Assembly (NCBI GenBank): GCA_949130485.1
Contig: OX422191.1
Span: 5,581,754-5,645,753, forward strand
Length of the DNA: 64,000 nucleotides
Reading direction: 5' to 3'
DNA from: Agelas oroides
Lineage: Eukaryota; Porifera; Demospongiae; Agelasida; Agelasidae
In this document: one piece after another, positions 1 to 64,000 of the stretch
Numbering within the stretch: the first letter of the stretch is position 1
Layout of the letters: every line of letters starts with the position of its first letter
The notes under the pieces: model-generated
Database searches by the model: none
What the model was told of the DNA's origin: nothing
What the model saw: only the letters and a program-made list of their open reading frames with translations
Translations under genes and position numbers: made by a program

Positions 1-1142
1 GATCTTCTCTCCCACTTAAACAGGCCTGTATGTGCTTCACAGTACCCAATCGGGAGGTTAAAACGGCGTTATCAAGTCTTTCCGCACATAAACAGGCTTA
101 CATGAGCCTCACAGGACCTCCACAGTGGTAAAAACTGCTTTCTCGACCGTCCCTGGCACTTAAACAGGCCTACACGTGCTTCATAGCATTTCCTCGGAGG
201 TTAAAACGGCGTTATCTGGTCTTTCTCGCACATTTGCAGGCATGCACGAGCATCACAGGACTTCAACAGTGGTGAAAACATCTTTCGCGATCGTCTACGG
301 CACTTAAACAAGCCTACACGTGCTTCATAGCACGCCCTCGGAGGTTAAAACGGCGTTATCAAGTCTTTGCAGCACATAAACAAGCTTGCACCAACCTCAC
401 AGGGCATCCACAGAGTTAAAAACTGCTTTCTCGATTTTCCGTGACACTTAAACAGGCCTGTACGTGCTTCAGAGTACCCCATCGGAGGTTAAAACGGCGT
501 TATCATGTCTTTCCGCACATAATCAGGCTTACATGAGCCTCACAGTACCTCCACAGTGGTAAAAACTGCTTTCTCGACCGTCCCTGGCACTTAAACAGGC
601 CTACACGTGCTTCATAGCACGCACTCGGAGGTGAAAACGGCGTTATCAGGTCTTTTCCGCACATAAACAGACTTGCACCAACATCACAGGGGAACCACAA
701 CAGTGCAAACTGCTTTCTCGATCGTCCCTGGCACTTAATCAGGCGTCCATGTGCTTCACAGCACCCCCTCCGAGGTTAAAACGGTGGTATCAGGCCTTTC
801 CCGCACATAAACAAGCTTGCACCAAACTCACAGGGCTTCCACAGCGATAAAAACTGCTTTCTCGATCTTCTCTGACACTTAAACAGGCCTGTACGTGCTT
901 CACAGTACCCCATCAGAGGTTAAATCGGCGTTATCAGGTATTTCTCGCACATAAACAGGCATGCACGAGCATCACAGGACTTCAACAGAGGTGAAAACTG
1001 CTTTCTCGATCGTCTATGGCTCTTAAACAGGCCTACAGGAGCTTCACAGCACCTACTCAAACGATAAAACGGCGTTATCATGTCTTTTTAGCACATAAAC
1101 AAGCTTACACCAACCTCACAAGGATTCCACGGAGGTAAAAGC

Positions 1143-4100
1143 TGCTTTCTCGATCTTCTCTTCCACTTAAACAGGCCTGTATGTGCTTCACAGTACCCAA
1201 TCGGAGGTTAAAACGGCGTTATCATGCCTTTCCGCACATAAACAGGCTTACATGTGCCTCACAGGACCTCTACAGTTGTAAAAACTGCTTCCTCGACCGT
1301 CCCTGGCACTTAAACAGGCCTACACGTGCTTCATAGCATCTCCTCGGAGGTTAAAACGGCGTTATCTGGTCTTTCTCGCACATTTGCAGGCATGCACGAG
1401 CATCACAGGACTTCAACAGTGGTGAAAACTTCTTTCACGTTCGTCTACACCTCATAAACAGGCCTACACGTGCTTCATAGCACGCCCTCTGAGGTTAAAA
1501 CGGCGTTATCAGGTCTTTTCAGCACATAAACAAGCTTGCACCAACCTCACAGGGCATCCACAGAGTTAAAAACTGCTTTCTCGATTTTCTGTGACACTTA
1601 AACAGGCCTGTACGTGCTTCAGAGTACCCCATTGGAGGTTAAAACGGCGTTATCATGTCTTTCCGCACATAAACAGGCTTACATGAGCCTCACAGGACCT
1701 CCACAGTGGTAAAAACTGCTTTCTCGACCGTCCCTGGCACTTAAACAGGCCTACACGTGCTTCATAGCACGCCCTCGGAGGTTAAAACGGCGTTATCAGG
1801 TCTTTTCCGCACATAAACAGACTTACAACAACATCACTGGGGATCCACAACAGTGCAAACTGCTTTCTCGATCGTCCCTGGCACTTAATCAGGCGTCCTT
1901 GTGCTTCACAGCACCCCCTCCGAGGTTAAAACGGTGGTATCAGGCCTTTCCCGCACATAAACAAGCTTGCACCAAACTCACAGGGATTCCACAGCGGTAA
2001 TAACTGCTTTTTCGATCTTCTCTTCCACTTAAACAGGCCTGTACGTGCTTCACAGTACCCCATCGGAGGTTAAATCGGCGTTATCAGGTCTTTCTCGCAC
2101 ATAAACAGGCATGCACGAGCATCACAGGACTTCAACAGAGGTGAAAACTGCTTTCTCGATTGTCTATGGCTCTTAAACAGGCCTACACGTGCTTCATAGC
2201 ACGCCTTCGGTGGTTAAAACGGCGTTATCAGCTCTTTTCCGCACATAAACAGGCTTGCACTAACCTCACAGGGCTTCCACAGTGGTGAAAACTGCTTTCT
2301 CGATCGTCCCTGGCACTTAAACCTACTTGCACATGCTTCACAGTACCCCCTCGGAGGTTAAAACGACGTTATCAGGTCTTTCTCGCACATAAACAGGCTT
2401 GCACGAGCATCACAGGGCTTCAACAGTGGTGAAAACTGCTTTCTCGATCGCCTATGGGTCCTAAACAGGCCTACACGTGTTTCATAGCACGACCTCGGAG
2501 GTTAAAATCGGCGTTATCAGGTCTTTTCCGCACACAAACAGGCTTGCACTAACCTCACAGGGCCTCCACAGTCGTGAAAACTGCTTTCTCGATCTTCTCT
2601 GCCACTTAAAGCAGACTGTACGTGCTTCACAGCACCTCCTCGGAGGTTAAAAAGGCGTTATCATGTCTTTTCAGCACATAAACAAGCTTGCACCAACCTC
2701 ACAAGGCTTCCACAGAGGTAAAATTTGCTTTCTCGATCTTCTCTTCCACTTAAACAGGCCTGTATGTGCTTCACAGTACCCAATCGGAGGTTAAAACGGC
2801 GTTATCATGCCTTTCCGCACATAAACAGGCTTACATGAGCCTCACAGGACCTCTACAGTTGTAAAAACTGCTTCCTCGACCGTCCCTGGCACTTAAACAG
2901 GCCTACACGTGCTTCATAGCATCTCCTCGGAGGTTAAAACGGCGTTATCTGGTCTTTCTCGCACATTTGCAGGCATGCACGAGCATCACAGGACTTCAAC
3001 AGTGGTGAAAACTTCTTTCGCGATCGTCTACGGCTCTTAAACAGGCCTACACGTGCTTCATAGCACGCCCTCTGAGGTTAAACGGCGTTATCAGGTCTTT
3101 TCAGCACATAAACAAGCTTGCACCAACCTCACAGGGCATCCACAGAGTTAAAAACTGCTTTCTTGATTTTCTGTGACACTTAAACAGGCCTGTACGTGCT
3201 TCAGAGTTCCCCATTGGAGGTTAAAACGGCGTTATCATGTCTTTCCGCACATAATCAGGCTTACATGAGCCTCACAGGACCTCCACAGTGGTAAAAACTG
3301 CTTTCTCGACCGTCCCTGGCACTTAAACAGGCCTACACGTGCTTCATAGCACACCCTCGGAGGTTAAAACGGCGTTATCAGGTCTTTTCCGCACATAAAC
3401 AGACTTGCAACAGCATCACAGGGGATCCACAACAGTGCAAACTGCTTTCTCGATCGTCCCTGGCACTTAATCAGGCGTCCATGTGCTTCACAGCACCCCC
3501 TCCGAGGTTAAAACGGTGGTATCAGGCCTTTCCCGCACATAAACAAGCTTGCACCAAACTCACAGGGATTCCACAGCGGTAATAACTGCTTTTTCGATCT
3601 TCTCTTCCACTTAAACAGGCCTGTACGTGCTTCACAGTACCCCATCGGAGGTTAAATCGGCGTTATCAGGTCTTTCTCGCACATAAACAGGCATGCACGA
3701 GCATCACAGGACTTCAACAGAGGTGAAAACTGCTTTCTCGATTGTCTATGGCTCTTGAACAGGCCTACACGTGCTTCATAGCACGCCTTCGGTGGTTAAA
3801 ACGGCGTTATCAGCTCTTTTCCGCACATAAACAGGCTTGCACTAACCTCACAGGGCTTCCACAGTGGTGAAAACTGCTTTCTCGATCGTCCCTTGCACTT
3901 AAACCTACCTGCACATGCTTCACAGTACCCCATCGGAGGTTAAAACGACGTTATCAGGTCTTTCTCGCACATAAACAGGCTTGCACGAGCATCACACGGC
4001 TTCAACAGTGGTGAAAACTGCTTTCTCGATCGCCTATGGGTCCTAAACAGGCTTACACGTGTTTCATAGCACGACCTCGGAAGTTAAAAACGGCGTTATC

Positions 4101-4308
4101 AGGTCATTCTCACGCAGAAACAGGCATGCACGAGCATCAAAGGACTTCAACAGTGGTGAAAACTGCTTTCTCGATCGTCTATGGCTCTTAAACAGGCCTA
4201 TACGTGCTTCACAGCACCAACTCAAACGATAAAACGGAGTTATCAGGTCTTTTCAGCACATAAACAAGCTTACACCAACCTCACAGGGCTTCCACAGCGG
4301 TAAAAACT
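1143..4308 (+). repeat. Higher-order repeat of about 1583 bp (11 monomers), two copies
   Basis: The segment from 1143 recurs from 2726, a shift of 1583 bp or about 11 monomers. The two copies share private variants: TGCAGG replacing AAACAGG in one monomer (1385 and 2968), the TTGTAAAAACTGCTTCCTCG variant (1274 and 2857), and CGCCTATGGGTCCTAAACAGG (2450 and 4033). The second copy becomes less alike after about 4.1 kb. The first 1.1 kb of the window belongs to the same set, with a shift of 1151 bp. Confidence 0.8.
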
Positions 4309-5786
4309 GCTTTCTCGATCTTCTCTGCCACTTAAACAATCCTGTACGTGCTTCACAGTACCCCATCGGAGGTTAAATCGGCGTTATCAGGTCTTTCTCG
4401 CACATAAACAGGCATGCACGAGCATCACAGGGCTTCCACAGAGGTAAAAACTGCTTTCTCGATTTTCTGTGACACTTAAACAGGCCTGTACGTGCTTCAG
4501 AGTACCACATCGGAGGTTAAAACGGCGTTATCATGTCTTTCCGCACATAATCAGGCTTACATGAGCCTCACAGGACCTCCACAGTGGTAAAAACTGCTTT
4601 CTCGACCGTCCCTGGCACTTAAACAGGCCTACACGTGCTTTATAGCACTCCCTCGGAGGTTAAAACGGCGTTATCAGGTCTTTTTCGAACATAAACAGAC
4701 TTGCACCAACATCACAGGGCATCCACAACAGTGCAAACTGCTTTCTCGATCGTCCCTGGCACTTAATCAGGCGTCGATGTGCTTCACAGCACCCCCTCCG
4801 AGGCTAAAACGGTGATATTAGGCCTTTCCCGCACATAAACAGGCATGCACGAGCATCACAGGACTTCAACAGTCGTCAAAACTGCTTTCTCGATCTTCTC
4901 AGCCACTTAAAGAAGCCTGTACGTGCTTCACAGCACCTCCTCGGAGGTTAAAACGGCGTTATTAAGTCCTTTCATCACATAAACAAGCTTGCACCAACAC
5001 CACAGGTCATCCACAGCGGTCAAAACTGTTTTCTCGATCTTCTCTGCCATTTAAACAATCCTGTACGTGCTTCACATTACCCCATCGGAGGTTAAAACGG
5101 CGTTATCATGTCTTTTCCGCACATAAACCGGCTTACATGAGCCTCACAGGACCTCCACGGTGGTAAACACTGCTTTCTCGACCGTCCCTAGGACTTAAAC
5201 AGGCCTACACGTGCTTAAAAGCATCTCCTCGGAGGTTAAAACGGCGTTAGCATTTCTTTCTCACACATATACAGGCTTGTACGAGCATCACAGGACTTCA
5301 ACAGTGGTGAAAACTGCTTTCTCGATCGTCTATGGCACTTAAACAGGCCTACACGAGCTTCAACGAACCTACTCAGACTTTAAAACGGCGTTATCAGGTC
5401 TTTTCCGCACATAAACAGGCTTGCACGAGCCTCACAGGACTGCCACAGTGGGGAAAACTGCTTTCTCGACCGTCCCTGGCACTTAATCAGGCGTCCATGT
5501 GCTTCACAGCAACCCCTCCGAATTTAAAACGGTGGTATCAGGCATTTCCCGCACATAAACAAGATTGCACAAACCTTCCACAGCGGTAAAAACTGCTTTC
5601 TCGATCTTCTATGCCACTTAAACAAGCCTGTACGTGCTTCACAGCACCTCCTCGGAGGTTAAAACGGCGTTATCAGGTTTTTTAGCACATAAACAAGCTT
5701 GCACCAACCTCACAGGGCTTCCAAAGCGGTCAAACTTCTTTCTCTGCCACTTAAACAGGCCTGTACGTGCTTCGCAGTACCACATC

Positions 5787-5911
5787 GGAGGTTAAAACGG
5801 CGTTATCATGTCTTTTCCGCATATAAACAGGCTGACATGAGCCTGACAGGACCTCCACAGTGAAGTCCTGTTTATGTGCGGAAAAGATATGATAACGCCG
5901 TTTTAACCTCC
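5787..5911. repeat. Micro-inversion in the array making an inverted repeat
   Basis: At about 5864-5911 a single piece of roughly 48 bp of monomer is written in the opposite orientation inside the forward array. It reads TTTATGTGCGGAAAAGA then ATAACGCCGTTTTAACCTCC. It faces the forward copy at 5787-5831, giving two arms of about 45 bp with a spacer of about 35 bp. The forward array resumes at once with TTGAGCCTCACAGGACCTCC. It is the only local orientation flip I found in the left array. Confidence 0.9.
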
Positions 5912-8900
5912 TTGAGCCTCACAGGACCTCCGGAGTGGTAAACACTGCTTTCTCGACCGTCCCTGGCACTTAAACAGGCCTACACGTGCTTCAAAGCATC
6001 TTCTCGCAGGTTAAAACGGCGTTATCCGTTCTTTCTCGCACATATACCGGCTTGCACGAGCATCAAAGGACTTCAACAGTGGTGAAAACTGCTTTCTCGA
6101 TCGTCTATGGCACTCAAACAGGCCTACACGTGCTTCACAGCACCTACTCAAACTTTAAAATGGCGTTATCAGGTCTTTCTCGCACATAAACAGACTTACA
6201 CCAACCTCACAGGGCTTCCACAGCGGTTGAAAACTGCTTTCTCGATCTTCTCTGCCACTTAAACAGGCCTGTACGTGCTTCACAGTACCCCATCGGAGGT
6301 TAAAACGGCGTTATCATGTCTTTTCAGCACATAAACAGGCTTACATGAGCCTCAGAGGACCTCTACAGTGGTGAAAACTGCTTTCTCGACCGTCCCTGGC
6401 ACTTAAACTGGCCTACACGTGCTTGAAAGCATCTCCTCGGAGGTTAAAACGGCGTTATCAGGTCTTTTCCGCACATAAACAAGCTTGCACGAGCCTCACA
6501 GGACCGTCAGACTCTCAGTGGGGTAAACTGCTTTAATGACCGTTCCCGGCACTTAAACAGGCCTACACGTTCTTCACAGCACCTCCTGGGGGGTTCAAAC
6601 GGTGTTATCAGGTCTTTCCCGCACATAAACAGGCTTGAACCAACCACACAGGGTCTCCACAGCAGTGAAAACTGCTTTCTCGATCTTCTCTGGTACATAA
6701 ACAGGCCTGCACGTGCTTCACAGTACCCCATCGGAGGTTAAAACGGCGTTATCACGTCTTTTGCGCACATAAACAGGCTTCCATGAGCCTCACAGGACCA
6801 CCACAGTGGTGAAAACTGCTTTCTCGACCGTCCCTGGCACTTAAACAGGCCTACACGTGCTTCAAAGCATCTCCACGGAGGTTAAAACGGTGTTATCAGG
6901 TCTTTCCTGAAATTAAACAGGCTTGAACCAAGCACACAGGGCCTCCACAGCAGTGAAAACTGCTTTCTCGATCTTCTCTGGCACAAAAAACAGGCCTGCA
7001 TGTGTTTCACAGTGCCTAATTGGAGGTTAAAACGGTGTTATCAGGTCTTTTCCGCACATAAACAGGCTTGCACTAACCTCACAGGGCTTCCACAGTGGTG
7101 AAAACTGCTTTCTCGATCTTCTCTGGCACTTAAACAGGCCTGCAAGTGCATCACAGTACCCACTCGGATGTTAAAACGGCATTATCAGGTCTTTTCCGCA
7201 CATAAACAGGCTTGCACGAGCTTCACAGGACCGCCACAGTGGGGAAAACTGCTTTCTCGATCGTCCCTGGCACTTAAACAGGCCTACACGTGCTTCAAAG
7301 CATCTCCACGGAGGTTAAAACGGTGTTATCAGGTCTTTCCTGCAATTAAACAGGCTTGAACCAAGCACACAGGGCTTCCACAGCATTGAAAACTGCTTTC
7401 TCGATCTTCTCTGGCACAAAAAACAGGCCTGCAAGTGCATCACAGTACCCACTCGGATGTTAAAACGGCGTTATCAGGTCTTTTCCGCACATAAACAGGC
7501 TTGCACGAGCCTCACAGGACTGCCACAGTGGGGAAAACTGCTTTCTCGATCGTCCCTGGCACATAATCAGGCGTCCATGTGCTTCACAGCAACCCCTCCG
7601 AGGTTAAAACGGTGGTAGAAGGCCTTTCCCGCACATACACAAGCTTGCACAGACCTTCCACAGCGGACAAAACTGCTTTCTCGATCTTCTCTGCAACTTA
7701 AAGAAGCCTGTACGTGCTTCACAGCACCTCCTCGGAGGTTAAAACGGCGTTATCAGGTCTTTCTCGCACATAGACAAGCTTGCACCAACCTCACAGGGCT
7801 TCCACAGCGGTCAAAACAGCTTTCTCGATCTTCTCTGCCACTTAAACAGGTCTGTACGTGCTTCACAGTACCCCATCGGAGGTGAAAACGGCGTTAGCAT
7901 GTCTTTTCCGCACATAAAAAAAGGCTTACATGAACCTCGCAGGACCTACAAAGTGGTGAAAACTGCTTTCTCGACCGTCCCTGGCACTTAAACAGGCCTA
8001 CACGTGCTTCAAAGCATCTCCTCGGAGGTTAAAACGGCGTTATCATGTCTTTCTCGCGCATAAACAGGCTTTCACGAGCATCACAGGACGTCAACAGTGG
8101 TGAAAACTGCTTTCTCGATCGTCTATGGCACTTAAACAGGCCTACACGTGCTTCATAGCAGGCCCTCGGTGGTTTAAACGGCTCTTTTCCGCACATAAAC
8201 AGGCTTGCACTAACCTCACAGGGCTTCGACAGTGGTGAAAACTGCTTTCTCGATCTTCTCTGGCACTTAAACAGGCCTGCTAGTGCATCACAGTACCCAC
8301 TTGGATGTTAAAACGGCGGTATCAGGCCTTTCCCGCACATAAACAAGCATGCACCAAACTCACAGGGCTTCAACAGCGGTCAAAACTGCTTTCCCGATCT
8401 TCTCTGCTACTTAAAGAAGCCTGTACGTGTTTAACAGCACCTCTTCGGAGGTTAAAACGGGGTTGTCAGCTCCTTTCAGAACATAAACAAGCTTGCACCA
8501 AACTCACAGGGCTCCCACAGCGGTCAAAACTGCTTTCTCGATCTTCTGTGCCAGTTAAACAGGCCTGTACATGCTTCACAGTACCCAAACGAATGTTAAA
8601 ACGGCGTTATCATGTCTTTTCCGCACATAAGCAGGCTTACATGAGCCTCACAGGACCTGCACAGAGGTGAAAACTGCTTTCTCGACCGTCCCTGGCACTT
8701 AAACAGGCCTACACGTGCTTCAAAGCATCTCCTCGGAGGTTAAAACGGCCTTTTCAGGTCTTTCTCGCACATAAACATGATTGCACGAGCATCACAGGAC
8801 TTCAACAGTGGTGAAAACCGCTTTCTCGATCGTCCCTGGCACTGAAAGATGCATCCACGTGCTTCACCGTAGCACCTAGGTGGTTAAAACGGCGTTATCA

Positions 8901-11579
8901 GGTCTTTCTCGCACCTAAACAGGCTTGCACTAAGCACACAGGTCTTCCACAGTGGTGAAAACTGCTTTATCGATCTTCTCTGGCACTTAAACTGGCCTGC
9001 AAGTGCATCACAGATCTCATCGGAGGATAAAACGGCGTTATCATGTTATTATTGCACTTAAGCAGGCTTACATGAGCCTCACAGGACCTCCACAGTGGTG
9101 AAAACTGCTTTTTCGACCGTCCCTAGCACTTAAACAGGCCTACACGTGCTTCAAAGCATCTCCACGGAGGTTAAAACGGCGTTATCAGGTCTTTCTCGCA
9201 CATAAACATGCTTGCACTAAGCTCACAGGGCTTCCACAGTGGTGAAAACTGCTTGCACGATTTTCTCTGGCACTTAAACAGGCCTGCAAGTGCATCACAG
9301 TACCCCATCGGAGGATAAAACGGCGTTATCATGTTATTATCGCACTTAAACAGGCTTACATGAGCCTCACAGGACCTCCACAGTGGTGAAAACTGCTTTT
9401 TCGTCCGTCCATAGCACTTAAACAGGTCTACACGTGCTTAAAAGCATCTCCTTGGAGGTTAAAACGGCGTTATCAGGTCTTTCTCGCACATAAACAGGCT
9501 AGCACTAAGCTCACAGGGCTTCCACAGTGGTGAAAACCGCTTTCTCGATCTCCTCTGGCACTTAAACAGGCCTGCAAGTACATCACAGTACCCACTCGGA
9601 TGTTAAAAAGGCTTTTATCAGGTCTTTTCCGCACATAAACAGGCTTACACGAGCCTCACAGGACCGAAACAGTGGGGAAAACTGCTTTCTCGATCGTCCC
9701 TGGCACTTAATCAGGCGTCCATGTGCTTCACAGCACCCACTTAGAGGCTAAAACGGTGGTATCAGCCCTTTCCCCCACATAAACAAGCTTGCACCAAATT
9801 CACAGGGATTCCACAGCGGTCAAAACTGCTTTCTCGATCTTCTCTGCTACTTAAAGAAGCCTGTACGTGCTTTACAGCACTGCCTCGGAGATTAAAACGG
9901 CGTTATCAGGTCTTTTCAGCACATAAACAAACTTGCACCAACCTCACAGGGCTTCAACAGCGGTCAAAACTGCTTTCTCGATCTTCTCTGTCACTTAAAC
10001 AGGCCTGTACGTGCTTCACAGCATCTACTCAGACGATAAAACGGCGTTATCAGGTCTTTTCCGCACATAAACAGGTTTGCACCAAACTCACAGGGCTTCC
10101 ACAGCGGTCAAAATTGCTTTCGCGATCTTCTCTGCCACTTAAAGAAGCCTGTACGTGCTACACAGCACCGCCGCGGAGGTTAAAACGGCGTTATCAGGTC
10201 TTTTCCGCACATAAACAAGCTTGCACCAACCTCAGAGGGCTTCCACAGCGGTCAAAACTGCTTTCTCGATCTTCTCTGGCACTTAAACAGGCCTGTACGT
10301 GCTTCACAGCACCTACTCAAACGATAAACCGGCGTTATCAGGTCTTTTCCGCACATAAACAAGCTTGTACCAACCTCACAGGGCTTCCACAGCGGTCAAA
10401 ACTGCTTTCTCGATCTTCTCTGGCACTTAAACAGGCCTGTACGTGCTTCACAGCACCTACTCAAACGATAAAACGGCGTTATCAGGTCTTTTCCGCACAT
10501 AAACCGGCTTGCACCAACCTCACAGGGCTTCCACAGCGGTCAAACCTTTCTGGATCTTCTCTGCCGCCTGTACGTGCTTCACAGTACACCATCGCAGTTT
10601 AAAACGGCGTTATCATCTGATTTACGCACATAAACCGGCTTACATGAGTCTCACAGGACCTCCACAGTGGTGAAAACTGCTTTCTTGTCCGTCCCTGGCA
10701 CTTAAACGGGCTTACAGGTGCTTCAAAGCATTTCCTCGGAGGTTAAAACGGCGCTTTCAGGTCTTTCTTGCACATAAACAGGCTTGCACGAGCATCCCAG
10801 GACTTTAACAGTGGTGAAAACTGCTTTCTCGATTGTCTATGGCACTTAAACAGGCCAACACGTGCTTCATAGCACGCCCTCGGAGGTTAAAACGGCGTTA
10901 TCAGGTCTTTTCCGCACATAAACAGGCTTGAACCAACCACACAGGGTCTCCACAGCAATGAAAACTGCTTTCTCGATTTTCTCTGCCACATAAACAAGCC
11001 TGCACGTACTTCACAGTACCTCATCGTAGGTTGAAACGGTGTTATCAGGTCTCTTCCGCACATAAACAGGCTTGCACTAACCTTACAGGGCTTCCACAGC
11101 GGTCAAAACTGCTTGTCAATCTTCTCTGCCACATAAACATGCCTATAGGATCTTCACAGTACCTCATCGTAGGTTAAAACGGTGTTATCAAGTCTTTTCC
11201 GCACATAAACAAGCTTGCACGGACCTCACAGGACCGCCACAGTGGGGAAAACTGCTTTCACGACCGTTCCTGACACTTAAACAGGCCTACACGTGCTTCA
11301 CAGCACCCCCTCCTAGGTTAAAATGGTTGTATCAGGCCTTTCCCGAAAATTAACAAGCTTGCACCAACCGCACAGGGCTTCCACAGCGGTCAAAACTGCT
11401 TTCTCGATCTTCTCTGCCACTTAAACAAGCCTGCACGTGCTTCACAGTACATCATAGTACGTTAAAACGGTGTTATCAGGTCATTTACGCACATAAACAG
11501 GCTTGCACTAACCTTATAGGGCTTCCACAGTGGTGAAAACTGCTTTCTCGATCTTCTCTGGCACTTAAACAGGCCTGCA

Positions 11580-14560
11580 AGTGCATCACAGTACCTACTC
11601 GTACGTTAAACGGCGTTATCTGGTCTTTTCCGCACATAAACAAGCTTGCACGAGACTCACAGGACCGCCACAGTGGGGAAAACTGCTTTCACGACCGTTC
11701 CTCGCACCTAAACAGGCATACACGTGTTTCACAGCACCCCCTCCTAGGTTAAAATGGTTGTATCAGGCCTTTCCCGCAAATAAACAAGCTTGCACCAACC
11801 TCACAGGGCTTCCACAGTGGTCAAAACTGCTTTCTCGATCTTCTCTGCCACATAAACAAGCCTATACGTGCTTCACAGTACCTCATCGTAGGTTAAAACG
11901 GTATTAACAAGTCTTTTCCGCACATAAACAAGCTTGCACGAGCCTCACAGGACCGCCACAGTGGGGAAAACTGCTTTCACGACCGTTCCTGGCACTTAAA
12001 CTGGCCTACACGTGCTTCACCGCACAGGGCTTCCACAGCGGTCAAAACTGCTTTCTCGATCATCTCTGCCACTTAAACAAGCCTGAACGTGCTTCAAAGT
12101 ACCTCATAGTAGGTTAAAACGGCGTTATCAGGTCTTTTCACCACATAAACCAGCTTACACCAACCTCACAGGACTTCCACAGCGGTCAAAACTGCTTTCT
12201 CGATCTTCTCTGCCACTTAAACAGGCCTGCACGTGCTACACAGTACCCCATCGGATGTTAAAATGGGCGTTATCATGTCTCTTCCCGACATAAACGGACT
12301 TACATGAGCCTCACAGGACCTCCACTGCGGTGAAAACTGCTTTCTCGACCGTCCCTAGCACTTAAACAGGCCTACACGTGCTTCAAAGCATCTCCTCGGC
12401 GATTAAAACGGCGTTATCAGGTCTTTCTCGCACATAAACACGCTTGCACTAACCTCACAGGGCTTCCACAGTGGTGAAAACTGCCTTCTCGATCTTCTCT
12501 GGCACTTAAACAGTCCTGCAAGTGCATCACAGTACCCACTCGGATGTTAAACAGCCTTATCTGGTCTTTTCCGCATATAAACAAGCTTGCACGAGCCTCA
12601 CAGGACCGCCACAGTGGGGAAAACTGCTTTCACGACCGTTCCTGGCACTTAAACAGGCCTACACGTGCTTCACAGCAACCCCTCCTAGGTTAAAATGGTT
12701 GTATCAGGCCTTTCCCGCAAATAAACAAGCTTGCACCAACAGCACAGGGCTTTCACAGCGGTCAAAACTGCTTTCTCGATCTTCTCTGCCACTTAAACAA
12801 GCCTGCACATGCTTCACGGTACCTCATAGAAGGTTAAAACGGTGGTATCAGGTCTTTTCCGCACATAAACAGGCTTGCACTAACCTTATAGTGCTTCCAC
12901 AGTGGTGAAAACTGTTTTCTCGATCTACTCAGGCACTTAAACAGGCCTGCAAGTGCATCACAGTACCCACTCGTATGTTAAACGGCGTTATCTGGTCTTT
13001 TCCGCACATAAACAAGCTTGCACTAGCCTCACAGGACCGCCACAGTGGGGAAAACTGCTTTCACGACCGTTCCTGGCACATAAACAAGCCTACACGTGCT
13101 TCACAGCACCCGATCCGAGGTTAAAATGGTGATAACAGGCCTTTCCCGCACATAAACAAGCTTGCACCTACAACACAGTGCTTCCACTGCGGTCAAAACT
13201 GCTTTCTCGATCGTCTCTGCCTCTTAAACAAGCCTGCACGTGCTTCACAGTACCTCATAGTAGGTTAAAACGGTGTTATCAGGTCTTTTCGGCACATAAA
13301 CAGGCTTCCACTAACTTCACAGGGCTTCCAAAGTGGTGAAAACTGCTTTCTCGATCTTCTCTGGCACTAAAACAGTCCTGCAAGTGCATCACAGTACCCA
13401 CTCGTATGTTAAACGGCGTTATCTGGTCTTTTCCGCACATAAACAACCTTGCACGAGCCTCACAGGATCGCCACAGTGGGGAAAACTCCTTTCACGACCG
13501 TTCCTGGCACCTAAACAGACCTACACGTGCTTCACAGCACCCCCTCCGAGGTTAAAATGGTGGTATCAGGCCTTTCCCGCAAATAAACAAGCTTGCACGA
13601 ACCTCACAGGGCTTCCACAGTGGTCAAAACTGCTTTCTCGATCTTCTCTGCCACTTAAACAGGCCTGCACGTGCTTCACAGTACCCCATCGGAGGTTAAA
13701 ACGGCGTTATCAGGTCTTTTCACCGGTTAAACAAGCTTGCACCAACCTCACAGTGCTTCCACAGCGTCCAAAACTGCTTTCTCGATCTTCTCTGCCTCTT
13801 AAACAGGCCTGCACGTATTTCACAGTACCCCATCGGAGGTTAAAACGGCGTTATCATGTCTTTCCCCCACATAAACAGCATTACATGAGCCTCACAGGAC
13901 CTCCACAGTGGTGAAAACTGCTTTCTCGACCGTTCCTGGCACTTAAACAGGCCTACACGTGCTTCAAAGCATCTCCTCGGAGGTTAAAACGGCGTTATCA
14001 GGTTTTTCCGCACATAAACAGTCTTGCACCAGCCTCACGGGACCTCCACTGTGGGGAAAACTGCTTTCACGATCGTCCCTGGCACTTAATCAGGCGTCCA
14101 TGTGCTTCACAGCAACCCCTCCGAGGTTAAAATGGTGGTATCAGGCCTTTCCCGCGCATAAACAGGCTTGCACAAACCTTCCACAGCGGTCAAAACTCCT
14201 TTCTCGATCTTCTCTGCCACATAAACAAGCCTATACGTGCTTCACAGTACCTCATCATAGGTTAAAACTGTGTTATCAGGTCTTTTCCGCATATAAACAA
14301 GCTTGCACGAGCCTCACAGGACCGCCACAGTGGGGAAAACTGCTTTCACGACCGTTCCTGGCACTTAAACAGGCCTACACGTGCTTCACAGCACCCCCTC
14401 CTAGGTTAAAATGGTGGTATCAGGCCTTACCCGCAAATAAACATGCTTGCACCAACCGCACAGGGCTTCCACAGCGGTCAAAACTGCTTTCTCGATCTTC
14501 TCTGCCACTTAAACAGGCCTGTACGTGCTTCACGGCACCACATCGGAGGTGAAAACAGCG
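11580..14560 (+). repeat. Block with a clear 432-bp trimer period
   Basis: Monomers beginning with AAGTGCATCACAGTACC, followed by GTATGTTAAACGGCGTTATC or a close variant, recur near 11578, 12519, 12949 and 13380. The last two intervals are about 430 bp and the first is about twice that, so the trimer is the repeating unit here. The period is divisible by 3, so one frame stays open for up to 197 codons. This is a by-product of the repeat. Confidence 0.75.
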
Positions 14561-17430
14561 TTATCCTGTCTTTCCCGAAATAAACAGGCTTACATGACCC
14601 TCACACGACCTCCACAGTGGTGAAAACTGCTTTCTCGACCGTCCCTAGCACTTAATCAGGCCTATACGTGCTTCAAAGCATCTCCTCGGAGGTTAAAACG
14701 GTGTTATCAGGTCTTTGCTGCACGTAAACAGGCTTGCACCAACCACACAGTGGTGAAAACTGCTTTCTCGATCTTCTCTGGCTCTTAAACAGGCCTGCAA
14801 GTGCATCACAGTACCCACTCGGATGTTAAAACTGCATTATCAGGTCTTTTCCGCACATAAACAGGCTTGCACGAGCCTCACAGGACTTCCACAGTGGTGA
14901 AAGCTTCTTTCCAGATCTTCCCTGGCCCTTACACAGGCGTAAACGTCCTTCATAACATCCCCTCGGAGGTTTAAACTGCATAATCAGGATTTCTTGCACA
15001 TAAACAGGCTTGCACCAATCTCACGCGGGCTCCAAAGCGGTGAAAACTGCTTTCTCGATCTTCTCTGGCACTTGAACAGGCTTGAACCTGCTTTATAGCA
15101 CCACATCGGAGGTTAAAACGGCTTTGTCAAGTCTTTCCCGCACATAAACAGGTGTGCACGAGCCTCACAGGAGCTCCACAGTGGTGAAAACTGCTTTCTC
15201 GACCGTCCCTGGCAGCTAAAGATGCCTGCACGTGCTTCACAGTACCCCCTCGGAAGTGAAAACGGCGTTATCAGGTCTTTCCCGCACATAAACAAGCTTG
15301 AACCAATCTCACAGGGCATCCACACCGGTCAAAACTGCTTTCTCGATCTTCGCTGGCACTTGAACAGGCTTGCACATGCTTCACAGCACCTCATCGGAGG
15401 TTAAAACGGCCTTGTCAGCACTTTACCGCACATAAATAGGCTTGCTCACACCTCACAGGACTTTCACAGTAGTGAAAACTGCTTTCTCGATCTATCCTGG
15501 CAATTAAACAGGCCTGCACGTGCTTCATAGCACCTCTTCGGAGGTTAACGGCTTTGTCAGGTCTTCCCCGCACATAAATAGGCTTCCACGGCCATCACTG
15601 GACCTCCACAGTGGTGATAAGTGCTTTCTCGATCGTCCGTGGTACTTTAACGGGCCTCCACGTGCTTCACAGCACCTCCTAGGGGGTTAAAACGGCGTTA
15701 TTAGGTCTTTCCTGCTTATAAACATGCTGGCACCAACCTCACAGGGCCTCGACAGCGGTGATAAACTGCTTTCTCGATCTTCTCTGGCACTTAAACAGTC
15801 CTGCAAGTTCATCACAGTACCCACTCGTATGTCAAACGGCATTATCTGGTCTTTTCCGCACATAAGCAAGCTTGCACGAGCCTCACAGGACCGCCACAGT
15901 GGGGAAAACAGATTTCACGACCGTTCCTGGCACCTAAACAGGCCTACACGTGATTCACAGCACCCCCTCCGTGGTTAAAATGGTGGTATCAGGCCTTTCC
16001 CGCAAATAAACAAGTTTGCACCAACCTCACAGGGCTTCCACAGCGGTCAAAACTGCTTTCTCGATCTTCTCTACCACGTAAACAAGCCAGTACGTGCTTC
16101 ACAACACCCCCTCGGAGGTTAAAACGGCGTTATCAGGTCTTTTCAGCACATAAACAAGCTTGCAATAAACCTCACAGGGCATCCACATCGTTCAAAACTG
16201 CTTTCTCGCTATTCTCTGCCACTTAAACAGGCTTGTACGTGCTTCACATTACCCCACCGGAGGTTAAAACGGCGTTATCATATGTTTTCCGCAGGTAAAC
16301 AGGCTTGCACGAACATCACAGGACTTCAACAGTGGTGAAAATTGCTTTCTCGATCGTCTATGGCACTTAAGCAAGCCTACACGTACTTCATAGCACGCCC
16401 TCGGAGGTTAAAACGGCGCTATCAGCAAATTTTCGAACATAAACAGGCTTCCACTAACCTCACAGGGCTTCCACAGTGGTGAAAACTGATTTCTCGATCT
16501 TCTCTGCCACTTAAACAGGCCTGCAAGTGCATCAAACTACCCACTCGAATGTTAAAACGGCGTTATCAGGTCTTTTCCGCACATAAACAGGCTTGCACGA
16601 GCCTCAGAGGGCCGCCAGAGTGGGGAAAACTGCTTTCTCGATAGTCCCTGGCACTTAATCAGGCCTACACGTGTTTCAAAGCATCTCCTCGGAAGTTAAA
16701 ACGACGTTATCAGGTCTTTCTCGCACATAAACAGGCTTGTACGAGCATCACAGGACTTCAACAGTGGTGAAAACCGCTTTCTAGACCGTCTATTGCTCTT
16801 CAACAGGCCTACACGAGCTTCATAGAACGACCTCGGAGGTTAAAACAGCGTTATCAGGTCTTTCTCGCACATAAACAGGCTTGCAATAACCTCACAGGGC
16901 TTCCACAGTGGTGGAAACTGCTTTCTCGATCCTCTCTGGCACTTAAACAGGCCTGCAAGTGCATCACAGTACCCACTCGGATGTTAAAACGGCGTTATCA
17001 GGTCTTTTCCGCACATAAACAGTCTTGCACGAGCCTCACAGGACACCTCCACAGTGGGGTAAACTGCTTTCTCGCTCGTCCCTGGCACTTAATCAGGCGT
17101 CCATGTGCTTCACAGCAACCCCTCCGAGGTTAAAACGGTACCCCATCGGAGGTTAAAAACTGCGTTATCATGTCTTTTCCGCACATAAACACGCTTAAAT
17201 GAGCCTCACAGCACCTCCACAGTTGTGAAAACTGCTTTCTCGTCCGTCCCTGGCAATTAAACAGGCCTACACGTGCTTGAAAGCATATTCTCGGAGGTTA
17301 AAACGGGTCTTCCCCGCACACACACAAGCTTGCACCAACCTCACAGGGCTTCCACAGCGGTCAAAACTGCTTTCTCGATCTTCTCTGCCACTTAAGCAAG
17401 CCTGCACGTGGTTCACAGCACCTCCTCGGT

Positions 17431-19820
17431 GGATAAAACGGCGTTATCAGGTCTTTTAAGCACATAGACAAGCTTACACTAACCTCACAGGGCTTCCACA
17501 GCGGTCAAAACTGCTTTCTCGATCTTCTCTGCCACTTAAACAGGCCTGTAAGTGCATCACAGTACCCACTCTGATGTTAAAACAGCGTTATCACGTCATT
17601 TCAGCACATAAACAGGCTTGCACGAGCATCACAGGAGTGGTGAATACTGCTTTCTCGATCTTCTCAGGCACTTAAGCAGGACTACACGTGCTTCACAGCA
17701 CGCCCTCGGAGGTTAAGACGGCGTTATCAGCTCTTTTCAGCACATAAACAGGCTTGCACTAATCTCACAGGGCTTCCACAGTGGGGAAAACTGCTTTCTC
17801 GATCTCCTCTTGCACTTAAACAGGCCTGCAAGTGCATCACAGTACTCACTCGGTTGTTAAAACGGCGTTATCAGGTCATGTCCGCACATAAACAGGCTTG
17901 CACGAGCCTCACAGGACCGCCACAGTGGGTAAAACTGCTTTCTCGATAGTGCCTGGCACTTAATCAGGCGTCCATGTGCTTCACAGCACCCACTCCGTGG
18001 TTAAAAGGGTGGTATCAGGCCTTTCCCGCACATAAGCAAGCTTGCACCAAACTCACAGGGCTTACATATGGGTCAAAACTGCTTTCTCGATCTTCTCTGC
18101 TACTTAAAGAAGCCTATACGTGCTTCACAGCACCTCCTCGGAGGTTAAAACGGCGCTATCAGGTCTTTCTCGCACATAAACAAGCTTGCACCAACCTTAT
18201 ACGGCTTCCACAGCGGACAAAACTGCTTTCTCGATCTTCTCTGCCACTTAAACAAGCCCGTACGTGCTAGGATAAAACGGCGTTATCAGGTCTTTTAAGC
18301 ACATAGACAAGCTTACACTAACCTCACAGGGCTTCCACAGCGGTCAAAACTGCTTTCTCGATCTTCTCTGCCACTTAAACAGGCCTGTAAGTGCATCACA
18401 GTACCCACTCTGATGTTAAAACGGCGTTATCACGTCATTTCAGCACATAAACAGGCTTGCACGAGCATCACAGGAGTGGTGAATACTGCTTTCTCGATCT
18501 TCTCAGGCACTTAAGCAGGACTACACGTGCTTCACAGCACGCCCTCGGAGGTTAAGACGGCGTTATCAGCTCTTTTCAGCACATAAACAGGCTTGCACTA
18601 ATCTCACAGGGCTTCCACAGTGGGGAAAACTGCTTTCTCGATCTCCTCTGGCACTTAAACAGGCCTGCAAGTGCATCACAGTACTCACTCGGTTGTTAAA
18701 ACGGCGTTATCAGGTCATGTCCGCACATAAACAGGCTTGCACGAGCCTCACAGGACTGCCACAGTGGGTAAAACTGCTTTCTCGATAGTGCCTGGCACTT
18801 AATCAGGCGTCCATGTGCTTCACAGCACCCACTCCGTGGTTAAAAGGGTGGTATCAGGCCTTTCCCGCACATAAGCAAGCTTGCACCAAACTCACAGGGC
18901 TTACATATGGGTCAAAACTGCTTTCTCGATCTTCTCTGCTACTTAAAGAAGCCTATACGTGCTTCACAGCACCTCCTCGGAGGTTAAAACGGCGCTATCA
19001 GGTCTTTCTCGCACATAAACAAGCTTGCACCAACCTTATACGGCTTCCACAGCGGACAAAACTGCTTTCTCGATCTTCTCTGCCACTTAAACAAGCCCGT
19101 ACGTGCTAGGATAAAACGGCGTTATCAGGTCTTTTCAGCACATAGACAAGCTTGCACCAACCTCACAGGGCTTCCACAGCGGTCAAAACTGCTTTCTCGA
19201 TCTTCTCTGCCACTTAAATAGGCCTGTAAGTGCATCACAGTACCCACTCTGATGTTAAAACGGCGTTATCACGTCATTTCAGCACATAAACAGGCTTGCA
19301 CGAGCATCACAGGAGAGGTGAAAACTGCTTTCTCAATCTTCTCTGGCACTTAAGCAGGACTACACGTGCTTCACAGCACGCCCTCGGAGGTTAAGACGGC
19401 GTTATCAGCTCTTTTCAGCACATAAACAGGCTTGCACTAATCTAACAGGGCTTCCACAGTGGTGAAAACTGCTTTCTCGATCTCCTCTGGCACTTAAACA
19501 GGCCTGCAAGTGCTTCACAGTACTCACTCGGTTGTTAAAACGGCGTTATCAGGTCATGTCCGCACATAAACAGGCTTGCACGAGCCTCACAGGACCGTCA
19601 CAGTGGGCAAAACTGCTTTCTCGATAGTCCCTGGCACTTAATCAGGCGTCCATGTGCTTCACAGCACCCACTCCGTGGTTAAAAGGGTGGTATCAGGCCT
19701 TTCCCGCACATAAGCAAGCTTGCACCAAACTCACACGGCTTACATAGGGGACAAAACTGCTTTCTCGATCGTCTATGCCACTTAAACAAGCCTGTACGTG
19801 CCTCACAGCACCTCCTCGGA
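17431..19820 (+). repeat. 839-bp higher-order unit, two near-identical copies and a diverged third
   Basis: GGATAAAACGGCGTTATCAG starts units at 17431, 18270 and 19109, exactly 839 bp apart. The first two copies are almost identical, including odd variants such as GGCTTACATATGGGTC. The third (19109-19820, about 712 bp) differs by scattered substitutions. 839 bp is six monomers minus about 25 bp. The missing stretch lies at the unit junction (CGTACGTGCTAGGATAAAAC), where a monomer is cut short. This is a recent tandem duplication by unequal exchange or a replication slip. Confidence 0.92.
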
Positions 19821-22253
19821 GGATAAAACGGCGTTATCAGGTCTTTTCAGCACATAAACAAGCTTGCACCAACCTCACAGGGCTTCCACAGCGGTCAAAA
19901 CTGCTTTCTCGATCTTCTCTGCCACTTAAAGAGGCCTTACGTGCTTCACAGTACCCCATCGGAGGTTAAAACGGCGTTACCATCTTTATTTTCCGCACAT
20001 AAACAGGCTTAAATGAGCCTCACAGGGCTTCCACAGCGGACAAAATTGCTTTATCGATCCTCTATGCCACTTAAACAGGCCTGTACGTGCTTCACAGTAC
20101 TCAATCGGAGGTTAAAAAACTGCGCTATCATGTCTTTTCCGCACATAAACAGGCTTACATTAGTCTCACAGGACCTCCACAGTTGTGCAAACTGCTTTCT
20201 CGTCCGTCCCTGGCACTTAAACAGGCCTACACGTGCTTCAAAGCATCTTCTCGGTGGTTAAAACGGGTCTTTCCCGCACACACACAAGCTTGCACCAACC
20301 TCACAGGGCTTCCACAGCGGTCAAAATTGCTTTCTGGATCTTCTCTGCGACTTAAACAGGCCTGTATGTGCTTCACAGTACCCCATCAGAGGTTAACACG
20401 GCGTTATCATGTACTTTCCGCACATAAACAGGCTTACATGAGCCCCACAGGACCTCCACAGTGGTGAAAACTGCTTTCTCGAGCGTCCCTGGCACTCAAA
20501 CAGGCCTACACGTGCTTCAAAGCATCCCCTCAGAGGATAAAACGGCGTTATCAAGTCTTTCTCGCAAATTAACAGGCTTGCACGAGCCGCACAGTGCCGC
20601 GACAGTGGGGAAAACTGCTTTCTCGATCGTCCCTGGCACTTAATCAGGCGTCCATGTGCTTCACAGCACCCCATCAGAGGTTAAAACGGTGGTATCAGGC
20701 CTTTCCCCCACATAAACAAGCTTGCACCAAACTCACAGGGCTTCCACATCGGTCAAAACTGCTTTCTCGGTCTTCACTACCACTTAAACAAGCCTGTACG
20801 TGCTTCACAGTACCTCCTCGGCGGATATAACGGCGTTATCAGGTCTTTTCAGCACATAAACAAGCTTGCACCAACCTCACAGGGCTTCCACAGCGGTCAA
20901 AACTGCTTTCTCGACCTTCTCTGCCACTTAAACAGGCTTGTTCGCGCTTCACAGTACACCATCGGAGGTTAAAACGGCGTTATCATGTCTTTTCCGCACA
21001 TAAACAGGCTTACATGAGCCTCACAGGACCTCCACCGTTGTAAAAACTGCTTTAACGACCGTTCCTGGCACATAAACAGGCCTTGCACCAAACTCACAGG
21101 GTTTCCACAACGGTCAAAACTGCTTTCTCGATCTTCTCTGCCACTTAAACAGGCCTGTACGTGCTTCACAGTACCCCATCGGAGGTTAAAACGGCGTTAT
21201 CATGTCTTTTCCGCACATAAACAGGCTTACATGAGCCTCACAGGACTTCCACAGTGGTGAAAACTGCTTTCTCGACCGTCCCTGACACTTAAACAAGCCT
21301 ACACGTGCTTCAAAGCATCTCCTCGGAGGTAAAAACGGTGTTGTCAGGTCTTTCCCGCATATAAACAGGCTTGCACCATCCTCCATAGCGGTGAAAACTG
21401 CTTTCTCGATCTTCTCTGCCACTTAAACAAGCCTGTACGTGCTTCACAGTACCTCCTCGGAGGTTAAAACGGCGGTATCAGGTCTTTTCAGCACATAAAC
21501 AAGCTTGCACCAACCTCACAGGGCTTCCACAGCGGTCAAAACTGCTTTCTCGATCTTCTCTGCCCCTTAAACAGGCCTGTACGTGCTTCACAGTACCCCA
21601 TCGGAGGTTAAACCGGCGTTATCATGTCTTTTCCGCACATAAACAGGCTTACATGAGCCGCACAGGAGCTCCACAGTGGTGAAAACTGCTTTAACAACCG
21701 TTCCTGGCACTTAAACAGGCCTGTACGTGCTTCACAGTACCTCCTCGTAGGTTAAAACGGCGTTATCAGGTCTTTTCCGCACATAAACAGGCTTGCACGA
21801 GCATCACAGGACCTCCACAGTGGTGAAAACTGCTTTCTCGACCGTCCCTGGCCCTTAAACAGGCCTACACATCCTTCAAAGCATCTCCTCGGAGGTTAAA
21901 ATGGTGTTATCAGGTCTTTCCCGTACATAAACAGGCTTGCACCAACCACACAGGGCCTCCACAGCAGTGAAAACTGCTTTCTCGATCTTCTCTGCCACAT
22001 AAACAGGCCTGCACGTGCTTCACAGTACCTCCTCGGAGGTTAAAACGGCGATAAACAAGCTTGCACCAAACTCACAGGGCTTCCACAGCGGTCAAAACTG
22101 CTTTCTCGATCTTCTCTGCCACTTAAACAGGCCTGTACGTGCTTCACAGTACCCCATCGGAGGTTAAACCGGCGTTATCATGTCTTTTCCGCACATAAAC
22201 ATGGTTACATGAGCCTCACAGGACCTCCACAGTGGTGAAAATTGCTTTCACGA

Positions 22254-22257
22254 CCGT
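22254..22257. repeat. Target-site duplication CCGT, left copy
   Basis: CCGT lies directly before the TGTTACAGG end of the Ginger1 element and is repeated directly after its other end (23443-23446). The uninterrupted satellite carries CACGACCGTTCCTGG at this place, so removing the element and one CCGT restores a normal monomer. CCGT-specific duplication is a stated hallmark of Ginger1 elements. Confidence 0.9.
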
Positions 22258-22386
22258 TGTTACAGGAAATTTGATCTGATCGCTCGGAAATGCTATCGCT
22301 GCGATAACATTTCCTAGGGAATTTTATCGCTGAGCGTAACTTTTTCCTAGGAAATATCATCGCAGCCAGGAAATACGATTGCTCAC
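22258..22386 (+). repeat. Ginger1 left terminal inverted repeat
   Basis: The 129-bp repeat matches the reverse complement of 23319-23442 with a few substitutions and small length changes (GATCTGATCGCTCGG here, GATCGCTCGG there). Inside it, ATTTCC/GGAAAT boxes alternate with ATCGCTG/GATCGCTC boxes. Two copies of the palindrome TTTCCTAGG are present, so the repeat is internally palindromic. Confidence 0.93.
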
Positions 22387-22470
22387 GGTACAGCCGTCCG
22401 GTAGAGGCGAGAAATAGTGCTTAAAAATGGAGATCATTGCACGTCTCCGCAGTGTATTGACTTTGCAGTG

Positions 22471-22643
22471 ATGGAAGTGAAGGAATATGACGAGATCTAC
22501 AACGTGGTGGCAGACCAGAACTATCCAGATGGGATCACCAAGAACCAGAAAGATGCCTTGCGCAACAAGGCCAAAAAGTTCGCGATTCGAGATGGTCTAT
22601 TATATTACTGTGACAAGAAGCGTGGAGAAAGGCAGGTGGGTGC

Positions 22644-22675
<32 letters not shown>

Positions 22676-22859
22676 GGCTCAGTAGGCAAACCTCAAACTT
22701 CAACAAATATTAAAGATATTTCCTTGTGTCAATGTTATATGTAGGTGATAAAATCTGAGCAGAAACAGCAAGTCCTCCAAGCTTGGAGCACACTTTGGAA
22801 GGGACAAAGTGGTGGAGAAGATTGAGGAACGATACTACTGGGTGGGTATCATCAGAGAT
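22471..22859 (+). pseudogene. Ginger1 transposase N-terminal remnant (pre-zinc-finger region and partial HHCC finger)
   Basis: From the ATG at 22471 an open frame encodes MEVKEYDEIYNVVADQ, the motif NYPDGITKNQK and a basic stretch ending in DGLLYYCDKK, as in the N-terminal region of Ginger1/Gypsy-type integrases. An intron is likely from GT at 22636 to AG at 22744. Both sides are in phase, and the next exon reads VIKSEQKQQVLQA. The zinc-finger sequence HFGRDKVVEKIEERYYW follows in another frame (22791-22859), so a small indel lies just before it. The Cys pair of the finger and the entire DDE core are missing after about 22859. A GTG at 22417 would extend the frame upstream, but the ATG is the better start. 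No working product is expected. Confidence 0.8.
22644..22672 (+). repeat. (TG)n microsatellite in the Ginger1 intron
   Basis: About 14 TG units lie 8 bp after the predicted splice donor of the transposase remnant. Such runs are common just inside introns and are length-variable. Confidence 0.95.
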
Positions 22860-23223
22860 GCAACAGGGAGTTGCAGACTGTGGAGTATATGCTATTGCAT
22901 ACGCTTTCCATGCAGCAAGAGGGGACAGTTTGGAAGATATCGAGTTTGAACAAGACAAAATGCGGCAGCACTTAGCTAGATGTTTAACTAAGCAAAAGCT
23001 GACTCCTTTTCCACACTCACAAAGGCGTGCTCGTGTTCCACCGTACCCATGGTTTACATACCAGGAAATAGAAGTGTTCTGCACTTGCGAAATGCCAGAA
23101 TGCCTCGACAACATGATACAATGTGATGGTTGTGAGGAATGGTACCACATGGTTTGTGTTGGACTGAAAACTCCACCTCCAGATACTGATTCATGGCACT
23201 GTAGTACAGCATGTAAAGTGTAG
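22858..23223 (+). pseudogene. Ginger1 C-terminal remnant: Ulp1-type protease end plus PHD finger
   Basis: From the ATG at 22858 the frame begins MQQGVADCGVYAIAYA, the Gln...Asp-Cys-Gly block of C48 (Ulp1-like) cysteine proteases holding the catalytic Cys. A helix containing FEQDKMRQHLARCL follows, as is typical of the family. The His and Asp parts of the triad, which come earlier in this family, are absent. A linker leads to a PHD finger of about 45 residues with Cys-x-Cys, Cys-x2-Cys, His-x2-Cys and a last Cys-x3-Cys pair (core QCDGCEEWYHMVCVGL, then WHCSTAC). PHD fingers read histone H3 tails in other proteins and might guide targeting here. The frame is also open upstream to 22783, but that part is an out-of-frame reading of the zinc finger. 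Confidence 0.85.
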
Positions 23224-23318
23224 GACTCATATATAAATTTCACTAACATAGTATAACAACATGAAAGTGATGTACCCTTATTCGTATTTTATGTAATGAC
23301 AATGCTGCTTTTGTTTTT

Positions 23319-23442
23319 GTGAGCGATCGTATTTCCTGGCTGCGATGATATTTCTTAGGAAAAATTTACGCTCGGCGATAAAATTTCCTAGGAAATATTA
23401 CCGCAGCGATAGTATTTCCGAGCGATCAAACTTCCTGTAACA
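23319..23442 (-). repeat. Ginger1 right terminal inverted repeat
   Basis: This 124-bp repeat is the inverted partner of 22258-22386, from GTGAGCGATCGTATTTCCTGG to TTCCTGTAACA. The same GGAAAT and ATCGCT boxes occur in mirrored order. Confidence 0.93.
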
Positions 23443-23446
23443 CCGT
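23443..23446. repeat. Target-site duplication CCGT, right copy
   Basis: This is the second CCGT of the pair. It follows the CCTGTAACA terminus, and the satellite monomer then continues with TCCTGGCACTTAATCAGG. Confidence 0.9.
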
Positions 23447-26400
23447 TCCTGGCACTTAATCAGGCCTACACGTGCTTCAAAGCATCTCCTCGGAGGTTAA
23501 AACGGCGTTATCATGTCTTTTCCGCACATAAACTGGCTTACATGAGCCTCACAGAACCTCCACAGTGGTGAAAACTGCTTTCACGACCGTTCCTGGCACT
23601 TAATCAGGCCACACGTGCTTCAAAGCATCTCCTCGGAGGTTAAAACGGTGTTATCAGGTCTTTCCCGCATTTAAACAAGCTTTCACCAACCTCACAGGGC
23701 TTCCACAGCGGTCAAAACTGCTTTCTCGATCTTCTCTTCCACTTAAACAGGCCTGTACGTGCTTCACAGTACCCCATCGGAGGTTAAAACGGCGTTATCA
23801 TGTACTTTCCGCACATAAACAGGCTTACATGAGCCTCACAGAACCTTAACAGTGGTGAAAACTGCTTTCACGACCGTTCCTAGCACTTAATCAGGCCTAC
23901 ACGTGTTTCAAAGCATCTCCTGGGAGGTTAAAACGGTGTTATCAGGTCCTTCCCGCACATAAACAGGCTTGCAACAACCACACAGGACCCCCACAGCAGT
24001 GAAAACTCCTTTCTCGATCTTCTCTGCCACATAAACAGACTTGCACGTGCTTCACAGTAGGTTAAAACGGTGTTGTCAGGTCTTTTCCGCACATAAACAG
24101 GCTTGCACTAACTTCACAGGGCTTGCACAGTGGTGAAAGTTGCTTTCTCGATCTTCTCTGGCACTTGACCTGCAAGTACATCACAGTACCCACTCGGATG
24201 TTAAACGGCGTTATCAGGTCTTTTCCGCACATAAACAGGCTTGCACGAGCCTCACAGGACCTCCACAGTGGTCAAAACAGCTTTCTCGACCGTCCCTGCT
24301 TCTCTTCGGAGGTTAAAACGGTGTTATCAGGTCCTTCCCGCACATAAACAGGCTTGTACCAACCACACAGGGCTTCCACAGCAGTGAAAACTCCTTTCTC
24401 GATCTTCTCTGCCACGTAAACAGGCCTGCACGTGCTCCACAGTAGGTTAAAACGGTGTAGTCAGGTGTTTTCCGCACATAAACAGGCTTGCACTAACCTC
24501 ACAGGGCTTCCACAGTGGTGAAAACTGCTTTCTCGACATTCCCAGGCACTGAAACAGGCCAGCACGTGCTTCAGAGCACCTCCTCGGTGGATAAAACTGC
24601 ATTATCAGGTCTTTCCAGAACATAAACAGGCTTGCACGAGCCTCACAGGACCTCGACTGTGGTGAAAACTGCTTTCTCGATCTTCCCTCGCACTTAAACA
24701 GGCTTGCACGTGCTTCACAGTACCCTCTCGGAGGTTAAAAAAGGCGTTCTCAGGTCTTTTACGCGCATAAACAGGCTTGAACCAACCCCACAGGCCTTCC
24801 ACAGTGGTGAAAACTGCTTTCTCGATCTTCCCTGGCACTTCAACAGGCCTGCAAGCGCTTCACAGTACCTCCTCGGAGGTTAAAACGGCGTTATCAGGTC
24901 TATTCCGCACATAAACAGGCTTGCACGAGCCTCACAGGACTTCCACACTACTTTCTCAATCGTCCCTTGTACTTAAACAGGCCACCACGTGCTTCAAAGC
25001 ACTTCCTCCGTGATTAACACGGTGGTATCAGGTCTTTCCCGTACATAAACAAGCTTCCACTAACTTCGCAAGGCCCCCTCACCTGTCAAAACTCCTTCCT
25101 CGATCATCTCTCGGACTTAAACAGGGCTCCACGTGCTTCACAGTACACCCTCGGATGTTTAAACGGTGTTATCAGGTCTTTTCGGGACAGCAACAGGCTT
25201 GCATGAACCTCATCGGACCTCCACAGGGGCGAAAACTGCTTTCTCGACCGTTCCTTGCAATTAAAGAGGACTGCACGTGCTTCACATTACCCCCTCGGAG
25301 GTTAAATTGGCGTTATCGGGTCTTTTCCGCACATGAACAGGCTTGCATCAAACTAACAGCGCTTCCACTGCGGTGAAAATTGCTTTCTCGATCTTCTCTG
25401 GCACTTAAACAGGCCTGCACCTGCTTCACAGATAAAACGGCCTTGTCAGGTAATTTCCTCACATAAACAGCCTTGTACGAGACTCACACGACCTCAACTG
25501 TGGTGAAAACTGGTTTCTCGATCTTCTCTGGCACTTAAACAGGCCTGCACGTGCGTCACAGTACCTCCTCGGAGGTTAAAACGGCGTTATCAGGTCTATT
25601 CTTCACATAAACGGGCTGACACGAGCCTCACAGGACTTCCACACTGATTTCTCGATCGTCCCTGGTGCTTAAACCGGCCACCACGTGATTCAAAGCACCT
25701 CATCCGAGGTTAACACGGTGGTATCAGGTCTTTCCCGCACATAAACAAGCTTGCACCAAACTCACAAGGCCTCCACAGCGGTCAAAACTGCTTTCTCGAT
25801 CTTCTCTGGCACTTAAACAGGCCTGCACCTGCTTCACAGCACTTCCCCGGTGGAGAAAACGGCCTTGTCCGGTAATTTCCTCACATGAACAGCCTTGTAC
25901 GAGCCTCACAGGACCTCGACTGTGGTGAAAATTGCTTTCTCAATCTTCACTGGCACTTAAACAGGCCTGCACGTGCTTCACAGGACCACCACAGTGGTGA
26001 AAACTGCTTTCTCGATCGTCCCTGGCACTGAAAGAACCCTCCACGTGTTTCACCGTAGAACCTATAGGAGGTTAAAACCAGGGCTTTCCCGCACATAAAC
26101 AGGCTTCCACCAACCACACAGGGTCTCCACAGCGGTGAAAACTGCTTTCTCGATCTTCTCTTCCACTTAAACAGGCCTACACGTGCTTCACAACACCCCC
26201 TCGGAGGTTGAAACGGCGTTATCAGGTCTTCCCCGCACATAAACAGGCTTCCACCAAACACACGGGGTCTCAACAGCGGTGAAAACTGCGTTCTTGAATT
26301 TCTCTGCCACTTAAACAGGCCTGTACGTGCTTCACAGCACCTACTCAGAGGTTAAAACGGCGATATCAGGTTTTTCTCGCACATAAACAGGCTTGCACGA

Positions 26401-29400
26401 GCATTACAGGACTTCAAAAGTGGTAAAAACTGCTTTCTCGATCGTCTATGGCACTTAAACAGGCCTACACGTGCTTCATAGCACGCCCGCGGAGGTTAAA
26501 ACTGTTTTGTCAGGATTTCCCGAACATAAACATGCTTACACTTAGCTCACACAGCCTCCACAGAGGTGAAAACTGCTTTGTCGATCGTCGCAGGCACTTA
26601 AACATGTCTCCACGTGCTTTACAGCGCCTCCTCGGAGGTTAAAACGGCGTTATCAGGTCTTTTTCGCACATAACCAGGCTTGCACCAACCTCAAAGGGCC
26701 TCTACAGTAGAGAAAACTGCTTTCTCAATCCTCAATGTCACTTAAACAGGCATGCACATGCTTAACAGTACCCCCTCGGAGGATACAACGGCGTTATCAG
26801 ATCTTTTCCGCACATAAACAGGCTTGCACGGGCATCACAGGACCTTCAAAGTGGTGAAAACTGCTTTCCCGATCTTCCCCGGCACTTAAACAGGCCTGCA
26901 CGTGCTTCACAGCATCTACCCAGAGGTTAAAACGGCGTTATCAGGTCTTTCTCACACATAAACAGGCTTGCACGAGCTTCACAGGACCACCACAGCGGTG
27001 AAAACTGCTTTCTCGATCGTCCCTAGCACTGAAAGAGCCCTCCACGTGCTTCACCGTTGCACCTAGGAGGTTAAAACGGCGTTACGAGGTCTTTTCTGCA
27101 CATAAACATCCTTGCACTAGCCTCACAGAGCTTCCACAGTGGTGAAAACTGCTTTCTCGATCTTTTCTGGCATTTAAACAGGCCTGCACGTGCATCACAG
27201 TACCCACTCGGATGATAAAACAGCGTTATCAGGTCTTTCCCGCACATAAACAGGCTTGCACCAACATCATAGGGCCTCCACAGCGGAGAAAACTGCTTTC
27301 TCGATCTTGTCTGGCATTTAACAGCCCTGCACGTGCTTCACAGCACCTCCTCTGAGGTTAAAACGGCGTTATCAGGTCTTTTCCGCACGTAAACAGGATT
27401 GCACGAACCTCACAGGGATTCCACAGCGGTCCAAATTGCTTTCTCGATCTTCTCTGGCACTTAAACAAGCCGGTACGTGCTTCACAGCACAGTCCTCGGA
27501 GGCGTTATCAGTTTTTTCCCGCACATAAACAGGCTTGCACGGGCCTCACAGGACCTTCACAATGGTGAAAACTGTATTCCCGATCTTCCCTGGCACTTAA
27601 ACAGGTCTGCACGTGGTTCACAGCACCTACCCAGATGTTAAAACGGCGTTATAAGGTCTTTCCCACACATAAACAGGCTTGCACGAGCTTCACAGCACCT
27701 ACCCAGAGGTTAAAACGGCGTTATCAGGCCTTTCCCACACATAAACAGGCTTGCACGAGGTTCACAGGACCACCACAGTGGTAAAAACTGCTTTCTCGAT
27801 CGCCCCTGGCACTGAAAGAGCCCTCCACGTGCTTCACCACAACACCTAGGAGGTTAAAACGGCGTTACGAGGTCTTTTCCGCACACAAACATCCTTGCAC
27901 TAACCTCACAGGGCTTCCACAGCTGCAGTGGTGAAAACTGCTTTCTCGATCTTCTTTGGCACTTAAACAGCCCTGCACGTGCATCACAGTACCCACTCGG
28001 ATGATAAAACGGCGTTATCAGGTCTTTCACGCACATAAACGGACTTGTACCAACATCACAGGGACGCCACAGCGGAGAAAACTGCTTTCTCGATCTTCTC
28101 TGGCATTTAACAGCCCTGCACGTGCTTCACAGCACCTCCTCGGAGGTTAAAACGGCGTTATCAGGTATTTTCCGCACATAAACAGGGTTGCACGAACCTC
28201 ACAGGGATTCCACAGCGGTCAAAATTGCTTTCTCGATCTTCTCTGGCACTTAAACAAGCCGGTACGTGCTTCACAGCACAGTCCTCGGAGGCGTTATCAG
28301 GTTTTTCCGGCACATAAACAGGCTTGTACGGGCCTCACAGGAACTTCACAGTGGTGAAAACTGCTTTCCTGATCTTCCCTGACACTTAAACAGGCCTGTA
28401 CGTGCTTCACAGCACCTACTCAGAGGTTCAAACGGCGTTATCAGGTCTTTCCCACACATAAACAGGCTTGCACGAGCTTCACAGGACCACCACAGTAGTG
28501 AAAACTACTTTCTCGATCATCCCTGGCACTTAAACAGGACTACACGTGCTTGACAGTATCTCCTCGGAGGTTAAAACTGCTTTATCAGGATTTCCCGCAC
28601 ATAAACAGGCTTGCCCGATCCTCACAAGACCTCCACAGCGGTCAAAACTGCTTTCTCGATCTTCTCTGGCACTTAAACAGGCCTGCACGTGGGTCACAGC
28701 ACCTACTCGGTGGTTAAAACTGCTTTATCAGGATTTCCCGTACATAAACAGGCTTGCACCAACTTTACACGGCTTCCACTGCGGTGAAAACTGCTTTCTC
28801 GACCTTCTCTGGCACTTGAACAGGCCTGCACGTGCATCACAGTACCTCCTTGGAGGTTAAAACGGTGTTATCAGGTCTTTCCCGCACATAAACAGCCTTG
28901 CACGAGCCTCACACGACCTCCACAGTGGCGAAAACTGCTCTCTCGACAGTCCCTGACAGTTAAAGAGGCCTACACGTGCTTCACAATACCCCTTCGGAAG
29001 TGAAAACGGCGTTATCAGGTATTTTCCGCACATAAACAGGGTTGCACGAACCTCACAGGGATTCCACAGCGGTCAAAATTGCTTTCTCGATCTTCTCTGG
29101 CACTTAAACAAGCCGGTACGTGCTTCACAGCACAGTCCTCGGAGGCGTTATCAGGTTTTTCCGGCACATAAACAGGCTTGTACGGGCCTCACAGGAACTT
29201 CACAGTGGTGAAAACTGCTTTCCTGATCTTCCCTGACACTTAAACAGGCCTGTACGTGCTTCACAGCACCTACTCAGAGGTTCAAACGGCGTTATCAGGT
29301 CTTTCCCACACATAAACAGGCTTGCACGAGCTTCACAGGACCACCACAGTAGTGAAAACTACTTTCTCGATCATCCCTGGCACTTAAACAGGACTACACG

Positions 29401-32400
29401 TGCTTGACAGTATCTCCTCGGAGGTTAAAACTGCTTTCCTCGGAGATTCAAACGGTGTTATCAGGTTTTTCCCGCACATAAACAGGCTTGCACGAGCATC
29501 ACAGGACTTCAACAGTGGTGAAAACTGCTTTCTCGATCGTCTATGGCACTTAAACAGGCCTACACGTGCTTCATAGCACGCCCTCGGAGGTTAAAACTGC
29601 TTTATCAGGATTTCCCGCACATAAACAGGCTTGCCCGATCCTCACAAGACCTCCACAGCGGTCAAAACTGCTTTCTCGATCTTCTCTGGCACTTAAACAG
29701 GCCTGCACGTGGGTCACAGCACCTACTCGGTGGTTAAAACTGCTTTATCAGGATTTCCCGTACATAAACAGGCTTGCACCAACTTTACACGGCTTCCACT
29801 GCGGTGAAAACTGCTTTCTCGACCTTCTCTGGCACTTGAACAGGCCTGCACGTGCATCACAGTACCTCCTTGGAGGTTAAAACGGTGTTATCAGGTCTTT
29901 CCCGCACATAAACAGCCTTGCACGAGCCTCACACGACCTCCACAGTGGCGAAAACTGCTCTCTCGACAGTCCCTGACAGTTAAAGAGGCCTGCACGTGCT
30001 TCACAATACCCCTTCGGAAGTGAAAACGGCGTTATCAGTTCTTTTCCGCACATAAACAGGCTTGCACGAGCCTCACAGGAACTCCACAGTGGTGAAAAGT
30101 GGTTTCACGATCTTCCCTGGAACTTTAAACAGGCCTGCACGTGCTTCACAGCACCTCCTCGGATGTTAACACGGCTCTGTCAGGTCTTTCCCGCACATAA
30201 ACAGGCTTGCACTAGCCTTACAGGACCTCCACAGTGGTGAAAACTGCTTTCTCGACCGTCCATGCCACTTAAACAGGCCTACACGTGCTTCAAAGCATCT
30301 CCTCGGAGGTTGCAAACGGTGTTATCTGGTCTTTCCCGCACAAAAACAGGCTCGCACGAGCCTCACACGACCTCCACAGTGGCGAAAACTGCTTTCTCGA
30401 CAGTTCCTGGCAATTAAAGAGGCTTGCACGTGCTTCACAGTACTCCCTGGGAAGTGAAAACGGCGGTATCAGGTCTTTTCCGCACATAAGCAGGCTTGCA
30501 TCAACTTCACAGGGCTTCCACAATTTCTTTCTCGATCTTCTCTGGCACTTAAATCGGCCTCTACGTGCTTCACAGCTCCTCCTCCGCGGTGAAAACAGTG
30601 GTATCGGGTCTTTCCCGCACATAAACCGGCTTGCACGAGCCTGACAGGACCTCCACAGCAGTCGAAACTGCTTTCTCGATCTTCTCTGGCACTTAAACGG
30701 GCACGCACGTGCTTCACTGCACCTCCTCGGAGGATAAAACGGCGTTATCAAGTCTTTCCCGCAGATACATAGGCTTGCACGAGCCTCACAGTACGTCCAC
30801 AGTGGTGAAAACTGCTTTCTCGGTTTTCCCTGGCACATAAACAGGCCTCCACGTGCTTCACAACTCTTACTCCTTGGTTAAAACGGCTTTGTCAGGTCAT
30901 TACCGGACTTAAACAGGCTTCTACGAGCCTCACAGGACCTCCACAGTGGTGAAAACAGCTTTATCGATCTTCCCCGGCACTTAAACAGGCCTCCACGTGT
31001 TTCATAGCACTTCCTCGGAGGTTAAAACGGCGTTATCAGGTCTTTCACGCACATAAACAGGCATGCACGAGCCTCACAGGACTTACACAGCGGTGAAAAC
31101 TGATTTCTCTATCTTGCCTGGCACTTAACAGCTCTGCACGTGCTTCACAGCTCCTCCTTGGAGGTTAAAACTACTTTATCAGAATTTCCCGCACCTAAAC
31201 AGGATTGCACCAACCTCACAGGGCCTCCACAGCGATGAAAACTGCTTTCTCGTTTTTCCCTGGCACTTAAACAGGCCTGAACGTCCTTCACAGTACCTCC
31301 TTGGTGGTCAAAAAGGCGTTATCAAGTCTTTGCCGCACATAAACAGGCTTGCAACAATCTTACAGGGCCACTACAGTGTTGAAATCTGCTTTCATGATCT
31401 TGTCTGTCAGTTAAACAGGCCTGCACGTGCTTCACGACACCTCCTCGGAGGTTAAAACAGTGTTGTCAGGTCTTTACCGCACATAAATAGGCTTGCACTA
31501 TCCTCAAAGGACCACCACAAGGGTGAAAACAGCTTACTCGATCTTCCCTGGCACATAATAAACAGGCCTGCACGTGCATCACAGCACCTCCTCGGAGGTT
31601 AAAACTGCGATCTCAGGTCTTTCCCGCAAATAAACAGGCTTGCACGAGCCTCACAGGACCTCCAGTGGTGAAAACTGCTTTCACGATCTTCCCTGAAACT
31701 TCAAACAGGCCTGCACGTGCTTCACAGCAACTCCTCGGAGGTTAAAACGGTTTTGTCATGTCTTTCCCGTACATAAACAGACTTGCATGAGCCTCACAGG
31801 ACCGCCATGCACAATTGCGAAAACTGCTTTCTCGATCTTCCCTGGAACTTAAACAGGCCTACACGTGCTTCACAACACCTCCTCGGAGGTTAAAACTGCA
31901 CTTTCAGGTTTTCCTGCACGTAAACAGGCTTGCACCAAACTCACAGGGCCTGCAAAGCGGTGAAAACTGCTTTCTCGATCTTCTCAGGCACTTAAGCAGC
32001 CCTGCATGTGCTTTACAGCACCTCCTCGGAGGTTAAAACGGAGTTATCAGGTCTTTCCCGCACAAAAAAGTGTTGCATGAGCCTCACAAGACCTCCATAG
32101 TGGTGAAAACTGCTAATTATCTCGATCTTCCCTGGCACTTAAACAGGCCTGCACTTGCTTCACAGCACCTGGTCGAATGTTAAAACGGCGTTATCAGGTC
32201 CTTTACGCACATAAACATGCTGTGAAAACTGCTTTCTCGGTCCTCCCTGGCACATGAACAGGCCTGCACGTGCTTCACAACAACCTCCTCGGAGGTTAAA
32301 ACGACTTTGTCCGGTCTTTCCCGCACATAAACAGGCTTGCACGAGCCTCGCAGGACCACCACAGTTGTGAAATATGCTTTGTCGATCTTCTTTGGCACTT

Positions 32401-32511
32401 AAGTAGGCCTGTACGTGCTTCAAAATACCCCTTCGGAGATTAAAACAGCGTTATCAGGTCTTTCCTGCACATAAACAGCCTTGCACCAACCACATAGGGC
32501 CTCCACAGCGG
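23447..32511 (+). repeat. Left satellite array, forward orientation (part 2, degraded towards the island)
   Basis: The same 144-bp satellite resumes in the same orientation after the Ginger1 insertion. From about 24.8 kb onward the monomers are clearly more diverged: landmark boxes such as TTAAAACGGCGTTATCAGG are often altered to TTAAAACTGCTTTATCAGG, and unit lengths vary more. The array stops at CTCCACAGCGG in the middle of a monomer (32511), followed by unique DNA beginning with a run of ten T. Divergence rising towards unique sequence is what array edges usually show, where homogenisation by unequal exchange is weak. Confidence 0.95.
28142..30037 (+). repeat. Recent duplication inside the degraded part of the left array
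   Basis: 28164-28575 recurs at 29018-29429 (shift 854 bp). 28565-29015 recurs at 29585-30035 (shift 1020 bp). The copies share rare variants, such as CTTGACAGTATCTCCTCGG at 28550 and 29404 and TCACAATACCCCTTCGGAAG at 28981 and 30001. The change in shift (166 bp) falls near 29436, where GGTTAAAACTGCTTTCCTCGG marks a junction and one extra monomer is present. Even the diverged section has therefore been rearranged recently. Confidence 0.85.
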
Positions 32512-32562
32512 GCGAATTTTTTTTTTGGACGAGGTTTCAAAAGTTATTTTCAGGGTGAAAGT

Positions 32563-32593
32563 TGCGCATGCGCAGACGTTGTTGCTAGGCAAC
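32563..32593 (+). promoter_or_regulatory. Promoter signature: NRF1 palindrome and X-box
   Basis: TGCGCATGCGCA (32563-32574) is a perfect NRF1 palindrome. Six bases later GTTGCTAGGCAAC (32581-32593) is a palindromic X-box (RFX site) fitting RYYNYY-N-RRNRAC with a one-base spacer. Both are classic core-promoter elements of animals, usually within 200 bp of the start site. They lie about 200 bp upstream of the protease ATG at 32791 and just inside the island. No TATA box is evident. Actual promoter use is inferred. Confidence 0.7.
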
Positions 32594-32790
32594 AGTAATA
32601 TCATTAACCCGTTTTATACCGCGTGCTTCTCCCTCGAACTTGGCGCGAAACTTGAAGTTGACAGCTGGGAATTTGTATTGAAGACAAGCCTGTGCACAGG
32701 CCGACTGTATAGGTTGTTTATCTCCTTGCACGAGGTATACCTACTGTTTACTCATACCTAATGACCTTTACATGAAAATTTCAGACTGGC

Positions 32791-34867
32791 ATGGCAAGTA
32801 TAAGTGACTCAATCATTATTGAAGACGGTGACGATAGCATTGTGTGTGAAGAAGACTGTGATGGTGGATGGGGTATCAGTGATGATGATATTGCACGACT
32901 GACAAACAATCGCCTGTTGAATGACAAGGTAAATATCAACAGCACTGTCAAGAAAAAACTGAACATACGTTCTGGCCTGCATAATAAAAATTTATAGGCA
33001 GTTTTCTTACAACAGATCATCAGAGTATACATGAAACTCTTAATATCATCTGGGAAAATGAAGGTACACATTTGAATAGCTGCACATTCTGTCAGGAAAT
33101 CTGTGATTACTTGACCTCTAAATAGTGTTGTAGTGTGGTAATTTGATGTCCATGTTTGCAGAATGTGGTGGTCCTCGATAACCTTTTCATGAAGAAGCTG
33201 ATTGAAAATGGAATACAAAACACAGAGAACTGTAATCGAATGGTATAAATGTTCATTCTAACAATCACATTCTGCTTTCTTCTCGGCTTCTCACAGGCAG
33301 ATCTGTTTGGAGCAGAACTGATCATTTGTATCATCAATGACTCCCGCATTCACTGGACAGCAATGGTACGTTATACAATAACAATTATTATACATTTTAA
33401 TAGTGTTGATTGTGTTAGGGATACATCCAAGTTCACATGCGCAAACATGCGCCGGCCTTTATGTAGGTGATCAATAACAGGAAGGACATGCTATACTATA
33501 ACTCTCTCACTGGCTCAGGTCACCAATACTTCCAGGCATTGAGGTAAATGATGATCTCAGTAATATTTGCAACAGAGGAGGTGAATTATGTCAATATTGG
33601 AAGGTGGAGGAAATCAAACAGGGACAAAGAACGTAGGTCCATTGGTATGGTGTTAGGTCTATAAGTATATGGTGTGCCACACCATATACTTATGTACACA
33701 TGCATGTACAGACACAAACTTCCACCAAACACCCTGCATTAAACCTAGCTTTTGTTCTACCTAGGCTCTATCTGGAGAAAGAGACAGTATCACGCCAAAG
33801 AATGGCAATTGATTGGACTGGGTGGAAATTTGCTACCAAAGATGTAAGTGTGGTTGTTATGTAAACAGCTGCATTGAATTCACAAGCTACATGGGTAAAA
33901 TTGCAACCACTGATTAACCACAATGTACAACAAAGGGATTTTCTCTTCACCCACACTATCAAGTGACAATACCAACCTTCAGGCTAAACTGCAGACAGTT
34001 ACCACAGTGATATATTATATATCCCACCTATAGTATAGTTTTGCCTATACAACAGGTGGGGTTTAACTGTGATATTTTGCCTCCCTGCATGAGTGCTACA
34101 AGGGAACATAATTCACTCTCCACGTATTTTTAGTTTACAGTACACTACACTGCCATAGAGTTTCGTTGTGTGTAAATTGTAAACACTTGCACATGTACAG
34201 ATGTGTTTATAGTAACAACAAAGGACCAATCAGGTGGGATATATAATAGTTATAGCACAGGTGGCCAGGGATTTATGGCTACCTCGTCCTTGGGCTACAC
34301 CCTTGTACTCGGTCTGTTTACTGCCATAAAACCCTGGTACCGTGCTATAACTATCACATAACTTCGTAGTATGGTTAAAGGGAGAAACTTCTCTGTACAG
34401 GTGTTATACGTTGCTACTTCGGTATGTAGGATCTTCCTAAACAAGAGAATGGACGTGATTGTGGAGTTTTCATGCTGGAGGTGAGTATATTGGGAAGGTG
34501 TGTGCTAGCTAGGGAACCACCAAATTCATGCTTCCCCACATATTTCTTTTTTACCATTTAGTACATGCGCTGCCTACTCTATTTCATGAAGATGGATTTT
34601 AGCCAAGAATCAATGCAAATGATCCGGCTACGCATAGCAGACAAGCTCAGAAAATCTTGCCTCAATATTCAGGATGGTTCTTCTACTACAGCTTTTATTC
34701 AAGCCTCAGAATGCAAGAAGACAAGAGAGAAAGACCATTCCACTTTAAAGTCAAAACCCTTTGAGACCTTAAACGATGATATGGATGATTTTCAAACAAC
34801 TTCATTGAAGTATAGAAAAGAAAACGATCCAGAGAAGAACCACCCAGGTGATTATAACCTCCAATGA
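32791..34867 (+). CDS. Ulp1/SENP-like C48 cysteine protease, eight coding exons
   Basis: Predicted coding exons: 32791-32928, 32998-33024, 33162-33242, 33297-33365, 33467-33543, 33765-33843, 34430-34480 and 34562-34867. All introns are GT-AG and all phases fit, giving about 275 residues. The ATG has a good context (GGCATGGC), and a possible acceptor CAG lies 6 bp before it, so a leader exon is possible. The acidic start leads to the family block RLLNDK. His101 lies in RIHWTAM, the usual Asp position is Asn117 in LYYNSLTG, and Gln162 and Cys168 lie in PKQENGRDCGVFMLE. The spacing (16 and 51 residues; Gln six before Cys) is that of SENP/Ulp1 enzymes, which cut SUMO or related modifiers from proteins. 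The tail ends FSQESMQMIRLRIADKL plus an acidic extension. Exon 2 is only 27 bp. The stop overlaps the ATG of the SWIM frame. It may be a host gene or part of a transposon; the asparagine leaves activity open. Confidence 0.78.
33661..33693. repeat. 33-bp perfect palindrome in intron 5
   Basis: The arm ATAAGTATATGGTGTG (33661-33676) is followed by one C and its exact reverse complement (33678-33693). A partial direct copy, TTGGTATGGTGT, lies just upstream. It would form a tight hairpin in DNA or in the pre-mRNA. It may be the remnant of a tiny foldback element. Confidence 0.9.
34014..34247. mobile_element. MITE-like element in intron 6
   Basis: ATTATATATCCCACCT (34014-34029) is repeated exactly inverted as AGGTGGGATATATAAT (34232-34247), enclosing about 200 bp with no coding potential. 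Both ends lie in TA-rich flanks, so a TA target duplication is possible but cannot be proven. It looks like a non-autonomous DNA transposon; the family is not recognised. Confidence 0.55.
34246..34354. mobile_element. Foldback MITE-like element, 109 bp, next to the previous one
   Basis: The start ATAGTTATAGCAC and the following GGCCAGGGATTTATGGC are mirrored at the other end by GCCATAAAACCCTGG and GTGCTATAACTAT. The arms are about 33 bp with two or three mismatches, and the loop is about 42 bp. It abuts or overlaps by two bases the end of the 34014-34247 element, so one may have inserted at the edge of the other. Confidence 0.65.
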
Positions 34868-35571
34868 AAAGGAGGAAACAATCCAGGCTGGAAGTTGAAG
34901 TTGACACAGAATACCTGGTAGACATGTCTCTTGGAACTTGCAGCTGCCCAGCTGGAAGAGATGGATCTCCTTGCAGTCACCAGCATGCAGTGATACTTCA
35001 CTACCAGAAGGCTTCCCTGAATTATATTCCCACAATGCATCCAGCAGCACGCCAGAAACTTGCATATATTGCTCTGGGGGATAAAGTAGAAAAGAGACTG
35101 CAGTTCTATACATCTATTGGACAAAAGCATGATGAAGCACAAAATCCTAACACAGTTGAGGATACTGTTGGTGGACCTGATTTTACTGCATCTTGTTGGT
35201 CTTCTATTTGTGATGGTGCAAAAGATGACGATAACCACGATGAAGATGCACAAGACAACCACATGCAAAAGCTCACAACAGACCTCGATGAGGTAGTAGC
35301 AGACCTTAAAACACAAATGGAGTCTGATCCTCACCTAGCAAGTGGTGTCCAAAAGTTCACTGAGCGATACCTTAAAATGCGTAGAAACAAACACATGCCT
35401 TACTTGTATCTGCATTTCATCGCTTTGGGGGAAACTTCGATAGTAGAACCGCATCCAGCAGAAGAGGGGGTATCTTGAGCATGGGAAAAAGAATACCCTG
35501 AATCCATGTGACAGCTGCAGGACCAACGAAAAGGAAAGTATCGAGGAAAAGCTCCAGCTGTACCTGCACGG
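34864..35571 (+). pseudogene. SWIM zinc-finger protein, probable transposase C-terminal part, frame-disrupted
   Basis: The open frame 34864-35478 (204 codons) has a SWIM zinc finger near its start: Cys26-x-Cys28-x8-Cys37-x-His39, in TCSCPAGRDGSPCSHQHAV. SWIM fingers occur at the C-terminal side of MULE- and KDZ-type transposases and in some host proteins. A long acidic middle follows (DDDNHDEDAQDN). Near 35407 the conserved-looking reading moves to another frame (SAFHRFGGNFDSRTASSRRG), and further on to a third frame (DQRKGKYRGKAPAVPARKKK, ending about 35580). The coding sequence therefore appears broken after residue 180 or so. Its ATG overlaps the protease stop (ATGA), and no transposase core lies upstream. 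Either it was once joined to the protease in one element or gene, or it is a separate 3' fragment. Confidence 0.6.
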
Positions 35572-35579
35572 AAAAAAAA

Positions 35580-35805
35580 AAGTGTGCTAATCTGACACAA
35601 AAAGTGTGTCAAAAGTGATGTCTCCAGTTTTGACACACCTACACGCATGTCAAATTGTTAGGTGTGTCAAAACTACACATGTGCTAACTGGACAGTGTGC
35701 CAAATTAGTAGTGTGCTATTCAGCAAGTGTGCTAAATAACAAGTGTGTTATTCTACCAATGTGTCAAAATTGGTGTGCAAAATTAGCAGTGTGTCAACTG
35801 ACATG
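35580..35805. repeat. Cluster of degenerate GTGTG(C/T)(C/T)AA repeats
   Basis: About 13 loosely spaced copies (roughly every 15-20 bp) of a core like GTGTGCTAA or GTGTGTCAAA, one of them inverted (TTTTGACACACC), follow directly after an A10 run (35572-35581) at the end of the SWIM sequence. The copies differ, so this is not a simple microsatellite. It could be a set of protein-binding sites, such as subterminal repeats of the element to which the SWIM sequence belonged. Confidence 0.75.
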
Positions 35806-35809
35806 CAGC

Positions 35810-36410
35810 TGACCCCTCACTTAGTGGGTGGAGCTTTTACATGCAATTTCCAATGAAACACTCTTGACTGTAAGCAAAATGTAATTGTGACATACACTGA
35901 GTTGAAAACATGAATATACTAAAACAAGCAAACAATAGTTATGCTATAACTTACGTTACAGCATTTTATACAAATACGTATGTGATTGAAGTACTACATT
36001 GTACAAAAATGTGTCGATATACTCTATACATACAAAAATGGCATTCAACTATGCATATAATATACATTTTATGTACCTATCAATCAGTTAGTTGAGTTCA
36101 ATTGTTAACATCCATCTGTGAAAGAATAGCACATGCAATAATTATTCATATACTAGTCAGGTCATGCGATAGAGGAACTGCAATCATTCTATTATTCCAT
36201 TATACAAGTCATGTGGGGCATCTTGGAGGACAAAACAGTAGTGATTATCATACTAGCGCATTGAACTTCCCGCCCTAGCAATGCTCCTACCAGTAGCATT
36301 CATTTCTCACAGAGGTGTGTTAAATGTCTTCACTAACCCTTTGCATAGTCTAAAGTTGAAGTTAAACGCCCGAAACAGGTCTGTAGAAATGTAATTTTTG
36401 CATAATTGCT
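35810..36410. other. AT-rich stretch without recognised features
   Basis: I see no coding frame, RNA gene or repeat that I can support. CTTCCCGCCC near 36268 resembles an E2F site and lies about 160 bp before a possible first exon, but it is a single short match. Confidence 0.5.
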
Positions 36411-36431
36411 TTCCTTCAATTGCCTTCCAAC

Positions 36432-36503
36432 ATGGCAGCATGTGTACTGAAAATATTTCGAAAGTGTGGCAGCTATCATTTCAATTGCAATTCCTCTACC
36501 GGG
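36432..36503 (+). CDS. Possible first coding exon, unrecognised
   Basis: The ATG in CCAACATGGCAGC (good context, G at +4) opens 24 codons, MAACVLKIFRKCGSYHFNCN then SSTG. They end at a donor-like GGGGTATGTG. Without splicing the frame runs on to 36701. No family is recognised and no matching second exon was found with confidence, so this is only a candidate. Confidence 0.22.
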
Positions 36504-36703
36504 GTATGTGAAGAAATCACACAGTCAGCATCTCAGAAAGGCTCATCTTGTTTGTTGTTATTCATGCATACATGGAAATCCCTGAACATAATCACCAGGG
36601 ATAAGGCTAGATGTATTAAACATTGTAACCACTCACTTGGCTATGAGCCTCTTCAAGCAGCTGGGGCCTCTGTAGTCAGTTGGTGTAGTGAGGAGAAGTA
36701 AAC

Positions 36704-37190
36704 AGGCCTGGAAGGTATAGTGGAAGATGGTCATGATACAAACTAGGTTTGCAAATTTAAGAGTACATAAACGCAAGCACTGGACAATTCCCAACCAGAA
36801 GAGTCATCCACTCAGCAGGTACATTTCAGAAAATACAAGGCCTTGTGTACAACTTATGTTCTCCGCACCTCATTAAGAAATGTACTATGGCTCCCCCCAC
36901 CCCCAATCCAGTGCAGAACAAATTAAGGAGGAAGACCTAAATGCAAATTCAGACAACTGCAGTTGTAATAAGTATATAGTACAAGCTTACTTACCAGCAG
37001 TTTAAACCACTTGCAGGGCAGCGTGGAGATTGAACCTTGTGGCCTGGGTACTTCTGAACAATGAGGCATTAATAGCCTGGAGACAAAGGTCCTGTGTATG
37101 AATATACAAGTGATGTGAATTAATCATCTGGGGCTTTTAAATAAAAGCTTTTGTTCTCCCTATCTCGTACCTTTCCTCTCTGTGCATATA
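36704..37190. other. Stretch without supported gene features
   Basis: Several isolated donor- and acceptor-like sites occur, for example CTCAGCAGGTACAT near 36820 and CCCAATCCAG near 36912, but no exon chain with consistent phase. A pyrimidine-rich tract at 37150-37190 belongs to the acceptor of the exon that follows. Confidence 0.5.
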
Positions 37191-37193
37191 CAG

Positions 37194-37699
37194 CCTCCAG
37201 AACCTCCCTTCAGAACATGTCTTTGGGAAGGCCGCAGACTCACTCTGTGTACCTATCACCACCACGATCTCTCAGACAAGATCAGTATAGAGGAAGACTA
37301 ACTGGTCTAGCTAGTCTGGTAGTTGGTGGAAGGATGAGAAGGGAACAAGCAGGGAGGTATAAGGTAGAAAGAAAGAAATGACACTTCAACAATATTTCTT
37401 TAGCGACTTTACTACTGCAGTACAACTCTATAGCTAGCTATATGTTTCCTTACGCGGAAATAGCTACTTTAGCTATTTTATATGTAGTAAAAAAAGTACA
37501 TTTATAAATTCATTGACTTTCAGCCACCACGGTGGTGTGAAGTCTCAGCGATGTAACCGCTCCGCACTCCTTGTCACCAAAAGACATTCGCTCCCGTGGG
37601 ACATCGAACATGTAAGCCCTCTCCTTCACTAAGCTCAGGTACCATTTTGTTGCTGGTGGAATTTTCACGAACGGATCATATCAAAGAAGACGAACTTGA
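37194..37699 (+). CDS. Likely 3' exons of an unrecognised host gene
   Basis: Three exon-like blocks fit together in phase. The first, 37194-37356, follows a strong acceptor (TTCCTCTCTGTGCATATACAG) and ends at GAG/GTATAAGG. The second, 37524-37611, lies between TTGACTTTCAG and CAT/GTAAGCC. The third, 37634-37699, ends at TGA. They encode serine/arginine-rich sequence with YLSPPRSLRQDQYRGRLTGL, VKSQRCNRSALLVTKRHSL and HFVAGGIFTNGSYQRRRT. I recognise no family. If the first intron is not spliced, the frame stops at 37381. A minus-strand open stretch of 57 codons overlaps (about 37500-37690, reading MFDVPRERMSFGDKECG), so strand is not certain. Upstream exons were not found. Confidence 0.4.
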
Positions 37700-37876
37700 A
37701 GTGTACGATCGAAGTGAGAAAATGCGAAATGGCGCGTGCCATGTTGCGCACGCGTACAAGGACTGAGCCACGCCCCTGTCATTATTAGCCCCACCCTGTT
37801 TGCGAGGCTGGCTCCTGTACTTCTAAGTATAAGTTTCTGTAACAAAACAGACTCTACATACACGCTACTACCTGTC

Positions 37877-37936
37877 ATGATGGTTGTTCTCTCCAGACTA
37901 AAGCTACAGGAGTTGGAAAAGTTATTGCATGATCAT
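37877..37936 (+). CDS. Candidate first exon cut off by the right satellite array
   Basis: ATGATGG opens a 20-codon leucine-rich helix-like segment, MMVVLSRLKLQELEKLLHDH, ending exactly at a donor GTATGT. Only 64 bp of non-satellite DNA follow before the array starts at 38001. Upstream (37725-37800) lie CpG-rich motifs: AAATGGCG, resembling YY1; GCGCACGCG; GCCACGCCCC, a GC/CACCC box; and CCCCACCC. These would suit a promoter. If real, the rest of the gene has been displaced by, or lies beyond, the array. Confidence 0.35.
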
Positions 37937-38009
37937 GTATGTTCATATATGTAATATGAATCAGGCCTGATCGAAACAGCTAATACTTGACCAAAATAAT
38001 GACGATCGA

Positions 38010-41000
38010 GAAAGCAGTTTGCACTGTTGTGGATGCCCTGTGATGTTGGTGCAAGTCTGTTTATGTGCGGAAAAGACATGACAACGCCGTTTTAACCTCC
38101 GATGGGGTACTCTGAAGCACGTACAGGCCTGTTTAAGTGTCACAGAAAATCGAGAAAGCAATTTTTACCTCTGTGGAAGCCCTGTGAGGTTGGTGCAAGC
38201 TTGTTTATGTGCTGAAAAGACCTGATAACGCCGTTTTAACCTCCGAGGGCGTGCTATTAAGCACGTGTAGGCCTGTTTAAGAGCCGTAGACGATCGAGAA
38301 AGAAGTTTTCACCACTGTTGAAGTCCTGTCATGCTCGTGCATGCCTGCAAATGTGCGAGAAAGACCAGATAACGCCGTTTTAACCTCCGAGGAGATGCTA
38401 TGAAGCACGTGCAGGCCTGTTCAAGTGCCAGTGACGGTCGAGAAAGCAGTTTTTACAACTGTGGAGGTTCTGTGAGGCTCATGTAAGCCTGTTTATGTGC
38501 GGAAAAGACTTGAAAACGCCGATTTAACCTCCGATGGGATACTGTGAAGCACGTACAGGCCTGTTTAAGTGGAAGAGAAGATCGAGAAAGAAGTTTTTCC
38601 CACTGTGAAAGCCCTGTGAGGTTGGTGTAAGCTTGTTTATGTGCTGAAAAGACCTGATAACGCCGTTTTATCGTTTGAGTAGGTGCTGTGAAGCACGTGT
38701 AGGCCTGTTTAAGAGCCATAGAAGATCGAGAAAGCAGTTTTTACCTCTGTGGAAGCCCTGTGAGGTTGGTGCAAGCTTGTTCATGTGCTGAAAAGACATG
38801 ATAACGCCGTTTTAACCTCCGAGGAGGTGCTGTGAAGCACGTACAGTCTGCTTTAAGTGGCAGAGAAGATCGAGAAAGCAGTTTTCACGACTGTGGAGGC
38901 CCTGTGAGGTTAGTGCAAGCCTGTTTGTGTGCGGAAAAGACCTGATAACGCCGACTTTAACCTCCGAGGTCGTGCTATGAAACACGTGTAAGCCTGTTTA
39001 GGACCCATAGGCGATCGAGAAAGCAGTTTTCACCACTGTTGAAGCCCTGTGATGCTCGTGCAAGCCTGTTTATGTGCGAGAAAAACCTGATAACGTCGTT
39101 TTAACCTCCGAGGTGGTACTGTGAAGCATGTGCAGGTAGGTTTAAGTGCCAGGGACGATCGAGAAAGCAGTTTTCACCACTGTGGAAGCCCTGTGAGGTT
39201 AGTGCAAGCCTGTTTATGTGCGGAAAAGAGCTGATAACGCCGTTTTAACCTCCGAAAGCGTCATATGAAGCACGTGTAGGCCTTTTTAAGAGCCATAGAC
39301 GATCGAGAAAGCAGTTTTCACCTCTGTTGAAGTCCTGTGATGCTCGTGCATGCCTGTTTATGTGCGAGAAAGACCTGATAACGCCGTTTTAACCTCCGAG
39401 GAGATGCTTTGAAGCACGTGTAGGCCTGTTTAAGTGCCATAGACGATCGAGAAAGCAGTTTTCAACACTGTTGAACTCCTGTGATGCTTGTGCATGCCTG
39501 TTTATGTGCGAGAAAGACCTGATAACGCAGTTTTAACCTCCGAGGAGATGCTTTGAAGCACGTATAGGCCTGTTTAAGTGCCATAGACGATCGAGAAAGC
39601 AGTTTTCAACACTGTTGAAGTCCTATGATGCTCGTGCAAGCCTGTTTATGTGCGGAAAAGACATGATAACGCCGATTTAACCTCCGATATGGTACTGTGA
39701 AGCACGTACAGGCCTGTTTAAGTGGCAGACAAGATCGAGAAAACAGTTTTTACTGCTGTGGAAGCCCTGTGAGTTTGGTGCAAGCTTGTTTATCTGCGGG
39801 AAAGGCCTGATACCATTGTTTTAACCTCGGAGGGGGTGCTGTGAAGCACATGGACGCCTGATTAAGTGCCAGGGACGATCGAGAAAGCAGTTTGCACTGT
39901 TGTGGATGCCCTGTGATGTTGGTGCAAGTCTGTTTATGTGCGGAAAAGACCTGATAACGCCGTTTTACCCTCCGAGGGCGTGCTATGAAGCACGTGTAGG
40001 CCTGTTTAAAAGCCGTAGACGATCGAGAAAGAAGTTTTCACCACTGTTGAAGTCCTGTGATGCCCGTGTATGCCTGTTTATGTGCGAGAAAGACCTGATA
40101 ACGCCGTTTTAACCTCCGAGGAGTTGCTTTGAAGCACGTGTAGGCCTGTTTAAGTGCCATAGACGATCAAGAAAGCAGTTTTCAACACTGTTGAAGTCCT
40201 GTGATGCTCGTGCATGCCTGTTTATGTGCGAGAAAGACCTTATAACGCCGTTTTAACCTCCGAGGAGATGCTTTGAAGCACGTGTAGGCCTGTTTAAGTG
40301 CCATGGACGGTCGAGAAAGCAGTTTTTACCACTGTGGAGGTCCTGTGAGGCTCATGTAAGCCTGATTATGTGCGGAAAGACATGATAACGCCGTTTTAAC
40401 CTGCGATGTGGTACTCTGAAGCACGTACAGGCCGGTTTAAGTGTCACAGAAGATCGAGAAAGAAGTTTTTACCTCTGTGGAAGCCCTGTGAGGTTGGTGC
40501 AAGCTTGTTTATGTGCTGAAAAGACCTGATAACGCCGTTTTAACCTCCGAGGAGGTGCTGTGAAGACCTGATAACGCCGTTTTAACCTCCGAGGAGGTGC
40601 TGTGAAGCACGTACAGGCTTCTTTAAGTGGTAGACAAGATCGAGAAAGCAGTTTTCACCACTGTTGAGGCCCTGTAAGGTTTACTGCAAGCCTGTTTATG
40701 TGCGGAAAAGACCTGGTAACGCCGATTTTAACCTCCAAGGTCGTGCTATGAAGCACGTGTAGGCCTGTTTAGGACCCATAGACGATCGAGAAAGCAGTTT
40801 TCCCAACTGTTGAAGTCCTGTGAGGCTAATGTAAGCCTGTTTATGTGCGGAAAATACATGATAACGCCGATTTAACCTCCGATGGGGTACTGTGAAGCAC
40901 GTACAGGCCTGTTTAAGTGGAAGAGAAGGTCGAGAAAGCAGTTTTTACCTCTGTGGAAGCCCTGTGAGGTTTGTGTAAGCTTGTTTATGTGCTGAAAAGA

Positions 41001-41700
41001 CCTGATAACGCCGTTATCGTTTGAGTAGGTGCTGTGAAGCACGTGTAGGCCTGTTTAAGAGCCATAGACGATCGAGAAAGCAGTTTTCACCACTGTTGAA
41101 GTCCTTTGATGCTCGTGCTTGCCTGTTTATCTGTGAGAATGAACTAATAACGCCGTTTTAACCTCCGAGGGGATGCTTTGAACCGCGTGTAGGCCTGTTT
41201 ACGTGCCAGGAACGGTCGAGAAAGCAGTTTTCTCCACTGTGGTGGTCCTGTGAGGCGTATTTAAGCCTGTTTATGTGCGGAAAAGACATGATAACGCCGT
41301 TTAACCTCCGATGGGGTACTGTAAAGTACGTACAAGCCTGTTTAAGAGCCATAGACGATCGAGAAAGAAGTTTTCACCTCTGTTGAAGTCCTGTGATGCT
41401 CGTGCATGCCTGTTTATGTGCGAGAAAGACCTGAGATGGGGTACTCTGAAGCACATACAGGCCTGTTTAAGTGGCAGAGAAGATCGAGAAAGCAGTTTTT
41501 ACCGCTGTGGAAGCCCTGTGAGTTTGGTGCAAGCTTGTTTATGAGCGGGAAATGCCTGATACCACCGTTTTAACCTCGTAGCGGGTGCTGTGAAGCACAT
41601 GGACGCCTGATTAAGTGCCAGGGACGATCGAGAAATCAGTTTGCACTGTTGTGGATGCCCTGTGATATTGGTGCAAGTCTGTTTATGTGCGGAAGACCTG
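38010..41700 (-). repeat. Right-array segment matching the left end of the window, inverted
   Basis: Private monomer variants appear in the order expected for an inverted copy of about 0.4-3.4 kb. 38780-39015 mirrors 2680-2445 (CACAGTCGTG, GCAGACTGTAC, CGCCTATGGGTCC variants). 39080-39250 mirrors 2390-2220 (CACTTAAACCTAC variant). 38340-38370 mirrors the TTTGCAGGCATGCACGAG variant. Small whole-monomer gaps interrupt the collinearity. Confidence 0.75.
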
Positions 41701-42844
41701 TTAACGCCGTTTTAACCTCCGAGGGCGTGCTATGAAGCACGTGTAGGCCTGTTTAAGTGCCAGGGACTGTCGAGAAAGCAGTTTTTACCACTGTGGAGGT
41801 CCTGTGAGGCTCATGTAAGCCTGTTTATGTGCGGAAAAGACATGATAACGCCGTTTTAACCTCCGATGGGGTACTGTGAAACACGTACAGGCCTGTTTAA
41901 GGGGCAGAGAAGATCGAGAAAGCAGTTTTTACCGCTGTGGAAGCCCTGTGAGTGTGGTTCAAGCTTGTTTATGTGCGGTAAAGGCCTGATACCATCGTTT
42001 TAAACGCGGAGCGGGTGCTGTGAAGCACATGGACGCCTGATTAAGTGCCAGGGACGATCGAGAAAGCAGTTTGCACTGTCGTTGATGCCCTGTGATATTG
42101 GTGCAAGTCTGTTTATGTGCGGAAAAGACCTGATAACGCCGTTTTAACCTCCGAGGGCGTGCTCTGAAGAACGTGTAGGCCTGTTTAAGTGCCAGGGACG
42201 GTCGAGAAAGCAGTTTTTACCACTGTGGAGGTCCTGTGAGGCTCATGCAAGCCTGTTTATGTGCGGAAAAGACATGATAACGCCGATTTAACCTCCGATG
42301 GGGTACTGTGAAACACGTACATGCCTGTTTAAGGGGCAGAGAAGATCGAGAAAGCAGTTTTTACCGCTGTGGAAGCCCTGTGAGTTTGGTGCAAGCTTGT
42401 TTATGTGCGGTAAAGGCCTGATACCACCGTTTTAAACTCGGAGCGGGTGCTGTGAAGCACATGGACGCCTGATTAAGTGCCAGGGACGATCGAGAAAGCA
42501 GTTTGCACTGTCGTTGATGCCCTGTGATGTTGGTGCAAGTCTGTTTATGTGCGGAAAAGACCTGATAACGCCGTTTTAACCTCCGAGGGCGTGCTATGAA
42601 GAACGTGTAGGCCTGTTTAAGTGCCAGGGACGGTCGAGAAAGCAGTTTTTACCACTGTGGAGGTCCTGTGAGGCTAATGCAAGCCTGTTTATGTGCGGAA
42701 AGACATGATAACGCCGATTTAACCTCCGATGGGGTAATGTGAAGCACATGCAGGCCTGTTTAAGTAGCAGAGAAGATCGAGAAAGCAGTTTTTACCGCTG
42801 TAAAAGCCCTGTGAGTTTGGTGCAAGGTTGTTTATGTGTGGGAA

Positions 42845-45800
42845 AGGCCTGGTACGACCGTTTTAACCACGGAGTGGGTGCTGTTAAGCACGTGTAGGCC
42901 TGTTTAAGTGCCAGGGACGGGCGAGAAATCAGTTTTTACCACTGTGGAGGTCCTGTTAGTCTCATGTAGGCCTGTTTAAGTGCGGAAAGACATGATAACG
43001 CCGTTCTAACCTCCGATGGGGTACTGTGAAGCACGTACAGGTCTCTTTAAGTAGCACAGAAAATCGAGAAAGCAGTTTTTACCTCTGTGGAAGCCCTGTG
43101 AGGTTGGTGCAAGCTTGTTTATGTGCTGAAAAGAATTGATAACGCCGTTTTAACCTGCGAGGGCGTGCTATGAAGCGCGTGTAGGTCTGTTTAAGAGCCG
43201 TAGACGGTCGAGAAAGAAGTTTTCACCACTGTTGAAGTCCTGTGATGCTCTTGCATGCCTGTTTATGTGCGAGAAAGACCTTATAACGCCGTTTAATCCG
43301 CCGAGGAGATGCTTTAAAGCACGTGTAGGCCTGTTTAAGTGCCAGGGACGGTGGAGAAAGCAGTTTTTATCACTGTGGAAGTCCTGTGAGGCTCATGCAA
43401 GCCTGTTTATGTGCGGAAAAGACATGATAACGCCGATTTAACCTCCGATGGGTTACTGTGAAGCACGTACAAGCCTGTTTAAGTGGCAGAGATGATCGAG
43501 AAAGCAGTTTTAACCGCTGTGGAAGCCCTGTGAATTTGGTGCAAGGTTGTTTATGTGTGGGAAAGGCCTGATACCACCGTTTTAACCTCGGAGGGGGTGC
43601 TGTGAAGCACATGGACGCCTGATTAAGTGCCAGGGACGATCGAGAAAGCAGTTTGCACTGTTGTGGATGCCCTGTGATGTTGGTGCAAGTCTGTTTATGT
43701 GCGGAAAAGACCTGATAACGCCGTTTTTCACCGCCGTGGGCGTGTTATGAAGCACGTGTATGCCTGTTTAAGTGCAAGGGACGATAAAGAAAGCAGTTTT
43801 TACCACTGTAGAGGTGCTGTGAGGCTCATGTAAGCCTGTTTATCTGCGGAAAAACATGATAACGCCGATTTAACCTTCGATGGGGTACTGTGAAACACGT
43901 ACAAGTCTGTTTAAGTGGCAGAGAAGATCGAGAAAGCAGTTTTGACCGCTGTAGAAGCAGTTATGACCGCTGTGGGAACCCTGTGAGTTTGGTGCAAGCA
44001 TGTTTATGTGCGGGAAAGGCCTGATACGACCGTTTTAACCACGGAGGGTGTGCTGTGAAGCACGTGTAGGCCTGTTTAAGTGCCAGGGACGGTCCAGAAA
44101 GCAGTTTATACCACTGTGGAGGTCCTGTGAGGTTCGTGTTAGCCTGTTTAAGAGCGGAAAGACATGATAACGCCGTTCTAATCTCCGATGGGGTACTGTG
44201 AAGCATGTACAGGCCTCTTTACGTAGCACAGAAAATCGAGAAAGCAGTTTCTACCTCTGTGGATGCCCTGTGAGGTTGGTGCAATCTTGTTTATGTGCTG
44301 AAAAGACCTGATAACGCCGTTTTAACCTCCGAGGGCGTGCTATTAAACACGTGTAGGCCTGTTTAAGAGCCGTAGACGGTCGATAAAGAAGTTTTCACCA
44401 CTGTTGATGTCCTGTGATGCTCGTGCATGCCTGTTTATGTGCGAGAAAGACCAGATAACGCCGTTTTAACCACCGAGGAGATGCTTTGTAGCACGTGTAG
44501 GCCTGTTTAAGTGCCAGGGACGGTCGAGAAAGCAGTTTTTACCACTGTGGAGGTCCTGTGAGGCTCATGTAAGCCTGTTTATATGCGGAAAGACATGATA
44601 ACGCCGTTCTAACCTCCGATGGGGTACTGTGAAGCACGTACAAGCCTGTTTAAATAGCACAGAATATCGAGAAAGCAGTTTTTACCTCTGTGGAAGCCCT
44701 GTGAGGTTGGTGCAAGCTTGTTTATGTGCTGAAAAGACTTGATAACTCCGTTTTAACCTCCGAGAAAGTGCTGTGAAGCACGTACAGGCTTCTTTAAGTG
44801 GCAGAGAAGAACGAGAAAGCGGTTTTCATCACTGTGAAGGGACTGTGGGGTTAGTGCAAGCCTGTTTATGTTCGGAAAAGACCTGATAATGCCGATTTTC
44901 ACCGCCGAGGTCGTGCTATGAAGCACGTGTAGGGCTGTTTAGGACCCATGGACGATCCCGAAAGCAGTTTTCACCACTGTTGAAGTCCTATGATGCTCGT
45001 GCAAGCCTGTTTATGTGCGAGAAAGACCATATAACGCCGTTTTAACCTCCTTGGGGATGCTTTGAAGCACGTGTAGGCCTGTTTAAGTGCCAGGGACGGT
45101 CGAGAAAGCTGTTTTTACCACTGTGGAGGTCCTGTGAGGCTCATGCAAGCCTGTTTATGTGCGGAAAAGACATGATAACGCCGATTTAACCTCCGATGGG
45201 GTACTGTGAAACACGTACAGGCCTGTTTAAGTGGCAGAGAAGATCGAGAAAGCAGTTTTTACGTCTGTGGAAGCCCTGTGAGGTTGGTGCAAACATGTTT
45301 AGGTGCTGAAAAGACCTGATAACGCCGTTTTAACCTCCGAGGGCGTGCTATGAAACACATGTAGGCCTGTTTAAGAGACGTAGACGGTCGAGAAAGAAGT
45401 TTTCACCACTGTTGAAGTCCTGTTATACTCGTGCATGCCTGTTTATGTGCGAGAAAGACTTGATAACGCCGTTTTAACCTCCGAGGAGATGCTTTGAAGC
45501 ACGTGTAGGCCTGTTTAAGAGCCAGGGAAGGTCCAGAAAGCAGTTTTTACCACTGTGGAGGTCCTGTGAGGCTCATGCAAGCCTGTTTATGTGCGAGAAA
45601 GGCCTGATACGACCGTTTTAACCACGGAGGGGGTGCTGTGAAGCACATGTAGGCCTGTTTAAGAGCCGTAGACGGTCGAGAAAGAAGTTTTCACCTCTGT
45701 TGAAGTCCTGTGATGCTCGTGCATGCCTGTTTATGTGTGAGAATGACCTGATAACGCCGTTTTAACCTCCGAGGAGATGCTTTGAAGCACGTGTAGGCCT

Positions 45801-48800
45801 GTTTAAGTGCCATAGACGAGCGAGAAATCAGTTTTCGCCTCTGTTGAAGTCTTGTGATGCTCTTGCATGCCTGTTTATGTGCGAGAAAGACTTTATAACG
45901 CCGTTTTAACCTCATTGGAAATGCTTTGAAGCACGTTTAGGCCTGTTTAAGTGCCAGGGACGGTCGAGAAAGCAGTTTTTACCACAGTGGAGGTCCTGTG
46001 AGGCTCATGTAAGCCTGATTATGTGCGGAAAGACATGATAACGCCGTTGTAACCTCCGATGGGGTACTCTGAAGCACGTACAGGCATGTTTAAGTATCAC
46101 AGAAAATCGAGAAAGCAGTTTTTACGTCTGTGGAAGCCCTGTGAGGTTGGTGCAAACTTGTTTATGTGCCGATAAGAGCTGATAACTCCGTTTTAACCTC
46201 CGAGGGCGTGTTATGAAACACATGTAGGCCTGTTTAAGAGACGTAGACGGTCGAGAAAGAAGTTTTCACCACTGTTGAAGTCCTGTGATACTCGTGCATG
46301 CCTGTTTATGTGCGAGAAAGACTTGATAACGCCGTTTTAACCTCCGAGGAGATGCTTTGAAGCACGTGTAGTCTTGTTTATGTGCCAGGGACGGTCGAGA
46401 AAGCAGTTTTTACCACTGTGGAGGTCCTGTGAGGCTCATGCAAGCCTGTTTATGTGCGAGAAAGGCCTGATACGACCGTTTTAACCACGGAGGGGGTGCT
46501 GTGAAGCACGTGTAGGCCTGTTTAAGAGCCGTAGACGGTCGAGAAAAAAGTTTTCACCACTGTTGAAGTCCTGTGATGCTCGTGCATGCCTGTTTATTTG
46601 TGAGAATGACCTGATAACGCCGTTTTAACCTCCGAGGGCGTGCTATTAAGCACGTATAGGCCTGTTTAAGAGCCGTAGACGATCGAGAAAGAAGTTTTCA
46701 CCACTGTTGAAGTCCTGTGATGCTCGTGCATGCCTGCATATGTGCGTAAAAGACCAGATAACGCCGTTTTAACCTCCGAGGAGATGCTATGAAGCACGTG
46801 TAGGCCTGTGAGACTCATGTAAGCCTGTTTATGTGCGGAAAAGACATGATAACGCCGATTTAACCTCCGATGGGGTACTGTGAAGCACGTAGAAGCCTGT
46901 TTAAGTGGCTGGAAAGATCGAGAAAGCAGTTTTTACCGCTGTGGAAGCCCGGTGAGTTTGGTGCAAGCTTGTTTATGTGCGGGAAAGGCCTGATACCACT
47001 GTTTTAACCACGGAGGGGGTGCTGTGAAGCACGTGCAGGCCTGTTTAAGTGCCAGGGACGGTCGAGAAAGCAGTTTTTACCACTGTGGAGGTCCTGTGAG
47101 GTTCATGTAAGCCTGTTTATGTGCGGAAAGACATGATAACGCCGTTCTAACCTCCGATGGGGTACTGTGAAGCACGTACAGGCCTGTTTAAGTAGCACAG
47201 AATATCGAGAAAGCAGTTTTTACCTCTGTGGAAGCCCTGTGGGGTTTGTGCAATCCTGTTTATGTGCGGAAAAGACCTGATAACGCCGATTTTAACCGCC
47301 GAGATCGTGCTATGAAGCACGTGTAGGCCTGTGTACGACCGATGGACGATCGAGAAAGCAGTTGTCACCACTGTTGAAGTCCTGTGATGCTCGTGCAAGC
47401 CTGTTTATGAGCGAGAAAGACCTGATAACGCCGTTTTAACCTCGGATGGGGTACTGTGATGCACGTGCAGGTAGGGTTAAGTGCCAGGGACGATCGAGGA
47501 AGCAATTTACACCGTTGTGGATGCCCTGTGAGGTTGGTGCAAGTCTGTTTAAGTGCGGAAAAGAGCTGATAACGCCGTTTTAACTTCCGAGGAGATGCTT
47601 TGAAGCACGTGTAGGCCTGTTTAAGTGCCATAGACGATCGGGAAAGGAGTTTTCACCACTGTTGAAGTCCTGTGATGCTCGTGCATGCCTGTTTATGTGC
47701 GAGAAAGACCTTATAACACCGTTTTAACCACCGAGGACATGCTTTGAAGAACGTGTAGGCCTGTTTGAGAGCCAGGGACAGTCGAGAAAGCAGATTTTAC
47801 CACTGAGGAAGCCCTGTGAGGTTAGTGCAAGCCTGCTTATGTGCGTAAAAGGCCAGATATCACCGTTTTAACTTCGCAGGGGGTGCTGTGAAGCACATGG
47901 ACGCCTGATTAAGTGCCATGGACGATCGTGAAAGCAGTTTTCACTGTTGTGGATGCCCTGTGATGTTGGTGCAAGACCTGATAACACCGTTTTAACCTCC
48001 GAGGAGGTACTGTGAAGCACGTACAGGCTTCTTTAAGTGGCAGAGAAGAACCAGAAAGCGGTTTACATCACTGTGGAGGCCCTGTTGGGTTAGTGCATGC
48101 CTGTTTATGTGCGGAAAAGACCTGATAACGCCGATTTTATCCGCCGAGGTCGTGCTATGAAGCACGTGTAGGCCTGTTTAGGACACATGGACGATCGAGA
48201 AAGCAGTTTTCACCACTGTTGAAGTCCTGTGATGCTCGTGCAAGCCTGTTTATGTGCGAGAAAGACCTGATAACGCCGTTTTAACCTCGGAGGGAGTACT
48301 GTGAAGCATGTGCAGGTAGGTTTAAGTGCCAGGGACGATCGAGAAAGAAATTTTCACCGTTGTGGATGCCCTGTGAGGTTGGTGCAAGTCTGTTTATGTG
48401 CTGAAAAAGCTGATAACGCCATTTTAACCTCCGAGGGCGTGCTATGAAGCACGTGTAGGCCTGTTTAAGAGCCGTAGACGATCGAGAAAGGAGTTTTCAC
48501 CACTGTTGAAGTCCTGTGATGCTCGTGCATGCCTGCATATGTGCGAGAAAGACCAGATAACGCCGTTTTAACCTCCGAGGAGATGCTATGAAGCACGTGC
48601 AGGCCTGTTTAACTGCCAGGGACGCTCGAGAAAGCAGTTTATACCACTGTGGAGGTTCTGCGAGGCTCATGTAAGCCTGTTTATGTGCGGAAAAGACATG
48701 ATAACGCATATTTAACCTCCGAAGGGGTACTGTGAAGAACGTAGTAGCCTGTTTAAGTGGCAGAGAGATCGAGAAAGCAGTTTTGACCGCTGTGGAAACC

Positions 48801-49865
48801 CTGTGAGTATGGTGCAAGCTTGTTTAAGTGCGGGAAAGGCCTGATACCACTGTTTTAACCACGGAGGGGGTGCTGTGAAGCACGTGTAGGCCTGTGTAAG
48901 TGCCAGGGACGGTCGAGAAAGCAGTTTATACCACTGTGGAGGTGCTGTGAGGGTCATGTAAGCCTGTTTATGTGCGGAAAGACATGATAACGCCGATTTA
49001 ACCTCCGATGGGGTACAGTGAAGCACGTACAGGCCTGTGTAAGTAGCACAGAATATCGAGAATGCAGTTTTTACTTCTGTGGAAGCCCTGTGAGTTTGGT
49101 GCAAGCTTGTTTATGTGCTGATAAGACCTGATAACGCCGTTTTAACCTCCGAGGATGTGCTGTGAAGCACGTACAGGCTTCTTTAAGTGGCAGAGAAGAA
49201 CGAGAAAGCGGTTTTCATCACTATGGAGGCCCTATGGGGTTAGTGTATGCTTGTTTATGTGCGGAAAAGACCTGATAACGCCGATTTTAACCGCCGAGGT
49301 CGTGCTATGAAGCACGTATAGGCCTGTTTAGCACACATGGACGATCGAGAAAGCAGTTTTCACCACTGTTGAAGTCCTGTGATACTCGTGCAAGTCTGTT
49401 TATGTGCGGAAAAGACCTGATAACGACGTTTTAACCTCCGAGGGCGTGTTATGAAGCACGTGTAGGCCTGTTTAAGTGCCAGGGACTGTCGAGAAAGCAG
49501 TTTTCACCACTGTGGAGGTCCTGTGAGCTTCATGCAAGCCTGTTTATGTGCGGAAAGACATGATAACGCCGATTTAACCTCCGATGGCGTACTGTGAAGC
49601 ACGTACAGACCTGTTTAAGTTGCAGAGAAGATCGAGAAAGTAGTTTTTACCGCTGTAGAAGCCCTGTGAGTTTGGTGCAAGGTTGTTTATGTGTGGGAAA
49701 GGCCTGATACCACCGCTTTAACCTCGGAGCGGGTACTGTGAAACACGTACAAGCCTGTTTAAGTTGCAGAGAAGATCGAGAAAGCAGTTTTGACCGCTGT
49801 AGAAGCCCTGTGAGTTTGGTGCAAGCTTGTTTATGTGTGGGAAAGGCCTGATACGACCGTTTTAA
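42845..49865 (-). repeat. Large higher-order unit, copy A (about 7.0 kb)
   Basis: This block is repeated downstream with a shift of 7000 bp for about 42.85-45.95 kb, 7432 bp for about 45.95-46.12 kb, and 7864 bp for 46.12-49.87 kb. The two steps of 432 bp are exactly one trimer each. In 46.12-49.87 kb I saw only isolated differences from copy B (for example 49619 T against 57483 G); the first 3 kb is more diverged. Confidence 0.9.
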
Positions 49866-52800
49866 CCACGGAGTGGGTGCTGTTAAGCACATGTGGGCCT
49901 GTTTAAGTGCCAGGGACGGTCGAGAAAGCAGTTTTTACCACTGTGGAGGTCCTGTGAGGCTCATGTAGGCCTGTTTAAGTGCGGAAAGACATGATAACGC
50001 CGTTCTAACCTCCGATGAGGTACTGTGAAGCACGTACAGTTCTCTTTAAGCAGCACAGAAAATCGAGAAAGCAGTTTTTACCTCTGTGGAAGCCCAGAGA
50101 GGTTGGTGCAAGCTTGTTTACGTGTTGAAAAGACTTGATGACGCCGTTTTAACCTGCGAGGGCGTGCTATGAAGCGCGTGTAGGCCTGTTTAAGAGCCGT
50201 AGACGGTCGAGAAAGAAGATTTCACCACTGTTGAGTCCTGTGATGCTCTTGCATGCCTGTCTATGTGCGAGAAAGACCTTATAACGCTGATTTAACCGCC
50301 GAGGAGATGCTTTGAAGCACGTGTAGGCCTGTTTAAGTGCCAGGGACGGTCGAGAAAGCAGTTTTTATCACTGTGGAGGTCCTGTGAGGCTCATGCAAGC
50401 CTGTTTATGTGCGGAAAAGACATGATAACGCCGATTTAACCTCCGATGGGGTACTGTGAAGCACGTACAAGCCTGTTTAAGTGGCAGAGAAGATCGAGAA
50501 AGCAGTTTTTACGTCTGTGGAAGCCCAGTGAGTTTGGTGCAATGTTGTTTATGTGTGGGAAAGGCCTGATACCACCGTTTTAACCTCGGAGGGGGTGCTG
50601 TGAAGCACATGGACGCCTGATTAAGTGCCAGGGACGATCGAGAAAGCAGTTTGCACTGTTGTGGATGCCCTGTGATGTTGGTGCAAGTCTGTTTCTGTGC
50701 GGAAAAGACCTGATAACGCCGTTTTTACCTCCGATGGCGTGTTATGAAGCACGTGTATGCCTTTTTAAGTGCAAGGGACGGTCGAGAAAGCAGTTTTTAC
50801 TACTGTAGAGGTGCTGTGAGGCTCATATAAGCCTGTTTATCTGCGGAAAAGACATGATAACGCCGATTTAACCTCCGATGGGGTACTGTGAAACACGTAC
50901 AAGTCTGTTTAAGTGGCAGAGAAGATCGAGAAAGCAGTTTTGAATGCTGTAGAAGCAGTTATGACCGCTGTGGGAACCCTGTGAGTTTGGTGCAAGCATG
51001 TTTATGTGCGGGAAAGGCCTGATACGACCGTTTTAACCACGGAGGGGGTGCTGTGAAGCACGTGTAGGCCTGTTTAAGTGCCAGGGACGGTCGAGAAAGC
51101 AGTTTTTACCACTGTGGAGGTCCTGTGAGGTTCGTGTAAGCCTGTTTAAGTTCGGAAAAACATGATAACGCCGTTCTAACCTCCGATGGGGTACTGTGAA
51201 GCACGTATAGGCCTCTTTACGTAGCACAGAAAATCTAGAAAGCAGTTTCTACCTCTGTGGATGCCCTGTGAGGTTGGTGCAATCTTGTTTATGTGCTGAA
51301 AAGACCTGATAACGCCGTTTTAACCTCCGAGGGCGTGCTATGAAGCACGTGTAGGCCTGTTTAAGAGCCGTAGACGGTCGATAAAGAAGTTTTCACCACT
51401 GTTGAAGTCCTGTGATTCTCGTGCATGCCTGTTTATGTGCGAGAAAGACCAGATAACGCCGTTTTAACCACCGAGGAGATGCTTTGAAGCACGTGTAGGC
51501 CTATTTAAGTGCCAGGGACGGTCGAGAAAGCAGTTTTTTGCCACTGTGGAGGTCCTTTGAAGCTCATTTAAGCCTGTTTATGAGCGGAAAGACATGATAA
51601 CGCCGTTCTAACCTCCGATGGGGTACTGTGAAGCACGTACCAGCCTGTTTAAGTAGCACAGAATATCGAGAAAGCAGTTTTTACCTCTGTGGAAGCCCTG
51701 TGAGTTTGGTGCAAGCTTGTTTATGTGCTGAAAAGACCTGATAACGCCGTTTTAACCTCCGAGGAGGTGCTGTGAAGCACGGACAGGCTTCTTTAAGTCG
51801 CAGAGAAGAACGAGAAAGCGGTTTTCATCACTGTGGAGGCTATGTGGGGTTAGTGCAAGCCTGTTTTATGTTCGGAAAAGACCTGATAACGCCGATTTTA
51901 ACCGCCGAGGTCGTGCTATGAAGCACGTGTAGGGCTGTTTAGGACCCATGGACGATCCCGAAAGCAGTTTTCACCACTGTTGAAGTCCTATGATGCTCGT
52001 GCAAGCCTGTTTATGTGCGAGAAAGACCATATAACGCCGTTTTAACCTCCTTGGGGATGCTTTGAAGCACGTGTAGGCCTGTTTAAGTGCCAGGGACGGT
52101 CGAGAAAGCTGTTTTTACCACTGTGGAGGTCCTGTGAGGCTCATGCAAGCCTGTTTATGTGCGGAAAAGACATGATAACGCCGATTTAACCTCCGATGGG
52201 GTACTGTGAAACACGTACAGGCCTGTTTAAGTGGAAGAGAAGATCGAGAAAGCAGTTTTTACGTCTGTGGAAGCCCTGTGAGGTTGGTGCAAACATGTTT
52301 AGGTGCTGAAAAGACCTGATAACGCCGTTTTAACCTCCGAGGGCGTGCTATGAAACACATGTAGGCCTGTTTAAGAGACGTAGACGGTCGAGAAAGAAGT
52401 TTTCACCACTGTTGAAGTCCTGTTATACTCGTGCATGCCTGTTTATGTGCGAGAAAGACTTGATAACGCCGTTTTAACCTCCGAGGAGATGCTTTGAAGC
52501 ACGTGTAGGCCTGTTTAAGAGCCAGGGAAGGTCCAGAAAGCAGTTTTTACCACTGTGGAGGTCCTGTGAGGCTCATGCAAGCCTGTTTATGTGCGAGAAA
52601 GGCCTGATACGACCGTTTTAACCACGGAGGGGGTGCTATGAAGCACATGTAGGCCTGTTTAAGAGCCGTAGACGGTCGAGAAAGAAGTTTTCACCTCTGT
52701 TGAAGTCCTGTGATGCTCGTGCATGCCTGTTTATGTGTGAGAATGACCTGATAACGCCGTTTTAACCTCCGAGGAGATTCTTTGAAGCACGTGTAGGCCT

Positions 52801-55800
52801 GTTTAAGTGCCATAGACGAGCGAGAAATCAGTTTTCGCCTCTGTTGAAGTCTTGTGATGCTCTTGCATGCCTGTTTATGTGCGAGAAAGACTTTATAACG
52901 CCGTTTTAACCTCATTGGAAATGCTTTGAAGCACGTTTAGGCCTGTTTAAGTGCCAGGGACGGTCGAGAAAGCAGTTTTTACCACTGTGGAGGTCCTGTG
53001 AGGCTCATGCAAGCCTGATTATGTGCGAGAAAGGCCTGATACGACCGTTTTAACCACGGAGGGGGTGCTGTGAAGCACATGTAGGCCTGTTTAAGAGCCG
53101 TAGACGGTCGAGAAAGAAGTTTTCACCTCTGTTGAAGTCCTGTGATGCTCGTGCATGCCTGTTTATGTGTGAGAATGACCTGATAACGCCGTTTTAACCT
53201 CCGAGGAGATGCTTTGAAGCACGTGTAGGCCTGTTTAAGTGCCATAGACGAGCGAGAAATCAGTTTTCGCCTCTGTTGAAGTCTTGTGATGCTCTTGCAT
53301 GCCTGTTTATGTGCGAGAAAGACTTTATAACGCCGTTTTAACCTCATTGGAAATGCTTTGAAGCACGTTTAGGCCTGTTTAAGTGCCAGGGACGGTCGAG
53401 AAAGCAGTTTTTACCACAGTGGAGGTCCTGTGAGGCTCATGTAAGCCTGATTATGTGCGGAAAGACATGATAACGCCGTTGTAACCTCCGATGGGGTACT
53501 CTGAAGCACGTACAGGCATGTTTAAGTATCACAGAAAATCGAGAAAGCAGTTTTTACCTCTGTGGAAGCCCTGTGAGGTTGGTGCAAGCTTGTTTATATG
53601 CTGAAAAGACCTGTTAACGCCGTTTTAATCTCCGAGGAGATGCTTTGAATCACGTGTAGGCCTGTTTAAGTGCCATAGACGATCGAGAAAGCAGTTTTCG
53701 CCACTGTTGAAGTCCTGTGATGCTCTTGCATGCCTGTTTATGTGCGAGAAAGACCTTATAACGCCGTTTTAACCTCCTTGGAGATGCTTTGAAGCACGTG
53801 TAGGCCTGTTTAAGTGCCAGGGACGGTCGAGAAAGCAGTTTTTACCACTGTGGAGGTCCTGTGAGGCTCATGCAAGCCTGTTTATGTGCGGAAAAGACAT
53901 GATAACGCCGATTTAACCTCCGATGGGGTACTGTGAAACACGTACACGCCTGTTTAAGTGGCAGAGAAGATCGAGAAAGCAGTTTTTACGTCTGTGGAAG
54001 CCCTGTGAGGTTGGTGCAAACTTGTTTATGTGCCGATAAGAGCTGATAACTCCGTTTTAACCTCCGAGGGCGTGTTATGAAACACATGTAGGCCTGTTTA
54101 AGAGACGTAGACGGTCGAGAAAGAAGTTTTCACCACTGTTGAAGTCCTGTGATACTCGTGCATGCCTGTTTATGTGCGAGAAAGACTTGATAACGCCGTT
54201 TTAACCTCCGAGGAGATGCTTTGAAGCACGTGTAGTCTTGTTTATGTGCCAGGGACGGTCGAGAAAGCAGTTTTTACCACTGTGGAGGTCCTGTGAGGCT
54301 CATGCAAGCCTGTTTATGTGCGAGAAAGGCCTGATACGACCGTTTTAACCACGGAGGGGGTGCTGTGAAGCACGTGTAGGCCTGTTTAAGAGCCGTAGAC
54401 GGTCGAGAAAAAAGTTTTCACCACTGTTGAAGTCCTGTGATGCTCGTGCATGCCTGTTTATTTGTGAGAATGACCTGATAACGCCGTTTTAACCTCCGAG
54501 GGCGTGCTATTAAGCACGTATAGGCCTGTTTAAGAGCCGTAGACGATCGAGAAAGAAGTTTTCACCACTGTTGAAGTCCTGTGATGCTCGTGCATGCCTG
54601 CATATGTGCGTAAAAGACCAGATAACGCCGTTTTAACCTCCGAGGAGATGCTATGAAGCACGTGTAGGCCTGTGAGACTCATGTAAGCCTGTTTATGTGC
54701 GGAAAAGACATGATAACGCCGATTTAACCTCCGATGGGGTACTGTGAAGCACGTAGAAGCCTGTTTAAGTGGCTGGAAAGATCGAGAAAGCAGTTTTTAC
54801 CGCTGTGGAAGCCCGGTGAGTTTGGTGCAAGCTTGTTTATGTGCGGGAAAGGCCTGATACCACTGTTTTAACCACGGAGGGGGTGCTGTGAAGCACGTGC
54901 AGGCCTGTTTAAGTGCCAGGGACGGTCGAGAAAGCAGTTTTTACCACTGTGGAGGTCCTGTGAGGTTCATGTAAGCCTGTTTATGTGCGGAAAGACATGA
55001 TAACGCCGTTCTAACCTCCGATGGGGTACTGTGAAGCACGTACAGGCCTGTTTAAGTAGCACAGAATATCGAGAAAGCAGTTTTTACCTCTGTGGAAGCC
55101 CTGTGGGGTTTGTGCAATCCTGTTTATGTGCGGAAAAGACCTGATAACGCCGATTTTAACCGCCGAGATCGTGCTATGAAGCACGTGTAGGCCTGTGTAC
55201 GACCGATGGACGATCGAGAAAGCAGTTGTCACCACTGTTGAAGTCCTGTGATGCTCGTGCAAGCCTGTTTATGAGCGAGAAAGACCTGATAACGCCGTTT
55301 TAACCTCGGATGGGGTACTGTGATGCACGTGCAGGTAGGGTTAAGTGCCAGGGACGATCGAGGAAGCAATTTACACCGTTGTGGATGCCCTGTGAGGTTG
55401 GTGCAAGTCTGTTTAAGTGCGGAAAAGAGCTGATAACGCCGTTTTAACTTCCGAGGAGATGCTTTGAAGCACGTGTAGGCCTGTTTAAGTGCCATAGACG
55501 ATCGGGAAAGGAGTTTTCACCACTGTTGAAGTCCTGTGATGCTCGTGCATGCCTGTTTATGTGCGAGAAAGACCTTATAACACCGTTTTAACCACCGAGG
55601 ACATGCTTTGAAGAACGTGTAGGCCTGTTTGAGAGCCAGGGACAGTCGAGAAAGCAGATTTTACCACTGAGGAAGCCCTGTGAGGTTAGTGCAAGCCTGC
55701 TTATGTGCGTAAAAGGCCAGATATCACCGTTTTAACTTCGCAGGGGGTGCTGTGAAGCACATGGACGCCTGATTAAGTGCCATGGACGATCGTGAAAGCA

Positions 55801-57729
55801 GTTTTCACTGTTGTGGATGCCCTGTGATGTTGGTGCAAGACCTGATAACACCGTTTTAACCTCCGAGGAGGTACTGTGAAGCACGTACAGGCTTCTTTAA
55901 GTGGCAGAGAAGAACCAGAAAGCGGTTTACATCACTGTGGAGGCCCTGTTGGGTTAGTGCATGCCTGTTTATGTGCGGAAAAGACCTGATAACGCCGATT
56001 TTATCCGCCGAGGTCGTGCTATGAAGCACGTGTAGGCCTGTTTAGGACACATGGACGATCGAGAAAGCAGTTTTCACCACTGTTGAAGTCCTGTGATGCT
56101 CGTGCAAGCCTGTTTATGTGCGAGAAAGACCTGATAACGCCGTTTTAACCTCGGAGGGAGTACTGTGAAGCATGTGCAGGTAGGTTTAAGTGCCAGGGAC
56201 GATCGAGAAAGAAATTTTCACCGTTGTGGATGCCCTGTGAGGTTGGTGCAAGTCTGTTTATGTGCTGAAAAAGCTGATAACGCCATTTTAACCTCCGAGG
56301 GCGTGCTATGAAGCACGTGTAGGCCTGTTTAAGAGCCGTAGACGATCGAGAAAGGAGTTTTCACCACTGTTGAAGTCCTGTGATGCTCGTGCATGCCTGC
56401 ATATGTGCGAGAAAGACCAGATAACGCCGTTTTAACCTCCGAGGAGATGCTATGAAGCACGTGCAGGCCTGTTTAACTGCCAGGGACGCTCGAGAAAGCA
56501 GTTTATACCACTGTGGAGGTTCTGCGAGGCTCATGTAAGCCTGTTTATGTGCGGAAAAGACATGATAACGCATATTTAACCTCCGAAGGGGTACTGTGAA
56601 GAACGTAGTAGCCTGTTTAAGTGGCAGAGAGATCGAGAAAGCAGTTTTGACCGCTGTGGAAACCCTGTGAGTATGGTGCAAGCTTGTTTAAGTGCGGGAA
56701 AGGCCTGATACCACTGTTTTAACCACGGAGGGGGTGCTGTGAAGCACGTGTAGGCCTGTGTAAGTGCCAGGGACGGTCGAGAAAGCAGTTTATACCACTG
56801 TGGAGGTGCTGTGAGGGTCATGTAAGCCTGTTTATGTGCGGAAAGACATGATAACGCCGATTTAACCTCCGATGGGGTACAGTGAAGCACGTACAGGCCT
56901 GTGTAAGTAGCACAGAATATCGAGAATGCAGTTTTTACTTCTGTGGAAGCCCTGTGAGTTTGGTGCAAGCTTGTTTATGTGCTGATAAGACCTGATAACG
57001 CCGTTTTAACCTCCGAGGATGTGCTGTGAAGCACGTACAGGCTTCTTTAAGTGGCAGAGAAGAACGAGAAAGCGGTTTTCATCACTATGGAGGCCCTATG
57101 GGGTTAGTGTATGCTTGTTTATGTGCGGAAAAGACCTGATAACGCCGATTTTAACCGCCGAGGTCGTGCTATGAAGCACGTATAGGCCTGTTTAGCACAC
57201 ATGGACGATCGAGAAAGCAGTTTTCACCACTGTTGAAGTCCTGTGATACTCGTGCAAGTCTGTTTATGTGCGGAAAAGACCTGATAACGACGTTTTAACC
57301 TCCGAGGGCGTGTTATGAAGCACGTGTAGGCCTGTTTAAGTGCCAGGGACTGTCGAGAAAGCAGTTTTCACCACTGTGGAGGTCCTGTGAGCTTCATGCA
57401 AGCCTGTTTATGTGCGGAAAGACATGATAACGCCGATTTAACCTCCGATGGCGTACTGTGAAGCACGTACAGACCTGTTTAAGTGGCAGAGAAGATCGAG
57501 AAAGTAGTTTTTACCGCTGTAGAAGCCCTGTGAGTTTGGTGCAAGGTTGTTTATGTGTGGGAAAGGCCTGATACCACCGCTTTAACCTCGGAGCGGGTAC
57601 TGTGAAACACGTACAAGCCTGTTTAAGTTGCAGAGAAGATCGAGAAAGCAGTTTTGACCGCTGTAGAAGCCCTGTGAGTTTGGTGCAAGCTTGTTTATGT
57701 GTGGGAAAGGCCTGATACGACCGTTTTAA
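49866..57729 (-). repeat. Large higher-order unit, copy B (about 7.86 kb)
   Basis: It corresponds to copy A with two extra trimers. One is visible as a direct tandem duplication: 52691-52915 and 53123-53347 are 432 bp apart and differ at about one base (52777 T against 53209 G). From 49.87 to about 51.0 kb it matches copy C with a shift of 7864 bp almost perfectly. Confidence 0.9.
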
Positions 57730-60700
57730 CCACGGAGTGGGTGCTGTTAAGCACATGTGGGCCTGTTTAAGTGCCAGGGACGGTCGAGAAAGCAGTTTTT
57801 ACCACTGTGGAGGTCCTGTGAGGCTCATGTAGGCCTGTTTAAGTGCGGAAAGACATGATAACGCCGTTCTAACCTCCGATGAGGTACTGTGAAGCACGTA
57901 CAGTTCTCTTTAAGCAGCACAGAAAATCGAGAAAGCAGTTTTTACCTCTGTGGAAGCCCAGAGAGGTTGGTGCAAGCTTGTTTACGTGTTGAAAAGACTT
58001 GATGACGCCGTTTTAACCTGCGAGGGCGTGCTATGAAGCGCGTGTAGGCCTGTTTAAGAGCCGTAGACGGTCGAGAAAGAAGATTTCACCACTGTTGAGT
58101 CCTGTGATGCTCTTGCATGCCTGTCTATGTGCGAGAAAGACCTTATAACGCTGATTTAACCGCCGAGGAGATGCTTTGAAGCACGTGTAGGCCTGTTTAA
58201 GTGCCAGGGACGGTCGAGAAAGCAGTTTTTATCACTGTGGAGGTCCTGTGAGGCTCATGCAAGCCTGTTTATGTGCGGAAAAGACATGATAACGCCGATT
58301 TAACCTCCGATGGGGTACTGTGAAGCACGTACAAGCCTGTTTAAGTGGCAGAGAAGATCGAGAAAGCAGTTTTTACGTCTGTGGAAGCCCAGTGAGTTTG
58401 GTGCAATGTTGTTTATGTGTGGGAAAGGCCTGATACCACCGTTTTAACCTCGGAGGGGGTGCTGTGAAGCACATGGACGCCTGATTAAGTGCCAGGGACG
58501 ATCGAGAAAGCAGTTTGCACTGTTGTGGATGCCCTGTGATGTTGGTGCAAGTCTGTTTCTGTGCGGAAAAGACCTGATAACGCCGTTTTTACCTCCGATG
58601 GCGTGTTATGAAGCACGTGTATGCCTTTTTAAGTGCAAGGGACGGTCGAGAAAGCAGTTTTTACTACTGTAGAGGTGCTGTGAGGCTCATATAAGCCTGT
58701 TTATTTGCGGAAAAGACATGATAACGCCGATTTAACCTCCGATGGGGTACTGTGAAACACGTACAAGTCTGTTTAAGTGGCAGAGAAGATCGAGAAAGCA
58801 GTTTTGAATGCTGTAGAAGCAGTTATGACCGCTGTGGGAACCCTGTGAGTTTGGTGCAAGCATGTTTATGTGCGGGAAAGGCCTGATACGACCGTTTTAA
58901 CCACGGAGGGGGTGCTGTGAAGCACGTGTAGGCCTGTTTAAGTGCCAGGGACGGTCGAGAAAGCAGTTTTTATCACTGTGGAGGTCCTGTGAGGCTCATG
59001 CAAGCCTGTTTATGTGCGGAAAAGACATGATAACGCCGATTTAACCTCCGATGGGGTACTGTGAAGCACGTACAAGCCTGTTTAAGTGGCAGAGAAGATC
59101 GAGAAAGCAGTTTTTACGTCTGTGGAAGCCCAGTGAGTTTGGTGCAATGTTGTTTATGTGTGGGAAAGGCCTGATACCACCGTTTTAACCTCGGAGGGGG
59201 TGCTGTGAAGCACATAGACGCCTGATTAAGTGCCAGGGACGATCGAGAAAGCAGTTTGCACTGTTGTGGATGCCCTGTGATGTTGGTGCAAGTCTGTTTC
59301 TGTGCGGAAAAGACCTGATAACGCCGTTTTTACCTCCGATGGCGTGTTATGAAGCACGTGTATGCCTTTTTAAGTGCAAGGGACGGTCGAGAAAGCAGTT
59401 TTTACTACTGTAGAGGTGCTGTGAGGCTCATATAAGCCTGTTTATCTGCGGAAAAGACATGATAACGCCGATTTAACCTCCGATGGGGTACTGTGAAACA
59501 CGTACAAGTCTGTTTAAGTGGCAGAGAAGATCGAGAAAGCAGTTTTGAATGCTGTAGAAGCAGTTATGACCGCTGTGGGAACCCTGTGAGTTTGGTGCAA
59601 GCATGTTTATGTGCGGGAAAGGCCTGATACGACCGTTTTAACCACGGAGGGGGTGCTGTGAAGCACGTGTAGGCCTGTTTAAGTGCCAGGGACGGTCGAG
59701 AAAGCAGTTTTTACCACTGTGGAGGTCCTGTGAGGTTCGTGTAAGCCTGTTTAAGTTCGGAAAAACATGATAACGCCGTTCTAACCTCCGATGGGGTACT
59801 GTGAAGCACGTATAGGCCTCTTTACGTAGCACAGAAAATCTAGAAAGCAGTTTCTACCTCTGTGGATGCACTGTGAGGTTGGTGCAAGCTTGTTTATGTG
59901 CTGAAAAGACCTGATAACGCCGTTTTAACCTCCGAGGGCGTGCTATGAAGCACGTTTAGGCCTGTTTAAGAGCCGTAGACGGTCGATAAAGAAGTTTTCA
60001 CCACTGTTGAAGTCCTGTGATTCTCGTGCATGCCTGTTTATGTGCGAGAAAGACCAGATAACGCCGTTTTAACCACCGAGGAGATGCTTTGAAGCACGTG
60101 TAGGCCTGTTTAAGTGCCAGGGACGGTCGAGAAAGCATTTTTTTACCACTGTGGAGGTCCTTTGAAGCTCATTTAAGCCTGTTTATGAGCGGAAAGACAT
60201 GATAACGCCGTTCTAACCTCCGATGGGGTACTGTGAAGCACGTACCAGCCTGTTTAAGTAGCACAGAATATCGAGAAAGCAGTTTTTACCTCTGTGGAAG
60301 CCCTGTGAGTTTGGTGCAAGCTTGTTTATGTGCTGAAAAGACCTGATAACGCCGTTTTAACCTCCGAGGAGGTGCTGTGAAGCACGGACAGGCTTCTTTA
60401 AGTCGCAGAGAAGAACGAGAAAGCGGTTTTCATCACTGTGGAGGCTATGTGGGGTTAGTGCAAGCCTGTTTTATGTTCGGAAAAGACCTGATAACGCCGA
60501 TTTTAACCGCCGAGATTGTGCTATGAAGCACGTGTAGGCCTGTTTAGGACCCATGGACGATCGAGAAAGCAGTTTTCGCCACTGTTGAAGTCCTGTAATG
60601 CTCTTGCATGTTTGTTTATGTGCGAGAAAGACCTTATAACGCCGTTTTAACCTCCTTGGAGATGCTTTGAAGCACGTGTAGACCTGTTTAAGTGCCAGGG

Positions 60701-63700
60701 ACGGTCTAGAAAGCTGTTTTTACCACTGTGGAGGTCCTGTGAGGCTCATGCAAGCCTGTTTATGTGCGGAAAAGACATGATAACGCCGATTTAACCTCCG
60801 ATGGGGTACTGTGAAACACGTACAGGCCTGTTTAAGTGGAAGAGAAGATCGAGAAAGCAGTTTTTACGTCTGTGGAAGCCATGTGAGGTTGGTGCAAACT
60901 TGTTTATGTGCTGAAAAGACTTGATAACGCCGTTTTAACCTCCGAGGGCGTGCTATGAAACACATTTAGGCCTGTTTAAGAGACGTAGACGGTCGAGAAA
61001 GAAGTTTTCACCACTGTTGAAGTCCTGTGATACTCGTGCATGCCTGTTTATGTGCGAGAAAGACTTGATAACGCCGTTTTAACCTCCGAGGAGATGCTTT
61101 GAAGGACGTGTAAGCCTGTTTAAGTGCCAGGGACGGTCGAGAAAGCAGTTTTTACCACTGTGGAGTTCCTGTGAGGCTCATGCAAGCCTGTTTATGTGCG
61201 AGAAAGGCCTGATACGACCGTTTTAACCACGGAGGGGGTGCTGTGAAGCACGTGTAGGCCTGTTTAAGAGCCGTAGACGGTCGAGAAAGAAGTTTTCACC
61301 ACTGTTGAAGTCCTGTGATGCTCATGCATGCCTGTTTATTTGTGAGAATGACCTGATAACGCCGTTTTAACCTCCGAGGAGATGCTTTGAAGCACGTGTA
61401 GGCCTGTTTTAGTGCCATAGACGATCGAGAAAGCAGTTTTCGCCACTGTTGAAGTCCTGTGATACTTTTGCATGCCTGTTTATGTGTGAGAAAGACCTTA
61501 TAACGCCGTTTTAACCTCCTTGGAAATGCTTTGAAGCACGTGTAGGCCTGTTTAAGTGCAAGGGTTGGTCGAGAAAGCAGTTTTTACCACTGTGGAGGTC
61601 CTGTGAGGCTCATGTAAGCCTGATTATGTGCGGAAAGACATGATAACGCCGTTGTAACCTCCGAAGGGGTACTCTGAAGCACGTACAAGCCTGTTTAAGT
61701 GTCACAGAAAATCGAGAAAGCAGTTTTTACCTTTGTGGAAGCCCTGTGAGGTTGGTGCAAGCTTGTTTATGTGCTGAAAAGACCTGATAACGCCGTTTTA
61801 ATCTCCGAGGAGATGCTTTGAAGCACGTGTAGGCCTGTTTAAGTGCCATAGACGATCGAGAAAGCAGTTTTCGCCATTGTTGAAGTCCTGTGATGCTCTT
61901 GCATGTCTGTTTATGTGCGAGAAAGACCTTATAACGCCGTTTTAACCTCCTTGGAGATGCTTTGAAGCACGTGTAGGCCTGTTTAAGTGCCAGGGACGGT
62001 CGAGAAAGCAGTTTTTACCACTATGGAGGTCCTGTGAGGCTCATGCAAGCCTGTTTATGTGCGGAAAAGACATGATAACGCCGATTTAACCTCCGATGGG
62101 GTGCTGTGAATCACGTATAGGCCTGTTTAAGTGGCAGTGAAGATCGAGAAAGCAGTTTTTACGTCTGTGGAAGCCCTGTGAGGTTGGTGCAAAATTGTTT
62201 ATGTGCTGAAAAGACCTGATAACGCCGTTTTAACCTCCGAGGGCGTGCTATGAAACACATGTAGGCCGGTTTAAGAGACGTACACGGTCGAGAAAGTAGT
62301 TTGCACCACTGTTGAAGTCCTGTGATACTCGTGCATGCCTGTTTATGTGCGAGAAAAACTTGATAACGCCGTTTTAACCTCCGAGGAGATGCTTTGAAGC
62401 ACGTGTAGGCCTGTGTAAGTGCGAGGGACGGTCGAGAAAGAAGTTTTTACCACTGTGGAGGTCCTGTGAGGCTCATGCAAGCCTGCTTATGTGCGAGAAA
62501 GGCCAGATACGACCGTTTTAACCACGGAGGGGGTGCTATGAAGCTCGTATAGGCCTGTTTAAGAGCCTTAAACTATCGAGAAAGGAGTTTTCACCACTGT
62601 TGAAGTCCTGTGATGCTCGTGCATGCCTGCATATGTGCGAGAGAGACCAGATAACGCCGTTTTAACCTCCGTGGAGATGCTATGAATCACGTGTAGGCCT
62701 GTTTAAGTGGCAGGGACGGTCGATAAAGCAATTTATACCACAGTGGAGGTGCTGTGAGACTCATGTAAGCCTGTTTATGTGCGGAAAAGACATGATAACG
62801 CCGATTTAACCTCCGATGGGGTACTGTGAAGCACGTACAAGCCTGTTTAAGTGGCAGAGAAGATCGAGAAAGCAGTTTTTACCGCTGTGGAAGCCCTGTG
62901 AATTTGGTGCAAGATTGTTTATGTGCGGGAAAGGCCTGATACCACTGTTTTAACCACGGAGGGGGTGCTGTGAAGCACGTGCAGGCCTGTTTATGTGCCA
63001 GGGACGGTCGAGAAAGCAGTTTTTACCACTGTGGAGGTCCTGTGAGGTTCATGTAAGCCTGTTTATGTGCGGAAATACATGATAACGCCGTTCTAACCTC
63101 CGATGGGGTACTGTGAAGCACGTGCAGGCCTGTTTAAGTATCACAGAATATCGAGAAAGCAGTTTTTACCTCTGTGGAAGCCCTGTGAGTTTGGTGCAAG
63201 CTTGTTTATGTGCTGAAAAGACCTGATAGCGCCGTTTTAACCTCCGAGGAGGTGCTGTGAAGCACGTACAGTCTTCTTTAAGTGGCAGAGAAGAACGAGA
63301 AAGCGGTTTTCATCACTGTGGAGGCCCGATGGGGTTAGTGCAATCCTGTTTATGTGCGGAAAAGTCCTGATAACGCCGATTTTAACCGCCGAGGTCGTGC
63401 TATGAAGCACGTGTAGTCCTGTGTACGACCCATGGACGATCGAGAAAGCAGTTTTCACCACTGTTGAAGTCCTGTGATGCCCGTGCAAGCCTGTTTATGA
63501 GCGAGAAAGACCTGATAACGCCGTTTTAACCTCGGAGGGGGTACTGTGATGCATGTGCAGGTAGGTTTAAGTGCCAGGGACGATCGAGAAAGCAAGTGAC
63601 ACCGTTGAGGATGCCCTGTGAGGTTGGTGCAAGTCTGTTTATGTGCGGAAAAGAGCTGATAACACCGTTTTAACTTCCGAGGAGATGCTTTGAAGCAAGT

Positions 63701-64000
63701 CTGTTTGTGTGTGGAAAAGAGGTGATAACGCCGTTTTAACTTCCGAGGAGATGCTTTGAAGCACGTGTATGCCTGTTTAAGTGCCATAGACGATCGAGAA
63801 AGGAGTTTTCAACACTGTTGAAGTCCTGTGATGCTCGTGCATGCCTGTTTATGTGCGAGAAAGACCTGATAACGCCGTTTTAACCTCCGAGGACCTGCTT
63901 TGAACCACGTGTAGGCCTGTTTGAGAGCCAGGGACAGTCGCGAAAGCATTTTATACCACTGTGGAAGCCCTGTGAGGTTCATGTAAGCCTGTTTATGTGC
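57730..64000 (-). repeat. Large higher-order unit, copy C (incomplete at the window end)
   Basis: The first part matches copy B closely. An extra tandem piece of 741 bp (58201-58941 repeated at 58942-59682) raises the shift from copy B to 8605 bp until about 60.5 kb. After that the match drops; for example 63237-63488 is recognisably related to 55011-55262 but with many substitutions. Confidence 0.85.

Follow-up and report, generated by a model that had tools for sequence, protein, structure and literature searches.

The 144-bp satellite found in a 64,000-nucleotide stretch of the sponge Agelas oroides (the window; C9:5581754-5645753) is a diverged dimer of a 72-bp unit, and it is probably a regional satellite that is associated with the centromere, either within it or directly beside it, and that grew stepwise from this unit. 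The contig C9 measures 9.56 Mb in a genome of 259.3 Mb (141 contigs), and 255 kb of it (5.40-5.655 Mb) were read directly. Satellite runs start there at about 5.430 Mb and pattern matches extend to 5.773 Mb. As shown in Table 1, the original prediction of a satellite running over positions 1-64000 stands for three arrays, while the insert and the spacer between them are not satellite; a few short breaks interrupt the arrays as well. Using wrap-around alignment we decomposed the window into 418 monomer pieces, and TRF, monomer decomposition and run analysis agreed on a long head-to-tail tandem array, as is expected of a centromeric satellite. Four orientation changes between longer runs were noticed in the 255 kb of C9. 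One strand switch, at C9 5,501,331, is directly head-to-head and lies within a 2-kb inverted duplicate (C9:5498810-5503380).

Table 1. Satellite arrays, interruptions and recent duplications in the window
Feature	Position	Strand	Basis
144-bp satellite array, first part of plus-strand block	1..22257	+	monomer decomposition, runs, TRF
Recent tandem duplication, lag 839 bp, 98.8% over 1,466 bp	17431..19735	+	k-mer chain
Insert in satellite, DNA-transposon-like, long terminal inverted repeats, PHD-finger frame	22258..23441	.	repeat search, Pfam
144-bp satellite array, second part, without period three from about 24.3 kb on	23442..32511	+	
Spacer, left part: gene-like, SWIM zinc finger	32512..35563	+	Pfam, blastn
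Spacer, right part: opens with dispersed repeat	35564..38000	+	98-99% identity in many places
144-bp satellite array, reverse orientation	38001..64000	-	TRF, monomer decomposition
Recent tandem duplication, first copy, lag 7,864 bp, 99.96% over 5,003 bp	46106..51108	-	k-mer chain
Lag-7,864-bp duplication, second copy	53970..58972	-	k-mer chain

The two halves of the consensus monomer, half 1 (h1) and half 2 (h2), are identical at 49 of 72 positions without gaps, against a mean of 17.9 and a maximum of 36 in 2000 shuffles. Within single monomers (349 near-complete ones, kept out of the 418 window pieces) the halves were on average 57.8% identical (range 48.6-69.4%), so that the 45/72 (62.5%) counted by hand in the original prediction is an ordinary value for one monomer. 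When units with 24 or more gaps were excluded from the class strings, h1 and h2 alternated in 773 of 789 neighbour pairs of the window. Strict or nearly strict alternation was also observed in the sequence read from C5, C6, C9, C13, C15, C17 and C18, while the order of halves was looser on C1, C3 and C12, with strings such as 122 and 22; the samples from C1, C3, C12, C6, C15, C17 and C18 cover just 1-1.7 kb each. The mixed orders on C1, C3 and C12 are possible intermediates. On C3 and C12 units of the half-2 type are found next to one another, 72 bp apart (122 and the like), possibly a 216-bp three-unit form. Because 72 is a multiple of three, the unit could also be read as 24 codons and the array as a coding run of 24-residue repeats. 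The plus-strand window arrays hold 19 frames of at least 100 aa, where 20 Markov controls average 46.2, and the longest frame, 285 aa, falls within the control range of 172-363; on these frame counts we rejected the protein-coding reading, which has next to no chance of being right.

The claim that the monomer is an ancient dimer is strongly supported by the halves, which beat all shuffles, and is strengthened by the true 72-bp monomeric arrays, given a period of 72 by TRF, that occur in the sequence read from C8, C21 and C22. The C22 array surfaced by chance among multi-copy relatives of the spacer, and a pattern taken from it led to the other two. Alternation is absent among the units of these arrays, identities being nearly flat over the lags, and nearly all of the units are closest to a monomeric group of their own (m); the consensus 72-mers of five C8 families share 52-56 of 72 positions with h1 and 48-55 with h2. 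In an unrooted FastTree of 369 sampled 72-mers (143 h1, 140 h2 and 86 monomeric; 80 of 1301 from C9, 40 of 54 from C5 and further samples, after removal of duplicates and gappy units) each of the three kinds separated without error, the halves forming the two clades looked for, and the labels changed twice on the tree as compared to at least 153 times in 200 shuffles. Local support was 0.90 for h1 and 0.98 for h2, and only 0.48 for the monomeric group; in a tree of 13 consensus units the corresponding values were 95, 99 and, for m against h1 plus h2, 89. The h1 units of C1, C5, C9, C11 and C13 clustered together, and so did their h2 units; this grouping by half across chromosomes implies that the dimerisation predates the divergence of the chromosome versions. 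Near the 72-bp arrays a separate tandem repeat with a period of 186 bp (96% matches) lies at C21:4023589-4024249.

Regarding the direction of change, we infer that the 72-bp form would be older than the 144-bp form, on grounds of parsimony, of the position of m outside both halves in the unrooted tree and of its scattered agreement with h1 and h2. With no root in the tree and a support of only 0.48 for the m split, this order rests on parsimony. The same data allow the opposite order, in which the 144-bp dimer came first and the 72-bp arrays derive from it, through loss of a half or as an h1/h2 chimera, because h1, h2 and m form a tripod in an unrooted tree and the m split is weakly supported in the large one. 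However, simple loss of a half would place m inside h1 or h2, and m lies outside both; a simple chimera predicts one switch point, and we found that at positions which distinguish the halves m sides with h1 in some places and with h2 in others, with 8-12 switches in nine comparisons. Moreover, the consensus tree gives m a shorter inner branch (0.11) than the other two kinds (0.15 and 0.18). The tree position and the switch counts disfavour both half loss and a simple chimera, and we regard the reverse order as improbable.

Above the dimer the order is looser than had been proposed. Three monomer classes were said to form a 432-bp trimer; clustering of the 1301 C9 monomers with at least 100 aligned bases placed 1257 of them in four superclasses (454, 451, 203 and 149; 44 outside), and a tighter cut placed 1132 in eleven types (169 outside). 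Superclass identity at lag 3 on C9 was 0.404, compared to 0.320±0.013 in shuffled and 0.308±0.015 in order-1 Markov sequences. For the eleven types it was 0.264, near the Markov value of 0.241±0.018, suggesting that most of the period at the level of types follows from nearest-neighbour preference. The commonest three-letter words starting with type A on C9 were ABD (73), AGC (37), ACA (27) and AFE (26). Period three is clear in the window's minus-strand array, where lags 3, 6 and 9 are raised, but it was not seen at window 24.3-32.5 kb (lag 3 0.810 against 0.808±0.004 when permuted) nor in the 8-kb sample of C5, where lags 5, 6 and 10 are prominent instead. For the arrays of both strands TRF scored 288 bp above about 432 bp (13936 against 12468 and 13588 against 12904), and a three-monomer unit brings a small gain in identity, 83% against 80% for neighbouring monomers. 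A fixed 432-bp multimer through the array was rejected: the commonest type on C9 comes back at three monomers in 155 of 306 returns, and at 24.3-32.5 kb there is no such period. Thus a loose three-monomer tendency, with a lag-3 excess on C9, remains of the three classes alternating with period three, and the 432-bp rung is a local statistical tendency on C9 and no fixed unit.

The kilobase units that had been claimed at the top proved to be recent tandem duplications of differing lengths with no single fixed unit. Besides those of Table 1, C9 carries duplications outside the window with lags of 4,754 bp (99.92%), 2,444 bp (100%) and 2,875 bp (99.4%). The likeness between multimers exceeds that between neighbours, as in a higher-order repeat, with 98-100% for the kilobase duplicates and 80% for neighbouring monomers. 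Homogeneous bins lie at 5.51-5.54 and 5.63-5.64 Mb of C9, with a lesser one at 5.47 Mb, so the youngest copies have no one centre; the region holds many diverged monomers as well. Copies reaching 100% identity are the hardest case to assemble, and haplotypes left unmerged, or joins made repeatedly within near-identical repeats, could in principle have produced the kilobase units. Against such an assembly artefact stand the absence of any N in the 255 kb of C9, the differences at some bases between the longest pairs (the 2,444-bp pair excepted) and the overlap of several different lags, which leave it a slim chance.

We also characterized the sequences that interrupt the satellite. The insert at 22258-23441 has 110-nt inverted arms which are 93% complementary and outer 28-nt arms (86%), and its frame matches the PHD finger (PF00628, E 1.7e-07) at window 22861-23223; a possible ACCGTT target duplication was spotted by eye. 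The left part of the spacer matches SWIM (PF04434, E 3.6e-05) at window 34858-35475. Among the six protein frames compared with Pfam these were the two matches found, three others giving none and one a sub-threshold match only. The first 2.3 kb of the spacer recur on C18 (blastn, 92.9% over 1481 and 90.4% over 801 aligned bases), where the copy adjoins satellite at the same end with the satellite in opposite orientation, as would be expected of the end of a mobile element. Across the spacer (32512-38000, 5.5 kb) the satellite orientation flips. The dispersed repeat that opens its right part (window 35564-37500) starts with a run of A, and several copies lie within satellite on C11, C13 and C22; its right end is not fixed, as the six copies compared stop with their loci at about window 37.5 kb.

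To place the satellite in the genome, we searched for patterns derived from it. A 24-mer of its core gave 8922 matches with up to three mismatches, and none when reversed. The satellite was read directly on 15 of the contigs C1-C22 (C1, C2, C3, C5, C6, C8, C9, C11, C12, C13, C15, C17, C18, C21 and C22), and in five complete pattern searches all 153 matches fell in one cluster per contig, each of at most 0.4 Mb. C4, C7, C10, C14, C16, C19 and C20 had none among the matches listed, some of these lists being family-specific. The cluster midpoints, entered by hand, lie at 0.34-0.66 along the contig in 14 of the 15, C1 being the exception with 0.82, and their mean distance from the contig middle is smaller than under uniform placement (p 2e-05; 200,000 draws). 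Because the 15 contigs carry one cluster each, mid-chromosome on 14, we place the satellite close to the centromere, and the array is a candidate only for a site at or beside the kinetochore. C5 and C9 monomers are 79.8% alike as compared to 84.3% within the C5 sample, a sign of chromosome-wise homogenisation. Among the matches listed for C21, the exact 144-bp core occupies 4.178-4.202 Mb between 72-bp forms at 4.018-4.050 and 4.238-4.299 Mb, giving the order 72-144-72 with the simpler form on both flanks, while C9 has no single core.

The exception of C1, the seven contigs lacking a match among those listed and the absence of an exact CENP-B-box core speak against the centromere reading. The clusters could therefore be a heterochromatic satellite (a knob or outer pericentromere) with no kinetochore function, the centromere lying beside them or on other sequence. 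The interruption of the C9 region by inserts and four changes of orientation within 255 kb, its diverged monomers resembling relic layers and the seven of 22 large contigs with no listed match would fit such a satellite; a single cluster on each of 15 contigs, mid-chromosome on 14, argues against it, and on balance we hold it to be rather unlikely. For the centromere-associated satellite that we favour, the history would begin with a 72-bp array giving rise to two diverged variants, of which a two-unit segment would have multiplied and passed from chromosome to chromosome; multi-monomer and finally kilobase segments may then have been amplified through unequal exchange or replication-based copying. 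Growth would thus have proceeded by repeated local amplification with occasional transfer between chromosomes, and we infer the transfer, the kinetochore binding and the copying mechanism alike.

The four-level ladder of satellite growth originally drawn from the window is a fair picture, except that its first step is evidenced on other chromosomes and not by the window alone; against stepwise growth stand the weak and local period three and the youngest copies of C9, which do not lie at one centre. We tentatively suggest, as a view that could well turn out wrong, that one genome keeps the stages of growth side by side, from the 72-bp monomer through loosely mixed halves and the strict 144-bp dimer to words of several dimers and fresh duplications at the kilobase scale, and that relics of the 72-bp form lie on either side of a dimer core. 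If this is true, and the species is an early-branching animal, the primate-type expanding-centromere process also runs far outside the vertebrates. The passage from monomer to higher-order repeat has so far been inferred mostly from species comparison or decayed flanks, and here monomer, dimer and higher forms occur on different chromosomes of one assembly, so that one genome and a CENP-A map allow tests of which step followed which, in what direction the satellite passed between chromosomes and where the youngest growth lies. The satellite also supplies candidate centromere sequences for a sponge genome; among titles and abstract openings of the sponge, satellite and centromere literature we found no sponge satellite of such kind. 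We would expect a specialist to find the kind of satellite itself, which is already known, unsurprising, and the coexistence of stages in one genome to be the welcome part.

In alpha satellite a CENP-B box is present in one monomer type. We noticed no exact match to a CENP-B-box core in the 255-kb C9 region and five 72-bp loci, and the unit here is 72/144 bp, unlike the 171-bp alpha monomer. By unit length and CENP-B box the sponge satellite is no alpha satellite, yet it would work alike. It shares with primate alpha satellite a doubled unit and higher-order repeats, and its nearest precedent is that of New World monkeys, in which two diverged copies of the 171-bp repeat make up the 343-bp unit (PMC4053949). 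In contrast to the New World monkey case, a single genome here has both the short and the double form, and C21 and C22 each have the two within one cluster. In human centromeres older monomeric layers flank homogeneous cores (PMC9549924), and the sponge satellite resembles this expanding centromere in that one region holds homogeneous arrays together with diverged or monomeric ones and that groups of chromosomes have families in common; it differs on C9, where a single symmetric core is lacking and the stretch read contains several patches of homogeneous sequence and four changes of orientation. Finally, in the AB-dimer higher-order repeat of Sorghum, A and B monomers alternate and fall into two groups of the tree (PMC4053949). 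The sponge halves are likewise two alternating kinds of unit with separate groups in the tree, but within one monomer their identity is only about 58%, and above the dimer there are types with a preferred order.
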